From: Candidatus Liberimonas magnetica
GTDB taxonomy: Bacteria; Elusimicrobiota; Endomicrobiia; Endomicrobiales; JAFGIL01
Direction of reading: 5' to 3'
Assembly (NCBI GenBank): GCA_020523885.1
Contig: JAJAPY010000004.1
Span: forward strand, 62,001-126,000
Length of the DNA: 64,000 nt
In this document: in pieces, positions 1-64,000 of the stretch
How positions within the stretch are numbered: the stretch's first letter is position 1
Layout: every line of letters starts with the position of its first letter
Position numbers and translations under genes: made by a program
Notes under the pieces: model-generated
Database searches by the model: none
What the model was told of the DNA's origin: nothing
Seen by the model: only the letters and a program-made list of their open reading frames with translations

Positions 1-440
1 CAATACTAAAGCCTGTTTCTTTTAACAATAGGGCTAATGGTTTATCCATAAAAATGACTTGTTGGCCCAGGAAAATTCCTCCCGTTTCTAATACCCTATT
101 CATTTCTTTGAATAGCTTTACAACAAGGTCATCAGGAAACAGTTCCGTACCGAGGGCATTTGAGTAAATCATTGATATCTGTCCATCATTAAACGGCATG
201 TCGCAGGCATCTGCCCTGTGCAGGACTATTTTGCTGCGCTGTTCTTCAGGCAGGTTTATCCATTTATTAAAGATATCCTTAAAATTATAGTGATCAAGTT
301 CTATGACATGTATTTTCCCGACATCCGGATATTTGTCTAACAGTACAAGTGTTTCTCTTAAGCTTGAGCCCGTTCCTATATGTGCAATTTCCTTTCCTTC
401 AATATACTGTGAAACAGGCACATCCTTCCTTTTTGTTTCA
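1..440 (-). other. Methyltransferase-like domain, cut by window edge
   Basis: EIAHIGTGSSLRETL looks like SAM-binding motif I (Gly6856 within the loop), with an acidic residue at the end of the next strand in HVIELDHYNF, then VLHRADACDMPF and a hydrophobic strand SMIYSNALGTELF. This order matches class I SAM-dependent methyltransferases. The domain continues beyond the window. Confidence 0.5.
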
Positions 441-3400
441 TAATACCGCAAATTACTAAATATTCTTTCTTCCGTATCTGAACTTCTTATACCCTCATCT
501 GTTAATTTAGGTAAACTTCTGTTTTCATATATATAAACATCAAATTTCCCGTTTTTAAATTCTAAATCAAAAGGAACGTTATTTTGTATCAGCATCTGAG
601 TTTTTTGTATTGCTTCATCTTTTGAAAAGGATTCTAATGATTTTTTCTCTGCAGGAAGTGTCATCGGAGTGAGCAGGTTTTGCGGGTGAATATTGCTGAG
701 CGCTTTAAATTTAATAACATACCCTATACCTTTAAGCCCGTATGCAAATATAACAATTATTTTATTAGCTAAATTGACAGCGCTATGAGCTACAGCATTT
801 ACTAAAAGTACGGGGAATAATATAGCTGTTTCTGCTTTTTGGTTGTCTTTAACAAGGTATGCTAACGGGATAAGAATAATCCCGGGTATCGCGGTAATGA
901 ATATTACGAACGGTATGGCAAAATACTTAACCCAGCCTTGCTGGAACTTACTGGTATATCCATGCTCGGCTATAAAACTGTTAATTGCAGGGCCTAACTC
1001 GTCACGAGCGTTTTTATCAAACCCTGCAAAGATGACGAGCCTTGTAATCTGAGTCAGCCTTAGCGCTTCGCGGCTCGGGCCGTTGAATTGCTCGTCTGCG
1101 ATATAGCGGGCCAAGAACACAAGTGCCGGCTTGTACCATTTATTGCCAACTTTTTCTTTCACCCATTTTTCAGCTACTCGGTTTTTCGGCAGAGTCAGAG
1201 CACCGGACGGCTGGCTAGTATTTTTTTCCTGTGATTTTAGCTGTGAAAGGCTTTCAACAAAATCTTTACCTAACCAATTTTTAAATTGTTCTGTATTAAA
1301 GACTTTAAGTAGGAACGCTTTTAATTCATCTGAAGCCCCAGGCTGGCGTAAAGCTGTTTCAATTTTTGCCATTAAAATCGTATAATCTTTTCCTTTGCTG
1401 GGAATTCTTGTATCTAAATATTCCTTTTTTGCCTGCAAATACTCAAAAATCCTATCTATTAATTCTTTTTCACTGTACATTTGTCTTAAAACATTTTGTA
1501 ATAATAGGAAATCTTCATTAATACTATCTTTCCATGTTCCCGGGTATTTGCCTAATACGTTATCTGTGAATTGTGCAAGCATGTATTTTGGATTTGATAT
1601 ATAATAGTATTTGTCTCCGATACACATCTTACAGGCATATTTCATTTTCTGTGAATCACTACCGGAACCTAAAAGGTCAACCAAGAACGGCTTATTTTTT
1701 CCCTGGACTATTTCCCTGGCCTCCGGGCTTAATTCTCCTAATTGAACCTCTCCTTGTTTAGCCAGGCCTCCATTTTCATCCATATATGTTCTAGTCGAAA
1801 CAATATCTAGATCGCCGATTCTTCTGGCAAATTTCTGCAGTATTCGTTTTATGTTTTCCGGTATTTGATAAATGGCAGGTTCTTGTAAATCCGAACTGCT
1901 TTTTTCGAGTTCTATAAATGAATCTGCCATACTTAAAAGCATAACGCTAAGCGATCCAGTAAATACATAGTTTACTTTGCCTTCACCATTCAGCTGCGGC
2001 CATTTAGATACAATTGAATCGGCTAATGCTTTAGCAGCAGTTTTCAACTTCCCTGTATTATTAGCCAGGGCTGGCACCGGACTATTATTTTCTGTATGGC
2101 TCTGTATCCTGACCAGGGCAGGCTCAGAAACACCTTTATAGCCAATTTCTGCAATAGGTTTTGCGCTTAGATATATTATGCAGGAAGCTTTTTTCAAAAT
2201 CTTCGCTTCCATTTTTTCCCAGCTGTCAACACCGTATTCATCAATATATTCAGCTTCATCAACAACAAAAGGCTTCCCTGCTTTTACAAAACTCAAGATC
2301 TCATCTTGAACGGCTGTAATATCATCGGCATGTGTCTGCAGGTTATAATAAGGATATCTTAAGAGTTTCTGAACTATATAGGTTTTGCCGGACTGTTGGT
2401 CTCCAACCAGATTTATAACTTTTTTTCCTCCGGCAACTAAGCCCAGCAATTCTTCTCTGGCCTTTTCCTGAGCTCTGACAAATCTGTCAGAAATAGTTAC
2501 TCTGATAAATATGTTACCAAACGGAGAAGTCCCACCTTTGACATCTGCCAATTGTGATTCATCAAAATTGGCTATATAATAAAAACCCAATGTTTGCTGA
2601 ACTCCCCGCAGGCTTTGAAGCGTTCCTTTATCAACTTTTGAAATATTCTTCAACAAAATTATGTGCTTTTTGTCACTATTTTTCATGACAAATTTTGAGA
2701 AAAGCCTGTTGAGTGTAATCTGTCCAACACGCTGTCCCTTTTCTATTTGCACTTCTATATTCAAATACTCCGATAAAACCCTTACAACCTCGCTTTCAAA
2801 ATCACTACTATTAAAATCAAATACAACAAATTCTATGCCGCTGGTTTTGTCTTCAGTAAGACGTTTTACAAAATAGTCAATGCCTGCACCGTGTTCAAGG
2901 GGCAAACCGACAGATTGGTTGAGATTATTTATTATTCTATATTTATAGATCCTTTCGTATTCTTTTTCGTCGTTATCTTCGTCTTTCATCGTGTCAGGCA
3001 TTGACTTAGTCATCGGTGCACGGGTAAAGCCTAAAGCGCCGCGGACCCTGTCTGCTAAATTAACCACAGAATGGCTTAGGATATTGACAGGCGCTGCAAG
3101 TATCCCTAAGCTTAGTATTCCTGAAACAGCCGTTGAAAATATCGCCATATCAGCATATTTTCTTAATATCTCTTTTTGTTTAGCGCTGTACTGGCTGCCA
3201 TCGGCATTTTTATGACCGTTTATAAATTTTTCTAACTCTTGGCTGTACTTAGTCTTTAGCTCTTTATTAAAAATACCGCCTATCCGCATGGCAGAAAGCT
3301 TTATTAACTCAGGCATCTCCAAAAGCGGAGCAAATAACAGTTCATCTGTCGTTCTTACCACGCCCTGGGCTACTTTTGGCAAGGATCTAAACTTTCCCTC

Positions 3401-6400
3401 GCCGATACTGTTTTCCAGTAAGCGGCTATCTGGTAGGGCCAGGGTTGAGAGAGCTAATTTGGCTTTCCCAAGCTCAGATCTTTTCATGAATTTTTCTAAT
3501 TCTTCCTTTGAAGAAAAACTCTCAGGCAGGTTTATATTTCTGTTTAAAACAACAAATTTTAGAAAATCAGCTTTTTCTTCATCTGACAGGGTAAATTTAT
3601 CACTATATCGTTTCAGGGCTTGTTTTACTTCAAATAACCTCTTTTGCAGGCTTACAAAATCTTTTTTAACGTATTCTATGCAATAATTTTCTTCAATAGT
3701 GCAAATCCCGCCGTTTAATAAGTTCTTAACCATTAAAGAATAAATATCTGTTTCGGATTGTTTATTGTATTGGGCTATATCTGTTATAACCGGATCACTT
3801 GAAAGATCAACCATAATATTGTACGAGCCAAAATCTTTTAAAGCATAACCTGCCTCGGATATTTTAATTACTGTTTCAACTAATTTGTCAATAAACTTTC
3901 CCGGCTGTTTTCCAGCCTCAGTAAGGCTTATTCCATACACTCTTTTCATTAAAACTGCATTATCATACAGCCTAACCGGCTTTACAATCCCAGGGATACC
4001 TGCATCTGTAAACGCTTTCATTATCTCAAATTCTTTTTTAACGTCATCTTTAGATATATCTGAAAGAAAAGGAATTTTAAGCACTAATTCTTCGTCCCTG
4101 CCCTTTTCCTTAACCCTTAACAGCACCCCGTTATATCCATAATTGAGCACACCGAGATAAATTAAATCCTTATCAATTTGAGAAGTAAGAACTGGCCAGG
4201 CGTTAACATGGTCATTTGCGCTTAGTAAATTATCAAGATACGACCCAAATATATCTAACTCGGAGGCAAAATCTTCATCTTTCTCAAGGATGCTTTTTTC
4301 ATACAATTCCCCATAAATATTCTTTATTCCAATGCTTAAGCGCGTGCCGGCTTTATAGTTTTTTATGGCTTTCTTTTTTATCTTTGCATAAAAAACCTTC
4401 ATCCATCCATATCCTCCTAACAACTGTTTGTTGCGCATAAAAACTTCAAAAAGGAACCTATCCACTTCTTCTATGCCTGTAGCAGGTGTTATTTGCAGTT
4501 CATATGAATTTCTATATGTAAATTTATATTTAATCTCGTTTTCCACTTCTAATATTTCTTTTGCATAATCATAAAACATTTTTTCATAATTGTACGACAA
4601 ATCGGTGTCCCACCCTTTAGCTTTTTTCTCTGCTTCTGTAGCAGATTCATATTCTTTTACTATTGCCTCAAGGCCTTCTTTATTCATATGTTCCAGCGCC
4701 CATTGATGATATAGGGTAAGCTGTTTCCTGTCACGGCTGAAATATTCTTTCTGCCTGGCAGCAGCACGCTGGTGAGGTGTGCGCGTATCTCCAGCTTCAG
4801 CCTTTTCCATGTGCTCTGTCCACTCATGGTCTATAACCTCGGCAAGCCTGAAATATCCTGTTCTATAAACATAGTGCGCACTTACTATTATTATTAGCTT
4901 ATCATTTATTTTTTTGCTGTACGCGTACATCCCTTGCGGCATGTCATATGAAAAGCGTAAATCAATCTTATCTGTTATTCCTCCCCTGTCATAAATTCCA
5001 AACTTTTTAAAGGCCTCAGAAACAGCACTTAAATCTACTGTCATTATAGGACTATTAATTACCCTTTCGATTAATTCGTCTGAAGGCTGTTCAATGTCCT
5101 CATCTGCAAGGCCCGGTACCTTAAGAGCTGCTGTTTTGCCTTTTAGCTTTGCATAATCTTCAAAAGTAGGCTTTGAGGTAATGACAGCAGGCTCGCCTGC
5201 CAATTGTTCAGTATTAGTTGCCTCTGGGGCAGGCATATCTCTGGAAGTTGTTTTATTAATGGTTAAACCTATTAGTGCGGATGCCTGGCTTTTATTTTTT
5301 CTAAGTGGTTTTACAGGTAATATCCTATTAAAATCTATGTCATCATCGCCCATAAATTTTACGCCAAATTCCGTATACGGATAAAATTTATTTTCTAAAA
5401 TCCATTTATACGTATGCCCCCTCAACCTGTCATACTCAACTTCATCTTGAACGTATACGTCCGGCAATGTGGAAAATTTTTTCTGGTCTATGCCTATTAA
5501 TTGGCCTCCGTCATTTACTATCAGCCAGGAGCGGATGCGCTTCGCATTTATATCTACTTCAGAAAGAGCCAAGACAATTTTATGATTTTCCCTTTCAGAT
5601 TGAATATTTTTTTCATTCCTTTCCATATAGGCTACGTCTAATACCAGGGCATAAGTATCAGGTGAGAAACCTTGAAAAGGTTCAGAGTATTGTATATTGT
5701 TTTTTTCATCAACCGCTATTAAATGCTGCCGGGGAGATTTTGACAGCCACTCTTTTACTAAATCATCCATTCCACTCAATTTCATATGCTGTGAATAAAT
5801 TTCTGGGACATTCTCAGACATGCGGCTGCCAGATCTGGCCATTGCATCGTAAACTTGGCTTAAATCTTCATCTTCAACCCTTGAGCCAAAAAGCATAGGA
5901 ATGTCCAAACCTGCATCTGACAAAAGCTCTATAATCTTTCTTTCAGTCTCAGCATCTAAAGGCTTATCAATGGAAAACACATATTTCTCATTTCTATCCA
6001 CTATGATAGATATTCCAATCCCTATCCGGGTATTTGGATAAGGCGAAACAAAAACACTGACTTCTCTGCCGTCTCTATCCTTGCCCAAAGTCCAGCGCTT
6101 TTCTTCGCCCCACATAGCCTGGGACTGGAAATTACTGCTGTTAAGCGCTTTTAATATACGGCTATGCAGGGACTTTGCCCTGTCGATACCAGCCTGAATT
6201 TCCTGAGCACTCTTAATTTCCGCCGGGGCAACATCAGTTTTAATTTCTTTTGTTTGCAGCGGTTCTTCTTTTTTGACTGGCTCATACCCATACCATTCAC
6301 TTAATATTTTATTCAACTGGTCACGAAGCACACCTTTGTTGCAGTTATAATACATGGTTTCATTTTTTAAACTGTCCAACTCCAACAATTTAGAAATTAA

Positions 6401-9400
6401 CTGAGTATTAACAGTAGACGGAAGCCTGGATAAGACTTCTTTTATATTTGAGACTGTGGTATATCCTTTATACTCACATATCGAACCTATAAGAAAATCA
6501 TATAACTTTCGCTCTAAAACCTTGTCAGGATAATCCACTCTTGATAACACAGTAAATATACATTCAAGAATCCTTTCAGCCCTTTCATCCTGCACGAATG
6601 AAGACTGACGTAATAATTCATCACAAACCATATATGCAAAACTTTTATTAAATAATTTTGTTCTTTTTGCCAATTCTGCAATCGCATCAAACAAATAAGA
6701 CGGTCCTGATGCCCTGCATGCCCTGCATGCCAATATGCTGTCCAAGACTGTTGAGATTGCCTTTTCAGCTTGGTTTAATATCGGGATTTCCGGCAGTATT
6801 TTCAAGAGTTCTTTATAAGGTTGTCTAAGTCTGTCATCAAATCTATTTCCTTCAACTGAATAACTCGTATTTATCTGCTTTATTGCTTCAAGCAATTCTG
6901 ACATCTTTGCTTCTGCTTCTGTATTTTGTGCAGGCCAGTCCAGGTTAATTGGCGAAACTACAGGTTTTGCAAGTCCTGCAGGCGTAGGAAATACCGGTTT
7001 CTGCCTGAGTGGGCCTAATGACTTTGTTTTTATAGTGTCAAAAGATATTTTTTCTTCTCCAAAAACCCCTGCCTTGGCAAGCCTTGGGAACATGACTTCT
7101 TTCAAACAGGAAGCAAATCTTTCTTCAGGTTTTACAGATTCGTCTAATTTAGCATTTTCAAATAACAGTGTATGGGTATAGCCGGCAAACTTTTTCTTGT
7201 CATCATTTGAAGAATAATTGAGTAAATAAATAAAGTATGCTTTAACTATTTCTTCATCCAAAAGATAACTGACGAGCTCAGGAGACATTTTTTCAATCTC
7301 AATTTTACCGCTCATTACCTCATTAAACAGAGAATCCAATGTATATAACAATGCTATTTTGTGCTTTAGAACATAATCTGAACAGACAAATGACATTAGT
7401 ACATCTGCAAACCCGTCTTCAGGCACATAGACGTCTGCCAGTTCCGGTATTAAAGACATAGCAAAACCCGGTAATTTGTAGTTACTTGCATATCTAACTT
7501 CATCTCCGCCCTCATTAATATCCATCCAGGTGCGTATCATTGGATTATGAAAAGGCGTTTCAAAAACCCTTTCCTTCAGGTTCTCAGCGTCAACATTCCA
7601 GCGCCATAACTCAGGGAAATTTGCACTGACAGCAATGCGTCCTTCATATGCCTCAATTGTTGGTTCATATTCAAACCTTGGTGCTAATTGGTTCTCTGCA
7701 CACCCCTTCCATGCTGAATATAATGTTTTAAAATCACCTGGCAATAACCTTCCTTCCTTTATTGCCCATAAAATATTTCCTCGGTTTAGTAAATTTATAG
7801 GCCGGTCCCTGTCTATAGAATAGTAGCCATCGGCAGGTTTTTTGCCATCGTTGAAACTTTGCAGCCTATTATCTAATTCTGCCACAAACGCATTAATGCG
7901 TTCTTCTCTCTTTCCTTCTCTGTCATTGCCAAAATCATGCGCTACTAAATTAACTTTCTGGGTGGCTATATCAGGAAAGTTTTTCCTGAAAAGATATATA
8001 GTTTGAGCCATGCGGTTGTACACTTCTTCTTTAGGGATTTGATAGAGCCGTGAAAAATTATCAACCTTGCTCGTATCCCAGCTCATTGCTATGAAAATAT
8101 CCTTTTTGTCTCCAAGTTTTTCATTTATTTCCTTAAAAAACCCGTCTACAGCCTCAGGGTGTTCGATAAACCATTTTCCGGCAGTTATAAATTCAAAACT
8201 GGTAACTTTCTGGCCTGCTGAAATCCGCTGGTTCCTTACTTTAATATATTCATCTAAAATCAAATTAAATGTTTCCGGGCTGTCAAAAGTCTCTTCCCCG
8301 CAGACATAAACGTTATATCCCATATCCATAAGCCCGGAAATCCAGTCCGAGACGGTCTTTGGATCCAGGGACGGGGCAGTAAGCTGTTCCTGTTTTCTTA
8401 TCTGGGCAAGCAAGGGGCGGTTAAGATAACACCAGGCACAGCCTACACTGCACGGAGCCTTTGTGTTTCGTATAGGAAGAACGTCCGGAGCTCTTGAATA
8501 ATGTTTAACTGATTCTTGTGAATACCTTATTTCGTCAATAAGCCCTTTAACCTTAATTGTTTCCTCTGTTTCATACGGATTGTGCTGTTCAAGTGTCGAA
8601 AGCCTCTCTTCAGGACTGTGTGTCAGGTTCCAGGCTGTATGTGCGGCGATGTTAGCAAGATCCTCTTTTGTTAAACTGCTTAAGTTTATCCCTGTAAGGT
8701 CAAGGCCTTTTAACATGCTTGACATTATCATAGCCTGCAGTACTTCTTTTGTGTATTGAGCTTTTACTCCGGTACCAAGCATTGCACCTGCAGCAAGGCC
8801 AGCTGTTTTGCTCAACATCTGCCTGTCAACAGGCCCGGAGCTGTCTACTATGGTATTTACTGTGTTTTCAATGAAGCTCAATCCGCCCCGTAAAATTTCC
8901 TTGCGCTTATTCCATTCATCGTTATTTATACCGGCAGGCCTGTGAGCATTTAAAAACCGGTTTATCAGATACCACGCTAATATTTTTCCTATTATTGGAA
9001 TGCTTTTTAATCTAAATATCCTTTCTATTTCTGCTTTTTCAGCAATCGGAGCATACTCTAAAGCCGCTTCTTCAAGTTCTTTCTCAGTCAACTGGCTTAC
9101 GTCCTTGCCTTTCAGCTTTGCATAGTCTTCAAGGCTATTTTTTGAAATAAGGACTGCCGGCTCGCCTGCCATTTGATCAGCACGCTTTGATCCTGATATA
9201 AATTCTTCTAAGTGTGCACCTGAGTTAAAACTCCCCGGCAATTTTACATGCCTGTTCAAAATAGCGAATTTTAAAAGATCGATCTTTTGCTGTTCTGATA
9301 CACTAGAGCTCCTGTGCAGGACAGCATCGACTTCGTTCAATCTTTCTTCTATACTTACAAAACCTTCTGTGCCGTATTCATTGCAATAGTCTTTTTCAAT

Positions 9401-12400
9401 ACTTAAAACTCCTCTTTGGAAGTTTTGTAATATTAAATTATAAATATCTTGTTTGCCGGCATATTTATATGTGGTATCAATTATGACCGGATTGCCGGAA
9501 GAATCTACCATTACATTCTGCGAATCAAAGTCTTCAAGGATATAACCTTCTTCCGTTATTTTCATTATAATTTCATTTAATTTTTCAATGAACTTCAAAG
9601 GTTGTTTACCTGCTTTTTCAAGGTCTATTCCGTTTACTTTTTTCATCAGGATAGCCTTGTCGTATGGCCTTACGGGTTTTACAACACCTTCAATACCTGC
9701 CTTGTCTAAATTATCCATTACATCATATTGACTTTTTATTGAATAGCTGCCAAAAGGGGTTTTAAGGGCCAATTCTTCATCACTGCCTCTTTCTTTAACT
9801 CTTAACACCAGCGCTTTAGTCCCATAACCAAGAACACCGAGATAAACCAAATTCTTATCAATCTCAAATGAAAGAAGTTTCCAATCTTTATTTGTGGATA
9901 GCAGATCACTCAAAAACTCCTTATATCCATCTACCACAATATCTATATTACTTTCACCAAAATGGGATAAAATCTCGTCTTTCTCAAGGATATTACTTTC
10001 GAGCAAATCCCTGTAAAGAGCCGGCACCCCGTCATCCAATTTCCTGCCTTTTTTATAGTTGTCAACAACTTTCTTTCTTATTTCCAAGTAATAGGTCTTT
10101 ACACAGTCTTTACTAAAATACATTATTTCATCTCTATGTATGATTTCAAAAAGAAACCTGTCAACTTTCTCTATACCGGTTGCAGGCATTATTCTTGCTT
10201 CCCAGCCAATCATTTTAACTATTTTAATTTCGTCTTCTACGGCTATCCTTTCCTTTGCAAATTCTAAAAACATTTTCTCATAATTATTCAATAAACCGGT
10301 ATCCCACCCTTTGGCTTTCTTATCTTTATTGCTCAGGGATTCGTATTCATTCACCAGTCCCGCAAGTTGTTCTTTATTCATGTGTTCCAGTACCCAGAGG
10401 TGATACTGGGTCAGCTGTTTCCTGCTACCTGAGAAATACTGTTTTTGCCGGGCTGCAGCACGCTGGTGATCTGTTCTTTTATCTCTTGCTTCGGCTTTCG
10501 TCATGTGCTCTGTCCATTCATGGTCTATAACTTCGGCAAGCCTTAAATAAGCCGTCCCCTCAAGCCTCTTTGGACTAATATAGTCTCTGTCTACTATGAT
10601 TGCTAACCTGTCACCAAGTTTTTTGCCGTAGGCCTGCATCCCATCCGGCAGTTTATCTGTAAAGTATATATCAATTTTATCTGTTATTTCCTTCCTGTCT
10701 TTAATTCCAACCTTTGTAAACACCTGAGAAACAGCTCTAAAATCTACTTTAGTTTTGTACCTGGAAGTAATTATACCTATTATTGATCTCTTCGAAGGTC
10801 GTTCAATGTCCTCATCCTCAAGCCCAGGCTTTTTAAGGGCTGCTGCGGAACCTGCTATTTCTGAGCCTGTATCTATCGCAGGTAACGGAACAGGGGCCGA
10901 CAGTTTCATAGAGCCTAAACGTGCTGTGCCAAGGCGCAAATCCATATCTGATTGTTTCACTTCTGCCAGAACTTCTTGTAATTCTTCCTCCAAGGCCCTT
11001 AAAAAAGTTGAAGAAGCAGGTTTACCGTTTGCAAGGTCGTCAATTATTGAATAATTTAACCGGATATAATATTTGGTCCCGGATTCATTTGCAACCTTTT
11101 TTACTATTTTTTTCAATCCGGTGCTGGCAATTTTTATTTCAGTGAAAGTTTCTTCGCCTACTATTGCCAGGTCACATTTTTCAAGAAAGCGCATAAGGGT
11201 TTCTTCATCATGCTCTGCTTTTAAATCGTTTACTAGCTCCTTTTTTAATGCTTCAAACGCAGCCTGTTTTAACGGTTTTTCGCTGTCGCTGACCCTTACA
11301 CTCCCATCAGGCGAGAAAGTAGCCCCGTAGGGGTCCCTTCTAAAATAGTAAAGGAAAAGGTTGTAATAATCAAAAACAAAATCTTTGTTTGCAAAATATT
11401 TTCTCAGCCTTTCCTCAGTGAGTTTATCCAGCCTGTTTGAAATAAATAAAGCAAAATTTGTCCAATTCAATTCCCTGGTTGAAATAGTATCACGCAGGGA
11501 AACATCTAATTCTGCCATGCCGGAAGACAACCGCAGTTGTTTTATATACTGCAAATCCGTATCTGCGGCTATTTCAAACATGCCGAGAGAATCAAGTATA
11601 TCGAGTTTTTCCTGCCCGGTATGATTATTAAGCATTGCATAAAAAACTTTAAAGTCTGTAAGCTTGGAAGGAGCGGTTTCACTGATAGACGGATTAGGCG
11701 AATTTTTTATAGCCTCTGCAAAAAGATGCGCCCCTTTGTATCTTCGCTGGGCAAGATTTTCAGTCATCCCAACCCTGCCTGTTACCAGCATATGCTTATC
11801 TAAAGATTTAGCTATCTGCCTGAAAAATTCAGCGTCTTTTCTAGTAATATTGGGCAGAGAATCCGGTTCTTTGCGGGCTTTTCTTGCCGGATCGGTATGA
11901 TAGGCAAGTACTATTGACCCGGCAAGGAAGTTTAAATTAAGCCCTTCCTCATTGCCTTGCTGGACAGCTGCTGCTTCTCTGCTGCTAAGCCTGATTTCAA
12001 GCCTTCCATTTTTGTCTAATTCTGCCTGCCATAAGACACTGCCCTTTTGGGTCTTATCATACCAGAAATCTTCTCTAATGCTGTTATCTTTAAACCAAAA
12101 AAGTTCACTTTCATCTACTATTTTTATCCTTGCATTTTCGATGAGCCGCCTGACATCTGCAACACTTGCCAGGGAGTCATCTTTAGACAACATTCCATAA
12201 AGGTTATCATTAATTCGTCTCGCTTTACCGGCAGGGGTTAATTTATCCAGGAAAGGCGCACTAATCTTTATATTTTCTTTTTTAGATTTTATATAGTTTG
12301 TTATTTCAAGAGATTTTTTTAGTAAAGTGAAAATACTGAAAGAAAATACTCTAAATAGCTCACCTAAAGAATCTTCCATAATCTTTCTTATTTCTTTCTT

Positions 12401-15400
12401 AAAATGTTTAAAATCAGGATAATATATTTCATTGAATTCATGCTCTTTAAAAAATTCGAATACAGCTTTATTATATGCACCGTAATCTCCGTTTATTTTT
12501 GCTTTTATATATAATAATAAAAGCACAAAGTACCTGGGAAACAGCAGTACGGGAAGAATTTCTTGTTCATCAAATACTATTATCCGTAATTGCATCTTTT
12601 CCGGCAGGCTGTTAAAACCCGATCGTCCAAAAGTAACTATTTTTAACATAAAATTAATAGTTCGCTCCGCTAAGTGGCTGCCGGTTAGTGATACAGCAAT
12701 AGGAAACAAGTCAAAGGTATTCCAACTTACATTGTTTTCTGCCTTGCGGTGTATTATTAGACTTGCCACAAATATTGCATCCGAGGTTTCAGGCTTTATA
12801 GCTATACTTGCCAGCATCCCTGCGTCTTTTGAATCATATTCATCAATGACATTCCCTTCATTAGTTTCTACTATAGTTTTGCCGGCTTTCAGATTTTTTG
12901 GAAGGTTCTGTGCCAATTGCCACATCTCATCTGCCAAACTTTCATACGGCTTTACCCCAAACCTGGCATATTGAGACTCAATATATTGTTTGTAAGCGGC
13001 CTGGTCCATCCTTTCATTGTAAAATGCTGCGGCTGACAATATCGTAAAATGCAACAGGTACCGGCCTATTGCATCCAGTTGTCTTTTCCTGTTGCCGGTC
13101 ATACTGTAATGCCCGTAGTCCCTCAAACCTTCCGTTGAGGCATTGGGATATGAAAACCATCTCCTTAACGTTCCAAGAGATATCCTGTCTATTGCTTTCC
13201 CCTCAACAAAATACAGCCCGTCAAACATAACATCTTTCTGCCTCTTGTGATACATCGCCTCGTCCCTGTAGATACCCTGCTGCCATAAATCCACTGCAAA
13301 ATCCAGAGATCTTGTCAGTCCTTCCTCTACTGCCAGCCTGCGGCTTTCCTTGTCTGCAACCTGGCCAATTAGATCTTCTCCGGTGACATACATAAAATTG
13401 TCCTCCGGAGCCCTGTACAATATTCCTAGCGCCCCATCAAGTCCTTCCGGCGCATTTTTCAGCTTTACAATACTTGTTCCGCTTGCCTTATCCGTTATTA
13501 CTATTGGAACACCTTCTCTATTTCTTACCCTTACAATACCTTCCTCAATAGCCTTTAACAGCGTTGCTTCTTTTATAAGCTCATCCATATCTGTTGTGCC
13601 GTTGCTTTCATCTAATTTCTTAAAAATATATACTCCTTCTCTGCCTTCTATCTGGAACCTGTACGTCTGGTCCATTACAGGCAGCTGCCTCTTTACTTTT
13701 CCTCCGGCTAACCTGCTAAAATCTGCTTCTACGGGTTGACTGTTCTTTGCCTTCATCCTTGCGCTGTACTGTCTGAACAGCCTGTTTGCTTCCTGTGCTC
13801 CATAAGGGGTAGCTCTTTTCTCAAACAGTTTATCCCTGTTTACTCCGACCTTAAACCATTTCTCTAATAAATCTCCAAACCGTGCTTTTTCTTTGTCCTC
13901 GGACAAATTTTCGTCTAATATCTTTTTTATTTCTGCCTTAAAATCTTTATTTTTATAATAAATAAAAAACTCTGCATATTTCAATCTATTTTCTAACCAG
14001 ATTAAACCTTCTTCATTCTTTACAAAATATTTTATCGCAGGTGAAGCATATTTAAGCAGATAATATGCATTTTCTCCTGAGGCCCTGCCAAGTTCAATTA
14101 AAACAGGCCAGTATTTTTCAAACCTGTCTCCAAATAACTCATTTATATTGGTAAGGACATTTCTGAACAGATCATCTGTATTTTCCCTGGATGCCTTGCC
14201 AAGCTCTACCAGCCCAGGCCAGTATTTTTCAAATTCGTCCTTAAACAGCTCTTTTACCGCAGGAATGCCGAATCTAAATAAATTATCGATATTTTCTCCT
14301 GAGGCTTTTCCTAATTCAAAGATTCCTGGCCAATATTTTATAAATTCATCTCCGAATAACTCACCCAGGTCAGGTATATCAAACATTAATAAATGTTTTG
14401 CATTTCTCCCTGAAATCTTGCCAAGCTCTACCAGCCCGATCCAGTATTTTTCAAACTCATTCCCAAATAACTCCTTTAACTCAGGAATCCCTGCTATAAA
14501 TAATTCATTTGTATCTTTTCCTGCTGCCTGGCCTAACTCCACCAATCTGGGCCAGTATAATTCAAAATTTTCTCCAAATATATTTTTCACTGCAGGAACA
14601 CCGATAGTAAATAAATCATTTGCATTTTCTTCTGATGCCTTGCCTAACTCCACTATGCCGGGCCAGTAGAATTCGAAGGCGTCTCCGAATAACCTCCGCA
14701 TTTCAGGAATACCAGAGAAAAACAATTCGGTGGCATTTGTTCCCGCAGCTTTATACAAATCTGCCCACGGTTTGTAACCGTATTGACCCGTAATTTCCTT
14801 AAACGGTTCCAAAGCTTTCATTATTTCAGTCTTGTTTTCAATAAATATCCTTGCCGCCTGTTCATCCATTTCTTCGCTTGTTGTGCCTTTTGTTTTGCCT
14901 TTTGTCATTACAGGAGCAATTTTGCCAGATTCTATCGTGCCTTTTTCTCTTGCTTGTTTATTGTATGTTCTGTGGCCGATGATTAGAAGTGCTATTGATT
15001 TTAAGGTAGGTATTTTAAGGCCGAATATGCTAAGTGTTGCGTTAAACGCTTCTTGCATGATTCCATTCATGCCATCAAGAAAATATTTAAAATCATAATT
15101 TGCTTCTGTGTAGCCGTGCTCTTCAAAAAACTTTATAACATCTTTTCTAAACCCTTCGTAATCCCCGCTTCTTCTTGCAATTATATATTTGACCAGCAAC
15201 ATTGAGAAGTTCGGTAATTCCACAAAGGGAGCTATTCTCTGTTCATCACAGGCTCTGATACTGTCCTGCACACTATCCGGCAAATCGTTAAAACCTTGCT
15301 TGCCAAAACTTGTCACTTTCTTATATAAATCTACAGTTTTCTCAAGCCAGCGGCTACCTGGCATGGCTGCAAACGAGCTTTGTCTTATAGCTATCAATCT

Positions 15401-18400
15401 TGCATTGTTATAGGGCGCATGTTTACCTGCTTCGTCCGCCAAGGCATACATTTGTTCCGATTCTTCAAGCTTCCCCTGTTTTTCATATAATTTCCCGACA
15501 GCATTATAAACAGTCTCAAGCTTACTCCATATAATCTCACGGTTAATAGTTTCATCCACAACAACTTGGCTTTCCATTAGCATTTTCTTATATGATTCTA
15601 TCGCCAGTTCATACATCTTTGTTGCTTCTTTATCATTACCCTGTTTCCTAAATATATCTCCTAGCTGAAATAATACCTTCCCTAGCCCATCTCTCGCTTT
15701 TACAAATTTGGAATTAATATTCAGGGCTTGATTGCATGATTTTATTGCCTGTTCATATATTTGTATTGCTTCTTTCTTATTACCCTGTTTTATAAAAACA
15801 TTTCCAAGATGAGTATATGTCATTCCAATGTTATATATCGCAGTTGTAAATTTAGGGTTAATATTCAGTGCCTGTTTGAACAATTCTATTGATAGTTCAT
15901 ACATTTGGATTGCTACTTTGTCTTTTCCTTGCTTCTCAAAAACATCTCCATGACTAGAGTACAACACCCCAAAGCTATGAAATACGGAATTTGTTACAGC
16001 ATTATGTAATTCAAGTATTCGTACCCTTTGATGAAGCTTTGTTCCATAAAACTCCTTTTCCAAAACAGCTGTTTCTTTAAGTCCTAACTCCACTTCTCCT
16101 GATTTTAATATTTTAGTCGGAACAGGGCCGGACCCTTCAGGATATCTTGCATCAACCAGATAATACGAACCATCTTCTAACCTGCAAAGAACTGCAACAT
16201 GACCTTCTTGATACCCGCTATCAGTTTCTGCTACATTTAAACCATATACTTTAAATTCGTATTTCTCCAATATCCTGCCGCAAAGATAACTCTGCATAAC
16301 ACATAACATATGTTTTGTTTCAAGAATCGTAGCTGGCTGGATTTCATTTAAACTAGCCAGTAATTGAGCAGAAATACCGAGTGCCTTTGCTTCAGCTCTC
16401 AATGCTTTTCTTAAGAGCGCTACCTTCTCTGTAGCGCTAAATAAATCATCTTCAAAATATCTTTCAACTTCTTTTTGGACTGTTTCTATTATTTGCTTCT
16501 GCCTTTCAACACCTTTTACCTTATCAGGAATATTATCTGTTATTCCCTTTATCTTGCCAAGTAAAGTCGGCAGCAGTTCATCGGGAACCTTTTCTTCCCA
16601 AAGCTGAGGTTTTGTTTTTATTGTTTTCAAAGTGTTGCCGCCCTGCTCAAGTACCGTTGACTGAAGTTCCCTGTACGGGCTTGACAACTCATAGGCTATA
16701 TTTTTTGCCCATTTTATTTTGTAATACTCAAATAGCCTCTTTTTAAACCCGGGCCTAGACTCCTCTATATCTGCGGACCTTGCCTTTATATATTCTATCC
16801 AGTTCTTGTCTATACCAAGCCAGCTCTCCGCCAGCAAACGCATATCTGCTGTAAGTTCTATCGCACCCTCTTCTTTAATCAGTGCCCTGAATCCCGATAT
16901 AACCGTTCCTAAATAATCTAATACTTCTTTGTCTATATCTTTATCTTTTTCCAAGCTTTGTTTTAACTCTTCAAGATACCCTATGGCGCTTCTCAAATAT
17001 TTTGTCATCATATTCAATCTGTTCAAACGATCTTCGCTTTGTATGCCAAACCCTGTATCAAGCTGTTTTAATAAATCTATCATTTCCAAGAAGCTTATAT
17101 CTCTTGGTATCTTTATTGTCTTTTCTATCTTAACTTTCCTTGTCTTTTTTGCCTTGGGCATACGCGGTATAATAGCGCTGTCTACTTCTATCGGCTCCGG
17201 ATAAGTTATTATGAAATTATCCTTATCCCAATCCTTCCTTTCTATAAATTCAAAGTTTGTATTGCCCATTAATTCAGCCAGGCTCTTTATAATCATTTGC
17301 GGCACTTGTTCTGTAAACATCTCCCGCTTGAATTCTTCAGATAGATCTATTTCTTTTTCACCGGCGTACATGAGCTGTTCCGGGCGCACCACTGTATCAT
17401 AAGGCTTCTGGCTCAAGCCCTCTGTTTCCTTAACTGCTTCTTTTCCTGCTTCTATAAGTAACTCTATGAACAACGGCTGGTGCGGGTATTTTCGGTGTGC
17501 TTTTTGGTAAGCTGTGTACGGCTGGTTTCCCTGTTTAATTAACTTATTTATACTAACCAGTTCCCTTATCTCTTCAAAAGCAAACTCATCTATGTGGCTC
17601 CTGCCAAATACGCCTTGTAATTCTTTTGCCCTTTTATCGTTTAAATTAAACAATAAATCCAGGTAGCCCTGGTATATGTAAAGCCGGTATATTGTCCCGC
17701 CGGTTTGAGCGTCCTGTTCCTGGGCAAAATATGCCGGAATACCTGTTATTCTGTTTCCCACTCTCTTGTAAAATAAACTCCCGTCTTTTATGGGCACTAC
17801 TTCAAAATTATCCGCACTAAGGCCGAGCTCTTTTTTATTCTTGTCTTGAGTTATAAACCTTTTCTTCAGGTCATTCGCATGCATGTCCTCTACGGTAACA
17901 GCTTCTGCCAGCTTCACAGCCCACTGGCCAAGCCCTAATCCCATAACCTGCAAAAATTTGTTTAAATTCAAACTTAAAGCAGCAAATGCACCGGCACCGG
18001 GCTTAGTTGCTAATTTCTTGAATAGACCCATCAGTGAAGGCGAGATGTGGTTGATGTATATCTTTCCAGTAAGGATAGAATCAATTTTTTCCTTATCATT
18101 AGGCGCGTATACTACCAAGACATTGCTTCCCGCGGCCTCAAGGTCTTCTTGTCTGCTGTTCGGGATAATCCCTATCACAGGCTTTAAACCGCTGTTAATA
18201 GCATTAGACACATGAAAAGATATAGTAGGGTCAAATGGCATGATAGACTTCAGTTCCCATTTCTGCCATAAGAGGTTAAGCGGGATACCTGTTTGGGTTA
18301 AGCTGAAAATAACATCGAAGTCTTCAGAGAGCAGTTCCTGGCCATCTGATATTTTTTTAGATATCTCACGTGTAAGGACAAGCCTTAAGTAGTCTTCCAG

Positions 18401-20935
18401 CTCCATTTCTTTTCCGTTATGCCTTTCACGATAAGCCTGACCTATAAGCCCTTCTTTTGTTTTCCTGTAATCCCCTGCCCTGGAGTAAGCTGCAAGAAAA
18501 TCTATTTTATCTGAGTGAGTTACGTTATACTGGTTATAATAATTCTTTACAACTTCAATTGTCTCGGGGCCGGAACCAATCCCCGGCTTGGTCGCTATCC
18601 AATAGCAGAAAAGTATGGTGGGAAGTTTCCTATTTGCAAGTTTAAGCATAACTGCCTTAAGCTGTTCATAGATAATATTGAATAAACCCGGTTTAAAATT
18701 GTCTTCCCAGGTCCTGGGGAATTTATTGGTTCTATTTGTTAAGATAGCCCCTGCTTTTTCCGGTTTTTCGCCGTCTGTTTCTCCCACAATCACGGCTTTT
18801 GACGGGTTATTTATTATCAAATTAAATTTATTAGGTTTCGGGGCCAGGGAATCATTCCCGCCCATTTGTTTAGACGTTGCTGTCTTTACTAAATCAAAAA
18901 CATCACTGGCTTCCAAAGACTGCATGAGATGGTAGCGCCGCTGTTTTGTCTTTTCGTCATATTTAAGTGCTAAATTAAATTCACTGAACTTAGAAACCCC
19001 GTTTTTATCCGCGACAAACACCTGTTTGTATAATTTGCTCTGGCCTTTTGCATTTGTATAGTTAAATGTAACGGTTAATTGATACTGGAGAGTTTTCTCG
19101 TTTTTACTAATTTCAGGTTTTATGTTGTCTGTACTGGCAAATTCGATAAGCAGCTTTTGTATTAGCTCAGCAGGTATTTGTTCTTTTACTGCTTCGGCAA
19201 AAATAACATTTATTGCATTTATTAATTCCTCGGGTTTTGCCTGGCCCTGCTGTAAAGAGGCCGCGAAGGATTTTAATGCAAGGCCGCTGCTAAACATCTG
19301 GCTCTGTTCTTGAAGCAGAGTGTTGTAAATCAGCTCTGAGGCCTTTGCATCTTTTGAAACATTAGGTGTGACTACAAGATAAGATATGTTTTTTTCTTTT
19401 AAGAGTTCTGACAGCCCCAGCGTATGGAATCCGCCTGTTACAAGAACAACTATTTCACCTGCATTATCAAGCAGTTTTTGTATGTCTTTCTCACTATTTA
19501 AAGTTTTACCAAGGCCCTTGGCAGTGTCCGGCCGCGGGTAGTTTAAAGATGGCTCTGAACCGGTTATTTTGCAGTTTTCCAGCAAACATTCGTTTCTCTT
19601 AAGGTTAGCCCCATAGTACTCATCGAGCTGGGTTATATAGGGTTCCAGCCGGGCATATCTGTTGTTTCCGAGATATTTAGACCACAAAATCTTAAAATTC
19701 GCCTCATTGGCTTTTATGAACTTGTAATCTTTATGAGTTGCTTTATACGAGAGGAAGCCATCAAGGCAGTTTAAGAACTGGCATAAGAAAAGGACTTCCT
19801 TCTCAGCGGTTTCTTCTGCATATACTGATTTTATTCCATTAATGAGTTTCTTTTCTTCGTCCATCAACTCTGCAGGATTTATGTTCCGGGTTGTTTCAAG
19901 GTAAGCAACAAATTTTTCAAGCTGGGGAAAGTTTTTCAAAAGGTCATATCTGTTTTCTTTTGCTATTTTTGAAATACATCCGTAGAGTTCGCCACCATCG
20001 GTAAAATTACTCGTTTTGCCCGCCAAAAGGCTGTAAGCGCTGTAGGGAAGCTGTTGTTTCAAATAAGTTAGAAACTGCCTTAATTCAACCGCTAATTTCT
20101 TATAGTTGATATTATCCGAAGATTTAAAAGAATTTATATACCTGTTCAGGTTTTCAAATCTTGAAATATTTAATCTTGATTTCTGTGCATAAGTTAGAAG
20201 GTTTTCATAATATTTCTTTGAATTTATCCTGCCTTCTTTGTATTTTTGTAGCAGGTCAGCCAGCTTTTTATTTTTTGAACTTAAATACGCATTCTCGATC
20301 GGTTCAATACTGTTTCTTAAATCCAGTATTATATCCTTGATATTGCCTTGCTCCTGCTGTATGCCGGCTAATCTTATTATATTTTCAGTATGAAAAGTTT
20401 CATCGTCTGCTCCGGCAAGGATCTGCGCTTTGCCGGATTGTATCGAATAATATTCAGATCCGTTCAACCTGCCGTTATCAAGCAATGCTTCAATTATATT
20501 GTTTTTTATTGCGCTGTTTTTAAGCCTTATGAGGTTTGATGTGTCAATCTGGCCGGATGCACCTTCAATGTATACTTTATTTAAATGATACTTGCTGTCT
20601 AAGTTTGATAATATTTTTGAAATATTCCGCTGAACTTCAGAATGGCAGTGCAGATCCTGGATATTGATAACTACAGTATTTGAGTTATTAGTTCGCAGTT
20701 CTGAGCCAATTCTAAACCCTGGTTCTTTAAACTCAGAACTCAGGACTCCGAACTCAGAACTATAAGCCTCCGTTACCCTTCCAACATTAGAGGGCAGGGA
20801 AAAGCTGTCAATTATCTCTTTAAAGCCTTTTATTTCTCTTTGCTTTTCCACAACCGCTTGTAAAGGCTGGCTTATTATGGATGAGTATACGAAACAGATA
20901 AGTGTGATTAGAGCCGTTAATTTTTTTATCTTCAT
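1..20935 (-). CDS. Giant exported multidomain protein, C-terminus beyond window (at least 6978 aa)
   Basis: One minus-strand frame is open from the ATG at 20935-20933 to the left window edge, where it still reads sensible protein; I saw no in-frame stop. The N-terminus (MKIKKLTALITLICFVYS...) is a typical signal peptide: lysines, then a hydrophobic core. Domains recognised, by residue: Tiki/TraB-like 85-530; transglutaminase-like about 1535-1620; TPRs about 1650-1840; seven 37-aa repeats about 2057-2300; HEWTEH plus kinase-like module A about 3360-3930; radical-SAM cysteines 4162/4166/4169; module B about 5260-5820; hydrophobic stretch near 5920; P-loop ATPase about 6160-6250; membrane-like segment about 6660-6750; methyltransferase-like from about 6830. 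Long helical stretches between these are unassigned. No Shine-Dalgarno is visible; a terminator-like hairpin ends 17 nt upstream of the start. Giant fused proteins are known in Omnitrophota; the function of this one is unknown. An exported protein carrying ATP- and SAM-dependent folds is odd. Confidence 0.9.
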   Translation of the reverse strand, partial: MKIKKLTALITLICFVYSSIISQPLQAVVEKQREIKGFKEIIDSFSLPSNVGRVTEAYSSEFGVLSSEFKEPGFRIGSELRTNNSNTVVINIQDLHCHSEVQRNISKILSNLDSKYHLNKVYIEGASGQIDTSNLIRLKNSAIKNNIIEALLDNGRLNGSEYYSIQSGKAQILAGADDETFHTENIIRLAGIQQEQGNIKDIILDLRNSIEPIENAYLSSKNKKLADLLQKYKEGRINSKKYYENLLTYAQKSRLNISRFENLNRYINSFKSSDNINYKKLAVELRQFLTYLKQQLPYSAYSLLAGKTSNFTDGGELYGCISKIAKENRYDLLKNFPQLEKFVAYLETTRNINPAELMDEEKKLINGIKSVYAEETAEKEVLFLCQFLNCLDGFLSYKATHKDYKFIKANEANFKILWSKYLGNNRYARLEPYITQLDEYYGANLKRNECLLENCKITGSEPSLNYPRPDTAKGLGKTLNSEKDIQKLLDNAGEIVVLVTGGFHTLGLSELLKEKNISYLVVTPNVSKDAKASELIYNTLLQEQSQMFSSGLALKSFAASLQQGQAKPEELINAINVIFAEAVKEQIPAELIQKLLIEFASTDNIKPEISKNEKTLQYQLTVTFNYTNAKGQSKLYKQVFVADKNGVSKFSEFNLALKYDEKTKQRRYHLMQSLEASDVFDLVKTATSKQMGGNDSLAPKPNKFNLIINNPSKAVIVGETDGEKPEKAGAILTNRTNKFPRTWEDNFKPGLFNIIYEQLKAVMLKLANRKLPTILFCYWIATKPGIGSGPETIEVVKNYYNQYNVTHSDKIDFLAAYSRAGDYRKTKEGLIGQAYRERHNGKEMELEDYLRLVLTREISKKISDGQELLSEDFDVIFSLTQTGIPLNLLWQKWELKSIMPFDPTISFHVSNAINSGLKPVIGIIPNSRQEDLEAAGSNVLVVYAPNDKEKIDSILTGKIYINHISPSLMGLFKKLATKPGAGAFAALSLNLNKFLQVMGLGLGQWAVKLAEAVTVEDMHANDLKKRFITQDKNKKELGLSADNFEVVPIKDGSLFYKRVGNRITGIPAYFAQEQDAQTGGTIYRLYIYQGYLDLLFNLNDKRAKELQGVFGRSHIDEFAFEEIRELVSINKLIKQGNQPYTAYQKAHRKYPHQPLFIELLIEAGKEAVKETEGLSQKPYDTVVRPEQLMYAGEKEIDLSEEFKREMFTEQVPQMIIKSLAELMGNTNFEFIERKDWDKDNFIITYPEPIEVDSAIIPRMPKAKKTRKVKIEKTIKIPRDISFLEMIDLLKQLDTGFGIQSEDRLNRLNMMTKYLRSAIGYLEELKQSLEKDKDIDKEVLDYLGTVISGFRALIKEEGAIELTADMRLLAESWLGIDKNWIEYIKARSADIEESRPGFKKRLFEYYKIKWAKNIAYELSSPYRELQSTVLEQGGNTLKTIKTKPQLWEEKVPDELLPTLLGKIKGITDNIPDKVKGVERQKQIIETVQKEVERYFEDDLFSATEKVALLRKALRAEAKALGISAQLLASLNEIQPATILETKHMLCVMQSYLCGRILEKYEFKVYGLNVAETDSGYQEGHVAVLCRLEDGSYYLVDARYPEGSGPVPTKILKSGEVELGLKETAVLEKEFYGTKLHQRVRILELHNAVTNSVFHSFGVLYSSHGDVFEKQGKDKVAIQMYELSIELFKQALNINPKFTTAIYNIGMTYTHLGNVFIKQGNKKEAIQIYEQAIKSCNQALNINSKFVKARDGLGKVLFQLGDIFRKQGNDKEATKMYELAIESYKKMLMESQVVVDETINREIIWSKLETVYNAVGKLYEKQGKLEESEQMYALADEAGKHAPYNNARLIAIRQSSFAAMPGSRWLEKTVDLYKKVTSFGKQGFNDLPDSVQDSIRACDEQRIAPFVELPNFSMLLVKYIIARRSGDYEGFRKDVIKFFEEHGYTEANYDFKYFLDGMNGIMQEAFNATLSIFGLKIPTLKSIALLIIGHRTYNKQAREKGTIESGKIAPVMTKGKTKGTTSEEMDEQAARIFIENKTEIMKALEPFKEITGQYGYKPWADLYKAAGTNATELFFSGIPEMRRLFGDAFEFYWPGIVELGKASEENANDLFTIGVPAVKNIFGENFELYWPRLVELGQAAGKDTNELFIAGIPELKELFGNEFEKYWIGLVELGKISGRNAKHLLMFDIPDLGELFGDEFIKYWPGIFELGKASGENIDNLFRFGIPAVKELFKDEFEKYWPGLVELGKASRENTDDLFRNVLTNINELFGDRFEKYWPVLIELGRASGENAYYLLKYASPAIKYFVKNEEGLIWLENRLKYAEFFIYYKNKDFKAEIKKILDENLSEDKEKARFGDLLEKWFKVGVNRDKLFEKRATPYGAQEANRLFRQYSARMKAKNSQPVEADFSRLAGGKVKRQLPVMDQTYRFQIEGREGVYIFKKLDESNGTTDMDELIKEATLLKAIEEGIVRVRNREGVPIVITDKASGTSIVKLKNAPEGLDGALGILYRAPEDNFMYVTGEDLIGQVADKESRRLAVEEGLTRSLDFAVDLWQQGIYRDEAMYHKRQKDVMFDGLYFVEGKAIDRISLGTLRRWFSYPNASTEGLRDYGHYSMTGNRKRQLDAIGRYLLHFTILSAAAFYNERMDQAAYKQYIESQYARFGVKPYESLADEMWQLAQNLPKNLKAGKTIVETNEGNVIDEYDSKDAGMLASIAIKPETSDAIFVASLIIHRKAENNVSWNTFDLFPIAVSLTGSHLAERTINFMLKIVTFGRSGFNSLPEKMQLRIIVFDEQEILPVLLFPRYFVLLLLYIKAKINGDYGAYNKAVFEFFKEHEFNEIYYPDFKHFKKEIRKIMEDSLGELFRVFSFSIFTLLKKSLEITNYIKSKKENIKISAPFLDKLTPAGKARRINDNLYGMLSKDDSLASVADVRRLIENARIKIVDESELFWFKDNSIREDFWYDKTQKGSVLWQAELDKNGRLEIRLSSREAAAVQQGNEEGLNLNFLAGSIVLAYHTDPARKARKEPDSLPNITRKDAEFFRQIAKSLDKHMLVTGRVGMTENLAQRRYKGAHLFAEAIKNSPNPSISETAPSKLTDFKVFYAMLNNHTGQEKLDILDSLGMFEIAADTDLQYIKQLRLSSGMAELDVSLRDTISTRELNWTNFALFISNRLDKLTEERLRKYFANKDFVFDYYNLFLYYFRRDPYGATFSPDGSVRVSDSEKPLKQAAFEALKKELVNDLKAEHDEETLMRFLEKCDLAIVGEETFTEIKIASTGLKKIVKKVANESGTKYYIRLNYSIIDDLANGKPASSTFLRALEEELQEVLAEVKQSDMDLRLGTARLGSMKLSAPVPLPAIDTGSEIAGSAAALKKPGLEDEDIERPSKRSIIGIITSRYKTKVDFRAVSQVFTKVGIKDRKEITDKIDIYFTDKLPDGMQAYGKKLGDRLAIIVDRDYISPKRLEGTAYLRLAEVIDHEWTEHMTKAEARDKRTDHQRAAARQKQYFSGSRKQLTQYHLWVLEHMNKEQLAGLVNEYESLSNKDKKAKGWDTGLLNNYEKMFLEFAKERIAVEDEIKIVKMIGWEARIMPATGIEKVDRFLFEIIHRDEIMYFSKDCVKTYYLEIRKKVVDNYKKGRKLDDGVPALYRDLLESNILEKDEILSHFGESNIDIVVDGYKEFLSDLLSTNKDWKLLSFEIDKNLVYLGVLGYGTKALVLRVKERGSDEELALKTPFGSYSIKSQYDVMDNLDKAGIEGVVKPVRPYDKAILMKKVNGIDLEKAGKQPLKFIEKLNEIIMKITEEGYILEDFDSQNVMVDSSGNPVIIDTTYKYAGKQDIYNLILQNFQRGVLSIEKDYCNEYGTEGFVSIEERLNEVDAVLHRSSSVSEQQKIDLLKFAILNRHVKLPGSFNSGAHLEEFISGSKRADQMAGEPAVLISKNSLEDYAKLKGKDVSQLTEKELEEAALEYAPIAEKAEIERIFRLKSIPIIGKILAWYLINRFLNAHRPAGINNDEWNKRKEILRGGLSFIENTVNTIVDSSGPVDRQMLSKTAGLAAGAMLGTGVKAQYTKEVLQAMIMSSMLKGLDLTGINLSSLTKEDLANIAAHTAWNLTHSPEERLSTLEQHNPYETEETIKVKGLIDEIRYSQESVKHYSRAPDVLPIRNTKAPCSVGCAWCYLNRPLLAQIRKQEQLTAPSLDPKTVSDWISGLMDMGYNVYVCGEETFDSPETFNLILDEYIKVRNQRISAGQKVTSFEFITAGKWFIEHPEAVDGFFKEINEKLGDKKDIFIAMSWDTSKVDNFSRLYQIPKEEVYNRMAQTIYLFRKNFPDIATQKVNLVAHDFGNDREGKREERINAFVAELDNRLQSFNDGKKPADGYYSIDRDRPINLLNRGNILWAIKEGRLLPGDFKTLYSAWKGCAENQLAPRFEYEPTIEAYEGRIAVSANFPELWRWNVDAENLKERVFETPFHNPMIRTWMDINEGGDEVRYASNYKLPGFAMSLIPELADVYVPEDGFADVLMSFVCSDYVLKHKIALLYTLDSLFNEVMSGKIEIEKMSPELVSYLLDEEIVKAYFIYLLNYSSNDDKKKFAGYTHTLLFENAKLDESVKPEERFASCLKEVMFPRLAKAGVFGEEKISFDTIKTKSLGPLRQKPVFPTPAGLAKPVVSPINLDWPAQNTEAEAKMSELLEAIKQINTSYSVEGNRFDDRLRQPYKELLKILPEIPILNQAEKAISTVLDSILACRACRASGPSYLFDAIAELAKRTKLFNKSFAYMVCDELLRQSSFVQDERAERILECIFTVLSRVDYPDKVLERKLYDFLIGSICEYKGYTTVSNIKEVLSRLPSTVNTQLISKLLELDSLKNETMYYNCNKGVLRDQLNKILSEWYGYEPVKKEEPLQTKEIKTDVAPAEIKSAQEIQAGIDRAKSLHSRILKALNSSNFQSQAMWGEEKRWTLGKDRDGREVSVFVSPYPNTRIGIGISIIVDRNEKYVFSIDKPLDAETERKIIELLSDAGLDIPMLFGSRVEDEDLSQVYDAMARSGSRMSENVPEIYSQHMKLSGMDDLVKEWLSKSPRQHLIAVDEKNNIQYSEPFQGFSPDTYALVLDVAYMERNEKNIQSERENHKIVLALSEVDINAKRIRSWLIVNDGGQLIGIDQKKFSTLPDVYVQDEVEYDRLRGHTYKWILENKFYPYTEFGVKFMGDDDIDFNRILPVKPLRKNKSQASALIGLTINKTTSRDMPAPEATNTEQLAGEPAVITSKPTFEDYAKLKGKTAALKVPGLADEDIEQPSDELIERVINSPIMTVDLSAVSEAFKKFGIYDRGGITDKIDLRFSYDMPQGMYAYSKKINDKLIIIVSAHYVYRTGYFRLAEVIDHEWTEHMEKAEAGDTRTPHQRAAARQKEYFSRDRKQLTLYHQWALEHMNKEGLEAIVKEYESATEAEKKAKGWDTDLSYNYEKMFYDYAKEILEVENEIKYKFTYRNSYELQITPATGIEEVDRFLFEVFMRNKQLLGGYGWMKVFYAKIKKKAIKNYKAGTRLSIGIKNIYGELYEKSILEKDEDFASELDIFGSYLDNLLSANDHVNAWPVLTSQIDKDLIYLGVLNYGYNGVLLRVKEKGRDEELVLKIPFLSDISKDDVKKEFEIMKAFTDAGIPGIVKPVRLYDNAVLMKRVYGISLTEAGKQPGKFIDKLVETVIKISEAGYALKDFGSYNIMVDLSSDPVITDIAQYNKQSETDIYSLMVKNLLNGGICTIEENYCIEYVKKDFVSLQKRLFEVKQALKRYSDKFTLSDEEKADFLKFVVLNRNINLPESFSSKEELEKFMKRSELGKAKLALSTLALPDSRLLENSIGEGKFRSLPKVAQGVVRTTDELLFAPLLEMPELIKLSAMRIGGIFNKELKTKYSQELEKFINGHKNADGSQYSAKQKEILRKYADMAIFSTAVSGILSLGILAAPVNILSHSVVNLADRVRGALGFTRAPMTKSMPDTMKDEDNDEKEYERIYKYRIINNLNQSVGLPLEHGAGIDYFVKRLTEDKTSGIEFVVFDFNSSDFESEVVRVLSEYLNIEVQIEKGQRVGQITLNRLFSKFVMKNSDKKHIILLKNISKVDKGTLQSLRGVQQTLGFYYIANFDESQLADVKGGTSPFGNIFIRVTISDRFVRAQEKAREELLGLVAGGKKVINLVGDQQSGKTYIVQKLLRYPYYNLQTHADDITAVQDEILSFVKAGKPFVVDEAEYIDEYGVDSWEKMEAKILKKASCIIYLSAKPIAEIGYKGVSEPALVRIQSHTENNSPVPALANNTGKLKTAAKALADSIVSKWPQLNGEGKVNYVFTGSLSVMLLSMADSFIELEKSSSDLQEPAIYQIPENIKRILQKFARRIGDLDIVSTRTYMDENGGLAKQGEVQLGELSPEAREIVQGKNKPFLVDLLGSGSDSQKMKYACKMCIGDKYYYISNPKYMLAQFTDNVLGKYPGTWKDSINEDFLLLQNVLRQMYSEKELIDRIFEYLQAKKEYLDTRIPSKGKDYTILMAKIETALRQPGASDELKAFLLKVFNTEQFKNWLGKDFVESLSQLKSQEKNTSQPSGALTLPKNRVAEKWVKEKVGNKWYKPALVFLARYIADEQFNGPSREALRLTQITRLVIFAGFDKNARDELGPAINSFIAEHGYTSKFQQGWVKYFAIPFVIFITAIPGIILIPLAYLVKDNQKAETAILFPVLLVNAVAHSAVNLANKIIVIFAYGLKGIGYVIKFKALSNIHPQNLLTPMTLPAEKKSLESFSKDEAIQKTQMLIQNNVPFDLEFKNGKFDVYIYENRSLPKLTDEGIRSSDTEERIFSNLRYYETKRKDVPVSQYIEGKEIAHIGTGSSLRETLVLLDKYPDVGKIHVIELDHYNFKDIFNKWINLPEEQRSKIVLHRADACDMPFNDGQISMIYSNALGTELFPDDLVVKLFKEMNRVLETGGIFLGQQVIFMDKPLALLLKETGFSI
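2180..2450 (-). other. P-loop ATPase domain
   Basis: NLVGDQQSGKTYIVQKLL is a Walker A motif (K6184), and PFVVDEAEYIDEY about 40 residues later is a Walker B (D6226, E6227). LSAKPIAEIG follows in a sensor-like position. This fits an AAA-like ATPase that couples nucleotide hydrolysis to work on a partner; the exact family is unclear. Confidence 0.7.
3480..5150 (-). repeat. HEWTEH plus kinase-like module, copy B
   Basis: Copy B starts near LKVPGLADEDIEQPSDELI and repeats copy A in order: RLAEVIDHEWTEH (first H at 5370), T-x-HQRAAARQKEYF, ATGIEEVDRFLFE, then a kinase-like fold with VLNYGYNGVLLRVK, LVLKIP (K5620), AVLMKRVYG hinge, and D5701, N5706, D5719. The spacing D-x4-N-x12-D equals that of the catalytic loop and metal-binding Asp of protein kinases and aminoglycoside phosphotransferases. 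Both copies keep every catalytic residue, so both may be active. Confidence 0.8.
7860..8460 (-). other. Radical-SAM-like domain
   Basis: The stretch KAPCSVGCAWCYLNRP places cysteines at residues 4162, 4166 and 4169 (codons ending at 8450, 8438 and 8429), the C-x3-C-x2-C signature that binds the 4Fe-4S cluster of radical-SAM enzymes. The aromatic residue before the last Cys is also typical. About 50 residues on, VYVCGEETFDSPETF resembles the Gly-Gly-Glu strand of the family. Substrate unknown. Fusion of such a domain within an exported giant protein is unusual. Confidence 0.65.
9150..10850 (-). repeat. HEWTEH plus kinase-like module, copy A
   Basis: Copy A begins near KKPGLEDEDIERPS and carries RLAEVIDHEWTEH (first H at residue 3472), a T-x-HQRAAARQK stretch, and ATGIEKVDRFLFE. 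A kinase-like domain follows: a VLGYGTKALVLRVK loop, an LALKTP lysine strand, ILMKKVNGID hinge, and catalytic D3802, N3807, D3820 (D-x4-N-x12-D). It ends with AGEPAV, a serine-lysine stretch and LEDYAKLKGK, a linker reused before copy B. The whole block aligns with 3480-5150, so the module was duplicated within the gene. Confidence 0.8.
14035..14765 (-). repeat. Seven tandem 37-residue repeats (111-nt period)
   Basis: Residues about 2057-2300 repeat a unit of the form ELGKASGENANDLF, then a short GIPAVKELFG segment, then DEFEKYWPGLV. Six copies are clear and a seventh is degenerate (ends near 14035). The copies differ in sequence, so this is an old expansion rather than a recent slippage. The repeat also keeps the opposite strand open over 14148-14669, which I read as a shadow. 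No known repeat family came to mind; a helical solenoid is likely. Confidence 0.85.
15420..15995 (-). other. TPR array in giant protein 1
   Basis: Several 34-residue-like helical pairs follow the transglutaminase-like domain. Recurring features are GDVFEKQGKDKVAIQMYE, GNVFIKQGNKKEAIQIYE, GDIFRKQGNDKEATKMYE and GKLYEKQGKLEESEQMY: the G-x-x-x-x-K-Q-G and A-x-x-x-Y pattern of tetratricopeptide repeats, here with longer spacing that includes ALNINPKF-type turns. Probably a protein-protein interaction scaffold. Confidence 0.75.
16076..16333 (-). other. Transglutaminase-like Cys-His-Asp domain
   Basis: Residues about 1535-1620 contain HMLCVMQSYLCG (C1545, C1552), then GHVAVLCRLEDGSYYLVDAR with H1579 and D1595. 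A Cys at a helix start, a Gly-His-Val strand and a Val-Asp-Ala strand about 16 residues later are the catalytic triad layout of transglutaminase-like/SirB1-type domains. TPRs follow directly, as in the SirB1-type architecture. A peptidase or amidation role is possible; activity is inferred. Confidence 0.55.
19346..20683 (-). other. Tiki/TraB/ChaN-like domain in giant protein 1
   Basis: Residues about 85-530 open with VVINIQDLHCH (D94, H96, H98), followed by a strand ending in IEGASG (E124). The region closes with VTGGFHTLGL (H504). An early D/E-x-H after a hydrophobic strand, a following Glu-Gly, and a late Gly-x-x-His-x-x-Gly-Leu is the order of metal-site motifs in the Tiki superfamily (TraB, ChaN, EreA-like). 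The middle is a long helical insertion. Assignment is by motif order only; a profile search would settle it. Confidence 0.45.
20730..20761 (-). repeat. In-frame short repeat (SSEF ... SSEF) near the N-terminus of giant protein 1
   Basis: The plus strand reads actcagaact, then a variant, then actcagaact again, encoding two SSEF units at residues about 59-69. The composition resembles the short noncoding tandem motif next to pdxA (22665-22752), suggesting a repeat element captured in frame just after the signal peptide. Confidence 0.4.
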
Positions 20936-20952
20936 ATTTTTGTTAAACAAAT

Positions 20953-20985
20953 AAAAAACCCGTCCAGGTGTGTATCTAGGACGGG
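20953..20985 (-). terminator. Terminator-like hairpin between the small exported protein and giant gene 1
   Basis: cccgtcc (20959-20965) pairs with ggacggg (20979-20985), 7 bp around a 13-nt loop. On the minus strand it is followed by six T residues (complement of 20953-20958). It lies 3 nt beyond the upstream stop codon and 17 nt before the ATG of the giant gene. It is either a terminator for the 159-aa gene or an attenuator in the giant gene's leader. Confidence 0.7.
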
Positions 20986-20988
20986 CTT

Positions 20989-21468
20989 TTAAAGCCTTTT
21001 AACCCTATACTTAAACATAGCACTATTGTCAATGGCACCCCTCGGCAATAGATACAGCATGCATATAAATAGCAGAAAGATGAGTAAATTCCTCCATTTT
21101 TCCGGGTAAAATTTAGTTAAGCCAGGGTCTGTAACTTTGGATTTAGCGTATATCAGAAAAGTCATATCCGGACATGTTTTCCACATCGGGGATAGATTGC
21201 TTGTTGAAGTCCCGCAATATAGATTGCTTGCCTGGCCCTGTTTGGTTTCTTTTGTTTTATCGGATTTATCCTTGCTTAAAGGGAAGGTTTGAGCTCTGGC
21301 TGTATTTATTGAAAGGTCTATTAAAGTACATAAGGCTGTAAAAGGATTGCAGCTTGTTTTCAATGCTTCTTCAGAAGTAGTGTTGGTTTTTGGTTCTATA
21401 GTAAAAAGTGAGACAAAAGCATTAGCTGTTAAGCATAAAACTATTAATAGCACCAGCTTATTTTTCAT
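20989..21468 (-). CDS. Small exported protein, 159 aa, unknown function
   Basis: The protein starts MKNKLVLLIVLCLTANAFVS, a clear signal peptide or anchor. It has a polar, lysine/threonine-rich middle with four cysteines (SCNPF, LCTL, YCG, TCPDM) that could form disulfides outside the membrane, and ends with one hydrophobic segment (LLIFLLFICMLYLLP) and a basic tail. It may therefore be a secreted domain held by one or two membrane passes. I do not recognise a family. A GGGG-containing stretch sits a few bases before the ATG and a good promoter precedes it. The giant gene follows after a hairpin, so the two may be co-transcribed by read-through. Confidence 0.7.
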   Translation of the reverse strand: MKNKLVLLIVLCLTANAFVSLFTIEPKTNTTSEEALKTSCNPFTALCTLIDLSINTARAQTFPLSKDKSDKTKETKQGQASNLYCGTSTSNLSPMWKTCPDMTFLIYAKSKVTDPGLTKFYPEKWRNLLIFLLFICMLYLLPRGAIDNSAMFKYRVKRL

Positions 21469-21505
21469 CTTACCCCAATATATATATTATTATTATGACA
21501 CATTA

Positions 21506-21533
21506 ATTATAAGGTTTAATCGAGAAATTGCAA
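21506..21533 (-). promoter_or_regulatory. sigma70-type promoter for the small exported protein (and perhaps giant gene 1)
   Basis: On the minus strand TTGCAA (21533-21528) is followed after 16 nt by a perfect TATAAT (21511-21506). The expected start is near 21499, about 30 nt before the ATG at 21468. No other promoter is seen between here and the giant gene. Confidence 0.6.
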
Positions 21534-21720
21534 GGGAAATTTTGTAAAATATTTGTAAATACTGCCGGAACTGAAGAACAACTGATTGAGCTTTAACTAA
21601 TTAATCACGTACTGAAAAACGATATTGTTGTTCATCGCCATTACCGATGAGGGATCCTGGCATCATTGTTATTACTTAATATTGCATTGAATTTTAAATG
21701 CTTTTTATATCCGGGTGGGG

Positions 21721-22659
21721 TCAGCTTGAGAGTCTGGCAGCCAGTTTTATGGCTTCCTTAATAGATGTAGGGTCTGCTATATTTTTTCCTGCTATATCAA
21801 AAGCAGTGCCGTGGCCTGGAGAGGTACGTATAAATGGCAGGCCTATTGTAACATTGACTATTTTATTGGGTTTCAGGCATTTCAAACCTATCATGGCCTG
21901 GTCATGATACATAGCAACCATCAGGTCAAACTCATTTTTGCTCATTTTTAGCCATGCGCTGTCGCTGCCGCATGGGCCTGAAACCTCTAAACCTATGTTT
22001 TTTAAGAACCTCACCGCAGGAAGGATAAAGCACCTGTCCTCTTTACCTAAGATACCTCCTTCACCGCCATGGGGGTTCAAAGAACATATGACTATCTTCG
22101 GTTTCTTTATCCTGAATTTTTTTGAAATAAAATCGTAAGCCAAAAGGGCTGTTTCTTTAATATTGTCTATCGTAAGGTTTTTACTTACTTCAGATAAGGG
22201 TATGTGGCGGGTAACCATCACTGCCCTGAGGCTTTCTGCAACCATCAACATAGCGTATTTTTTTGTGCCTGATATGTCTGCGAACAGCTCTGTCTGTCCT
22301 GGATAATGCACGCCTGCCAAAAACATGGCTTCTTTTGACACAGGTGCAGTTACCACAGCTTTAACCTGGCCTTGAGTTATGAGTTCAAAAGCCTTAAGTA
22401 TATAATCATAAGAAGCTTTGCCTGTGAACTTAGAGAACCTGCCTGTTTGTAAATTCTCTATTTCATTTGTTTTTATTTCAAAGGACTGAAGTCCGAATTT
22501 TTTTGATATTTTATTAAAACCCGGTATTACCCCGGTACCGCCTATAACTACGGGCTTACATATCTCATGTATTTTTTTGTCTGAAAGGGCTTTACCTACG
22601 ATTTCAGGGCCTATTCCGGCAGGATCGCCTATGGTAACGGCTATTTTTGGAAGGGGCAT
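21721..22659 (-). CDS. pdxA: 4-hydroxythreonine-4-phosphate dehydrogenase
   Basis: This 312-aa protein oxidises 4-phosphohydroxy-L-threonine in the DXP-dependent route to pyridoxal phosphate. The N-terminus KIAVTIGDPAGIGPEI is the family signature. Expected metal-ligand and substrate regions are present: GVHYPGQTELFAD, SLNPHGGEGG, AMYHDQAMIGLK and RTSPGHGTAFDIAG. It is a little shorter than the usual 320-330 aa but has no missing core motif. It lies downstream of a SurA-like gene on the same strand, an arrangement also seen in Escherichia coli (surA-pdxA). It is probably the last gene of a three-gene unit starting at 24735. Confidence 0.95.
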   Translation of the reverse strand: MPLPKIAVTIGDPAGIGPEIVGKALSDKKIHEICKPVVIGGTGVIPGFNKISKKFGLQSFEIKTNEIENLQTGRFSKFTGKASYDYILKAFELITQGQVKAVVTAPVSKEAMFLAGVHYPGQTELFADISGTKKYAMLMVAESLRAVMVTRHIPLSEVSKNLTIDNIKETALLAYDFISKKFRIKKPKIVICSLNPHGGEGGILGKEDRCFILPAVRFLKNIGLEVSGPCGSDSAWLKMSKNEFDLMVAMYHDQAMIGLKCLKPNKIVNVTIGLPFIRTSPGHGTAFDIAGKNIADPTSIKEAIKLAARLSS

Positions 22660-22664
22660 AATAT

Positions 22665-22753
22665 TGACTTTAGACTACAGACAACAGACTGCAGACTTAA
22701 TTTATTTTTTCCTTGTCCTTAGTATGGTGTCTCAAGTCTTAAGTCTGAAGTCT
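22665..22753. repeat. Imperfect inverted repeat of AGACT-type units between pdxA and the SurA-like gene
   Basis: Short units of the type agactacagac fill 22665-22700. gactgcagacttaa (22687-22700) pairs with ttaagtctgaagtc (22739-22752) with one mismatch over 14 positions, leaving a 38-nt AT-rich loop. It looks like a small noncoding dispersed repeat and could fold in the mRNA between the two genes. Confidence 0.55.
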
Positions 22754-22757
22754 TTTA

Positions 22758-23810
22758 TTATTCTATTTCGTTCAGTTTGATAGAAGCTTTTGATTTCAGT
22801 TCTTTTACCCATTTTTCATAGTCTTTCTGCGCATTTTTCTGGTATAGGTATTGTTCCAGGTCATTTTTTACTTCAGGAAACGACAGCTTCGTAGCAGCTT
22901 TCTTCTCTTCGACTTTAATTATATGGTAACCGAAATCGGTTAAGACCGGCTCGCTTACCTTTCCCACGTCCAACGAAAAAGCCACTTTTTCAAATTCAGG
23001 CACCATGTCCCCTTTTGCAAAATACCCAAGGTCGCCGCCGCGGCTTACAGAACCGGTATCTTCGGAATGCTGTTTTGCCATATCCGAAAAATCCGCTCCG
23101 GTATCTATTTTCTTCTTTATATCTTTTATCTTTTTAAGCATGTCTGTCTTTACTTTTAAAGTCGCATTCTTATCCACCTGCAGCAGGATATGTTTGGCCC
23201 TGACCTGTTCAGACGTCATTCTCTTAAAAAACTTCGCCATTTTATCAAATTCTTCCTCATCTTCCGGTTTAAGACCCAGGTTCTTGCCGCTCATTTTTTC
23301 CGTGATCTGGGTATAGAGTTTTTGTACTTCTTCTTCAGAAGGCCTTACAGCTTTTGCTTTTATTTCCTGTTCAGTCAATTTCATTACCATAAGCTGCTGT
23401 TTTATCCTGTCCTCGAACTCTGTCAAAGTGATATTTTCTTTTTTCAATTCTTTTTGGAATTCCTCTTCGCCTTTGAACCTTCCTTTTACCTGCTGTATGC
23501 CTTCATCGATATCCCTCTGGGTTATTTTTATCTTTCTTTTTTCTGCTTCCTGTTTCAGTATTTTCTCATCTATCATCTGGTCTAAAAGTTTTTTCTTCAG
23601 TTCTGCCACTTTGTCCTTGTTCTGCTCGGCTGCCGGGGTCATCAATTTATATTGGTCCAGGACCGGGGTTGATACTCTGTCAAACTCCGACTGCATTATC
23701 GCCTCTCCGTTTACTATCGCAAGGGTCCTGTCAAGCACCTTGGCCGATACAGATGAAAGAGAGAGCATACAAAAAAACAAAATTAAAACTAAACCTCTGA
23801 ACCGTGACAT
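22758..23810 (-). CDS. SurA-like periplasmic peptidyl-prolyl isomerase
   Basis: A frame extends upstream to 23957, but the start is taken at 23810, where GGGAGG precedes the ATG and a signal peptide begins (MSRFRGLVLILFFCMLSLSS). The longer version would overlap the neighbouring gene and add a basic, non-secretory leader. The mature part starts KVLDRTLAIVNGEAIMQSEF, the SurA/PrsA N-terminal chaperone segment. One parvulin domain follows (RAKHILLQ, FSDMAKQHSEDTGS, GGDLGYFAKGDMVPEFE, TDFGYHIIKVE). At about 350 aa it has a single parvulin domain, whereas E. coli SurA has two. Predicted role: folding outer-membrane or secreted proteins. It follows another parvulin gene with a 22-nt gap. Confidence 0.92.
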   Translation of the reverse strand: MSRFRGLVLILFFCMLSLSSVSAKVLDRTLAIVNGEAIMQSEFDRVSTPVLDQYKLMTPAAEQNKDKVAELKKKLLDQMIDEKILKQEAEKRKIKITQRDIDEGIQQVKGRFKGEEEFQKELKKENITLTEFEDRIKQQLMVMKLTEQEIKAKAVRPSEEEVQKLYTQITEKMSGKNLGLKPEDEEEFDKMAKFFKRMTSEQVRAKHILLQVDKNATLKVKTDMLKKIKDIKKKIDTGADFSDMAKQHSEDTGSVSRGGDLGYFAKGDMVPEFEKVAFSLDVGKVSEPVLTDFGYHIIKVEEKKAATKLSFPEVKNDLEQYLYQKNAQKDYEKWVKELKSKASIKLNEIE

Positions 23811-23832
23811 ACAAATCCTCCCAAACTTTTTA

Positions 23833-24735
23833 TTATTTGTTTTTTGCTTCTTTTTGCGATATTTGCTGTTGTTCGCTATTTTCAAAAGGGATCTTTGATA
23901 CTGCGTCATAGTCAACTTTAACCTTGTTCTTCTCCTTGGCAGTCTCGATCCAGGCATCGAACTTCCTCTTCTCCAGAAGCCTTTTGATCTCTTCCCTCGC
24001 CTCTTCTATCGGCCTTGCTGCAAGCGTCTTTTCATTTTCCTTCTTTATGATATGTAACCCGAACTGAGTTTCAACGATATCCGAGACCTCTCCTTTTTTT
24101 AAGGGGAACACTGCCTTTTCAAATTCCGGTATCAGGTCTCCTTTTTTAAAAGGGCCTATCTCTCCGCCCCGGTTTGCCGATATAGGATCTATAGAAACTT
24201 CTTTGGCAAGTTTTGCAAAATCCTCTCCTGCTTTTAGCCTGTCAAGCACTTTCTGTGCTTCTTCTTTTGAGGCCAGGAGAATGTGCCTTGCCTTTATTTC
24301 AAGAGGCTTATCATATTCATTTTTATGGTCTTCATAATATTTCATTACTTCTTCGTTCGAAGGGGATATCTGATTTGAGTGCAGGTCTTTTACAAAAAGC
24401 TCTACCAGCAGGTTTTCCTGGTATTCCTTGAACGCCTTGGCCTGCTCTTTTTTGTAGTTAGCTATGCCTTCCACATATTCCTTTTTCTTAGCATACCCCA
24501 GCTCTTTTGCGGATTCTATTACCAGCCGTTCCCGCAACAGCAGGTCCATGAACTGCTTTCTCCCTGCCGAGGAATTTATATAGCCCTGTAAAGTGGGGGG
24601 GGCTTCTTTAAACCTTCTTTTTAGCATTTCAAGGGTAGTTTTATCCTTTCCTACATTCATTACAACCTTCTTATCTCCGGCTTTGGCACATCCTAAAACA
24701 AATACAAATGACAACAAAAAACAAAAATATTTCAT
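23833..24735 (-). CDS. PrsA/SurA-like parvulin lipoprotein
   Basis: The N-terminus MKYFCFLLSFVFVLGCAKAG ends in a lipobox (VLGC, Cys16), so the protein should be lipid-anchored. A helical N-terminal chaperone region is followed by one parvulin domain: IKARHILLASKEEAQKVLD, FAKLAKEVSIDPIS, NRGGEIGPFKKGDLIPEFE, TQFGLHIIKKE. Length is 300 aa. GGAG lies 7 nt before the ATG. It heads a unit with the SurA-like gene and pdxA. Two parvulin foldases in a row fit a cell exporting very large proteins such as the giant encoded nearby, though that link is inference. Confidence 0.92.
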   Translation of the reverse strand: MKYFCFLLSFVFVLGCAKAGDKKVVMNVGKDKTTLEMLKRRFKEAPPTLQGYINSSAGRKQFMDLLLRERLVIESAKELGYAKKKEYVEGIANYKKEQAKAFKEYQENLLVELFVKDLHSNQISPSNEEVMKYYEDHKNEYDKPLEIKARHILLASKEEAQKVLDRLKAGEDFAKLAKEVSIDPISANRGGEIGPFKKGDLIPEFEKAVFPLKKGEVSDIVETQFGLHIIKKENEKTLAARPIEEAREEIKRLLEKRKFDAWIETAKEKNKVKVDYDAVSKIPFENSEQQQISQKEAKNK

Positions 24736-24766
24736 TATCTCGCTCCGTTTTTTAAATTGAAGTTAA

Positions 24767-24796
24767 ATATTAACATTTTTTCAGTTCTAAAGTCAA
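24767..24796 (-). promoter_or_regulatory. Promoter of the parvulin-parvulin-pdxA unit
   Basis: On the minus strand TTGACT (24796-24791) and TAATAT (24772-24767) are separated by 18 nt. The expected start near 24760 leaves a leader of about 25 nt with a GGAG ribosome site before the ATG at 24735. Confidence 0.5.
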
Positions 24797-24813
24797 CCCG
24801 TTTTAATATTTTG

Positions 24814-25073
24814 TTATTTAAGCTGCTTTAGATAATTTTCAAGGACATGCAATATATCATCTTTGATGCCTTGGCCTTGGCCTATGTTTATGGCCCTTAA
24901 CAGGTGCTCTTTAGCCTTGTATTTATTAATACTCAGGTAAATAGATGCTAAATTGCTGTGAGCTATAAAATTGTCTTTGTCCTGGTTTAGCAATTGCTCA
25001 TATTATTTCAATAGCTTTGTGGGTCTTACCCTTTTTATAATATAACTCGGCTAGGACCGGATAAAATTATCCA
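24814..25073 (-). pseudogene. Frameshifted TPR tail downstream of the spermidine-synthase-like gene
   Basis: In one minus frame the DNA reads FYPVLAELYYKKGKTHKAIEII, then stops. A one-base shift restores EQLLNQDKDNFIAHSNLASI followed by more helical sequence ending YLKQLK at a TAA (24816-24814). Together they form a TPR-like tail broken by a frameshift. The upstream edge overlaps the last codons of the 730-aa membrane protein in a different frame, so the tail was probably once part of that protein or of an adjacent TPR gene. An assembly error is the alternative. Confidence 0.6.
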
Positions 25074-27227
25074 CCATTTCAGACTCATAATTTTAAGTAA
25101 AAGTAAAAAAATAAAGGTTTTTCCTAGGCCCCAGGCCGGCAGAATAAGGCAACCAATTGACAGTGCAGCAAAAAAACCTCCAAAAACGTCGGATGCATAT
25201 ATAGTACCTGAAGCTTTGGTTTCGGAAATGCCGTCAAACTGTTTTTTTGCCAGGATAAGCAAAGGAAGTTCAAATCCAAGCAAAGCACCGCTTCCTATTG
25301 AAAAAATAAAAAAAACAGCTCCTTTTAATACCAAAAATTTAAACAAAAAATAACACAGGACTATCCAGAAACAAAATATCCATTCTATTTTCAATAGTTC
25401 GTCAACTATTTTCCCATCTTCTTTTTTTGCATTCATCCCTGATCCAAATACGATCCCGGCCATGAACATAGCGCTTAAGAGACCAATAAAATGATAGATA
25501 TTGCCGTAATAAACCTGAAGGCCAAAAACACTTATCATCTGAAGCCCCATACCGGCAAAACCTGAAGTAAATGCCGTACCAGAGACCCCTGTCCTGTTAT
25601 TTAAGAAAGCTATGCCTAATAAGACCCATAACACCCAGGAGTATTTAACAAGCAACAAGTACATTTTACTAAAGGCAGGAGCAAATATCGATTGCCAGTA
25701 AAGCATGGAAAACACAATGCCTCTTGGATGAGAATCATAATTCATGTTTTTTAGCTTACTACCGGGCCCAGCTGTATCTTTCAGCTCCTCCTTCAGCCAG
25801 CTTTCTTTCCCGGGGTCCAGCTTGTAATCCAGATAAGGGGCTGAAAGGAACTTTGTATCAAGCTTTGATTCAAGGAAATGTTTATTAACCTCTTCTTTTG
25901 CAGGGCTGTTCTTAAAGGATAATAATATGCTCGTTTCTCCAGGGATGACCTTTACAGCATAAAAAACATTTTCCAATGTGTTTTTGATGCAGGATAAAAG
26001 GCCCCGCAAATAGCTGTCTATATAAACCATTGAACCCGGAAGTTTTATGGCAAGGATACCGTCCGGATTTAATTTTTCCCTGGCTAAACAAAAAAATTCA
26101 TAGGTAAAATACCTGTTTAGAGCAAGCGTGCCCGGATAATCAAGGCCGAGAAAAATAACGTCATATTTTTTTTCTTCTTTTCTTAAAAAACTTCTTCCGT
26201 CGGTATAATAGATCCTCAGGTTTTTGTTCCGGAGCTCGTTGTTCATGTTCCCGGGCCAGTTCTTATTTAAAATAGCTATATAATCAGGATCAAGTTCGCA
26301 GTAGTCAAGAAAAACTCCTGGATATTTTAATATTTCTTTTAAATATTTGCCCCAGCCGCCTATTAAAAGTGTATTTTTCGGACCTTTGTGGAATAATAAC
26401 GGCAGGTAAGAGAATTCTTCGCTTGCGGAAGTATCTTCATTCGGCAATGTGAACTGGGTAATACCGTCACAAAGGAAGTTTTTTTCCCCGTTTTTTTCAA
26501 GGACAGCTAGCTGCCCGTAAGGGGAGTTCCTTGTTTCTTTCAGGTCAAAACCTCTGTAAAGTTTTGCCAGGCTTATAACTTCCAGATAATGCGGGGCGAC
26601 CGGCAAAAGGAGCAAATAGAGCAACACCGATACTGTAAACAGAGCCCTGGTTTTCTTTGTTCCTGCCAAAAAAAATGCCGTAGTTAAACAAAGCCCCAGG
26701 GCCAAATAAACGATCGAGAAGCTATTAAAATAATTGATCAGTATATATGTAAAAAATATACCACCGAAAAGGTATCCCATTGATTCCCAGAAATATATCA
26801 GGATAAAAGAAGGCCCGTCTTTTTCCTGATTTAGCCAATTTACGCTTAAGTTAAATTGCGCCCCTATAAAAAAACTTACCGGAAAAATGACAGCAAAAGA
26901 TGCCCATACGGTATTTAATAAAGATATGCCTTCCCCATGGAATAAGCCCATAATATTCCTCAGGTTCCTTACGGCAAATAATTCTACTGCAAAAAAAGAC
27001 CCTATAAAAAGAAAGGACGTTAATAAAAGATACCTGCTGTTTTCCCTAAGTTGCAAGGGTACCAACCCTGCAAGATAACTGCCAAGCGATACCCCCAGCA
27101 GCCACTGAGCAAAAATGAGCCCTATGGTAAGCTCGTTGCCCTGAAAAACCACGAGCATCTCTCTTAAAAGAAGCGTTTGAATGATTACTGATAGAAATCC
27201 TGATGAAAAGAAGATCAAATTGGCCAT
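25035..27227 (-). CDS. Fused polytopic membrane / spermidine-synthase-like protein
   Basis: This 730-aa protein has three parts. An N-terminal membrane region (about residues 1-220) has several hydrophobic helices, beginning LIFFSSGFLSVIIQTLLLREM. A spermidine-synthase-like Rossmann domain (about 245-460) shows LLIGGWGKYLKEIL, DYCELDPDYIAIL, YYTDGRSFLR and YDVIFLGLDYPGTL. A second helical membrane block closes the protein. The architecture matches bacterial fused MFS/spermidine-synthase proteins, whose substrate is generally unknown. The Gly-rich SAM loop is modified (GGWG where true synthases have GGGDG), so real aminopropyl transfer is doubtful. The gene is divergent from ndk and its 3' end abuts a frameshifted TPR remnant. 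Confidence 0.85.
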   Translation of the reverse strand: MANLIFFSSGFLSVIIQTLLLREMLVVFQGNELTIGLIFAQWLLGVSLGSYLAGLVPLQLRENSRYLLLTSFLFIGSFFAVELFAVRNLRNIMGLFHGEGISLLNTVWASFAVIFPVSFFIGAQFNLSVNWLNQEKDGPSFILIYFWESMGYLFGGIFFTYILINYFNSFSIVYLALGLCLTTAFFLAGTKKTRALFTVSVLLYLLLLPVAPHYLEVISLAKLYRGFDLKETRNSPYGQLAVLEKNGEKNFLCDGITQFTLPNEDTSASEEFSYLPLLFHKGPKNTLLIGGWGKYLKEILKYPGVFLDYCELDPDYIAILNKNWPGNMNNELRNKNLRIYYTDGRSFLRKEEKKYDVIFLGLDYPGTLALNRYFTYEFFCLAREKLNPDGILAIKLPGSMVYIDSYLRGLLSCIKNTLENVFYAVKVIPGETSILLSFKNSPAKEEVNKHFLESKLDTKFLSAPYLDYKLDPGKESWLKEELKDTAGPGSKLKNMNYDSHPRGIVFSMLYWQSIFAPAFSKMYLLLVKYSWVLWVLLGIAFLNNRTGVSGTAFTSGFAGMGLQMISVFGLQVYYGNIYHFIGLLSAMFMAGIVFGSGMNAKKEDGKIVDELLKIEWIFCFWIVLCYFLFKFLVLKGAVFFIFSIGSGALLGFELPLLILAKKQFDGISETKASGTIYASDVFGGFFAALSIGCLILPAWGLGKTFIFLLLLKIMSLKWWIILSGPSRVIL

Positions 27228-27239
27228 ACCTATACAGCG

Positions 27240-27269
27240 ATTATATCAGATTTAAAGTTTTCTTGTAAA
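27240..27269 (-). promoter_or_regulatory. Promoter of the spermidine-synthase-like gene, near-leaderless
   Basis: On the minus strand TTTACA (27269-27264) and a perfect TATAAT (27245-27240) are 18 nt apart. The predicted start near 27233 leaves only about six bases before the ATG at 27227, so the mRNA would be almost leaderless, which agrees with the lack of a strong Shine-Dalgarno. Confidence 0.5.
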
Positions 27270-27276
27270 CCTTCAA

Positions 27277-27425
27277 GTTAGGACCGCTAAAGGCGGCCTA
27301 ACTTAAATGCAAAATGAAAATTGCAAAATGCAAAATTTTTGTATCCCTCTTTGCGGTATAATTTAAATAAGTCCGCTATAGCGGACACCTTAATTTTGCA
27401 TTTTTCATTTTGCATTTTGAATTTC
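27277..27425. repeat. Palindromic intergenic repeat, copy 1
   Basis: The left part is a hairpin in which gttagg (27277-27282) pairs with cctaac (27297-27302). Next comes an arm rich in gcaaaatgaaaattgcaaaa, a small palindrome tccgctatagcgga (27372-27385), and the inverse arm with attttgcatttttcatttt. The same architecture occurs at 38871-39003, so this is a dispersed noncoding family. Here it sits between the divergent membrane protein and ndk. Confidence 0.7.
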
Positions 27426-27437
27426 CTTCTAAAAACC

Positions 27438-27466
27438 TTGACAAAAATATTGCACTTTAATATAAT
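27438..27466 (+). promoter_or_regulatory. Consensus sigma70-type promoter of ndk
   Basis: TTGACA (27438-27443) and TATAAT (27461-27466) are separated by exactly 17 nt, both hexamers perfect. The expected start is near 27473, giving a leader of about 34 nt with an AAGGCGG ribosome site before the ATG at 27507. Confidence 0.85.
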
Positions 27467-27506
27467 ATGACAACTTTAAATACTCAACACTTAAGGCGGA
27501 AAAAAT

Positions 27507-28034
27507 ATGCCGGAAACTGTAAAAAACATACAACAAGCACTTGTCCTTATCAAGCCCGATGGCTTAAAAAAATCCCTTACCGGAAATATATTGACCAAGC
27601 TTTCTGAAGCCAAGATGGTCATAATCGGAGCAAAGATGGTTGTTGTATCCAAAGAACTTGCCGAAGAACATTATAGACAGCTTTCAGACCAGCCGTTTTT
27701 TAATGAACTTGTCCGGTACTTAAGGGGAGAATTACACGGCAAACCTTATAACCGGGTTTTTGCCCTGGTTTACCAGGGAGATAATGCGATAAAACAGCTC
27801 AGAGCCATTGCCGGGGCTACAAATCCAGAGCAGGCAGACCCGATCTCTATACGCGGAGCTTATGGCAGGATACTCACTTCCGGGCTTTATGAAAACGTAA
27901 TACACTGTTCAAGCGACCCTGCTGAAGCGGAAAGAGAAATAAAACTCTGGTTTAAACCTGAAGATATAGTAGGAAGTATTTATCCAACCAAAAAAACTAT
28001 CCTCAAAAACGTTGAAGTAACCGTTTGGGAGTAA
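27507..28034 (+). CDS. ndk: Nucleoside diphosphate kinase, long form
   Basis: Ndk transfers the gamma-phosphate of ATP to other nucleoside diphosphates through a phospho-histidine. Visible motifs: ALVLIKPDGLKKSLTGNIL at the N-terminus, AIAGATNPEQADPISIRGAYG, and the catalytic histidine in NVIHCSSDPAEAEREI. At 175 aa it is longer than the usual 140-150 aa: there is extra sequence around RYLRGELHGKPYNRV and a C-terminal extension. The loop after the active His reads CSSD rather than the common GSD. It is followed after 47 nt by pckG on the same strand and probably shares its strong promoter. Confidence 0.95.
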   Translation: MPETVKNIQQALVLIKPDGLKKSLTGNILTKLSEAKMVIIGAKMVVVSKELAEEHYRQLSDQPFFNELVRYLRGELHGKPYNRVFALVYQGDNAIKQLRAIAGATNPEQADPISIRGAYGRILTSGLYENVIHCSSDPAEAEREIKLWFKPEDIVGSIYPTKKTILKNVEVTVWE

Positions 28035-28081
28035 TTAATACATTTTTTATAGAAGTCAATATAAATTAAGAGAGGTGTACT

Positions 28082-29935
28082 ATGTTCAATGATAAATTTA
28101 ACAAAACACAGGAAGCAAAAATCGAAAAAATAAAAAACCAGGAAGTGTTAAAATATATAAGCGGCATGATAAAGTTATGCGAGCCAAGAGAACTCTTTGT
28201 AAATACCGGATCGAATGAAGATATCAGCTATGTTAAAAATATGGCGCTCACATTAGGCGAGGAAATACCCCTTGCTAAAAACGGTCATACGATGCATTTT
28301 GACAACTATAACGACCAGGCAAGAGATAAAGAAAATACGAGGATACTTGTCCCGAAAGGGATGGAACTGCAAAACACCAACACTTTAGACAGGGACACCG
28401 GCGTAGCCGAGGTCCTTGGTTTTTTTAAAGACATAATGAGAAACAAAACCATGATAATCGGGTTTTATTCTCTCGGACCCTCAAATTCAGAGTTCTCCAT
28501 CCCGTGCCTGCAGATAACGGATTCTTTCTATGTCACGCACAGCGAGAATATACTGTACCGCTCTGGCTACGAAGATTTTGTAAGAAATGAAAAAATGCCG
28601 TACTTCTTCAGGCTTTTGCACTCTGCCGGAAAAGTAGATGATAGAAAAACATCAATTGAGCTTGATAAAAGAAGGATATACCTCGATATCACAGGCGACT
28701 CCGTGTACAGCGTAAATACCCAGTATGCAGGAAATTCTGTCGGCTTAAAAAAACTTTCAATGAGGCTTGCTATTTACCACGCACAAAAAGAAGGGTGGCT
28801 TTGCGAACATATGCTCCTCATGGGCATAAAAGGTAAAGATAAGACAACTTATATAGCAGGGGCTTTCCCTTCTATGTGCGGAAAAACCTCTACAGCAATG
28901 ATCGAAGGAGAGACGATTGTCGGTGACGATATCGCCTACATAAGAGAGGTCCATAAGGAACTAAGGGCAGTGAACGTTGAAAAGGGCATGTTCGGCATAA
29001 TACAGGGAATAAATTCAAAAGATGACCCTTTGCTATGGAAAGCCATAAATAAAGAAGATGAGGTAATTTTTTCTAATATATTAATGACCAAAGAAAAAGA
29101 CGTTCACTGGATAGGGAAAGACGGAGAGATCCCCCAGGAAGGCATAAATTTCTCAGGCCCCTGGAAAAAAGGAAATACGGACAAGAACGGAAAAGAAATA
29201 CCTGTTTCCCATTTAAACGCACGCTTCACCATGGGCTTAGGCGGTCTTGAAAACCTTGACCCGGACTGGGACAACAAAGGTGGAATGCTTGTATCCGCCC
29301 TTGTTTACGGCGGCAGGGATTCAGATACATCCTGCCCGGTTGAAGAGGCTTTTGACTGGAGTCATGGGATAATCATAAAAGGAGCGTCCCTTGAATCCGA
29401 GACTACCGCAGCTACGCTCGGCAAGGCAGGCGTAAGGGTTATCGATCCCATGTCCAATATGGATTTCGTATCAGTACCTCTTGGCAATTACATAAAAATG
29501 AACCTGGACTTCGGCAAAAAATTAAAAACGCAGCCTGCTATTTTCGGAGTAAATTATTTCTTAAAGGATAAGGAAGGGAAGTTCATTAACGGCCGGGAAG
29601 ATAAAAAAGCATGGTATATATGGATAGAAAAAAGAGTTAACGGCCGGGCAAAAGTAATAAAAATGCCTACAGGGAACATCCCCCTATATGAAGACCTTAA
29701 AGATATTTTCAGTTCTGTTTTGGGAAAAGATTTTACTTTGGAAGATTATAATAAACTTTTTACCATCCGCATACAGGAAAACCTTGCCAAACTTGAAAGG
29801 ATAAGGGCCTACTACACCAAATTAAAGGATATCCCGAAAGAACTTTTTGACGTTTTAAACGGCCAAAAAACCCGGTTATTAGCCGCCAAAGAGAAATTCG
29901 CTTCAGATTATATCCTGCCGTCATCTTTCAAATAG
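28082..29935 (+). CDS. pckG: Phosphoenolpyruvate carboxykinase (GTP)
   Basis: This 617-aa protein interconverts oxaloacetate and phosphoenolpyruvate with GTP/GDP, linking the C4 acid pool to gluconeogenesis or, in anaerobes, fixing CO2 onto PEP. The GTP-type family is recognised from AGAFPSMCGKTSTAMIEG (P-loop with the reactive Cys), VGDDIAYI (metal-binding loop), and the C-terminal block GGMLVSALVYGGRDSDTSCP. Length is normal for the family. AGAGAGGTG precedes the ATG. It follows ndk, which could recycle the nucleotide used. No strong terminator is seen after it. Confidence 0.96.
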   Translation: MFNDKFNKTQEAKIEKIKNQEVLKYISGMIKLCEPRELFVNTGSNEDISYVKNMALTLGEEIPLAKNGHTMHFDNYNDQARDKENTRILVPKGMELQNTNTLDRDTGVAEVLGFFKDIMRNKTMIIGFYSLGPSNSEFSIPCLQITDSFYVTHSENILYRSGYEDFVRNEKMPYFFRLLHSAGKVDDRKTSIELDKRRIYLDITGDSVYSVNTQYAGNSVGLKKLSMRLAIYHAQKEGWLCEHMLLMGIKGKDKTTYIAGAFPSMCGKTSTAMIEGETIVGDDIAYIREVHKELRAVNVEKGMFGIIQGINSKDDPLLWKAINKEDEVIFSNILMTKEKDVHWIGKDGEIPQEGINFSGPWKKGNTDKNGKEIPVSHLNARFTMGLGGLENLDPDWDNKGGMLVSALVYGGRDSDTSCPVEEAFDWSHGIIIKGASLESETTAATLGKAGVRVIDPMSNMDFVSVPLGNYIKMNLDFGKKLKTQPAIFGVNYFLKDKEGKFINGREDKKAWYIWIEKRVNGRAKVIKMPTGNIPLYEDLKDIFSSVLGKDFTLEDYNKLFTIRIQENLAKLERIRAYYTKLKDIPKELFDVLNGQKTRLLAAKEKFASDYILPSSFK

Positions 29936-30213
29936 AAGATTGAGTGAACGAGCCTTTGTTGTTTGCCATGCCCGATTGCTTAAATAGGGCATCCAGAAAA
30001 ACTCACTAGTGCTTTCCTATTTTTAACCAATACCTTTTTTCCTAACCAACTATTTGCTAAAAACTAAATAAAAATGTAGAATTAGCTTGAAACTACTTTA
30101 ACTTTAGATTAGACTGGCATTATATAAAAATATTTAAGCAATATGCATTGACAAAATAGTTGTAATTAACTATAATATATTATCAAAATAGCATTTAATA
30201 TACATATAATTAT
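29936..30213. other. AT-rich intergenic region before fic
   Basis: No gene is visible. It contains a weak palindrome (atgccc near 29969 pairing with gggcat near 29987) without a T tract, and at its right end the fic promoter. It marks the change from the ndk-pckG unit to an accessory patch. Confidence 0.6.
30148..30176 (+). promoter_or_regulatory. Consensus sigma70-type promoter of fic
   Basis: TTGACA (30148-30153) and TATAAT (30171-30176) are separated by 17 nt, both perfect. The expected start near 30183 leaves about 30 nt of AT-rich leader without a clear Shine-Dalgarno before the ATG at 30214. Confidence 0.8.
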
Positions 30214-31371
30214 ATGAATGACAATATAAGTGACATAATTACTGAAAAAAAAGTACTTACTTTCAAGTCAGGACAATTTGTTTTTTCTGCCAAATACAGT
30301 GAAAACGAAGTTAAAGACTTGTTTATCAATTCTGTCCTTTTGTATGCTCTGGTTTCAGAAATACCCATACTTCCTGATTTGGCCTCAAAAATCGAAGATG
30401 AATTAATCTTGAAGTCGATTTTTTCTACAGCTGCCATAGAAGGCAATTCATTAAATGAAGAAAGGGTAAAGGAACTGCTTTCAAATAAAACCCAGACAGA
30501 ACCTGGCAAGAATAAGAAAAACGAAACAGAAATCGCTAATTTAAAAGAGGCTTATACCTATATAAAAACGCTTCCTGTTCAAAAAGATGGTTTCATATTT
30601 ACTGAAGAAATTGTAAGACATATTCACCTATTAGTTACACAAAATATTGATTATAAAGACAATACTCCTGGGAACTACAGAAATCATCTGGTTAAAGTAG
30701 GAGACCCGGAACACGGTGGAGTTGATGTCCCGCCAAAAACCTATGAAGATATAAAAATGCTAACGGATGAGTTTATTAAATGGATCAACAGCGAAGAAGC
30801 AAAGAAAGCAAATCCGGTTATTAGAGCTGCGTTAGCTCATTTCTATTTAGCAAGGATCCATCCTTTCGGTGATGGGAACGGTAGAACGTCAAGATTAATA
30901 GAAGCATTATTTCTTTTTCAAGCCGGCATAAAATACATTCCAGTCATGCTTTCAAACTATTACTATTATCATCTTGACGATTATTTTCGAGCCTTCTCAT
31001 CGGCTATCAATAACAAGGATAATGATATCACAGACTTTATTTCCTTCGTTCTAAAAGGGCATATCGAATCTCAAAATGTCATCAAGTCAAGAATATTTTT
31101 TTATATAAGAATGTTTACGCTAAAGGATTACTATTCTTTTATGTTTAAAGAAAAGAAAATAACACAAAGAGAATTAGATTTATTAAGCCAGCTATTAATT
31201 TTGCAAAAAGAATTTACTTTAAAAGAAATAAATGAAATAAGCGGCTTAGATATAATCTATAGAGACATTAGTGAGCGCACTATCCGCAGAGATTTAGATA
31301 AACTCTTAGAAATGAATCTTTTAATAAAAAAAGTTGATAAATATTTGCTTAATATGAATGTTTTGGGTTGA
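30214..31371 (+). CDS. Fic-domain AMP-transferase with winged-helix tail
   Basis: The Fic core motif is intact: ARIHPFGDGNGRTSRL matches HPFx(D/E)GNGRxxR, so transfer of AMP (or another NMP) to a protein hydroxyl is expected. STAAIEGNSL near residue 70 is the S/T-x-x-x-E-G/N inhibitory helix of class II Fic proteins, which blocks the active site until relieved; no separate antitoxin gene is seen nearby. The last 70 residues (LKEINEISGLD, ISERTIRRDLDKLLEMN) form a winged helix that could bind DNA and autoregulate. At 385 aa it is typical of the long Fic proteins with N-terminal helices. Base composition is visibly more AT-rich than the flanking housekeeping genes, suggesting acquisition. Confidence 0.93.
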   Translation: MNDNISDIITEKKVLTFKSGQFVFSAKYSENEVKDLFINSVLLYALVSEIPILPDLASKIEDELILKSIFSTAAIEGNSLNEERVKELLSNKTQTEPGKNKKNETEIANLKEAYTYIKTLPVQKDGFIFTEEIVRHIHLLVTQNIDYKDNTPGNYRNHLVKVGDPEHGGVDVPPKTYEDIKMLTDEFIKWINSEEAKKANPVIRAALAHFYLARIHPFGDGNGRTSRLIEALFLFQAGIKYIPVMLSNYYYYHLDDYFRAFSSAINNKDNDITDFISFVLKGHIESQNVIKSRIFFYIRMFTLKDYYSFMFKEKKITQRELDLLSQLLILQKEFTLKEINEISGLDIIYRDISERTIRRDLDKLLEMNLLIKKVDKYLLNMNVLG

Positions 31372-31491
31372 TTTTTAATGTAAAAAATACGACATAAGAT
31401 ACCATTATGGCTTGAACAAGGAATGTAATAGTCGAATTAAGTATTGTGTCACCTGAATTTCATAAAAATATAAAATATATCAGGAGGGACT

Positions 31492-31953
31492 ATGCTTAAA
31501 ATACGCCAGATCAATCAGGGAGACAATAGTGCGGTAAAAAACCTTATCAGTTCGATAATGAGGGATGAATTCATTGAAAGCGCACGGGGTTATACAACCG
31601 ATGACCTGGAAAATACCTGCGAGCATTACAGCGGAAAGAACGAGATATTTTATGTGGCGGAAGGATCTGAAGGGCATATAGTAGGCACTGTGGGAATAAA
31701 ATATGATACGCACCATACCGCTCTGCTCCGAAGGCTTTTTCTTAAAAAAGAGTTCAGAGGAAAAGGCCACGGTTCGAAACTGATACGGCACGCGCTTGAT
31801 TTCTGTAAAAAGCACGGGTACAAAAATATAATTTTCCGCGGGACTGACGCTATGGCCGGGGCCTACAAAACATGCCTGAAAAACGGATTTTGTGAAAAAG
31901 ATATACTTGCATTGCCGCATGCGAAGATGTTCGTTCTAGAACTGAGCATTTAA
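31492..31953 (+). CDS. GNAT-family N-acetyltransferase
   Basis: This 153-aa protein has the GNAT fold: the beta-4/alpha-3 acetyl-CoA loop is LRRLFLKKEFRGKGHGSKLI, with the R-G-x-G-H-G signature, and the C-terminal part NIIFRGTDAMAGAYKTCLKN resembles the final strand/helix with the conserved aromatic residue. A perfect AGGAGG lies 5 nt before the ATG. It stands alone between fic and a DUF3800 gene. The substrate cannot be told from the sequence; small-molecule or protein N-acetylation are both possible. Confidence 0.9.
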   Translation: MLKIRQINQGDNSAVKNLISSIMRDEFIESARGYTTDDLENTCEHYSGKNEIFYVAEGSEGHIVGTVGIKYDTHHTALLRRLFLKKEFRGKGHGSKLIRHALDFCKKHGYKNIIFRGTDAMAGAYKTCLKNGFCEKDILALPHAKMFVLELSI

Positions 31954-32105
31954 AATTTGCATAGCTAATCTTAAATTAAAGTTTAAAAGCATAAGATTTC
32001 GGTAATATTGAGTCAAAAGATACATTAGACGCAAAATAGTAGTGTACTTAGTGAAGGCAGGCACCATTTTTCTCTACTGCCAAATATATTATTTTAGAGG
32101 TTTAT

Positions 32106-32885
32106 ATGCTTTTCTTTATAGATGAAAGTTGGCAAACAACAGAAGATAATAAATATAAAGTTGGGGTATTGTCTGCAATCCAAATAAACAGTCATGACTA
32201 TAATATGTGTTCTCAATATATACATGATCTAAAAATAAAAAATTTAGGTTTTAAAGCTGGAGATATTGAAATTAAAGGGTCTCATATGTTTAGAGAATTT
32301 GTATTTAGACTTGAAGAAAAACAGATAGTTTCTAGAGAATTAACCCTTGCAAGAGATATCTTTGCTTATATGAAAACAGCAGGAGTACTAGTATTTGCAT
32401 CAGTTGTTTTTGCAAAAGAAGAAGCGGATTTAGCATGTGCTGATGTAAGAAATCTTGAAAGACCTTTTTTCTTTTTGTTTGAGAGAATAAACATATTTAT
32501 GAAAGAAAATTACCCTAATCTTATGGCAAAAATTATATTTGATGATAGAAATATTAGTTTTAACCAAAAACTCTCTAAAAGTGTAAGTAATTTTTTTCAC
32601 AGGAGTCATGTTGGTCAAACATTTGATAATATTATTAAAGTTCCTTTCTTTGCTATTTCTACTGAAAATGTAGGTATTCAATTTGCTGATATGGTAGCAT
32701 ATATTTTGGGCTCAAGGTTTACAGGGGATAGGGGTAGGTCGGAATTTTTTAAGTTTGTTAAGAGCATGGAATTTAAGAGTAGGACTAAATTTAACGTGGA
32801 AGGTAAAGAGTATCCTTGTTCTGGGATTAAGGTTATAAAAGAGAAAGAAGCTGGCGATTTATTTATCTCGGGAAGAGATCTATAA
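32106..32885 (+). CDS. DUF3800 family protein
   Basis: The protein opens FFIDESW, the acidic Asp-Glu strand typical of DUF3800, and near the C-terminus has VGIQFADMVAYILGSRF, matching the Q-x-A-D-x-x-A-Y signature. IIFDDRN supplies a middle acidic pair. DUF3800 proteins are predicted to have an RNase H-like fold and are frequent in accessory and defence-related regions, but a function is not established. Length 259 aa is normal. AGAGG precedes the ATG. It is AT-rich like the fic gene and is bracketed by a short direct repeat (32019-32036 and 33207-33225). Confidence 0.85.
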   Translation: MLFFIDESWQTTEDNKYKVGVLSAIQINSHDYNMCSQYIHDLKIKNLGFKAGDIEIKGSHMFREFVFRLEEKQIVSRELTLARDIFAYMKTAGVLVFASVVFAKEEADLACADVRNLERPFFFLFERINIFMKENYPNLMAKIIFDDRNISFNQKLSKSVSNFFHRSHVGQTFDNIIKVPFFAISTENVGIQFADMVAYILGSRFTGDRGRSEFFKFVKSMEFKSRTKFNVEGKEYPCSGIKVIKEKEAGDLFISGRDL

Positions 32886-33321
32886 ATCAATAAGAAAGCA
32901 AGAATGCTCCCTACCAGCTTCTAGTCTAGTAATGTTATACAATTTCAAATTTATTTTGTCAAGTGGTTTTTGATGAACATTAAGTTATATGTTTTATAAA
33001 AAGAAATCAGGAAGCAGAGACGGTTTTAAGTTGCTTAATTCATGAGATTCAGTCAATATCTATCACTACTTCGTTAAGTGAGGTTTGTCATTGCGAGCCA
33101 GAGGCGAAGCAATCTCGACGTTTTGGAGATTGCCACGTCGCTTCGCTCCTCGCAAAGACACCGAAGAAGAAAGAGTGTCGTATGATATTCGACTTAACGA
33201 AGTAGTGATACATTAAGACGCAAAAAAGGTGTCATTCCCCGAATTAGCAATCTGGAATCCGGCAATAAGTAAAGCAAGTAAAGCCTGATAATAGGTGACA
33301 CCAATCATGTCTGATTAAAAC
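32886..33321. other. Noncoding region with MITE-like element
   Basis: No gene is visible. It contains the 150-bp inverted-repeat element at 33061-33210, and to its right a degenerate repeat in which ggtgtca (33229-33235) can pair with tgacacc (near 33296-33302). Confidence 0.6.
33061..33210. mobile_element. MITE-like element with 19-bp perfect terminal inverted repeats
   Basis: tatcactacttcgttaagt (33061-33079) is the exact reverse complement of 33192-33210. Inside, gcgaagcaatctc and gagattgccacgtcgcttcgc form a second nested palindrome of the widespread ATTGCGAG / CAATCTC dispersed-repeat type. No reading frame is present, so it would need a transposase in trans. A target duplication is not obvious. 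Confidence 0.75.
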
Positions 33322-33744
33322 ATGGAAAAAACAACTATATTGTTGGTTTTGCTTACTATCGTATTCTGGGGGATCGCTCCTATACTAGACAAAGCTGCGC
33401 TTAAGAACGCAAGCCCGATGATAGGGTTAATAGTAAGAGGATTATCTATTGGGCTTTTCATGCTTGCCGCTCTTGTAACAGGCAAAAACATAAAGAATAT
33501 GTTCGCTATACCGTCACAAAGTATGATTTATTTTATAATTTCAGGCTTGCTTGCAGGAGTGCTTGGAACTTTCACGTTCTACAAGGCCCTGCAAATGGAT
33601 TATACGTCAAGAATAGTCCCCATTGTAGCCACTTACCCGCTTATAACCGCTCTTTTAAGCGTAATTTTCTTAGGAGAGGCTTTAAGTTTGCCAAGGATTG
33701 TCGGCATAATACTCATCATAGCAGGTATAATACTGGTAAAATAA
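33322..33744 (+). CDS. EamA/DMT-family small membrane transporter
   Basis: This 140-aa protein has four to five hydrophobic helices and the EamA fingerprints: an N-terminal helix ending FWGIAPILDKAAL, the middle YKALQMDYTSRIVPI, and the C-terminal LLSVIFLGEALSLPRIVGII. It is a single EamA unit, so it should act as a dimer like the small multidrug-resistance type, or as a short drug/metabolite exporter; substrate unknown. No good Shine-Dalgarno precedes the ATG. Only 4 nt separate its stop from mnmG, so it is translationally linked to it. Confidence 0.9.
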   Translation: MEKTTILLVLLTIVFWGIAPILDKAALKNASPMIGLIVRGLSIGLFMLAALVTGKNIKNMFAIPSQSMIYFIISGLLAGVLGTFTFYKALQMDYTSRIVPIVATYPLITALLSVIFLGEALSLPRIVGIILIIAGIILVK

Positions 33745-33748
33745 ACAT

Positions 33749-35518
33749 ATGAATAAATATAATGTCATAGTGATAGGTGCCGGCCATGCGGGATGCGAGG
33801 CTGCTCTTTGTACAAGCCGCCTGGGGTTGTCAACACTTCTTGTAACAATGAATTTGGACACAATAGCGCAGATGTCCTGCAACCCGGCTATTGGCGGCCT
33901 TGCAAAAGGGCAGATAGTAAGGGAGATAGACGCTCTTGGCGGGGAAATGGGTTTTATCACAGACCAGTCCGCACTGCAGTTTCGGATGCTTAATAAATCA
34001 AAAGGCCCGGCGGTCTGGTCTCCGAGAGCGCAGTGCGATAAAAAAATATACCACCTTTTGATGAAAAACTCTCTGGAAAAACAGCAGAACCTTGACCTCT
34101 TGCAGGCAGAAGCGGTAAAACTTATCGCCAAAAACAACAAAGCGGCAGGCGTAGAAACAAAGGCAGGGACTAAGATAGCCTGCGATATTGTGATCGTGAC
34201 CACAGGCACTTTCTTAAGAGGGCTGATACATATCGGGCTCACCCATTTTAAGGGCGGCAGGCTGGGCGAACTCTCGGCAGAAAACCTTTCGACTTCCCTT
34301 GAAGACTTCGGTTTTGAGGTAAAACGGCTTAAAACAGGGACACCTCCAAGAATAAACGGAAAGAGCATAGATTTTTCTTGTCTTTCCCCGCAGGAAGGAG
34401 ACGTGCCTCCTGAACCTTTCTCACATTTTACGGACAAGGAAACTTTAAAGAACAGGAAACAACTGCCTTGCTGGCTTACTTATACGAACGAAAAAACCCA
34501 TGAGATCATAAGAAAGAATTTAGACCGGTCGCCTTTGTATTCCGGAGTAATAAAAAGTATAGGACCGAGGTATTGCCCTTCTATAGAAGATAAGGTCGTA
34601 AGGTTCAGCGAGAAAACGCGGCACCAGGTGTTCCTGGAACCCGAAGGTTATACTACAGAAGAGTATTATGCGAACGGTATTTCGTCAAGCCTGCCTGAAG
34701 ACGTGCAGGAAGACATAGTGCACTCCATCAAAGGTTTAGAAAATGCAAAGATAATGAGGTACGGTTATGCCATAGAATACGATTATGCGCCTCCAACCCA
34801 GTTAAAACCTACTCTTGAAACAAAAAATATCGAAAACTTGTATTTTGCCGGCCAGATCAACGGGACAACGGGCTATGAAGAAGCTGCTGCTCAGGGGCTC
34901 GTGGCAGGCATAAATGCTGCGCTTAAATTTCAGAACAGGGAACCTTTTATATTAAGGCGCGACCAGGCTTATATCGGAGTATTGATCGATGAGCTGACTA
35001 CAAAAGGTACTGATGAACCGTACAGGATGTTCACTTCAAGGGCGGAGTACAGGCTTATCCTGCGCTGTGACAATGCGGATCTAAGGTTAATGGATGAAGG
35101 GTATAAGCTAGGCCTTATAGCTACAAAGATGCATAAAGCTTTTGATATTTACAGGGATGCCATAAGTAAAAGCCTTGTTTCAAAAGAAGGCTGTGAAACA
35201 GACGACAAATTGCTTTATCCCTGGACTAAAGAAAAGATAGACTTAGAGGTTGCGATCGAAAAGAAATACGCTGGTTATATAAAACGCCAGGACGTGCAGA
35301 TAAACAAACTAAAAAAAATGGAAGATAAAAAGATCCCTCCGGATATCGATTACAGCTCTATAAAAGGCCTGCCTCAAGAAACAAAACAAAAACTAAATAA
35401 AATACGGCCTTTAACCTTAGGCCAGGCGTCACGTATTTCAGGTATAACGCCCTCTGATATAGCCGTTCTGGTCATAAACATGCAAAAACATAATAGAGAA
35501 ATATCAAAACATGAATAA
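33749..35518 (+). CDS. mnmG: tRNA uridine-5-carboxymethylaminomethyl modification enzyme MnmG
   Basis: MnmG (GidA) is the FAD subunit that, with MnmE, modifies U34 of tRNAs reading two-fold degenerate codons. The N-terminal FAD loop is VIGAGHAGCEAAL; family blocks NPAIGGLAKGQIVREIDALG, KGPAVWSPRAQ, TTGTFLRGLIHIG, LKTGTPPRI and GQINGTTGYEEAAAQG are all present. The C-terminal helical tail ends near RISGITPSDIAVL. Length 589 aa is slightly short of the usual 620-630 aa. It overlaps the rsmG start by 8 nt (ATGAATAA), the classic gidA-gidB pairing. No mnmE is in the window. Confidence 0.97.
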   Translation: MNKYNVIVIGAGHAGCEAALCTSRLGLSTLLVTMNLDTIAQMSCNPAIGGLAKGQIVREIDALGGEMGFITDQSALQFRMLNKSKGPAVWSPRAQCDKKIYHLLMKNSLEKQQNLDLLQAEAVKLIAKNNKAAGVETKAGTKIACDIVIVTTGTFLRGLIHIGLTHFKGGRLGELSAENLSTSLEDFGFEVKRLKTGTPPRINGKSIDFSCLSPQEGDVPPEPFSHFTDKETLKNRKQLPCWLTYTNEKTHEIIRKNLDRSPLYSGVIKSIGPRYCPSIEDKVVRFSEKTRHQVFLEPEGYTTEEYYANGISSSLPEDVQEDIVHSIKGLENAKIMRYGYAIEYDYAPPTQLKPTLETKNIENLYFAGQINGTTGYEEAAAQGLVAGINAALKFQNREPFILRRDQAYIGVLIDELTTKGTDEPYRMFTSRAEYRLILRCDNADLRLMDEGYKLGLIATKMHKAFDIYRDAISKSLVSKEGCETDDKLLYPWTKEKIDLEVAIEKKYAGYIKRQDVQINKLKKMEDKKIPPDIDYSSIKGLPQETKQKLNKIRPLTLGQASRISGITPSDIAVLVINMQKHNREISKHE

Positions 35519-36263
35519 GGAACTCTTAACAGACCCAATGTGGGATAATTGGCAGGCAACATTAAACAAAACCTACAATATTTCTATGCCAAAAGAAGCT
35601 CTTGAAAAATTTAAGATCTATCTGCAGGAACTTATAAAATGGAATGAAAATATCAACCTCATATCATACCGCACTGAAAAAGAACTGCTCTGGAGGCATT
35701 TTACAGATTCCCTGATGAGCATTAACCTAATAGATAAATACGCTGTAAACCCGTCTATTATAGATCTCGGGACAGGGGCCGGGTTCCCGGGTTTTATCTT
35801 AAAGACAGCAAGGCCGGATTACGATATTACTTTGGTCGAATCACAAAAAAAGAAGTGCGATTTTCTCGAACATTTAAAAAACGCCCTCGGTTACCCTGAA
35901 CTTAAGATCATTAATGAAAGGGCCGAAGCCCTGGGACAGGACAGTAACTACCGGGAAAAATTCGACCTTGCAGTTTCAAGAGCTATGTGCAAGCTGGCTC
36001 CAAACCTTGAAAATGCCGTCCCCCTTGTAAAGCAGTCCGGCCATATATTAATATACAAGACTGAAGAGTCTGCCTGCGATATAGTAAATGATGCACATAT
36101 AAAAAAAGTCCTGGATATACTGAATTCAAAGATAATTGAAACATTTAATTATACTATTTGTGAATTAGCACAAAACTTTTCTATAATAGTGCTAAAGAAA
36201 GAACTTCCGACCCCGGGAAAATACCCGAGAAGGCCGGGTATGCCTGAAAAACGGCCGCTTTGA
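35511..36263 (+). CDS. rsmG: 16S rRNA (guanine527-N7)-methyltransferase RsmG
   Basis: RsmG (GidB) methylates G527 of 16S rRNA using SAM. The SAM loop IIDLGTGAGFPGFILK is canonical, LVESQKKKCDFLE is motif II, and ERAEAL precedes the FDLAVSRAMC strand typical of the family. The C-terminal KYPRRPGMPEKRPL matches the conserved tail. The start is taken at 35511, inside the mnmG stop overlap; a later Met at IS-MPKEALEKF is an alternative giving about 225 aa, closer to the usual 210-240 aa. Confidence 0.95.
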   Translation: MNKELLTDPMWDNWQATLNKTYNISMPKEALEKFKIYLQELIKWNENINLISYRTEKELLWRHFTDSLMSINLIDKYAVNPSIIDLGTGAGFPGFILKTARPDYDITLVESQKKKCDFLEHLKNALGYPELKIINERAEALGQDSNYREKFDLAVSRAMCKLAPNLENAVPLVKQSGHILIYKTEESACDIVNDAHIKKVLDILNSKIIETFNYTICELAQNFSIIVLKKELPTPGKYPRRPGMPEKRPL

Positions 36264-36278
36264 ACAAGAACTAATTTT

Positions 36279-38462
36279 ATGAAAAAGATAGAACAAGAGA
36301 CTATCAGCCATTTGATAAAAACTTTCAGGCTTGCGGTCACAAATTTAAAGATATATCCGCGCAGCAGCCAGGTCGTGGTCGTTACCCTTGAAACTTTATA
36401 CAATATCATATCTTCGGTCCTTGAAAAGGATTCAAGCCTTACATTCAGTAACCTGAACGAGAAACTCCTTATCAACAACTCAGAGCCAGAAACAAAAGAA
36501 CTCCAGCTTGCATCGAGTGCGATACTGAAAATATTCGGTTCATTGAATATACAAAGCATGACCCTTAAAAAAGGGCTGGGCAAGGAAGAGCTGATAAGCC
36601 TTTTAGATAACCTTTTAAAAAAGAAAAGGTCGGATTTTTCTGACTTTCCCCACGTCGCTTTTGACCAGACTGTCTATGTGGCGACAATCAAGGGAGAAGA
36701 AAAAGTCGTAAAAATATCCGAGACCATCAATAACTCAAAAGGAGCTATAGTAGGCCTTATAAAATCTATAAGGGAATCCTATGACATAATAGACGATGTG
36801 CCTGATTTGAAAACACGGGAACAGCTCTATAACCATATCGCCCAGGAGCTTTCTAAACAGGACCCCGCTACTTTAAAAGAGATTTTTGACAGGCAGCTCC
36901 CTCCGAAGATAGAAGACTCCGGCCTTAAGAAAAGGTTATTGAACACGCTTTCAAAGGAAAAGATACAAGACATTTTCGGCGAAATAGCGAACTGGTACGA
37001 AGAAGTAAGAAAAACAGAGAACTCCGATTTTTCTGCTGTAGAACAGCTCGGTAAATTAAAGACCTTTATTCATACCATACTGATGACGCCTGCCGCCAAG
37101 GAATTCCCGAGGCAGTTCTTTGAAGACCTCCTCAGGAAAGGCATCATAAATGAGATACCGGAATGGTTCTCAGCAAAACCTGAAAAACCCGCAACGATAT
37201 TTGAGATAGAAAAGCTCCTTGAGAAATCCCCTGCCGAGCTTCTTGAAAAGGAAATAAGGGACAGCCTGCCCGGCCTTGTCGAGAAGCTTTGCCAGATCGA
37301 TTATAACGATTTTATTTTAAAGCTCGTAGAAAAACTTTTAGAGAACCTGACAAATCCATCGGTAGATACGAGGCTTATCGCTATACAGACTATAGCGGCT
37401 GTTTATGAGGTACTCTACATAAACGGGAAAGAAAAAATAATCAAATATATTGAAAGGCCCCTGATCGGTGCCGCTATCCAGGAAACTTCCGGAGATATTT
37501 ATTTTTATTATGCCGACCTGCTTGCAAAAAGAATATTTCAGAACCTGCTTAACGGCGATTATGATTCTGCGATAAAAATAGCAGAGCTGTTAAGCCAGCA
37601 GTCCCATGAAGAGATAAAGCAAAACCCGCAGATCAGGACGGCAGCTCTTAACTCGTTAAATAAGCTGTTCCCTGACATCGTAGAAGTGCTTGTTTCCGAC
37701 CTGAAATCCGATAATGACAAGAAAAAGTTCGGCAGTATGCAGATAATGATAAAATTCGGGCCCCAAAGCCTAGACCCTCTAATCAAGATAATAAAAGAAA
37801 GCGACGATATCCGTTCAAGGAAGCTTGCAGCAGAAGCATTAAAAAGCCTGGGAGAGCCGGCAAGAAAGAGGTTTAATGAAGAGCTGAACCTCGGTCTGAT
37901 ATCCGACGAGATAAAAAGGGTCATTGAAGTTTTAAATATCTTAGGCGATGACAAGATAACAGAGCACCTTTCGATACTACTGCGTTATCCGGACCCCGCC
38001 ATAAAAAAGGAAATAATGAGGTTTTTGTCCACTATAAAGACAAACCAGTCAAAAGCTATCCTTATGGAACAACTAAAAGATGATGATTTTTCGGTCATAG
38101 GAGAGGCGGCAAGACTGCTGTCAGAAATAAAATGTGCAGAATCCGTCCCGCTGCTTATACAGTTATTGAATACCTACAAAACACCTTTAAAACTTCAGGA
38201 AGAGCTATGCCTCTTCCTGGGCATACTGGGAGATTACAGGGCGGTAGCTCCTTTGATCTCAAAGTTAAATAAAAAACCGTACTGGTTTTCAAGAAACAAA
38301 GAAGAGATCGAAAGGGTCAGGATGAGGTCAGCCTGGTCTTTAAGAAATTTCTCAAACCAGGATGTGCTATCAGCTCTTGAAAAAGCTGCCAGAGATTCCC
38401 AAGGGCCAGTTGCTCTTACCGCAAAAGAATCGCTTCAGCTTATAAAAACTTCTTCTAAATAG
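36279..38462 (+). CDS. HEAT-repeat protein with N-terminal regulatory-like domain
   Basis: This 727-aa protein lacks a signal peptide and membrane helices. The first 130 residues (TFRLAVTNLKIYPRSSQVV, LEKDSSLTFSNLNEKLLINN) resemble the helical N-terminal domain often found before HEAT, HD-GYP or response modules in environmental bacteria. The C-terminal third (about 470-720) contains HEAT-like pairs such as GPQSLDPLIKIIKESDDIRS, ITEHLSILLRYPDPAIKKE and AESVPLLIQLLNTYKTP. It is probably a binding scaffold. It begins 15 nt after rsmG and is followed 16 nt later by yjbQ. No enzymatic motif was seen. Confidence 0.75.
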   Translation: MKKIEQETISHLIKTFRLAVTNLKIYPRSSQVVVVTLETLYNIISSVLEKDSSLTFSNLNEKLLINNSEPETKELQLASSAILKIFGSLNIQSMTLKKGLGKEELISLLDNLLKKKRSDFSDFPHVAFDQTVYVATIKGEEKVVKISETINNSKGAIVGLIKSIRESYDIIDDVPDLKTREQLYNHIAQELSKQDPATLKEIFDRQLPPKIEDSGLKKRLLNTLSKEKIQDIFGEIANWYEEVRKTENSDFSAVEQLGKLKTFIHTILMTPAAKEFPRQFFEDLLRKGIINEIPEWFSAKPEKPATIFEIEKLLEKSPAELLEKEIRDSLPGLVEKLCQIDYNDFILKLVEKLLENLTNPSVDTRLIAIQTIAAVYEVLYINGKEKIIKYIERPLIGAAIQETSGDIYFYYADLLAKRIFQNLLNGDYDSAIKIAELLSQQSHEEIKQNPQIRTAALNSLNKLFPDIVEVLVSDLKSDNDKKKFGSMQIMIKFGPQSLDPLIKIIKESDDIRSRKLAAEALKSLGEPARKRFNEELNLGLISDEIKRVIEVLNILGDDKITEHLSILLRYPDPAIKKEIMRFLSTIKTNQSKAILMEQLKDDDFSVIGEAARLLSEIKCAESVPLLIQLLNTYKTPLKLQEELCLFLGILGDYRAVAPLISKLNKKPYWFSRNKEEIERVRMRSAWSLRNFSNQDVLSALEKAARDSQGPVALTAKESLQLIKTSSK

Positions 38463-38478
38463 TTCAGGGAAAATATCA

Positions 38479-38868
38479 ATGCATGAACTAACGTTAAAAA
38501 CTTTTGATAGGACCCAGTTCATAGATATTACCTCAAAAGTCAGGGAAATACTCAAAAAAAGCGGTGTTACTAACGGGCTATGCCACATTTTTGTCCCGCA
38601 TACAACAGCTGCAATAACCATAAACGAGAATGCAGACCCTGACGTGGTAAGCGATATAATACAAACTCTTGATAATATTATACCGCAAAACAGCAGCTAT
38701 GCTCACAGGGAAGGGAACTCCGACGCTCATATCAAAGCCGGCTTGTTGGGGTTTTCTCTGAACGTATTCGTTAAAGAAAAACAGCTTGTTTTAGGGACCT
38801 GGCAGGGTATATTTTTTACGGAATTTGACGGGCCAAGGACAAGAAAGGTATTGATAGAGATTGTTTAA
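38479..38868 (+). CDS. yjbQ: YjbQ/UPF0047 family protein
   Basis: This 129-aa protein matches the YjbQ family (UPF0047; weak thiamine-phosphate-synthase-like activity reported for members). Conserved blocks: CHIFVPHTTAAITINENADP, HREGNSDAHIKAGLLG and LGTWQGIFFTEFDGPR, including the histidines that form the trimer metal site. Length is typical. It is the last gene of the plus-strand run starting at the EamA gene and converges on cheD across a palindromic repeat. Confidence 0.93.
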   Translation: MHELTLKTFDRTQFIDITSKVREILKKSGVTNGLCHIFVPHTTAAITINENADPDVVSDIIQTLDNIIPQNSSYAHREGNSDAHIKAGLLGFSLNVFVKEKQLVLGTWQGIFFTEFDGPRTRKVLIEIV

Positions 38869-38870
38869 GA

Positions 38871-39003
38871 ATTTCAATGCAAAATGAAAATTGCAAAAAG
38901 CAAAATTGTTGTATGCACCAAAGAACCAATGGCGGGTTTTTTTAAATAAATCGCCAAAGGCGATACCTTAATTTTAAATTTTTCATTTTGCATTTTTCAT
39001 TTC
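38871..39003. repeat. Palindromic intergenic repeat, copy 2
   Basis: It has the same build as 27277-27425: an arm with gcaaaatgaaaattgcaaaa, then tttaaataaatcgccaaagg with a small palindrome (tcgccaaaggcga), the shared word ataccttaatttt, and the inverse arm tttttcattttgcattt. It lies between convergent yjbQ and cheD and could serve as a two-way terminator. Confidence 0.7.
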
Positions 39004-39014
39004 CTGTACTTCAC

Positions 39015-39497
39015 CTAGTATTCCTTTGTTTCACGCTGTGCGGCTTTAACTAACATCCTGCCTGTCGCAAGATTAAATTCAATCGTCCTTCCGTAATTTT
39101 CACCCGTATCTTCTGCCAGTAACCGGATATTCAATTCCTTAAGAACCTTTTTAACAGCTTCTACATTCCTGTCGCCTATATTCATAACTTTCTCTTCAGT
39201 TGCCGACTCGAACATACTTGCACCGCCGGCAATTTTAGCAATGACCCTGTTTTTATCGGCCCCTAATTCTAGCATTTTGCTCAGCATCAAGCGCAGCGAG
39301 GTATCAGCAAACTTCATCGGGCTGGCCTGGATCTTTGATAATGTACTGTCGGGCAGCATGATGTGAGCCATCCCTCCTACCTTTGAAACCTGGTCATATA
39401 AAACTATCCCCACACAAGAACCCAAACTTAAAGTCTCAAGGATAGTGCCGCTATTTGCCACCTTAAAATCAGCTACTTCTATGAGTATTTTTTCCAT
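39015..39497 (-). CDS. cheD: Chemoreceptor glutamine deamidase CheD
   Basis: CheD deamidates receptor glutamines and partners with CheC in adaptation. The catalytic pair is visible: LGSCVGIVLYD with the nucleophilic Cys, and GGMAHIMLPDS with the His. AKIAGGASMF and the NIGDRNVEAVKKVL region, with the Thr-Gly and Gly-Arg of the tail, also match. Length 160 aa is usual. It begins 3 nt after the CheC stop, so the two are translationally coupled. It is the last gene of the chemotaxis transcript. The receptors it would modify are not in this window. Confidence 0.95.
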   Translation of the reverse strand: MEKILIEVADFKVANSGTILETLSLGSCVGIVLYDQVSKVGGMAHIMLPDSTLSKIQASPMKFADTSLRLMLSKMLELGADKNRVIAKIAGGASMFESATEEKVMNIGDRNVEAVKKVLKELNIRLLAEDTGENYGRTIEFNLATGRMLVKAAQRETKEY

Positions 39498-39500
39498 TTT

Positions 39501-40100
39501 CTATTCTTTTCCAACCCCGACTTTGTCAAACATTTTGTCTAACGATTTATTATCCGGGAATATTATCAGATTACCTTTAAGTTTCACGTCCGGCGACTCA
39601 AGGAATGTTTCCATCAAGAGGGCATACTCTGAAACTTCCGCAATTTCAATTAAAAGAAAATCAATGACCGCTCCGAGCAGGTCTTTTGCATAATAGGGGA
39701 CAGAGATGAGTATCTTAAAATCCATCATCTCCGCTATGGCATTTAAGTATGAATTTACCGCTATGTTGCCCAACTCCATTATTGCAGACTTGTTTAAGTC
39801 TTTGTCAGAGTATAAATCCGCGGTTAATAATTTTGATAACAGGTCCGAATTTTCCTGAGTGAAAAACAGGAGTATACTGCCGGATATATCATTGGACATC
39901 TTAAAGAGCAGCCCGACTACCGGCAATTGGGCGCCTCCCAGATACTCCGGCACTTTTTCAAGCCGCACCAGTTTCACTTCTGGGACGACCATTATTATTT
40001 TTTTATCTATAAGTGCCGATAAGGCCGTAGCTGCATGCCCCGTCCCTGTGTTTATAATCTCCCTTAGTATATCCATTTGTAATTTGTTAAATTTATCCAT
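39501..40100 (-). CDS. cheC: CheY-P phosphatase CheC
   Basis: Both CheC active-site motifs (D/S-x3-E-x2-N) are intact: DILREIINTGTGHAATALS near the N-terminus and SAIMELGNIAVNSYLNA in the second half, so CheY-P hydrolysis is expected. The two-fold CheC/CheX pseudo-repeat covers about 199 aa. The frame extends to 40118, but GGAGGAG lies 9 nt before the ATG at 40100, so that start is preferred; it overlaps the upstream gene by 8 nt. CheD follows directly. Confidence 0.9.
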   Translation of the reverse strand: MDKFNKLQMDILREIINTGTGHAATALSALIDKKIIMVVPEVKLVRLEKVPEYLGGAQLPVVGLLFKMSNDISGSILLFFTQENSDLLSKLLTADLYSDKDLNKSAIMELGNIAVNSYLNAIAEMMDFKILISVPYYAKDLLGAVIDFLLIEIAEVSEYALLMETFLESPDVKLKGNLIIFPDNKSLDKMFDKVGVGKE

Positions 40101-40728
40101 TTGAACCCGCTCCTCCATAAATATCCACGGTATCCAGCAATAACTTAAGCGATCCCGGGTCGGGTAAAATAAAGAAATTTCCTTTTATCTCTTTTTCATT
40201 ATCATCAAAGACTATCTCAAGGACTACTGCGCTGTCAGCTACTTCAGCTAATTCGATCAGTATTAGATCAATTACCGCACCCATCATATCAAACGCGTAT
40301 TTTGGCACTGATATAAGAACATCCTTATTTATCATTTTTACAAGTGCGTTCACGAAGGCGCCGGCTATGATATTCCCCATTTCCTTCAGTGCCGATACCT
40401 CCAATTCGTCCAGCGGGCGGTTTAGATTGTCAGTTTTTTTATTTAAAAGGATATGCACAAGATTATTCGCACTTTCACAGGAGAAAGTCATAAGGACCCC
40501 TCCTGCCATATCTCCGAGCATCTTACAGTAAATCCCAACTACGAGTGTCTGCGTGTCGCCGATAACTTTTGCCGTTTCGTTTATGGGTACAAGCTGGAGC
40601 TTCGGCAGGCTCATATTGATTTTTCTTTTTAACATCTGCGAAACGGCGGTTGCGGCATTGCCTATGCCGATCCCGCAGACTTCTTTTAATGTGTCGACCT
40701 GCAGGTCAGTAAGTTTTTTCATTAGCAT
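40093..40728 (-). CDS. CheC-like protein with one degenerate phosphatase motif
   Basis: A paralogue of the adjacent cheC: DTLKEVCGIGIGNAATAVS and SALKEMGNIIAGAFVNAL align with the two CheC motifs. In the first, the Asn is replaced by Gly (E-V-C-G), so that site should be weak or dead; the second is complete. The frame extends to 40803, but AGGGAAAAG sits just before the ATG at 40728, while the upstream start lies in a palindromic repeat with no ribosome site, so 40728 is chosen (about 211 aa). A binding or single-site phosphatase role is likely. Confidence 0.85.
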   Translation of the reverse strand: MLMKKLTDLQVDTLKEVCGIGIGNAATAVSQMLKRKINMSLPKLQLVPINETAKVIGDTQTLVVGIYCKMLGDMAGGVLMTFSCESANNLVHILLNKKTDNLNRPLDELEVSALKEMGNIIAGAFVNALVKMINKDVLISVPKYAFDMMGAVIDLILIELAEVADSAVVLEIVFDDNEKEIKGNFFILPDPGSLKLLLDTVDIYGGAGSNG

Positions 40729-40802
40729 CTTTTCCCTGTTACAAAAATTCCCCAACTCAGGAGAGTGTGTCGCAATTATATTTTTTACTTTTTTCGGTGC
40801 CA

Positions 40803-40890
40803 TTACCGTGAAAACGAGAATCTAGTTTCTACGGTAAAAGTATTTTGGATTGTCGGGTCAAGTCCGAGAATGACAGAAAAGTGTAATTAT
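40803..40890. repeat. REP-like palindrome with degenerate dispersed repeat
   Basis: ttaccgt (40803-40809) pairs with acggtaa (40831-40837) around gagaatctagtttct. It is followed by ggattgtcgggtcaagtccg and agaatgacag, a degraded form of the widespread intergenic repeat seen in many bacterial genomes. It lies between the FtsA-like gene and the CheC-like genes. Confidence 0.55.
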
Positions 40891-40976
40891 GACACAGCCA
40901 GGGTAAACACCTTTGGAGCAGCTTGCACGTTAATACCCGAATTCCTATATTGTTATTTAATGGCTCTTGTCAGTTG

Positions 40977-43154
40977 TCACTCAAACAATACCTTGACCTT
41001 GGCATCATTAAACAGCGGAGAAGAAAAATTTGCCTCCTGCTCATTGATCAAAATACGCATTCGTTTACCTAATTGTTCCCGGGGATTGACCGAAATATAA
41101 CGGAAAACATCTACTAGTATCGCTTCGGCATCTTTACCGCAGCAATTCCGGATGATATCTCCGCTCTTTATTTCCGTTTCCATAGCAGCATTTTTGCCGT
41201 TAAGCAACAGCCTGCCCTTTGCCCCGGGGAATGAATACCTTTCGCCGTTTATTACCACGTTCAGGTCCCTGCCTGACGGCGGGATACCGCTCACAACATC
41301 TTTGACCTTCCAGGACAGCTCATTTTTATAAAAATCGATCTCATTGCATCCGTGTAATTTTATTTCTTCCGCTAATTGCCTTTCTTCCCCGTTAACCTTG
41401 AGCGCACAGCTGGCTTTATCGAACTCCCTGTCTTCGCCGTCTATATCAAGCAAAATAGTGTTTTTTTCAACAGATCTTAGGTCAAAGCCGAGCCCTGTTA
41501 ATAGATCACAAACGGTCTCTGCTTCCTTTAATTCCACAGCCGCCCTGTCTTCAACCTCTATTTCAGGGCCGGTTTCTTTCCCGTTAACGATTACTTTATA
41601 CGGGACGCATATTTCCCTGCCGTTAAATACTATTTTCTTTTCGTTTTTCCAGGAATCCTCTATAACTTCCGATATTTTTTTTGCCTTTTCTTTCCCGTCT
41701 TTTGCGGGATAAAAAATGATCTTGTCCCCGTCCTTGACCTGTATATCCAGGGATGCTTCCGTTCCGTTCAGCTTCAAAACCGCAGGAGTTGGCAGTTCGC
41801 CCTTGATCGTAAACATTTTTCCGTTTATGGTAATCGTTTTAGCCGCACCCGGAAGGCCGTATATTTTCTTCATCGGGATCCCTCTTGAAAGAAGAGCTGA
41901 AAGGATATCAGGTTTTTTCTCGGAAGTTACAACCGTCACTCTTTCTTCATTTAAGGTTAAATGTATCAGAGAAAGCCCCTGCTGTTTTATGCGCAGCAAG
42001 CCAATGCCTACGGTTACAGTGGCATTCACACCACTGAATTTGCCGGTAGTATCTACAGCTTTTTTATTTAAATAAGCGGGCCTTGAGCCGATACGGGAAA
42101 GGGGCAGGCCAAGCGCTTTTGAAAGTTCTTCTTCAATAAACGGGGTCTGGCTGCCTCCCCCTACCAGGACAACTGCAAAGTCAGAGGCCGCTTTTGCATA
42201 TTTCCGGACATCTTCATTTATCCTTTGAGATAAATTTATTACTGCAGGCCTTATTTTATTGAATATTTCTGCCAGCGGTTTCTCGTCTTCGCGGTTAAAA
42301 ATATCTTTGTACCTGATATTTATGCAGTCTTTCTCTGTCCTTTTTATTCTTTCTCCTTCATTGAAATCAACTAGATATTCCGAACAGATAGCTTCAGTTA
42401 TCATGTCCCCGGCAACAGGTACCATGCCGTAAGCCGAGATCTTTCCCTGATGGACTATGGCGATATCTGAAGTCCCGGCGCCTATGTCGATTAAAATTAT
42501 ATTTAAACTATGCAGATTTTCCGCAACACTGCATTCAAGAGCGGCTATCGGTTCTAACGTAAGATATTCTATCTCAAGGCCTGCCTTCTCCATGACGGCA
42601 AACATCGCTTCAAGCACCTGCCGGGGAAGAAGCGTTACCATAATACTTGTTTCTATAGACGAACCGCGGTGGTCAGTAAGGGATTTTATCGATTCCCCGT
42701 CCAATTTTTCATCCAGCACCGAATAGCCGGCGCTGGTGTATTCAGTTTCCGTGTCGAATTTTTCAAGAGCTGAGCGGACCGCCTCAAACCGCAGGTTATT
42801 GACTTCCTCAGGAGTGATAAGCTTATGGGGAGGCCTTTCTTGCCTTGCTGTGCCGTTAGAGGTTATCAAATTCCTGCCTGCAACTGCGACTGAAACTTTT
42901 GCCAGGGTTCTTTTCTGGCCGTGTTCCCTGTTTTCCAGGTGAAATTTGATCCTTTTTACTATAGCTGCGACTTTTTCAATATCGTGTATCTGGCCGGAAC
43001 GCATTGCCCGGGTCTCATGTTCAAGGATCTCGGAATCGATTATACGGAGTGTAGGCCCGGCTGTATCAGAACCAGGGGCCTGGCGTTCACATACCGCTCC
43101 TCTTACTAAACGGGTCCCTATATCAAGTATAAAAAACTCTTCGTTATTATTCAT
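40977..43154 (-). CDS. FtsA/PilM-like actin-fold ATPase with long C-terminal beta-rich region
   Basis: This 725-aa protein begins FFILDIGTRLVRGAV (phosphate-1 loop) and has IILIDIGAGTSDIAIVHQGK (phosphate-2) and FAVVLVGGGSQTPFIEEEL (adenosine loop), the actin-fold signature of FtsA, PilM and DnaK-like ATPases. The insert NLITSNGTARQERPPHKLIT fits the FtsA 1C position. After about residue 400 the protein carries repeated short beta units with KVNG/VING and VKDGDKIIFYP features, resembling beta-grasp domains, which classical FtsA lacks. Its ATG overlaps the upstream receiver-PAS stop by 8 nt, so it belongs to the chemotaxis unit; a role in localising the array or in pili is possible. Confidence 0.8.
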   Translation of the reverse strand: MNNNEEFFILDIGTRLVRGAVCERQAPGSDTAGPTLRIIDSEILEHETRAMRSGQIHDIEKVAAIVKRIKFHLENREHGQKRTLAKVSVAVAGRNLITSNGTARQERPPHKLITPEEVNNLRFEAVRSALEKFDTETEYTSAGYSVLDEKLDGESIKSLTDHRGSSIETSIMVTLLPRQVLEAMFAVMEKAGLEIEYLTLEPIAALECSVAENLHSLNIILIDIGAGTSDIAIVHQGKISAYGMVPVAGDMITEAICSEYLVDFNEGERIKRTEKDCINIRYKDIFNREDEKPLAEIFNKIRPAVINLSQRINEDVRKYAKAASDFAVVLVGGGSQTPFIEEELSKALGLPLSRIGSRPAYLNKKAVDTTGKFSGVNATVTVGIGLLRIKQQGLSLIHLTLNEERVTVVTSEKKPDILSALLSRGIPMKKIYGLPGAAKTITINGKMFTIKGELPTPAVLKLNGTEASLDIQVKDGDKIIFYPAKDGKEKAKKISEVIEDSWKNEKKIVFNGREICVPYKVIVNGKETGPEIEVEDRAAVELKEAETVCDLLTGLGFDLRSVEKNTILLDIDGEDREFDKASCALKVNGEERQLAEEIKLHGCNEIDFYKNELSWKVKDVVSGIPPSGRDLNVVINGERYSFPGAKGRLLLNGKNAAMETEIKSGDIIRNCCGKDAEAILVDVFRYISVNPREQLGKRMRILINEQEANFSSPLFNDAKVKVLFE

Positions 43155-43896
43155 GATTTTTAGCTGTACCGATAAAACCTACGAGATACCCGGCTTTATT
43201 TTTCATAACAGTGCCGGTAAATAATAATTTTAGTTCTTGCTTGTCTTTATTGACAAAGGTTACGGGAAAATCCTTGACAGAACCTTTTTTTATCATCTGT
43301 TCCAAGGTAGTCTCCTGAAATTCTTTGCCAAAGATGAACTGTATAGGCAGCCCGATTATCTCTTCTTCTGTATACCCCAGCAGTTTTTCCATAGCCAGGT
43401 TGACTTTTTTTATATACCCGTTCGAATCGGTCGCGATAACAGTATGCACCAGATGATGAACAAGGGTATCGCTGTATTCCTTTGCTTTACTCAATTCTTC
43501 GATCAATTTTTTCTTTTCCTGTAACTGATGGTGTTTTTCAAAAGCATTTTGAAGAGCATTTTTAAGTTCATCGTAATTTATAGGTTTGGTGAGGTAGGCA
43601 AAGGCTCCCTCATTAAGCGATTTTACCGCTGATTCCAGAGTAGTATAGGCTGTCAGCATAATTACTATTGTCTCGGGGTATTCTTTTTTTATTCTGTGCA
43701 GCAATTCAAGCCCGTTTATGCCGGGCATCATTATGTCCGTTAAAATAACAGGAAAACCGCCTTCTTCGGATTTCATTTTCCCCACCGCTTCCGTAGCAGA
43801 ACCCAGGGCTGTAACATCATACCCTATGAGTTTAATCGATTCTTTCAGCAGTTCAAGCACGCTTTCATCATCATCAACAATAAGGATTTTATCCAT
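43147..43896 (-). CDS. Receiver-PAS response regulator
   Basis: This 249-aa protein has an N-terminal receiver domain (ILIVDDDES acidic pocket, phospho-acceptor Asp in VILTDIMMPGINGLELL, IMLTAYTT, LTKPINYDEL) and a linking coiled coil. A PAS domain follows (LVHHLVHTVIATDSNGYIKK, LGYTEEEIIGLP, GYLVGFIGTAKN). No output helix-turn-helix or enzyme domain is present, so output is by interaction. Its receiver half is a near twin of the gene at 44032-44427, and the DNA between them is a decayed copy of the cheA 3' end, showing tandem duplication. It overlaps the FtsA-like gene start. Confidence 0.93.
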   Translation of the reverse strand: MDKILIVDDDESVLELLKESIKLIGYDVTALGSATEAVGKMKSEEGGFPVILTDIMMPGINGLELLHRIKKEYPETIVIMLTAYTTLESAVKSLNEGAFAYLTKPINYDELKNALQNAFEKHHQLQEKKKLIEELSKAKEYSDTLVHHLVHTVIATDSNGYIKKVNLAMEKLLGYTEEEIIGLPIQFIFGKEFQETTLEQMIKKGSVKDFPVTFVNKDKQELKLLFTGTVMKNKAGYLVGFIGTAKNHE

Positions 43897-44017
43897 GATT
43901 TTTTATAATACCTTAAGAAACGTCAAAAAAATAACGTTCCCGTATCCTAAAACTATTACTCCTCCGGGATTTTTTATATGTAAAGACACAAAGAGTATCC
44001 TTATTACTATCTCCTGA
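43897..44017 (-). pseudogene. Decayed duplicate of the cheA 3' end
   Basis: On the minus strand the DNA reads AQEIVIRILF, then HIKNPGGVIVLGYGNVIFL and a stop, which aligns with the true CheA ending QQEIVIKTLSG, KNFSGATVLGDGSVILIF. The nucleotide match continues to the ATG of the next receiver gene, as at the real cheA/receiver junction. There is no start codon and the copy is diverged, so it is a relic of a tandem duplication. Confidence 0.8.
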
Positions 44018-44031
44018 GCTAAAAAGAAAAC

Positions 44032-44427
44032 CTAACTATTTTTATTTTCCTGCAGCTGATGATGTTTTTCAAAAGCATTATGAAGGGTACTTTTAAATTC
44101 GTCCTCATTTACCGGTTTGATTAGGAACGCGAAAGCTCCTTCATTGAGCGATCTTGTCGCCATTTCCTTGGAAACGTTTGCCGTAAGCATGATTACTAAG
44201 GTGTCAGGGTATTCTTTTTTTATCCTGCGCAGCAATTCAAGCCCGTTTATACCGGGCATCATCATATCCGTTAAAATAACAGGAAAACCGCCTGCTTCGG
44301 ATTTCATTTTTCCTACCGCTTCCGTAGCTGACCCTACAGGGACAGCATCATAGCCCAGGAATTTGGCCGATTCGCTCAGGAGTTCGAGTATGCTTTCATC
44401 ATCATCAACAATAAGTAATTTATCCAT
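44032..44427 (-). CDS. Single-domain CheY-like receiver (truncated duplicate)
   Basis: A receiver domain of about 131 aa: LLIVDDDES, VILTDMMMPGINGLELL with the phospho-acceptor Asp, IMLTANVS (Thr switch), and FLIKPVNEDEF (Lys). A GTG at 44436 would add three residues, but MDKLLIV aligns with the twin gene MDKILIV, so the ATG at 44427 is preferred. It ends at FEKHHQLQENKNS, exactly where its twin continues into the coiled coil and PAS, so this copy lost its PAS at the duplication junction. It overlaps or abuts the cheA stop (44433). Confidence 0.9.
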   Translation of the reverse strand: MDKLLIVDDDESILELLSESAKFLGYDAVPVGSATEAVGKMKSEAGGFPVILTDMMMPGINGLELLRRIKKEYPDTLVIMLTANVSKEMATRSLNEGAFAFLIKPVNEDEFKSTLHNAFEKHHQLQENKNS

Positions 44428-44432
44428 GATCT

Positions 44433-46088
44433 TCACATTACCGATGCAACATCAAAAATTAAAATAACACTTCCGTCACCTAAAACAGTTGCCCCGCTGA
44501 AGTTTTTTGCGTTTTTAAGGATACCGGAAAGTGTCTTTATCACTATTTCCTGCTGCCTGAAGAGCGAATCTACCACCAAGCCGATCTTTGTTTCCCTTAT
44601 CTCAACTATAACCGCATAGCTATCTTTGATAATATTATCAGAATCTGGCATAGAGAACAACTTTCTTAACCTTATTAAAGGTATGACCTCATCGCGCAAA
44701 AGCAGGACTTCTTTATTTTCTATAGTTTTAATATAGGCCGGATCAATAATGGATATTTCGGTTATATTGTTCAGGGGTATGGCATATTTTTCTCCGGACA
44801 CAATGACCAGCAATGCCTGGATTATAGCCAAAGTCAAAGGAAGGTACATGGTGAAAGTGGAGCCCACACCTTTTTTTGACCTGATTTCAAGTTTCCCATT
44901 AAATGATTCTACAAGATTTTTTACGACGTCCATACCCACGCCGCGGCCGGATATATTGGTTACTTCTTTAGCGGTAGAGAACGACGGGTGGCAGATCAGC
45001 ATAAATGTTTCGTTCTCAGTCAAGTTATCTGCATGTTCCCGGGAAATTATTTCTTTCTCAACTGCTTTTTGGCGTATTTCCAGCACATCCATGCCTTTAC
45101 CGTCGTCATTGACTTCAATTATGCAAAACCCTTTTTCCCGGCGCGCTATAAGTTTGACCAGGCCCGAAAGTGACTTCCCCGCTTTAGTCCTTTCTTCCAT
45201 AGACTCTATCCCATGGTCAACGGAGTTGCGCAAAAGATGCACCAACGGCTCATTTATCTCTTCTAAAAGCGTCCTGTCGATCTCTATTTCTGAACCTATG
45301 ACCTGAAACTCTATTTCTTTTTTCAGAAGTTTTGACAGGTCACGGACCATGCGCGGGTATCTTTCAAAAATATGCTTTACAGGGACCATCCTGGTTTTCA
45401 GGACTTGTTCCTGTAAATCCACGCTTATCCTGTCAAACTGCGCTACGGTCGAGGATAATTCGGATATTTTGTGTTGGTTTGCGATCTGGGTCAGCCTCAA
45501 TTTATTTATTACGAGCTCTCCTACAAGGTTCATCAGTTTATCCAGATGCTCTACTTTTATCCGCACACTTTCTGTTCTAAGCTTTATTGCCTGTTCTTTT
45601 TCCGCAACGGCCGTGCCCCCTGAAGGAGAAGGCGCTGTTTGAGGCACTTCTTCTTTGGTTTGTTCCGGAGCAGCAGGTTTTATTTCAGGTTCTATCTTGG
45701 CTTCAAGCGCTGATTTAAGCTTATCTAGTATGGGTCTGATCTCATAGTGTTTTTTGTCATCATTGATTATTTTTTCAACAAGCAATTCCAGGGTGTCAAA
45801 ACAATTAAAAAGGATCTCCACTATGTTTTCCGTTGTCTTGACATCGCCTTTGCGCAGCACATCCAGCACATTTTCCATCTCGTGGGTAAGCGCAGCAACT
45901 TCTTCATACCCCATAGTCGCGGACATGCCTTTAAGCGTGTGAGCGACGCGGAAAATCTCATTCAACAGGTCTTTATCGTTAAAATTCTTTTCCAGTTCCA
46001 AAAGAGAAGCATTAAGCCGCGAAAGGTTTTCTTTTGCTTCAGAAACGAACATATCTTTGAACTGGCTTAGGTCCATATCGTCCGGCAT
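44433..46088 (-). CDS. cheA: Chemotaxis histidine kinase CheA
   Basis: CheA autophosphorylates in response to receptors and passes phosphate to CheY/CheB. The N-terminal HPt domain has RVAHTLKGMSATMGYEE, with His50 as phospho-acceptor. A proline/glutamate linker near residues 135-170 replaces the P2 domain, which is not recognisable. Dimerisation (VEHLDKLMNLVGELVINK), N box (LVHLLRNSVDHGIE), G1 (NDDGKGMD) and G2 (SGRGVGMDVV) follow, then a CheW-like domain (LLVIVSGEKYAIPLNNI). At 551 aa it is short, which fits the missing P2. It lies downstream of cheB with an 18-nt gap. Confidence 0.96.
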   Translation of the reverse strand: MPDDMDLSQFKDMFVSEAKENLSRLNASLLELEKNFNDKDLLNEIFRVAHTLKGMSATMGYEEVAALTHEMENVLDVLRKGDVKTTENIVEILFNCFDTLELLVEKIINDDKKHYEIRPILDKLKSALEAKIEPEIKPAAPEQTKEEVPQTAPSPSGGTAVAEKEQAIKLRTESVRIKVEHLDKLMNLVGELVINKLRLTQIANQHKISELSSTVAQFDRISVDLQEQVLKTRMVPVKHIFERYPRMVRDLSKLLKKEIEFQVIGSEIEIDRTLLEEINEPLVHLLRNSVDHGIESMEERTKAGKSLSGLVKLIARREKGFCIIEVNDDGKGMDVLEIRQKAVEKEIISREHADNLTENETFMLICHPSFSTAKEVTNISGRGVGMDVVKNLVESFNGKLEIRSKKGVGSTFTMYLPLTLAIIQALLVIVSGEKYAIPLNNITEISIIDPAYIKTIENKEVLLLRDEVIPLIRLRKLFSMPDSDNIIKDSYAVIVEIRETKIGLVVDSLFRQQEIVIKTLSGILKNAKNFSGATVLGDGSVILIFDVASVM

Positions 46089-46106
46089 GATATCCTATTC
46101 TCCTTA

Positions 46107-47129
46107 TCAGCTTAACGCTTTAACTATTTCTTCCGACATTTTATTTATCGGTACTACTTTATCGACAACGCCCGCTTCAACGGCATCTTGCTGCATGCCC
46201 CAGACCAGAGACGTACTCTTATCCTGGACAAAGGTCTTACCGCCGTTTTTCCTGATCGCCTTTAAGCCGTCTGCTGCGTCAAAAGACTTGCCGGAAAGCA
46301 GCACCCCCACAGAACCTTTCTGACAGGCCTCAGCAACTGATTTGAACATGGCAGCGATAGACGGTTTTGACCTGGAATCAATTTCAACCATTTCTACTAT
46401 CAGCCCACGTTTAGTCTTGTGAACGGTCAATGTTCTATCATAATGGGATACCAGAACCCGCCCGGACCTCACTAGATCGCCGTCCTCTGCGACTTTTACG
46501 GCAAAAGGCGTTGTTTGTTGAAGGTGTAAAGCGAAAGCTTTTGTAAAATTTTCAGGCATGTGCTGGGCAACAAGAATACCTACATTCAGGTCTTTCGGAA
46601 ACGTATGCAGTAATTCCGTCAATGCCGGCGGGCCGCCGATAGACGAACCTATCGCGACAACTTTAGTCACCGGTAAAACAGCGGGCTTATCTAATAAATT
46701 CTTTCTTTTGAAGGAACTAATGGACTCTAACAGTTTATTTATATCAACAGAAGCAGAAGCTTTTATCTTTTTTATAAGTTCCTGCTTAACCTGATAGATG
46801 TCCTTGGTCCGGGACGGTTTTTGGAGAACATCAACTGCTCCCATCATGAATATATCCGCAGTAATTTCCGCATCTTTTGAAGTAAGACAACTAAAAATTA
46901 TAACAGCTGTAGGGCACTGTTTATTGATCTCTTCCAAGATCCATCGTCCATCCGTACCCGGCATCAGGATATCCAAAGAAACCACATCGGGTTTGAGCTG
47001 CTTTATTTTGTCTAAAGCATCCGGGCCGGAGGAGTCGCCTATAACTTCAATTTCCTTATCAGACGAAAGCATTTCTCTGACAACTTTACGCATGAACGGT
47101 GAATCATCAATTATTAAGACTTTTATCAT
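46107..47129 (-). CDS. cheB: Protein-glutamate methylesterase CheB
   Basis: CheB removes receptor methyl groups and may deamidate glutamines. The receiver domain has VLIIDDSPFMRKVV, the phospho-acceptor Asp in VVSLDILMPGTDG, and VLQKPSRT. The esterase domain has the catalytic Ser in AIGSSIGGPPAL, His in LVAQHMPENFT, and the third-site region GVLLSGKSFDAADGLKAI, where the usual GMGxDG is altered to a longer loop. Length 340 aa is normal. It overlaps the preceding cheY by 4 nt (ATGA). No cheR is in the window, so methylation must come from elsewhere. Confidence 0.95.
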   Translation of the reverse strand: MIKVLIIDDSPFMRKVVREMLSSDKEIEVIGDSSGPDALDKIKQLKPDVVSLDILMPGTDGRWILEEINKQCPTAVIIFSCLTSKDAEITADIFMMGAVDVLQKPSRTKDIYQVKQELIKKIKASASVDINKLLESISSFKRKNLLDKPAVLPVTKVVAIGSSIGGPPALTELLHTFPKDLNVGILVAQHMPENFTKAFALHLQQTTPFAVKVAEDGDLVRSGRVLVSHYDRTLTVHKTKRGLIVEMVEIDSRSKPSIAAMFKSVAEACQKGSVGVLLSGKSFDAADGLKAIRKNGGKTFVQDKSTSLVWGMQQDAVEAGVVDKVVPINKMSEEIVKALS

Positions 47130-47488
47130 AACATTGCTTTATTAATCGCATCAAGTAAAGCCTGCTGTGTTACCGGCTTTTCCACAAAACCTTTCGCCCC
47201 TAATTGCTGGGACTCTTCCATGATTTTTTCCTGGCCCATGGCGGATACCATTATTATTCTTGCTTTCGGATCGGCTTTCATAATTTCCTTCACGGCAGAC
47301 AACCCTGATTCGAGCGGCATAATTATATCCATCGTAACAAGTTCCGGCTGAAGCTTTTGATACTGAATTACCGCTTCCACGTCACTTCCAGCTTCGCCTA
47401 TGACCGTATGCCCCCCCCCTTTTTCTAGCATGTTCTTAAGAGTCAGCCGCATGAACTTTGAATCGTCAACGACTAATATTTTTGCCAT
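47126..47488 (-). CDS. cheY: Chemotaxis response regulator CheY
   Basis: This 120-aa stand-alone receiver has ILVVDDSKFMRLTL (acidic pocket), the phospho-acceptor Asp in LVTMDIIMPLESG, IIMVSAMGQ (Ser switch) and GFVEKPVTQQALL (Lys). DDSKFMR and the length are typical of motor-binding CheY rather than of a diffusible regulator with output. It is the first gene of the minus-strand chemotaxis unit, with GGAG upstream of the ATG, and is coupled to cheB by an ATGA overlap. Flagellar or pilus motor genes are not in the window. Confidence 0.95.
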   Translation of the reverse strand: MAKILVVDDSKFMRLTLKNMLEKGGGHTVIGEAGSDVEAVIQYQKLQPELVTMDIIMPLESGLSAVKEIMKADPKARIIMVSAMGQEKIMEESQQLGAKGFVEKPVTQQALLDAINKAML

Positions 47489-47575
47489 ATTCCTATTTCT
47501 CCTTTTTTAAGCTTCTTGCAATGGTTTCTCCAATTGATCACTGCGATTAACATAATTTTTATATTATATATGAAT

Positions 47576-47604
47576 AATATACAAAATAATATAAAGAAAT
47601 TCAA
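47576..47604 (-). promoter_or_regulatory. Possible promoter of the chemotaxis unit
   Basis: On the minus strand TTGAAT (47604-47599) and TATATT (47581-47576) are 17 nt apart. The leader to the cheY ATG would be about 80 nt. The surrounding DNA is so AT-rich that chance matches are likely. Confidence 0.4.
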
Positions 47605-47640
47605 TGCAGGCCAACGGAGTTATGGCTATTTTAAAAAACG

Positions 47641-47880
47641 AGCTGCTTTGGTCTTTTAACCCTGCGGGTGATGACCCGAAGGGTTACACCGTACCGGCAA
47701 CACAGTTTCGGTGTATCCCCTTCTTCGCATTGCCTGCTCCGCCGAAGTAGTCTCTATGGCTACGAAGGCCGGGCATCTGCGGGTTTACGCCCGCAGTTTT
47801 TCTGCGAAGGGGGACAAAAAACAGCACCCTTTTGCAGGGTGCTGTTAAAAAACATATTTCTTGTCCAAAAAGAATATTCA
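47641..47880. repeat. Region dense in inverted repeats between cheY and giant gene 2
   Basis: Several palindromes lie in a row: accctgcgggt with acccgaagggt (47659-47685), tacaccg with cggtgta (about 47685-47715), ctgcggg/cccgcag followed by five T (47777-47801, plus strand), and the giant-gene terminator at 47816-47845. The motif ccgccgaagtag and cttcgcattgcctgctccgc resembles dispersed palindromes of other uncultivated bacteria. Frames over it on both strands are low-complexity by-products. Confidence 0.5.
47816..47845 (-). terminator. Rho-independent terminator of giant gene 2
   Basis: acagcaccc (47821-47829) pairs with gggtgctgt (47837-47845), a 9-bp stem with a 7-nt loop. On the minus strand the stem is followed by six T (complement of 47816-47821). 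It lies about 210 nt after the stop of the giant gene. Confidence 0.8.
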
Positions 47881-47989
47881 TTTTTATTAAATCTTAGCGC
47901 TGCTCCTCCGGCTGAACAGACTGGGCCTGAAGCCAGAGGCTTTAATAACGCAGCCTAATGCGACTTCGTTTATTTGATCGGAGGTTTTC

Positions 47990-48058
47990 ATGGCGCATGT
48001 AATAAGCAAACAATGGTCTAACCCGGAATTTGCAATAGGCTTTGGAATTCGCTGCTAG
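47990..48058 (+). CDS. Possible 22-aa small ORF convergent with giant gene 2
   Basis: ATG at 47990 is preceded by GGAGG at 7-8 nt spacing, and the frame reads MAHVISKQWSNPEFAIGFGI, then two residues and TAG at 48056-48058, overlapping the giant gene's stop on the other strand. Upstream, cctccggct and agccagagg (about 47905-47940) can form a stem enclosed by gctgc/gcagc. The strong ribosome site and structured leader are suggestive; a chance hit is quite possible. Confidence 0.25.
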   Translation: MAHVISKQWSNPEFAIGFGIRC

Positions 48059-51000
48059 GCTGCTGACTGTATCAGCAGTGTTTTGGCAACATCAACCGCA
48101 TTACCAGCTGCATCTTTCATCTTCTCGCTGTCAATCTTGAACTCCATGAAAACATCACCGAAGAGCTGCATTATATCAGCAATAGTCCCGACATCATTGA
48201 TATCCAAAACCAGTTTTCCTGAGTTCAACAAGCTTAAGATGTTTTTCAAAAATTCATAGATATTGCCAGCGCCTGTCAATGACTCTGGTATATTCAAATT
48301 CGCAAGTTCAGTTCTTGCCATTGGCTCTTTAACATACTGCATTGATAAAATATAGGCAAATTTCTTAATATTGGCTTCGTTTTGACCTGCATAAAGCCCT
48401 CTATTCTTTTGTAAGAATGCGGCAATTTTATCAGCAACCTGAACTGCTGCGTCAGATGTGTTCCTGTCAATTTCAGCCCTTGCAGCAAGCGCATTATAGT
48501 AACCAAACCACACATGCAGGTTAGCTTCAGTAATAGGTTCTGATTCAAGGATTTTTGCCTTATCAAGAATTTCTTCGATTAATTTTGCATGCTTGCGCAA
48601 GGAAGCTATGCCGAGCCTTGCTATCTCGTTTACCAGGGCAAAGTCATCGGTCAACGAACTATTAGCATCAAACTTTACATTTGCCAGGCTTGCTTCTATG
48701 TCTGAGATATCGCCGAAGGCAACAGCAAGCGGTATGGCCCTGGCAGCTGCCACTCTGGTTTTTGCAAGATTTCTGGCAGGAACAAGTAGCGGCCTTATAG
48801 CTTTTCTAACTTCGGCATCTTTTGACAGAGTCTTCTGCTTGAGCGTGTTAGCTTCTACAAACTTATTCTCAGCCGCCTGTTCCAAGACTCCCTTAATGAA
48901 CCTCTGTATTAATTCTTCATATTTTGGCATATCAGCCTTGTCAATTTCAGCTTTTCTTATCAGGTCAAGCACAAAATCCCTTATAACCCGCAGGTCCCTG
49001 TTATTGCCGGCTTCAAAAGATACAGCCGGACGGTTAAGGATTTCTTTTAATTTAGCGGCCATTACTCCTTCTTCCAATTTAGCAGAAACTACGCTGTATA
49101 AATCTCCGAAAATTAAATCCTTAAGCGCAAGTTTTTCAGCTACTTTCTGGCCTGTTGCATAGGCTTCATCAGCTGTCATTTCATGGCTGCTCAAGATTTC
49201 TGCAAACTGGGCAAAAAGTTCTTTAGCTATCCAGTACGGGACATCATTTGAAGAATCGGGATTTCTCTTGTTTTCATTTATGTCAGTATCGACAAAAAGT
49301 ATGCTGTCAGGAATATTTACATACCCGAATTTACCTACCTTAGACCTCAACAGCTTGAGCGTTGCCTTCAAATTCTCAACAGTTTGGTTCTGTATTCCGT
49401 CCTGAGGAATTACAGCTTCAAGCCAGACGTCCTTGTCTTCCTTCATTCCTTCCAAAATACTGGAATCACTTCCTATCTCAAATTTTTTAACAAATTTAAA
49501 ACCAAACTGCTTGCACAAATCCAGCGTTTTCGTGTCTCCTTTCAAGGCCTCCGGGACATCTACCGGTATAATAGCATTCGGTTTTACCTTGTTTACATCA
49601 GCTCTTAATTTTTCAAGGAATGAACTCAATTCATCATAAGTAAGTTCAGATTTAGAAAGATCAAGGCCGACACCTGCATAGCCGCGTTTTATAAATTCAT
49701 CCCCGGATTTTCTATCAAGCAGATGATATACCGCAGACATTCTTGCAAGCTCCGAATTACTCCTGGCTACAATCAGCCAGCCAAGCATAGGCTCACGCTT
49801 AGCATCATAGACAGACTGAATACCTTCATTTGCCTGAGTTTGAGTATTTACTATACCAAATATTTCACTGCCATAGTTTGTAATCAGATCGACATCCGCA
49901 GAGATCCCTTTTGCTTTCCTAAATAAATCTGCAAGCTCAGGAACAACATCCAGGAATTTCCGGGCATCATATTTCGTCTGGCCTTCAACGCTCTCATTTA
50001 CATAGGCAAACGGCATAGCAGGCCTCAACAACGGATTTTTCTCATTGCCCTTGACCATAAACAAGTTGGCTCTTACGGTTTTCCAGGACCTGGCAATATT
50101 AGCATTAAGGTCAGTCCACAATCCATGATTTGGATTGCCTTTTTCTCCGTACAAACTTTTCAAGTTACCAAGTACGGCACCGGACACAATATTTCCCGCA
50201 GCTGTAAGAAGCCCGGACTTTGCAACGATGGTTGAGCCCATTTTGGTAACTACATTTTTAAAATTCCTGGTGGATGAATCAGCCACATTATCCAAAACCT
50301 TCTTCAAAAGAGGCGGAAGTCCTCTATACAAATCCCACGGGCCGAAGAAAATAAGTGCAGAGCGTAGGAACATAAGGTTTTTTTCGCTGTTATTTTCATC
50401 CTCAAGATTAGGCAGTCTGTCAAGCTGTCTAACATTGGCATCATTACTGGTATAGGCTTTACCCCTTAGGACAGGCATTATACCTGCTGAATTTTTATCA
50501 ACTAATATGACATCAGGATTAAAGTCATCCAGATAACTTCCGGTGTCAGCTAATTTCTGGCCTAAGCTTTCTCTAAGGTTCTTATCTTCTTTAATCTGGA
50601 AAAACAATTCTCTTATCGCCTTGCCGATAATAACATCTTTATTGTCATCGGCCTGTAACCTTGACATCTCGGAAACAGAAAGATTTAAAACGACTACTTT
50701 CTTCCCGTCCTCATTAGAAGCCCTTATCTGGAAATTATAGCCATCCATATCAAGCGTGGGCTTCTCTCCCTTAAAATTAACAATGCTCCCTGCAGGATTT
50801 CCTACCTGAACCGCAAAAGACCTGATGCCGGAGTCATTGAACAGAATGATATTCTTTTGACTTTGCTTATCCATGTCTCCGACAAAAACCGGCACAACCC
50901 ACCTGCCTCTCATCTCAGGCGCCATTTTCATCAGTGCTTTTTCTGCATTGCTGGTTGCTGCTCTACCTGCTATTGATGCTGCAGCAGGTGCAAGATTCAC

Positions 51001-54000
51001 CGTGTTTTTTGCTGCAACAAGAGTAATTCCTGCAATTTTAACACCCTGAAGTTCACCGCGGCCGGTTCTGGTTTCTGCTGTACGTTCTCCAAAAAGCAAT
51101 GCTATATTAGCTAATGTAAACCAGGTTGTAAAGACAGCTGTAACTATTGAAATAACCGCCAGCGCTATTTTCACGTTGCCTGAGAGGAAAGTATTTATCA
51201 GCAGCACACTAACTATCAGCGCAAATATACCGCCGATACTCACCGCAAAATTGCCGACTATGCCTGCTATTTTAACAGGTTTAGGCATATTGTTCAAAAC
51301 TTCATAGGAACCTCCTGTAAAGGGGTTACCCTTCATTATTTCCTTAAAGGAATTCAACTGTATTTTACCGCTCCTCAGCATCCCGGCTGCTGCAATTATG
51401 TGAGCTGCTTCATGTACAAATATGCCAGGCCACAGCATTACCCAGGCAGCAAAAGATCCCTTTCCGGCTTTAGCCCTCAACTCCTGAGCCAAAACTGAAG
51501 CTACTTTTCTATCTGTTTGGCCCGGGGCTGATGCAGTCACTCCTTGTGCACCGGGTTTTGGTTTACGATAAATTTTGTTTGTGACAAACTTTGCTAAACC
51601 AATACCAATTATAACAGGCAGTAAGGCCAAACCTGCATATAAAGCGTTGGTCAATGTTAAGAACCTCGTTAAATCAAGCAATATGGCCAGCACTGCAATA
51701 TCTACAACCGCCGCTGTTCCTGCAAGGCCCAGCAACACATTAATCTTTTGTTTATAAGTAAGCGCTTTTTTAGCCTTCGGTGCTGCTGGTTTCTTGGCAA
51801 CAACAGCCTTAGTCGGAGCAGGAAGAGCCGCAGCAGGTACAACGGCAGGAACTGCGACTTGAGTTGCTTTGAGAGGAGATGCAACTTGAACTACATTTTT
51901 AGGCCCATATTTTTCTTTCATCGAATTAAATATTTCCAGCAATTCAATTAGTACGGCGTGTTCATCAAAATTTTTATAGCCTAATAATGCTTTGCGTAAT
52001 TCGTCTGGAATATCATACAGAAGTTTAATTTTTAGTAGTTCGGGTTCACTAGATAATTGAGATAACTCTGTCCAATCCTTAATAATATAACCTCTAAACC
52101 AAAATGCCTGGCAAGCTAACCGGAAATCCATTAACATTGCATTTTTATTGTCATTATATCCTGCCTTTTCCTCATCTGTTGCCTCTTCCCATAATGTATC
52201 GGCGGAAACACCAACAATTAAATCAGTATTTAAAACTGCTTTTCCAGAGTCAGAATATTTTTTTATTAATCCATTGCTGAATTTTTTAATCAATTCTTCA
52301 GCTTTATCCGACGGCTGAATATAATTCAGAATTTTCCCAGGCACGGCTTCTGCCGTTGCATCTGTAGCTTGAGGTAACGACTCAGGTGCAGGAGCAAAAG
52401 CTGCTTGCATATTACCTACCGCTTCAGCAACAACATCCACAGTTTTGACAGCAAGCAGTTTTACCATATCAACAAAATCTAGATTTTCAACTTTTTCTTT
52501 AAGCTCAGCGGTAAATACCTCGAATTCTTGTGCAGTAACAGTTTCTTCCTCTTCGTCAAGAAGCTTGGTGAAGAACTTTACATCGCGGTCCAAATTCTCT
52601 CCTTCAACACCTGCTGCATGCCACAGTTCATGGTATAAAGCTGCTGTAAACAATATCCTGCCCAACCTGGTTTTTGCTATTTCAAGGAAAGCCTCATCAA
52701 AAACCACAACATTGTCTTTTTGGTAACCTGCAAGATAAGCATACTTTTTCTGAAGAGCGATAAGTATTTTTTTATTGCCAAGGCTTATACCGCGGCCTGT
52801 AAGTTGAGGATCAGCTTTTATCTCTTCTGCCACAGCATTGTAGGCCTGCTTAATAAGCCTTGCGAAATCATCTGGATCTTTTCCTGTAATATTATCTACA
52901 AACTGTTTTTTATCAGCCGGGTCCATTTCAAAGTTTGTGCCTAGTATTTGTTCTTTATTCCCTTCTTGCACAGAAACATCTATGTTCGTTGTCCTGCCTT
53001 CACCTTTAAGCTTAAGCACATCCATGGCAGCTAAAGGCATTGCCAACGGAACCTCCTCGGCGTTCGAAACCCCTGCTGAAACAATTTTAAACAATTCATT
53101 TAAGGTTAATATGGTTAAGAAATTCACATGATCCGGATTCCTCATCATTTCCCGTATTTGAGGCCTTGCTTCTTCTACCGCAGCTTGTGCGCCGGATAAA
53201 CTTCCTTCATTCTTTAGCCGGACAGCTTCAAAGAGCAAGGTGTCTACTGCAAGGATCTCATTAGCCCTGGCATTCATCTTAGGCAATTTGCCTATGTCGC
53301 TCATAATTGATTTATGATATGATACTTCTTCAGCAGTCCATACCCCCTCTGCAAAATCCGGAACCTGAAGCATATCTGCGGCAGCTATTTCAACAGCTTC
53401 TTTTGGCGGAAGCGCCTCTAAACCCGCCATAAATTTCTTTTTTATTGCCGGCACTATCACTAGATCTACATCCTTTTTACTTAAGGGTTTAAGGTCTTTG
53501 GCTTCGGAATCTAATTTCATAAGCACTTTTGCAGCTTCTGCCTGGTCATTTTTGCTCATCTTTTTCAGCTTTAACCCTATTGCTATCGGAGCTAATGCCT
53601 TTAATGCTTCCTCAAGTAAAGCATTCACCTCCGGGTCATCAAAACCCCTCCCGTTCTTCTTCATTCTGGCAATTACTTCTTTAGCCATATCCTCCAATGC
53701 CTTTTTAGACCTCTTGTCTGCCTGCGCCTGCAGAAACCTCAGGTAAGTGGGGTGGCTCTTAACGTATTCAAAGGTCTTAGCTCCTATTACAAATAAATCT
53801 TTTAATTTTCCTGAAGCAAGCGCATTTCTTATCAAGCTGGATGAAATTGGAATGCTTGTCCCCATCATCAAATTCGCAGCTAATTCTTTAGGAGGCTTTA
53901 CGTGAACCCGGTCAGCCGGATCTTCAAACCTGTCTATAAACCTCGCCTTTACTTTTTGGGTGTTGGTATCAAACACATATCTTTCACCGGGATTTTTGTA

Positions 54001-57000
54001 TTCTTGATGATACGGGAATTCTTTTTGCCTATCTTTAGGCACGACTACTGTTGACTCCTTTCCATCTGTATCTGTAAATTTATAAGTCTCCCATCCCTGA
54101 TTAATTACTAAACGGACTAAGGTATCCTGCCTGAAATTACCCTGTCCTTGACCTACATAGGTATAGGTCCTTTTATTTTCATCATAGAGAAAATCGCCTT
54201 TTTTCTTATCCGGAACAAAATGTTTATAGTGGTCCCCTCCGACTAAGTATATACCGGTTGCAGGATTAGCCCCGTTCGGCATGTTTCTATTTAAATCTAT
54301 GATCCGGAAAAAGTCAGTTTCTCCAAGGAAATCATTGCTGTAACCTATCGGTGAATACTGGGCAAACTCTCCTAATAAGTTTAACGCCCACTCTTCAGTG
54401 GTAAGTGAATGCCTGTAATCCACGGTTGCAGGGGTCAGGGCTTTACGGAAATCTGCTCCCTGAACTCTTATCAAAACCTTATCGCTCTCATCCTCAACTA
54501 TAGCTTTTAAACCCGCCACCAGATCGTGCAGCCTGGTTGCAGGGTCGCTTGATATTGCGAAATACTGGAATGACGGCTCTTTCTTTCCGTTTGGATTGGC
54601 TGCCTGCTCCCCTTTTATACCTACATTAAACCTTATCTCCGGATCAATCTTTTTCTTTTCCAGCAATATAGCTATTTTTGCTATATTTTCTATTAAATCA
54701 GTTATCATAGGCCTTGCATCCGGATGCACCAGCCCCATCTTGACAACCATTCCTCCTTTTTGTTCATAATTCACAACTATTCCCGTCTCAATTCCCTGCA
54801 GCCTGAAATCTTCCATAATACGTTTAAGGAGCTTTTGAGTACGGTCATTTGAGTTAATAGTGTTGATAAGAACCTTTTCCCATAAAGGGCTTACCAGGGC
54901 ATCAAATTCATACCTGTCTATTTCATCTATCGTCCCATTCCTTGCCATGCTGCGGTCTAAATAGCCTAAAATACCTTCTAAAGAGGCTTTGTCATCCCTT
55001 GCATCGCTAACCTGATTAAGAAGCTTTTCAGTAATAAATAAAGAATTATTTCCTACACAGGCATTAGGCAGCGCTTCATCAAAAGGATCGAAAATCTCTA
55101 CACCTTTTATTGTGACTGCCTGGGGCAAGAGGATGCACAGCCTTCGCGTTAATATGTCTTTATTCAATTTTAGTGTTTCATCTTTATTGTTAGCCAGACA
55201 GGCCGCATTAACGGCCTGGGCGGCTTTTATGGCAAGCACTACTTTTTCTTTAAGTAGTTTGAGTTCACGGTCACCAGGCAGATTTTTGGCAAGCAGAGCT
55301 TTTATACCTGCAAGCTGAGCCGGGCTGATTTCAGTAAACACTGCCAACAAATTATCTGTATTTCCAAACAATCCTTCAACATAGGCTTCGACATCTGCTG
55401 CAGCAGCCGCGGTATTTAAATCTATCCCGATCACCCGCCCGGCATTTATGGCATTTCTTGTATCATTATCAACTCCAGCTTGATAATTTCCACCCAAGGT
55501 TTTCTTTGCATCAATTCCGGATAATCCTTTTGCAACCTTACCTCTGAAAAACCTTCTGCTCTTCTTGAAAACACCCGGAAAGGTTCCACTGATTTTCCTC
55601 TTGTTCTTCATTATTATTTTTCTATCTGCCTGTCCCTGGCTGGCACTGCTGATGCTCAGCTTGTCATCTATAAGCGAACCCATGTTTATGCAGCCTATCA
55701 AATCATTAACCGCGGCAGTTGCCCGTTCTTGAGTCAATGTTTGCCTCATAGTTTCATCGCTGCTCAAGTCAACGCCATACCTTTTAAAAGCCTGCCGTAT
55801 AACTTTAGACTTACTAAGGGCCTTAGAATCAAATCTGGCAATATCAAGCTCACCCGGCATATACGGGGATGCATCTCCTTTTTTGGCTGTGGACTGTATT
55901 GCTTTCCAAAGCACCGCAGTATCTTTTTCCCCGTAAATAGGCGCGTCCGAATCTTCGATTACAGCTGCTATCCGGACCCATAAACCTACGGTATTTTCCC
56001 AGATAGGTTCAAAGATTAGATACAGCAAAGCATATATGCCCTGAATTATACCTTTAACTACGGTAATATTAAATACAGGCAGGCTGGTCAACAGGTCAAC
56101 CCATTTAAGATTCCTTAAGCGTTTATACTGCAGTTCTTGCACTGCTGTCATTTTTTCCGCTTCAAAAATCTTTTTCTTTGTTTCAAGCTCGGTTTTGTAC
56201 ATCTCTTTCCTTTCTCTAAACTGCCTTGTATAATTGTTCCAGACAGACCCTGCCTGGCTTGCGGCTAACGTATGAGGGAACATGGATAACAGTTTTTTCT
56301 TGTTTTTCATACGGGTTTCTTTATCAGCCGCTGTTTTTTCCGCTTTTTCAAGACCCTGATTGTCTTCAAGAAGTATGGCAAGGTTAGGAATAGCTATAAT
56401 AAAATTCATTGCAGCAGCCAATTTTTCAGCAGGAATAGCATCAGGGAGAGCCGGGTTAATTTCAAATTTTTCAAATACTTCCTTTATTATTTTAAAGCCC
56501 AGGCTGCTTTTAGGGTCTTTTTTAATAGCTGCAGCATCAATTTCAGCCGCACGGTAGTCAGAAACCTCAGAACTCAGGAACAACAACCCGGACAAATTCT
56601 GCCAGATATCTTTGAATACCGCAGCTCTGCCCAGGCCCTTGTCTTCATCCATTTTAATCCATTTTTTGAAAGGTTCTGCCAGAGGAGTCCTGAGCGAATC
56701 TGCCAACGAAAGCCCGTTATGTAAAAATGGGCCGATAAGAAAAGCTATAGGCAGTACGTAAAAGAAAAATTGAGCGCCCAGAGCAAAAGGATGAAAGGAC
56801 GAGATTGCAATAATGGCCAACATTAACGCTGCCCAGCCTACTGACTCGCTGAAGGCATCATATAATATCCCGAACGCTTTGCTCGCCTGTTTTATAGCTT
56901 TGTTTCCTCCTATAAAGAAGCCGGCGCTTCCTGTCAGGGAATTCATGGTTTTTAGCGTATCATTCGGGACCAGGGATAAGAAAGTAAATACCAGGCTCCA

Positions 57001-60000
57001 AAACCTTTTAAAACACATCGTAAGGCCTTTCATTGTTCCGTATCTTCCGGCAAGATGAAATTTTGAGTCTATCAGCCAATATATGCCTGCAATTAAGGCT
57101 ATTACTGCCAGAGGAATAAAATAGGCCGGCGCTGCAAATAAAGCAGCAGGAGCAGCTAGTAAACTCCCAAAAAATATCTGTTTTGGATAAGAATATAATA
57201 GGACTATTCCCATAGCTACTCCGGCAGCCACAAACAATGGAAGCGTAAGTGCCGGCAGGGTAAAAAATGTAGCTGCGGCAAGCCCTAAGCAGGCAATAGA
57301 TGAGATGAACAATAATTTCATCGGGCCTTTTAAAAATCCAAATTTTTGCAAAATAACCCTATACGCGCCTGAGCTTATAGCCTGGGCAAAGACAAACTGC
57401 ATCCCGATGAAAAACAACGGCATCGCCAGGTACGCAAACGGCGTAAACGGCAGGAAAAAGGCAAACAAGAATATCAACGTATTAAAGAAAGGCACTACCG
57501 CCTGGGTAATATAATGGTCCCAACCGCCCAGCAAGGTAAGTTTTTCTGTCCAATGCAGGAAATTGCTCTGCATGGCCATGGTATAAATAGCAGATACGGT
57601 AGTCATAGCTGTAAACCCGCCAAACCTGTTATCAAAAGCGACCATATCACCCTGCGCCATTTCCCTGTTTCTTCCGATGGTTATCCCCGGGAAGTAGGCA
57701 GATACGAAGCCCTTTGTCTTTGCTACCAGGGCAAGCTGCGAATCCTCTATGCCTGACTCTGTGGTAGGTAAATCTCTCATAATTGAAAGCCTCGATATAA
57801 GAGGACCGTACATATACGCAGTCCCGACTCCTATCATGGCCATAATAACGCGCTGGTTAAACGTATCTTCTTTTATCATCGAATCCCAGGCGGTTCCTGC
57901 CATACCTTCGCCGTAGGCAACATCGCGCATGTCAAGAAAACCAAACCCCAGGTCCGGGTGCCTGCTGAATTCATAAGCTGCCTGAGGTAATTGCCACAGC
58001 GAATCAATCGTATGTTCCCAGTCCAGGTTAAGAATCATTGCTTCCTTGTCCGTGACATGCATCAAGGCCTTTACCCAGTTATCGGCTTTGTTACCCCAGC
58101 CGCTGCCGCCTTTAAGAATGTCTTTGGGCTCATCCCATTCTCCAATCATTGCCAGATGCGCTATTAAATGGCCGTCTTTATCATAATGATTCTCGCTTGA
58201 ATGGCCGTCTTTATCATAAGCGTCTGACCCGGGCACCCATCCCAGCTCTTCCATGTCTTCCTGTAATGTCGTTCCAAACAGTTTCTTTACATTATCAGAA
58301 AATCCCTTATCATAGGATGCTACCATGCGGTAGTATTTCATTACTTCTTGGTCCGTAGGTTCATGGCCCAAGGAATGCCGCAGGAATATCTTATAGGCGC
58401 TTAAGGATGCATCATGAGCAGTAAGCAGTGTTTTCTTTACATTGTCAACCCTGTACATTATAAACTGACTGATGATTTGACGGGAGAACATTATATCAAG
58501 CAATTGGGTCTGTAAGTCCGATAGATCCTGTTTCTTGAAATAATCACTTAAAAGGTCAAAGTAGCTGTCAGGCATATGAGGCGGCAAATCGTCAGGGAAT
58601 GGGATATTAAATTTCTCCCTTATCCTGTCAAGATCGACAAAGGTCATGTGTATAAACTCTTTATCCAGGGCATCTAAAATCTCCTGTTTACTCATAGCCA
58701 TTATGTCAGCTGAGGACCTTTCCTTTGACAAAGGCTGGCCCTTCTCATTATACCCCAGGAGCAAAATATCTTTACCTTCTTTTTTCATGTCCACCAGCTC
58801 TCTTATCATTTTTTCGTATGAAAAATACTGGTCTTTATAGCGTTCAATAAACGCCTCTTGCTCTTTCGGCGGTAAATTACTTGAAAGATATTTCAGATAT
58901 ACAACCCAATCTCCGGAGTTTACTTGTTTCACCAGCCTGAACGGGCTCTTTAAATCCCCTCCAGCCGCGCCTTCAGACTGCGGCCTCATATCATCTAAAC
59001 CTGAGCGGACTACCACGCCCAACTCTGACCAGGAAGAAGGCTTGGTTATTGTCCTTAAGAATGTTTCCGGATGGTCCCTTGCAGCTAATAAAATTTTATT
59101 GAACTCATCTGTACTGTGCAGGTTTACCTGGTTAAAGAAATCAACCAGCTTTCTTTGCGCATTAGGGTTTTCTAATTTAGGCAGTGGTTTGCCTGAGGCC
59201 AGGGCTTCTTTTAAAGCTTCTGCCTCCTGGGGCGTTACTATGGGCGCTGCTCTCTGGCCTCCAGATTGCTGGCCCAAGAGGACCCTGTCCACAATATCTT
59301 CATTAAATACATCACTTAAATACCCGTCATCGTGTACCTTCTTGATAAGTTCCGGCGTTATATCTGCATATACTGAAAGCTGCCTGATCTTGTGCTGTCG
59401 TTCCATAGCCACGGTTTTTGCCTCAAGCCCAAGGGACCAGAACGTCCGCAAAGAAAGGATAGAGGTAAAAACAGCCAGGGCAATTCCTATGGCATAGCCC
59501 ACAGGCAAAATCTGGCCTAAGGCATAATAGGCCGATGTCCCTACCAAAAATGAAAATGTTGTAAAAAACGCCCCGCCGAAAATCGTCCAGAACTTGGATT
59601 TTCCTTGTACCCTTTCCTTTGACCCTGTATAGCTTTTTGCTGTTTTCCAGATAGTCAGGTAGAGCCGTACCCTGTATTTAATAATATAAATTACAAAGGA
59701 ACTCCACTGAAGCAGCTGGCGGGCTAAGATATAATAAATCGGTACAAACCAGATTAAGCTTCCAGGCTGTCCTACCAATACTAAACCCAGGCCTGCGGCA
59801 GCGCCAACAATTATAAGAACTTTCTTTAAAATCTCATAGCCATTAGACGTTTTGGTAAACGGGAAAGGATAGTAGCTTACACCTGAAGGCCTGGAAAACC
59901 ACTGCAAAGCCGCATAACCTAACAAGCAGAGAGGGACAAACCAAATTAAATTTACAAAAATCCCGTTTAAAAGAATATACAGGCCGCCTGCAGCCCAAAC

Positions 60001-63000
60001 AGCTGTCAAGGAGACTACTAAAATCTTGAACAGCACTGAGCCCTTATCAAGAATAGCGATACCCAGGGTCTTGTATTTTTCTTTCTGGTAAGCACGCATA
60101 CGGTCCAGGAGCCTGTCCCGGACGCCTTCTTTAATATTTTTGGTCCGCAGATCGTCACTGATAGAAGTTACCACTTTTCTTTTTGCATTAAGAAGTATGT
60201 TTTTGTCGCGGAAAGCCTTTCGTATATCAAGAGCCGGCACAGCAGAGTCCCGTGCAGGGCTAAGCGCAGGGTCATTGACAAACTTGCCATTTTCATCATA
60301 CTTCATTTTCTGGCCAGTAAAAGGATCTATCCCGTCTTTTCTGCAGTATTCCAGGAAGTTCCTGAATTCAGCGGTTGCCATTATCAGCATTTCTTTCTTT
60401 GCCTCACCGGCAACATTTGTATATTCCTGATAGGGGTTATCCATGTTACTCCAGGTTTCCCAGACTCCGCGGTTTTGGTCAATAATCTTATATTGGTTTC
60501 CCTGCCACATTATGAACCGGTCCAATTCCTGGGCCATACACGAATATAAGACAAGCGCAGCCGGCTCAATAACCAGCTTCTCTATTTCAGTAAGTTCCAT
60601 CTTAAACGTATCCTTGTATTCAGGATATACAGGTTCAAACATCTCGTCACGTTTCGGTCTGGCTGTTTTTCCGTCCCATTCAGGGTAGAACCTCCTAATT
60701 AACGCGTCTTCCATTTCTTTTTTCTTTGCTCTCAGCGCTGCTTTTTCTGCATCATCAGCTCCTTTTTCCGGGTCTATGTTAAACCCGCCTTCTTCATAGA
60801 GGTCAGCTAAATACTGCACTAAGGGGCCTACGCTTGTAGCAGGCTTGATCAAGGTTCTGATCCTCTGCCTTACGGCCGGGGCAATATCCTCCGAGCCTGT
60901 ACCTTTGAATTTTGAATCATTGGGTTTACCGGGTTCGACAGTATCCACATCTGGGCCTACAGCGATATTTGAAGGTTCCCTGCCTTCTTTTTTCGCTTTT
61001 TTGTTCCTTTTCGTTATATAACTGTCCATCAACAGCCAGGAACCGAGCCAGGTAACAAACAAAAGCGCTGTGGGTAATCCTAGAGTAAGGACAATAATAA
61101 AAGTTAGAGCAGCCACAATTGTTATTTTCAGGTTTTCAGGGCGCAGCAAATTTGCAACCGTACTGTTTGCAAGGATATGCTTTGTAACAAAAACATTCAT
61201 GAATTCATTGAACAATGCAAGCCAGTTACGCGGGTCTGCCGTAAAATTTTTGAATTCCAGTGGTTTAAACCGGCCCGTACTTACGTCCTCTCTGATTCCG
61301 CCAATAAATTTTTGCCTGTTCCTTTTGGTTGTTTCTATCAGTTTATCTGCTTTTTGTTTAGAAAGAGTCAGGAAATGTTCATTTTGCAGTTGTTTTGCCT
61401 GGCCGGGAGTAAGCACTCCTTGAGCCAGCAAAGTATCAATATTTATTTCCGGGCCATCGACAGACTCTGCCAGGGCATGGACCTCTTTATCATATTTATC
61501 AGAAATTATAGCCTGGTCATAAACATAATAGACATTATTCTGGCCTTCAAGCGCGATCACGTAATGCTTTTTTATAGGCCTTTCAGTGCCGTCTTCTAAT
61601 ACCGCCCTCGATTCATAGGGCAGCCCAAGTTCGCTAAAGTAGAGGCGGTAAACGGGCCATTTTTGCCCCTTCATAGTTTCGCCCCTGAGGAACTGCTGGC
61701 CCGGTTCAGGTTTTTGGAGCTCGTATAACATGCTTCCATCCTGCCTCAACGCTATTTCTCTTATGTCTTTTTTATCCCAAATTCCGGGATATTCGGTATT
61801 GTATAGCAACACATAAATATCCTGGTTCTTTTCATCCTTTCTTTTTTCAAACCTGCGGCCGCTGGAGCGGGACAGCCAGTTGCTGTCTTTCCAGGGATCA
61901 CCGGTGGGGTCAGGGAAAAGCATGAAGACTTTCCTGTTTGACACGGCATAAGCCTGGGAACCAAAACCCTTTGTCTTATCAAAAGCATAAGTATAGGTTT
62001 CTTCGGAAAATCCGAGTTTTGCCAGGAGAGCATCTTCCTTTTTAGCAGCCAGGCTTTTATAATGGAAAAATTGGATATAGACTGCTCCCTCTAGACTGGT
62101 TACGTTTCCGTCCGCATCTACTCCCAGACCCTTTATATTGCCGTTCTTATCTAATTCAAAACCATTTAGATTTACAACCGGCAGGCCTTCGGACGTATAC
62201 CCGGTAACTTTTACATCAGTCCTTATATAACCTGTCTGATCAATTTGATTCAGCAGCCTGCTATATAAAGCATAAGGGTTGCCTGCGTCTACATCAACAG
62301 AACCGGGATAGAGAATGTTTGAAATTTCATGGAAAAAAGTTTTTCTGCTTACGGTATTCCCGCTTAAATCAGTATAACCAAATACCCCGTCTATCTTTCC
62401 TAAATGCGTTGACATTGAGGTCGGTTTCCAAACACCGTCTTTATACCGCATGGCAACGGACTTGCTGCCTATGCCGAATTTATCAAAACCATAATTATAT
62501 TTAATGGAATACGGCTGGGACAATTTATTGTCTTTAAACACCTCTTCAACTACTACATTTCCCCTGAAATCTCTCCAGGTGCGGTTGCTTAATAAAATCT
62601 CTTTCGCTTCAATACCTGCAATAACAAGGTCTTCAATGTTGGTTACTCCCTTTGAAACTATAATCAAATTCTTCCAGTCAACGCTTTCAAGCTCGCCTTT
62701 GTTAACAACTACCTTCTGGCTGTAATCGCCGTTTATGTAGTAAGCTATCTCTGTTTGTAACGGGATGCCCATGCTCGCAAGCCTTCCTGTAAAAGAGGGC
62801 ATAATTTTGAACCTTTTCGTATCGGCATAATTTGACAACTCGCTCTTATTGACCACAAAAGTTATATTTTTTTCTAAATCATAAACAAAGGTCTTTTTAG
62901 AGTCGCTGTATTTAAAATTCAAGCTGTATTCGAGGTTCCAGTAAGCTCCCAGAATAAGAGGATTAGGTTTTGCTGGATCAGATGACAGGGTTTTCCAAAA

Positions 63001-64000
63001 TTTGCTTTTACTGCCGCCGGCTTTATCAGCCAGGCCGGTAAGCGAGCCGACCCAATCCTTTGACCAGCTGTCTAGCAGCGTGCCGTCTTTAACTGCCAGA
63101 TGGAACTCGCTCAAAAGGACTCTGGTGGCAGAGTTTCTTCTTTCTATAAACACTTTGGTATTTTTAAAATCTACAACCAGCGTATATTCGCCTCCTGCTA
63201 TGTTCATAGATACAGGCGGCAATACAGTGCCGCTGGCATCCTGGTAATTCGCCAAATCAAACCTGGCGCCGGCCAGCTGTGTCTTTTTAGTTGACTTATT
63301 TATTATATTAAAACCGAAATCAATCAAACCTTTTTCATCTATCTTTATCCACGGCTGACTGCCCCATTTAGAGCTAAAGGCCTGATAGGAAGTGGTTACT
63401 GTTTTCCCGTCGGGTGAGAGGCCGTTGATTTTTACCCAGATTAATTCTTTGGGGTCAGGCACATCCGTAAAGCCCTGAGCTTTAAGATATGCCGAGAGAT
63501 TTTTCATTGCCTCTAACCACGCTTTGGGTATATTATTTGAGTCCACACTATTTGCCTTTGCAAATTCACTGTAAGATACTCCTGCCAGAAAAACATATAA
63601 CTTGCTTTGTTCTTCAGCAGTAAGCTTATAGTCTCCCAACAGCAAATTCGCCGGATTATTTTCTAAACTATCAACCATCTCCTGCTGTATAATGCCTGTA
63701 CCGGACTTGTCACTTGAAACTACAAGATAACCGCATTTTACCAGAGCTTTGAAAACTTCTTCAGCCTTCTTGTCACTGCCAAAAATAGCCTTAAGGTCAT
63801 TAAGGGAAACTGACCACCCGTATTTATAGGCATTGCCTGCTTTCTGGACTAAGGTATAGCGCAAGGTGTTTTTAGTTTGTTCAACCGAATAATCTAAAGC
63901 GCCGGTGTCGGTTTTAAGGCTTAACAAGGTGCCGTCCAAGCCGACTTTTACCGTGGCATTGTCCACTACCCTGGGGACTAGATTGCCGTGTCCGTCATCT
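48055..64000 (-). CDS. Giant multidomain membrane protein 2, N-terminus beyond window (at least 5314 aa)
   Basis: The frame is open from the right edge to a TAG at 48057-48055. The first apparent start inside the window (GTG at 63966) is internal, since the frame continues unbroken to 64000. Layout, N to C: a beta-rich, tyrosine/tryptophan-rich region of unknown type (about 64000-61700); a membrane segment near 61100; paired membrane helices near 59900 and 59550; a GT2-like glycosyltransferase region (57600-58110) with a large membrane domain after it (57520-56690); a duplicated domain (56560 and 55860); a NadD-like region (53735-54440); a HELWH domain (52620); an intramembrane HEAAH protease-like domain (51060-51745); then a long mostly helical C-terminus. 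Likely an envelope protein that makes or modifies surface polymers; the combination is not one I recognise. Confidence 0.9.
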   Translation of the reverse strand, partial: DDGHGNLVPRVVDNATVKVGLDGTLLSLKTDTGALDYSVEQTKNTLRYTLVQKAGNAYKYGWSVSLNDLKAIFGSDKKAEEVFKALVKCGYLVVSSDKSGTGIIQQEMVDSLENNPANLLLGDYKLTAEEQSKLYVFLAGVSYSEFAKANSVDSNNIPKAWLEAMKNLSAYLKAQGFTDVPDPKELIWVKINGLSPDGKTVTTSYQAFSSKWGSQPWIKIDEKGLIDFGFNIINKSTKKTQLAGARFDLANYQDASGTVLPPVSMNIAGGEYTLVVDFKNTKVFIERRNSATRVLLSEFHLAVKDGTLLDSWSKDWVGSLTGLADKAGGSKSKFWKTLSSDPAKPNPLILGAYWNLEYSLNFKYSDSKKTFVYDLEKNITFVVNKSELSNYADTKRFKIMPSFTGRLASMGIPLQTEIAYYINGDYSQKVVVNKGELESVDWKNLIIVSKGVTNIEDLVIAGIEAKEILLSNRTWRDFRGNVVVEEVFKDNKLSQPYSIKYNYGFDKFGIGSKSVAMRYKDGVWKPTSMSTHLGKIDGVFGYTDLSGNTVSRKTFFHEISNILYPGSVDVDAGNPYALYSRLLNQIDQTGYIRTDVKVTGYTSEGLPVVNLNGFELDKNGNIKGLGVDADGNVTSLEGAVYIQFFHYKSLAAKKEDALLAKLGFSEETYTYAFDKTKGFGSQAYAVSNRKVFMLFPDPTGDPWKDSNWLSRSSGRRFEKRKDEKNQDIYVLLYNTEYPGIWDKKDIREIALRQDGSMLYELQKPEPGQQFLRGETMKGQKWPVYRLYFSELGLPYESRAVLEDGTERPIKKHYVIALEGQNNVYYVYDQAIISDKYDKEVHALAESVDGPEINIDTLLAQGVLTPGQAKQLQNEHFLTLSKQKADKLIETTKRNRQKFIGGIREDVSTGRFKPLEFKNFTADPRNWLALFNEFMNVFVTKHILANSTVANLLRPENLKITIVAALTFIIVLTLGLPTALLFVTWLGSWLLMDSYITKRNKKAKKEGREPSNIAVGPDVDTVEPGKPNDSKFKGTGSEDIAPAVRQRIRTLIKPATSVGPLVQYLADLYEEGGFNIDPEKGADDAEKAALRAKKKEMEDALIRRFYPEWDGKTARPKRDEMFEPVYPEYKDTFKMELTEIEKLVIEPAALVLYSCMAQELDRFIMWQGNQYKIIDQNRGVWETWSNMDNPYQEYTNVAGEAKKEMLIMATAEFRNFLEYCRKDGIDPFTGQKMKYDENGKFVNDPALSPARDSAVPALDIRKAFRDKNILLNAKRKVVTSISDDLRTKNIKEGVRDRLLDRMRAYQKEKYKTLGIAILDKGSVLFKILVVSLTAVWAAGGLYILLNGIFVNLIWFVPLCLLGYAALQWFSRPSGVSYYPFPFTKTSNGYEILKKVLIIVGAAAGLGLVLVGQPGSLIWFVPIYYILARQLLQWSSFVIYIIKYRVRLYLTIWKTAKSYTGSKERVQGKSKFWTIFGGAFFTTFSFLVGTSAYYALGQILPVGYAIGIALAVFTSILSLRTFWSLGLEAKTVAMERQHKIRQLSVYADITPELIKKVHDDGYLSDVFNEDIVDRVLLGQQSGGQRAAPIVTPQEAEALKEALASGKPLPKLENPNAQRKLVDFFNQVNLHSTDEFNKILLAARDHPETFLRTITKPSSWSELGVVVRSGLDDMRPQSEGAAGGDLKSPFRLVKQVNSGDWVVYLKYLSSNLPPKEQEAFIERYKDQYFSYEKMIRELVDMKKEGKDILLLGYNEKGQPLSKERSSADIMAMSKQEILDALDKEFIHMTFVDLDRIREKFNIPFPDDLPPHMPDSYFDLLSDYFKKQDLSDLQTQLLDIMFSRQIISQFIMYRVDNVKKTLLTAHDASLSAYKIFLRHSLGHEPTDQEVMKYYRMVASYDKGFSDNVKKLFGTTLQEDMEELGWVPGSDAYDKDGHSSENHYDKDGHLIAHLAMIGEWDEPKDILKGGSGWGNKADNWVKALMHVTDKEAMILNLDWEHTIDSLWQLPQAAYEFSRHPDLGFGFLDMRDVAYGEGMAGTAWDSMIKEDTFNQRVIMAMIGVGTAYMYGPLISRLSIMRDLPTTESGIEDSQLALVAKTKGFVSAYFPGITIGRNREMAQGDMVAFDNRFGGFTAMTTVSAIYTMAMQSNFLHWTEKLTLLGGWDHYITQAVVPFFNTLIFLFAFFLPFTPFAYLAMPLFFIGMQFVFAQAISSGAYRVILQKFGFLKGPMKLLFISSIACLGLAAATFFTLPALTLPLFVAAGVAMGIVLLYSYPKQIFFGSLLAAPAALFAAPAYFIPLAVIALIAGIYWLIDSKFHLAGRYGTMKGLTMCFKRFWSLVFTFLSLVPNDTLKTMNSLTGSAGFFIGGNKAIKQASKAFGILYDAFSESVGWAALMLAIIAISSFHPFALGAQFFFYVLPIAFLIGPFLHNGLSLADSLRTPLAEPFKKWIKMDEDKGLGRAAVFKDIWQNLSGLLFLSSEVSDYRAAEIDAAAIKKDPKSSLGFKIIKEVFEKFEINPALPDAIPAEKLAAAMNFIIAIPNLAILLEDNQGLEKAEKTAADKETRMKNKKKLLSMFPHTLAASQAGSVWNNYTRQFRERKEMYKTELETKKKIFEAEKMTAVQELQYKRLRNLKWVDLLTSLPVFNITVVKGIIQGIYALLYLIFEPIWENTVGLWVRIAAVIEDSDAPIYGEKDTAVLWKAIQSTAKKGDASPYMPGELDIARFDSKALSKSKVIRQAFKRYGVDLSSDETMRQTLTQERATAAVNDLIGCINMGSLIDDKLSISSASQGQADRKIIMKNKRKISGTFPGVFKKSRRFFRGKVAKGLSGIDAKKTLGGNYQAGVDNDTRNAINAGRVIGIDLNTAAAAADVEAYVEGLFGNTDNLLAVFTEISPAQLAGIKALLAKNLPGDRELKLLKEKVVLAIKAAQAVNAACLANNKDETLKLNKDILTRRLCILLPQAVTIKGVEIFDPFDEALPNACVGNNSLFITEKLLNQVSDARDDKASLEGILGYLDRSMARNGTIDEIDRYEFDALVSPLWEKVLINTINSNDRTQKLLKRIMEDFRLQGIETGIVVNYEQKGGMVVKMGLVHPDARPMITDLIENIAKIAILLEKKKIDPEIRFNVGIKGEQAANPNGKKEPSFQYFAISSDPATRLHDLVAGLKAIVEDESDKVLIRVQGADFRKALTPATVDYRHSLTTEEWALNLLGEFAQYSPIGYSNDFLGETDFFRIIDLNRNMPNGANPATGIYLVGGDHYKHFVPDKKKGDFLYDENKRTYTYVGQGQGNFRQDTLVRLVINQGWETYKFTDTDGKESTVVVPKDRQKEFPYHQEYKNPGERYVFDTNTQKVKARFIDRFEDPADRVHVKPPKELAANLMMGTSIPISSSLIRNALASGKLKDLFVIGAKTFEYVKSHPTYLRFLQAQADKRSKKALEDMAKEVIARMKKNGRGFDDPEVNALLEEALKALAPIAIGLKLKKMSKNDQAEAAKVLMKLDSEAKDLKPLSKKDVDLVIVPAIKKKFMAGLEALPPKEAVEIAAADMLQVPDFAEGVWTAEEVSYHKSIMSDIGKLPKMNARANEILAVDTLLFEAVRLKNEGSLSGAQAAVEEARPQIREMMRNPDHVNFLTILTLNELFKIVSAGVSNAEEVPLAMPLAAMDVLKLKGEGRTTNIDVSVQEGNKEQILGTNFEMDPADKKQFVDNITGKDPDDFARLIKQAYNAVAEEIKADPQLTGRGISLGNKKILIALQKKYAYLAGYQKDNVVVFDEAFLEIAKTRLGRILFTAALYHELWHAAGVEGENLDRDVKFFTKLLDEEEETVTAQEFEVFTAELKEKVENLDFVDMVKLLAVKTVDVVAEAVGNMQAAFAPAPESLPQATDATAEAVPGKILNYIQPSDKAEELIKKFSNGLIKKYSDSGKAVLNTDLIVGVSADTLWEEATDEEKAGYNDNKNAMLMDFRLACQAFWFRGYIIKDWTELSQLSSEPELLKIKLLYDIPDELRKALLGYKNFDEHAVLIELLEIFNSMKEKYGPKNVVQVASPLKATQVAVPAVVPAAALPAPTKAVVAKKPAAPKAKKALTYKQKINVLLGLAGTAAVVDIAVLAILLDLTRFLTLTNALYAGLALLPVIIGIGLAKFVTNKIYRKPKPGAQGVTASAPGQTDRKVASVLAQELRAKAGKGSFAAWVMLWPGIFVHEAAHIIAAAGMLRSGKIQLNSFKEIMKGNPFTGGSYEVLNNMPKPVKIAGIVGNFAVSIGGIFALIVSVLLINTFLSGNVKIALAVISIVTAVFTTWFTLANIALLFGERTAETRTGRGELQGVKIAGITLVAAKNTVNLAPAAASIAGRAATSNAEKALMKMAPEMRGRWVVPVFVGDMDKQSQKNIILFNDSGIRSFAVQVGNPAGSIVNFKGEKPTLDMDGYNFQIRASNEDGKKVVVLNLSVSEMSRLQADDNKDVIIGKAIRELFFQIKEDKNLRESLGQKLADTGSYLDDFNPDVILVDKNSAGIMPVLRGKAYTSNDANVRQLDRLPNLEDENNSEKNLMFLRSALIFFGPWDLYRGLPPLLKKVLDNVADSSTRNFKNVVTKMGSTIVAKSGLLTAAGNIVSGAVLGNLKSLYGEKGNPNHGLWTDLNANIARSWKTVRANLFMVKGNEKNPLLRPAMPFAYVNESVEGQTKYDARKFLDVVPELADLFRKAKGISADVDLITNYGSEIFGIVNTQTQANEGIQSVYDAKREPMLGWLIVARSNSELARMSAVYHLLDRKSGDEFIKRGYAGVGLDLSKSELTYDELSSFLEKLRADVNKVKPNAIIPVDVPEALKGDTKTLDLCKQFGFKFVKKFEIGSDSSILEGMKEDKDVWLEAVIPQDGIQNQTVENLKATLKLLRSKVGKFGYVNIPDSILFVDTDINENKRNPDSSNDVPYWIAKELFAQFAEILSSHEMTADEAYATGQKVAEKLALKDLIFGDLYSVVSAKLEEGVMAAKLKEILNRPAVSFEAGNNRDLRVIRDFVLDLIRKAEIDKADMPKYEELIQRFIKGVLEQAAENKFVEANTLKQKTLSKDAEVRKAIRPLLVPARNLAKTRVAAARAIPLAVAFGDISDIEASLANVKFDANSSLTDDFALVNEIARLGIASLRKHAKLIEEILDKAKILESEPITEANLHVWFGYYNALAARAEIDRNTSDAAVQVADKIAAFLQKNRGLYAGQNEANIKKFAYILSMQYVKEPMARTELANLNIPESLTGAGNIYEFLKNILSLLNSGKLVLDINDVGTIADIMQLFGDVFMEFKIDSEKMKDAAGNAVDVAKTLLIQSAA
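51060..51745 (-). other. Site-2-protease-like (M50) intramembrane domain in giant protein 2
   Basis: IFVHEAAHIIAAAGML (HEAAH at 51414-51400) lies at the end of a hydrophobic helix, with two membrane helices before (51740-51580) and two or three after (51290-51070). NIALLFGE in the last helix resembles the second M50 motif, without the usual Asp. This fits a membrane-embedded zinc protease within a giant protein. Confidence 0.5.
52440..53000 (-). other. HELWH zinc-peptidase-like domain in giant protein 2
   Basis: ALYHELWHAAGVEG contains H-E-x-x-H (codons 52632-52618), the zinc site of gluzincin/metzincin-like peptidases, preceded by a hydrophobic helix and followed by an acidic stretch that may provide the third ligand. 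Immediately upstream, YQKDNVVVFDEAFLE supplies strands typical of the fold. Substrate unknown. Confidence 0.5.
53735..54440 (-). other. NadD-like nucleotidyltransferase region in giant protein 2
   Basis: GIYLVGGDHYKHF (near 54240) and SIPISSSLIRNALASGKLKD (near 53840), followed by VIGAKTFEYVKSHPTYLRF, match the second half of nicotinate-nucleotide adenylyltransferases, where GaDsl and ISST-x-IR bind the nucleotide phosphates and a V-x-x-YI-x-x-H-x-LY tail follows. The N-terminal H-x-G-H motif was not found, so the site may be altered or inactive. Confidence 0.55.
55561..56560 (-). repeat. Internal duplication in giant protein 2
   Basis: A domain of about 100 residues occurs twice. Copy 1 (about 56560-56270) runs from AEIDAAAIKKDP to RMKNKKKLLSMFPHTLAAS; copy 2 (about 55860-55561) runs from DIARFDSKALSK to IIMKNKRKISGTFPGVFKKS. 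Shared features are a helical start, VFEKF/AFKRY, an alanine-rich helix ending in an Ile/Asn stretch, and MKNK-x-K followed by FP. Between them lies a two-helix membrane-like stretch. Confidence 0.6.
56690..58110 (-). other. GT2-like membrane glycosyltransferase region in giant protein 2
   Basis: In order on the minus strand: GWGNKADNWVKAL (like the G-K-x-x-x-LN donor loop), AMILNLDWEHTIDSLW (in the place of the DxD aspartates), TESGIEDSQLALVAKTKGF (like the TED acceptor motif), YFPG, and FDNRFGGF (where processive enzymes have Q-x-x-R-W). About eight hydrophobic helices follow (57520-56690). This order matches processive GT2/GT84-type polysaccharide synthases such as cellulose or cyclic-glucan synthases, though the motifs are divergent. 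Confidence 0.5.
58167..58218 (-). repeat. Direct repeat encoding two YDKDGH units
   Basis: aatggccgtctttatcata occurs at 58167-58185 and again at 58200-58218, 33 nt apart, giving an 11-residue in-frame repeat with YDKDGHSSENH followed by YDKDGHLIAH. Identical DNA implies a recent duplication; DxDG units often bind calcium. Confidence 0.8.

What the first reader, a model, noticed from the sequence alone, without database searches (positions are those of the whole stretch)
1..20935. A 7,000-residue exported protein mixing kinase, radical-SAM, ATPase, methyltransferase and protease-like folds
Seen: a single minus frame open for at least 6978 codons from a signal peptide to the window edge, with at least eight separable domains. 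Known: Omnitrophota encode some of the largest predicted bacterial proteins. Inference: ATP- and SAM-dependent domains in a protein with an export signal create a topology puzzle. Either the signal is an anchor leaving most of the chain in the cytoplasm, or the domains work outside on host or prey material, or the protein is processed into parts. The order of modules suggests a self-contained modification machine.
Basis: partly seen in the sequence, partly recalled or inferred. Interest (0 to 1): 0.85.

Follow-up and report, generated by a model that had tools for sequence, protein, structure and literature searches.

The report
Giant exported proteins with swappable middles
The protein is real and almost twice as long as reported (about 12,636 amino acids); it belongs to an apparently undescribed family of giant exported proteins in Elusimicrobiota bacteria, all sharing one front end and most of those seen whole ending in a similar short tag, while the long enzyme-filled middle is exchanged between members.

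Summary
The frame is real and larger than reported: 12,656 codons stop to stop, of which the window holds 55%. Coding signal stays in one frame throughout (251 of 252 windows).

The organism is an Elusimicrobiota bacterium (order Endomicrobiales), not Omnitrophota.

The protein is not a one-off machine. Its first ~555 residues (signal peptide plus a Tiki/ChaN-like domain) head 18 long frames in this genome; the family fills 11.6% of the genome. Heads occur in 60 of 248 Elusimicrobiota genomes. Bodies are largely unrelated between members. Near-orthologues keep both ends while the middle is replaced. Most closed frames end in a short tag...[IVLM]xxA[A/G]; no other open frame examined does.

Body modules are under purifying selection and mostly keep catalytic residues. 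Bodies are cysteine-poor (0.41% against 1.01%), as expected for exported protein. Copies are few or absent in the intracellular genus Endomicrobiellum.

Best reading: a Sec-exported head-body-tail family with exchangeable enzyme bodies, acting outside the cell. The architecture is well supported; cellular location and role are inferred.

The parts
1..20935 (-). Giant A, N-terminal 55% (continues to G000:C4:45028, i.e. window -16972; total about 12,636 aa; ends ...ATRIASVEALKSAA)
20855..20935 (-). Sec signal peptide or signal anchor (n-region KIKK, hydrophobic stretch, small residue at the presumed cleavage site)
   Evidence: sequence; conserved in the head alignment
19271..20854 (-). Common head: divergent Tiki/ChaN/EreA-like domain; invariant QDLH, EG and GGxH residues
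16121..16333 (-). Transglutaminase/papain-like Cys...His-Asp motif (CVMQSYLC, GHVAVLCRLEDGSYYLVDARY), inside a module shared with paralogue C10
   Evidence: motif only; sharing
15371..15958 (-). TPR repeats
   Evidence: TPR_12, 1e-15
14858..15376 (-). Spacer element R, copy 1
13994..14833 (-). Tandem 37-aa repeats
12989..13678 (-). SidJ-related pseudokinase-like domain (weak)
   Evidence: NF033874, 3e-8, far below the family cut-off
12218..12694 (-). Spacer element R, copy 2
9185..10882 (-). HExxH region plus Bud32/APH-like kinase, copy 1 (kinase K, D, N and D kept)
7271..8503 (-). Radical-SAM-like region (CxxxCxxC)
   Evidence: motif only; no family or PDB hit
3473..5170 (-). HExxH region plus kinase, copy 2 (about 52% identical to copy 1)
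3002..3487 (-). Spacer element R, copy 3
1751..2653 (-). AAA-type ATPase (Walker A GDQQSGKT, Walker B)
743..1204 (-). Spacer element R, copy 4 (copy 5 lies beyond the window edge)
5..553 (-). Class I SAM methyltransferase (HIGTGSS motif)
48055..64000 (-). Giant B, a second family member: C-terminal part ending ...TLLIQSAA; its head lies to the right, beyond a 100-N scaffold gap

Best explanation
Giant A is one member of a large paralogous family whose members share two ends and differ in the middle. Step 1 (sequence-supported): the chain enters the Sec pathway by its N-terminal signal. Step 2 (supported): the first folded unit is a Tiki/ChaN-like domain whose catalytic-type residues are invariant, probably an extracytoplasmic hydrolase or metal-binding domain that all members need. 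Step 3 (shown as pattern, mechanism inferred): the C-terminal tag ...[IVLM]xxA[A/G] is read by a common envelope machine that sorts, anchors or trims the chain. Step 4 (shown): bodies are built of catalytically intact modules that duplicate, shuffle between paralogues and are replaced as blocks between the conserved ends. Step 5 (inferred): the bodies work outside the producing cell on material of other organisms (prey, protists, competitors or debris), which favours rapid diversification and makes them dispensable inside a host cytoplasm. ATP, SAM and NTP-type modules would draw cofactors from opened partner cells.
For: 18 heads in this genome, each opening a frame of 2,423-12,656 codons; 19 frames total 393 kb, 11.6% of the genome. 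Heads in 36 of 60 same-order genomes, up to 26 matches per genome, and in 60 of 248 genomes of the phylum, with 18-72 matches in each of six genomes of other families. Bodies share only isolated modules and are nearly absent from relatives. G022 and G024 giants: head 73% and C-terminus 55% identical, nothing detectable between. Tail: 22 of 909 frames match and all 22 are family members; 6 of the 9 new giants fetched later match strictly. Tiki/ChaN: PF04187 in 3 of 13 distant heads, best 3.2e-5; EreC and ChaN among weak structural hits. Purifying selection: dN/dS about 0.2-0.35 in body pairs where dS is measurable. Cysteine 0.41% in bodies against 1.01% in other genes. Copies: median 0 in intracellular Endomicrobiellum against 13 in other same-order genomes, p=1.8e-7 (lifestyle from PMC11257099); one endosymbiont head carries stops.
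Against: ATP, SAM, radical-SAM and metabolic modules (phosphofructokinase, PPDK, phosphorylase) are cytoplasmic in ordinary cells and nothing shows how they would be supplied outside. No expression, proteomic or localisation data. The tail is short, its last residues drift in distant families (often QA or QQ), and 3 of 14 closed frames in this genome lack it by the strict pattern. No machine that reads it was found; the S41 tail protease is single-copy with or without heads. Free-living Endomicrobium proavitum (very likely G014) has no head, so the family is dispensable outside cells too. Hydrophobic segments in A are no more numerous than in shuffles, so topology along the chain is open.
Confidence: 0.55

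Rival explanations
1. Injected multi-effector protein: the head and tail deliver the body into a partner cell (protist, bacterium or archaeon), where ATP, SAM and NTPs are present and the modules act separately after proteolytic release, as MARTX-type effector arrays do.
For: ATP-, SAM- and nucleotide-type modules with intact motifs make sense only in a cytoplasm; SidJ-related, kinase, deaminase and DED-type modules in the family; internal peptidase-like modules; module arrays and rapid turnover.
Against: Family is mostly lost in the intracellular genus Endomicrobiellum. No injection machinery or autoprocessing site identified. Many modules are carbohydrate enzymes, more digestive than toxic.
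Confidence: 0.2
2. The N-terminal hydrophobic stretch is an anchor and the body stays in the cytoplasm or is looped through the membrane, forming a membrane-bound metabolic assembly.
For: Metabolic and ATP/SAM-type modules; several strong hydrophobic stretches in the body.
Against: Positive residues precede the hydrophobic stretch (N-in, C-out by the positive-inside rule); AxA-like sites after it in many members; cysteine depletion; head of an often extracytoplasmic superfamily; bodies not conserved as core metabolism would be.
Confidence: 0.15
3. Classical polymorphic toxin system for competition among kin, with a matching immunity gene per member.
For: Conserved N-terminal trafficking end, variable rest, many paralogues, shuffling.
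Against: No common immunity gene: the genes after ten giants are unrelated and several are ordinary (RimI-like acetyltransferase, CheY-like regulators, NupC-like transporter, endonuclease III; names from the sequences by eye). The extreme C-terminus is conserved rather than the toxin.
Confidence: 0.06
4. Neutral accumulation: weak selection lets genes fuse behind an exported head without any function of the body.
For: Patchy distribution, loss in several lineages, odd mixture of modules.
Against: dN/dS about 0.2-0.35 and retained catalytic motifs; almost no stops in the listed heads except in a few, one of them in an endosymbiont; conserved tails after thousands of variable residues.
Confidence: 0.04

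Closest known systems
Huge proteins of Elusimicrobiota, Omnitrophota and related phyla (PMC11573180; PMC10066038; a 2023 bioRxiv preprint by West-Roberts et al., cited in PMC12057145 but not readable here)
   Same: Single-frame proteins of more than 5,000 aa, enriched in Elusimicrobiota; multidomain; proposed adhesion, predation or wall-degrading roles.
   Different: Those reports as read here describe prevalence and domains. None describes a shared Tiki/ChaN-like head, a shared C-terminal tag or block replacement of bodies. The preprint could not be checked.
Gigantic Omnitrophota proteins with Skillet-clade lipocone domains (PMC12419801)
   Same: Giant chains mixing methylases, peptidases, signalling modules and membrane segments; proposed use against prey.
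   Different: No lipocone match found in A; different phylum; common head and tail not described.
Polymorphic toxin systems (PMC3482391)
   Same: Conserved trafficking N-terminus, exchangeable payload, paralogue expansion.
   Different: No immunity gene, payload is internal and thousands of residues long, C-terminal tag conserved.
Tiki/ChaN/EreA superfamily (PF04187 and relatives)
   Same: Motif layout (QDxH, EG, GGxH), weak profile match in distant heads, weak fold hits.
   Different: Large helical insertion and fusion to giant bodies; activity unknown.
MARTX toxins
   Same: One exported chain carrying an array of enzymes (general knowledge; one MARTX effector paper listed).
   Different: No RTX repeats or autoprocessing cysteine protease identified by Pfam in A; Sec-type signal instead of type I secretion.

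Membership tests
Giant/huge bacterial proteins | Single uninterrupted frame above 5,000 codons with coding signal | tested here: met
   12,656 codons, 251 of 252 windows in frame
Giant/huge bacterial proteins | One polypeptide actually made | not testable with these tools
   No transcript or peptide data available
Tiki/ChaN/EreA superfamily (head) | Sequence profile match | tested here: inconclusive
   PF04187 in 3 of 13 distant heads (best 3.2e-5); not among the 25 families shown for 32 near heads
Tiki/ChaN/EreA superfamily (head) | Fold | tested here: inconclusive
   Confident model (pLDDT 84.8, pTM 0.81); EreC and ChaN among hits but E 0.4-3.4
Tiki/ChaN/EreA superfamily (head) | Invariant H, E and H of the presumed active site | tested here: met
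   QDLH, EG and GGxH residues invariant across 51 heads; their equivalence to known catalytic residues is from memory
Polymorphic toxin system | Conserved N-terminus with exchangeable payload | tested here: met
Polymorphic toxin system | Toxin at extreme C-terminus | tested here: not met
   C-terminal tag is conserved instead
Polymorphic toxin system | Adjacent immunity gene | tested here: not met
   Unrelated genes after ten giants
MARTX toxin | RTX repeats and autoprocessing protease | tested here: not met
   No such Pfam match in A
Lipocone giant proteins | Skillet-clade lipocone domain | tested here: inconclusive
   No match in Pfam scans of A, but a dedicated profile was not available

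The most novel reading that the evidence does not exclude
A phylum-wide export system of Elusimicrobiota in which a Sec signal with a Tiki-like head and a C-terminal tag bracket an exchangeable payload of thousands of residues: an unknown envelope machine recognises both ends, and bacteria evolve new giant extracellular enzyme arrays by swapping the middle.
Probability: 0.4. Interest if true: 0.9.

Novelty: new variant of a known kind. Interest (0 to 1): 0.76.

Why it matters
Giant proteins are known to be common in Elusimicrobiota but have had few handles: bodies look unrelated and few domains are annotated. A common head and a common tail turn them into one recognisable family that can be counted, traced and tested, and they give short sequences to tag, fuse or delete. 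The family takes over a tenth of this genome, is largely lost in intracellular endosymbionts, and is absent from what is very likely the cultured E. proavitum genome, which ties it to a mode of life. If both ends are read by one machine, that machine would be an undescribed export or anchoring pathway.

Tried and rejected
Single-ORF machine: rejected, set and order of modules are not conserved. Omnitrophota origin: rejected. PDB sequence search of the head: no meaningful hit. PDB search of single body modules: only the DPP III-like peptidase was recognised (6eom, 5e-12; the entry's name as DPP III is from memory, the record calls it MutT/NUDIX family protein); radical SAM, glycosidase-like, SidJ-like, AAA and transglutaminase-like regions gave no usable hit. 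Structure of the duplicated HExxH-kinase module with two sequences: pLDDT 39.6, unusable and not used. Tail protease S41 as reader of the tag: uninformative, single copy with or without heads. Immunity genes: none in common. Membrane topology by hydropathy: number of segments equals shuffles, so no topology is claimed beyond the N-terminal signal. The surA-pdxA genes upstream are a common housekeeping pair (from memory) and were not taken as a link. Rfam and tRNA scans of the window: nothing.

Full report
Observation. The window is G000:C4:62001-126000 of a 3.39 Mb, 29-contig genome, 97.8% complete. The reported minus frame continues far left of the window: 12,656 codons between stops (C4:45028-82998), no N and no stop inside. 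The likely start is ATG at window 20935, giving about 12,636 aa. A codon model trained on other genes prefers this frame in 251 of 252 windows. Long frames of this kind arise independently in many assemblies, so an assembly artefact is unlikely.

Which organism. A scan of one genome per GTDB species with the head alignment found 290 stretches encoding relatives; the best 80 are all Elusimicrobiota, class Endomicrobia: Endomicrobium, Endomicrobiellum, Ruminimicrobiellum, Proruminimicrobium and unnamed Endomicrobiales. The other 210 were not listed.

The head. Residues 6-560 have a signal peptide and a domain of about 470 aa. In this genome it occurs 18 times, each time at the front of a frame of 2,423-12,656 codons, some cut by contig ends. 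With one headless continuation (B, separated from frame C by a 100-N scaffold gap), the frames sum to 130,908 codons, 11.6% of the genome. In 51 heads, Q93, D94, H96, E124, G125, G501, G502 and H504 are invariant. AlphaFold2 gives pLDDT 84.8, pTM 0.81. Foldseek finds no significant PDB match, but the compact globular hits among coiled coils include erythromycin esterase EreC and its relatives and ChaN. In distant families, 3 of 13 heads match PF04187 (ChaN, Tiki superfamily; best 3.2e-5). I take the head as a divergent Tiki/ChaN/EreA-like domain, probable rather than proven.

Distribution. 36 of 60 same-order genomes have matches, up to 26 each. In the phylum sample 60 of 248 genomes match. 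Ten genomes outside the class match with divergent heads; six of these examined closely have 18-72 matches each, with frames up to 12,444 codons. These are match counts; one head can give more than one match (24 matches for 18 heads in this genome).

The bodies. Two blocks of about 3,000 aa of A's body find only a few partial matches in 40 same-order genomes, mostly one or two modules, while the head finds many. Within the genome, isolated modules recur in other giants in other positions: A 1205-1827 in C10; A 10885-11385 in C12 at 46% identity; A 6582-6736 in C1 at 51%. A itself has a duplicated HExxH-plus-kinase block (3357-3922 and 5261-5826), five copies of a spacer element of about 160 aa, and 37-aa tandem repeats. 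The clearest case of exchange: in two Endomicrobium-group genomes the giants are 73% identical over 1-654 and 55% over the last ~650 residues, with no detectable similarity over about 2,400 and 3,900 residues between.

The tail. Most closed frames end in ...[IVLM]xxA[A/G]. Among 909 frames of 150 codons or more in the stretches held at that time, 22 fit the pattern; all are family frames or their parts. The pattern was written after seeing the first tails, so the later stretches are the fair test: of 11 closed giants, two had been seen before; of the other nine, six fit strictly and two more (ILKSA, ILASA) nearly. In this genome 11 of 14 closed frames fit. Same-class relatives end similarly (IKRLLSAG, IKKILGAV); distant families mostly end in QA, QQ or AA, so conservation there is loose.

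Are the modules alive? Motifs kept in A include kinase K, D, N and D (two kinases), AAA Walker A and B, methyltransferase GxG, HD, TIM-barrel metal ligands, M50 HExxH with D, hydrolase GxSxG, deaminase HAE and PCxxC, M49-like HExxH, and HAD DxD (motif assignments partly from my knowledge of the families). The third kinase looks degenerate. dN/dS is about 0.18-0.35 for body pairs where dS is measurable and about 0.16 for a head pair; dS is saturated for others. Pfam names across sibling bodies include GH2, GH77, GH94, amylo-glucosidase, phosphorylase, phosphofructokinase, PPDK, phosphoribosyltransferases, adenosine and cytidine deaminases, protein kinase, radical SAM, lipase, subtilase, DnaJ, HEAT and TPR. 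Carbohydrate and nucleotide enzymes are the commonest enzyme types.

Where does it act? For export: signal peptides across the family and cysteine at 0.41% in bodies against 1.01% in 62 other genes. Against: cofactor-dependent modules. Hydropathy cannot settle the path of the chain, since segments are as many as in shuffles. Copy number is low in intracellular Endomicrobiellum (9 of 28 genomes, median 0) and high in the other same-order genomes (26 of 31, median 13; p=1.8e-7). The genus was assigned by matching contig lengths, and the lifestyle is from PMC11257099. One endosymbiont head has stops. G014, one contig of 1.6 Mb in the Endomicrobium group, has none; it fits the 1,588,979-bp genome of E. 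proavitum (PMC4505116).

What it is. A family defined by its two ends, with bodies exchanged and kept functional. It works like a polymorphic payload system but fails that definition: no common immunity gene, and the C-terminus is the conserved part. The most likely role is extracellular enzyme work on material of other organisms; injection into partner cells is the main rival.

Literature. Elusimicrobiota are known to be rich in huge proteins (PMC11573180), and giant Omnitrophota proteins with mixed enzymes have been linked to predation (PMC10066038, PMC12419801). I found no description of the common head, tail or body exchange, but the main preprint on giant genes was not readable.

Noticed in passing
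window 48055-64000 and G000:C4:110055-156045: A second giant runs off the right edge of the window. Its frame and the head-bearing frame to its right meet at a 100-N scaffold gap, with 59% identical repeats on both sides; together they may be one protein of over 15,000 aa.
   Followed up: partly
window 21721-24735: pdxA and two SurA/PrsA-like PPIase genes lie upstream on the same strand, and a RimI-like acetyltransferase gene follows giant A; the giant sits among ordinary housekeeping genes.
   Followed up: partly
window 20989-21468: A 159-aa predicted exported protein with a C-terminal membrane segment and no Pfam match lies directly upstream of giant A; an inverted repeat followed by T's (GCCCGTCC...GGACGGGTTTTTT-like) lies between the two genes and looks like a terminator.
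   Followed up: no
L128 (contig JAQTSO010000020.1): A head frame of 1,502 codons ends without the tag and the next frame of 1,161 codons carries it: probably one giant split by a frameshift in the assembly or the genome.
   Followed up: no
L216 and L217 (G117:C35:14001-38500): Two head-bearing giants stand side by side on the same strand in a same-class genome, suggesting tandem duplication.
   Followed up: no
L205-L222: In distant families the mature N-terminus carries a conserved FWxxRR motif just after the signal peptide, absent from Endomicrobiales heads.
   Followed up: no

Follow-up and report, generated by a model that had tools for sequence, protein, structure and literature searches.

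Extent and continuity of the giant gene

We wanted to know whether the very long reading frame at the right end of the analysed DNA belongs to one gene, and what a protein of this size might do for the cell. The window, that is the whole stretch of 64,000 nucleotides that was analysed, covers C4:62001-126000 of the Candidatus Liberimonas magnetica genome (3.39 Mb, 29 contigs), which belongs to an uncultured member of the Elusimicrobiota, order Endomicrobiales. An initial annotation, made from the window, had read at least 5314 open codons there. The minus-strand frame at 48055-64000 does consist of 5,314 codons with zero internal stops, and it is open at the window edge, as had been claimed. 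Extension to the right, which the same annotation had proposed, showed that the frame continues to C4:135359 (8,434 aa) and then meets a scaffold gap of 100 N (C4:135254-135353). Past the gap a frame of 6,931 aa on the same strand runs up to C4:156045 (window coordinate 94045). Both sides together amount to about 15,300 aa, so that the gene has three times the length seen in the window. The probable start reads MYYTKILLNN, with a GGGAG ribosome site ahead of it. No frameshift was seen in the frame. Features within the window are collected in Table 1; membrane segments along the giant were read from hydropathy.

Table 1. Features of the giant gene and of related genes in the window (window coordinates)
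Feature	Position	Strand	Remarks
Giant gene, C-terminal third (aa ~9990-15306)	48055..64000	minus	open at window edge
Extracytoplasmic beta-type region, aa 10152-10556 (predicted)	62308..63522	minus	matches giants of G003 (2.8e-19, 3.9e-18), G058 and G011
Membrane-helix region before GT domain, aa 10949-11507	59455..61131	minus	hydropathy; homology to G013/G191 giants
GT48-like glucan-synthase domain and transmembrane channel region, aa 11876-12560	56296..58350	minus	family HMM, 466 bits
K-A-D-N, corresponding to FKS1 K1082-S-D-N1085 (UDP-Glc binding)	58078..58089	minus	alignments
D-W-E at position of FKS1 D-A-N / DxD motif	58015..58023	minus	alignments
E-D, corresponding to catalytic E1221-D1222 of FKS1	57742..57747	minus	alignments
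NadD-like nucleotidylyltransferase domain, aa 13058-13435	53671..54804	minus	A8 profile
T-R-L-H replacing catalytic HxGH	54526..54537	minus	alignments; HWGH in relatives
ISSSLIR, the NadD (S/T)-S-x-I-R motif, kept, aa 13377	53827..53847	minus	sequence, alignments
Zincin-like domain with HELWH (motif 52618-52632, aa 13782)	52399..52989	minus	motif in homologues
Polytopic membrane domain with HEAAH (motif 51400-51414, aa 14188)	50947..51846	minus	M50-like by arrangement only
C-terminal tail I-Q-S-A-A	48058..48072	minus	fits [ILVMT]xxA[AGS]-COOH
Terminator-like hairpin 3' of giant, 11 bp, 6 G-C	47820..47846	minus	~210 nt past stop
Small bitopic membrane protein, 159 aa, ends TM + LLPRGAIDN	20989..21468	minus	directly upstream of giant 2-20950
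Other family giant, 12,656 aa, C4:45028-82998	2..20950	minus	N-terminal domain at window 19262-20695

A repeat of ~133 aa spans the gap (aa 6775-6896 vs 6908-7027, E 7e-42). The ~120 aa on either side are copies of one repeat, and behind them a ~511-aa repeat occurs about four times. Since the gap falls in a repeat common to both flanks, the natural reading of the sequence is that the giant would be one gene, continuous across the 100 N. The presence of the gap could also mean that two or more unrelated genes were misjoined in the assembly. We consider this very improbable, as the same repeat lies on either side and as the order of N-terminal domain, SecA-like ATPase and GT48 domain, described below, is found in gap-free ORFs of two relatives (G003, 8,368 aa; G011, 10,563 aa).

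The initial annotation stated that no known family joins the parts of this protein, and this agrees with our searches. Neither Pfam nor NCBIfam has a model for the chain, whole-chain Pfam scans gave nothing useful, and such a chain is not described in the literature searched. An (alpha/alpha)6 glycosidase was seen by eye at aa ~3850-4480 and was rejected, as searches of the PDB and Pfam gave it no support.

The giant belongs to a family with a common N-terminal domain

At least 18 giant ORFs of this genome, from 2,423 to ~15,300 aa long, have a common N-terminal domain of ~530 aa. Together these 18 amount to about 130,800 aa or 392 kb, which is 11.6% of the genome; this is a lower bound, because four of the giants run off contigs. 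The domain (alignment A7) is present in the window giant and in 68 of 336 sampled Elusimicrobiota genomes. Among the motifs conserved in it are INIQDLHCHPEVQRNI, YVEG and TGGFHT. No relatives of the domain were found in Pfam, NCBIfam or the PDB; by eye it appeared TraB/ChaN-like, and this candidate was dropped as the profile found no relative. A second member of the family lies at the other end of the window, and it has only the N-terminal domain in common with the window giant (35% identity over 560 aa, E 3e-101).

The family members also resemble each other at the C-terminus. A tail of the form [ILVMT]xxA[AGS]-COOH was present in 31 of the 39 members with complete 3' ends and in 12 of the 14 such giants of the own genome, compared with 5 of 277 background ORFs (1.8%), a frequency at which we reject chance as the source of the tail. 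The binomial P value of 5e-47 overstates the enrichment, as the members are not independent of each other by descent and the pattern was picked once the ends had been inspected; apart from the tail, the ends of the paralogues in this genome have little in common. By analogy, the tail resembles a C-terminal signal of the ssrA or tail-protease type and might act as one.

A gene for a small membrane protein directly precedes 12 of the 18 own giants, and the partner gene of the window giant lies just upstream of C4:156045. These small proteins mostly end with a helix followed by LLPRG(S/A/T)ID, or with SKSNLPWEI. Similar small genes precede giants in G003, G005, G011 and G117. No Pfam family was found for the small bitopic protein.

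Further, an intrinsic-terminator hairpin is located 12-55 nt before the start codon in 10 of the 18 giants and in 1 of 61 background ORFs (p 3e-7). The hairpin of the window giant, with a T-run, lies at C4:~156007-156029. As there is little promoter room between hairpin and start, it is likely that transcription reads through under regulation or that the hairpin acts within the mRNA. Antitermination of the RfaH type is weakened as an explanation, because the genome has only one NusG. No match to a riboswitch or any other Rfam family was obtained.

Giant proteins of Omnitrophota and Elusimicrobiota are known, have few annotated domains and are poorly understood in function (PMC10066038, Seymour et al.; PMC11573180, a survey of huge proteins); they are likewise treated in PMC12057145. 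The present giants are similar to them in their ORFs of many kb, their many helices, the near absence of annotated domains and their frequency in the phylum. Unlike the published giants, the family described here has a common N-terminal domain, a common tail and a small partner gene, and GT48 plus SecA-like parts, usually in one member per genome. A family with such a domain, tail and partner gene appears undescribed in the literature searched. This one family of giants thereby obtains a defined anatomy that can be tested.

The glycosyltransferase domain is best matched with GT48

The initial annotation described a GT2-like glycosyltransferase. A glycosyltransferase of the processive type agrees with our comparisons, but its nearest known family is GT48, represented by FKS1, and a search of the giant gene with PF00535 (GT2) gave no match. 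This domain, like the NadD-like domain described below, is invisible to Pfam directly and is supported through its homologues. The window copy alone had no Pfam match, and a profile of three sequences, made from its closest relatives, found nothing significant. Homologues of the region occupy ORFs of 3,000-10,988 aa in other Elusimicrobiota genomes, and ten relatives in giant ORFs connect the window domain to PF02364. The best of them (G017) reached 229.5 bits over profile positions 3-694; weak Pfam matches on relatives that covered small parts of a profile were ignored. One relative on its own matched FKS1 with E 1.3e-16. Comparison of the group of the window domain with the ten GT48 relatives by hhalign gave a probability of 99.8 and E 2e-27.

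We compared profiles of different composition with known structures. The A1 profile (seven sequences including the window copy) matched FKS1 at 2e-20 and the GT2 cellulose synthase BcsA at about 1.4e-7. The A4 profile (five divergent sequences including the window copy, without the two best relatives) gave FKS1/GSC2 as its only PDB match (5e-4). This match is made up of two collinear blocks, of which the latter lies in the membrane region that follows the GT domain. The domain therefore shares with BcsA the processive membrane GT-A type, but the BcsA match is clearly weaker than that to FKS1 and is gone with the five-sequence profile. With GT48, the beta-1,3-glucan synthases of fungi (FKS1/GSC2) and plants (callose synthases; PF02364), it shares a GT-A core that aligns collinearly and the channel region behind that core. 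The group as a whole resembles GT48 more closely than a common GT-A fold would explain, and so does the window copy when compared by way of profiles. Structure prediction, which had been proposed as a check, gave low values (AlphaFold mean pLDDT 33 for the window domain with an 8-row alignment, 40 for its close GT48 relatives with a 7-row alignment).

Residues K1082 and N1085 (UDP-Glc binding), D1102 and catalytic E1221 and D1222 have been assigned in FKS1 (PMC12715860). They align with K85, N88, D107, E199 and D200 of window:56299-58341, so the window copy keeps the catalytic E-D pair as well as the UDP-Glc-binding K and N. The D-x-N motif of GT48 is altered. The subclade of the window copy has DWE, DRD, DTD or DFD in its place, while the relatives in set A3 have DMN, DIN or DAN, and relatives keep both DxN and the YGHP ... 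K(G/T)RE motifs of GT48. Because of DWE we call the domain GT48-like and regard it as a divergent sister group and not as a plain member, and for the same reason the linkage or the donor may differ. It differs from GT48 also in being bacterial and in being embedded in a chain of 15,000 aa, and what it would produce is judged from its sequence. On the matches described above, the domain appears nearer to GT48 than to GT2.

To our knowledge, GT48 is known only from eukaryotes; it is the target of echinocandin antifungals. No link of GT48 to Elusimicrobiota or Omnitrophota was found in the literature searched, the usual giant-protein preprint being outside its scope. A bacterial GT48 branch makes the origin of GT48 and its minimal enzyme testable, and an ancient bacterial lineage, if true, would be relevant to where the glucan synthases of eukaryotes came from.

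In this genome GT48 is present in one of the 18 giants, that of the window. The region at aa 10152-10556 is conserved among other GT48-bearing giants. In the GT48 giant of G003 (G003:C7:105448-130551) a glycosidase TIM barrel (PF02836) scores over the cut-off 3' of GT48, at aa ~6730-6890; its presence fits the making and remodelling of a glycan. By eye, this GH2-type barrel resembles GH72 glucanosyltransferases.

A SecA-type ATPase near the N-terminus

The initial annotation missed the N-terminal domain and a SecA-type ATPase, because both lie outside the window. The SecA-type domain is found at aa ~1080-2180. In the genome scan it matched PF07517 (SecA_DEAD) at 4.4e-7, with 29.6 bits against a cut-off of 24.6; SecA_DEAD was not listed in the whole-piece Pfam scans of the giant. 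SecA structures in the PDB match the domain at 5e-5, and the G003 orthologue of the giant matches PF21090 at 7e-5. The domain aligns with SecA through the DEAD/PPXD junction, with a Walker A motif (GAGKT) and DEVH present. It differs from SecA in that it is fused into a membrane giant, that its GRxGR is degenerate and that an ordinary SecA (897 aa) is encoded elsewhere in the same genome (C2). A part in preprotein translocation or export would be a guess based on this resemblance.

A search for the same fusion in other genomes had also been advised. What recurred was the N-terminal domain, then an SF2/SecA-like ATPase and later GT48, in one ORF each of G003, G011, G015 and G053. Walker A (GAGKT), DExH/D and GRxGR-like segments follow the N-terminal domain in all four (read by eye in G011 and G015). 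The Walker and GR motifs are partly degenerate and drift among relatives. A strong new element of the locus is the combination of a bacterial GT48-like synthase and a SecA-type motor in one chain.

NadD-like and HExxH domains of the C-terminal part

The NadD-like domain that had been noticed in the window is real according to its profile and its homologues. The A8 profile matched NadD structures (E 1.5e-7) in the N-terminal as well as in the C-terminal portion of the fold, which identifies a nucleotidylyltransferase fold, and standalone homologues matched NadD in NCBIfam (1.8e-8). The SSxxIR motif is shared with NadD. The first histidine of HxGH is lost, and the domain is therefore NadD-like and not NadD. 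Further differences from NadD are its position within a giant and the nature of its homologues, which include secreted-looking proteins of ~430 aa. Signal-peptide-like NadD homologues with HWGH intact were observed in other Elusimicrobiota (L121, L123 and other ~430-aa ORFs of families f21/f22). From their sequences, these standalone proteins are apparently exported nucleotidylyltransferases.

The motifs ISSS-x-IR, HELWH and HEAAH were all found as described before. Of the two zinc-protease-like domains that had been proposed, the HExxH motifs are conserved in homologues, but a named peptidase family could not be assigned. The counterparts of HELWH are HELRH or HEMRH in homologues inside other large ORFs; the counterpart of HEAAH is HELGH in the homologue G227, which also has a GRGEL segment in common. 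No Pfam or PDB match to an M48/M50-type peptidase profile was found for either domain, and we therefore regard both as putative peptidases by their conserved motif.

The losses described above could mean that the GT48-, SecA- and NadD-like parts are decayed enzymes whose folds are kept in a structural protein spanning the envelope. The lost HxGH, the drift of the SecA-like motifs and the low identity of the GT domain to its relatives (only 18-35%, and about 18-23% to those recognised by Pfam) are consistent with it. We nevertheless find it improbable, since K, D and ED of the GT domain persist in all or nearly all relatives and HExxH is conserved in both zincin-like domains.

Proposed function of the giant

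The chain begins with an N-terminal signal anchor, the family N-terminal domain, the SecA-type ATPase, a first helix bundle and long repeats. These are followed by the GT48-like synthase with channel helices, the NadD-like domain, the two HExxH domains and the conserved tail. Synthesis of a surface polymer in one membrane-bound chain, as the initial annotation had suggested, is plausible, with the GT domain supported through its homologues. With this anatomy in hand we infer the chemistry, and we give an even chance to the proposal that the giant works as a machine of several domains in the inner membrane, which synthesises a glycan for the surface and exports it.

The N-terminus would lie inside and the N-terminal domain outside, and the SecA-type part would be cytosolic after about three helices. 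The GT domain would also be cytosolic, beside its own channel. It would polymerise a UDP-sugar, probably glucose to beta-glucan, and push the nascent polymer out via its own helices, and the repeats could form an extracytoplasmic scaffold round the product. The SecA-type domain may aid export of the long outer segments of the giant or of a partner, and the HExxH domains may mature the chain. Since HxGH is lost, the NadD-like domain probably serves for binding or as a scaffold. We also put forward, as a tentative and rather doubtful idea, that the giant is an envelope machine that exports itself, composed of a SecA-type motor, a bacterial relative of the eukaryotic beta-1,3-glucan synthase, repeats that span the envelope and maturation domains, that it is of a new class within an Elusimicrobiota family with many giants in each genome, that its tail is read by a common machinery and that its GT48 lineage is ancient.

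The chain could instead be a polyprotein, and this is the chief alternative. Signal peptidase would cut it at membrane segments inside the chain, possibly aided by the HExxH domains of the giant itself. The pieces would then be an N-terminal protein, the SecA-like ATPase, glycosidase or adhesin pieces, the GT48 synthase and the C-terminal enzymes. Outside the window, two membrane segments within the chain resemble each other (aa 4569-4637 and 6176-6243, 2e-9) and are followed by signal-peptidase-like A-x-A sites (AAG, LAA-R). There is also a lipobox-like LTSC after a helix near aa 3377, and relatives have series of shorter giants that carry the N-terminal domain of the family. These cleavage sites were read by eye only, and the N-terminal domain, the SecA-like part and GT48 are still joined in five genomes, even though they could easily be split. 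We therefore estimate cleavage as unlikely, if not strongly so.

A role in attack or attachment has been proposed for giant proteins of Omnitrophota (PMC10066038, PMC12057145). Along these lines the present giant could be a weapon for predation or attachment, a coat or adhesin at the cell surface that uses its enzymatic domains to attack or alter the glycans of other cells. This literature on related phyla, the long repeats and the many divergent paralogues speak for such a role. However, the best-supported domain is a membrane polymer synthase with its active-site residues kept, which fits making rather than degrading, and Pfam scans of the window giant gave neither an adhesin nor a degradative family. 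We judge a weapon to be a poor prospect, and continue to prefer synthesis and export of a glycan.

Region 3' of the giant gene

A good terminator had been reported to close the gene. A terminator-like hairpin is present at 47846-47820, though hits of this kind are not rare by chance. Immediately 3' of the giant, window 40977-47129 encodes CheB, CheA, a response-regulator/PAS protein and an FtsA/PilM-like actin-fold protein.
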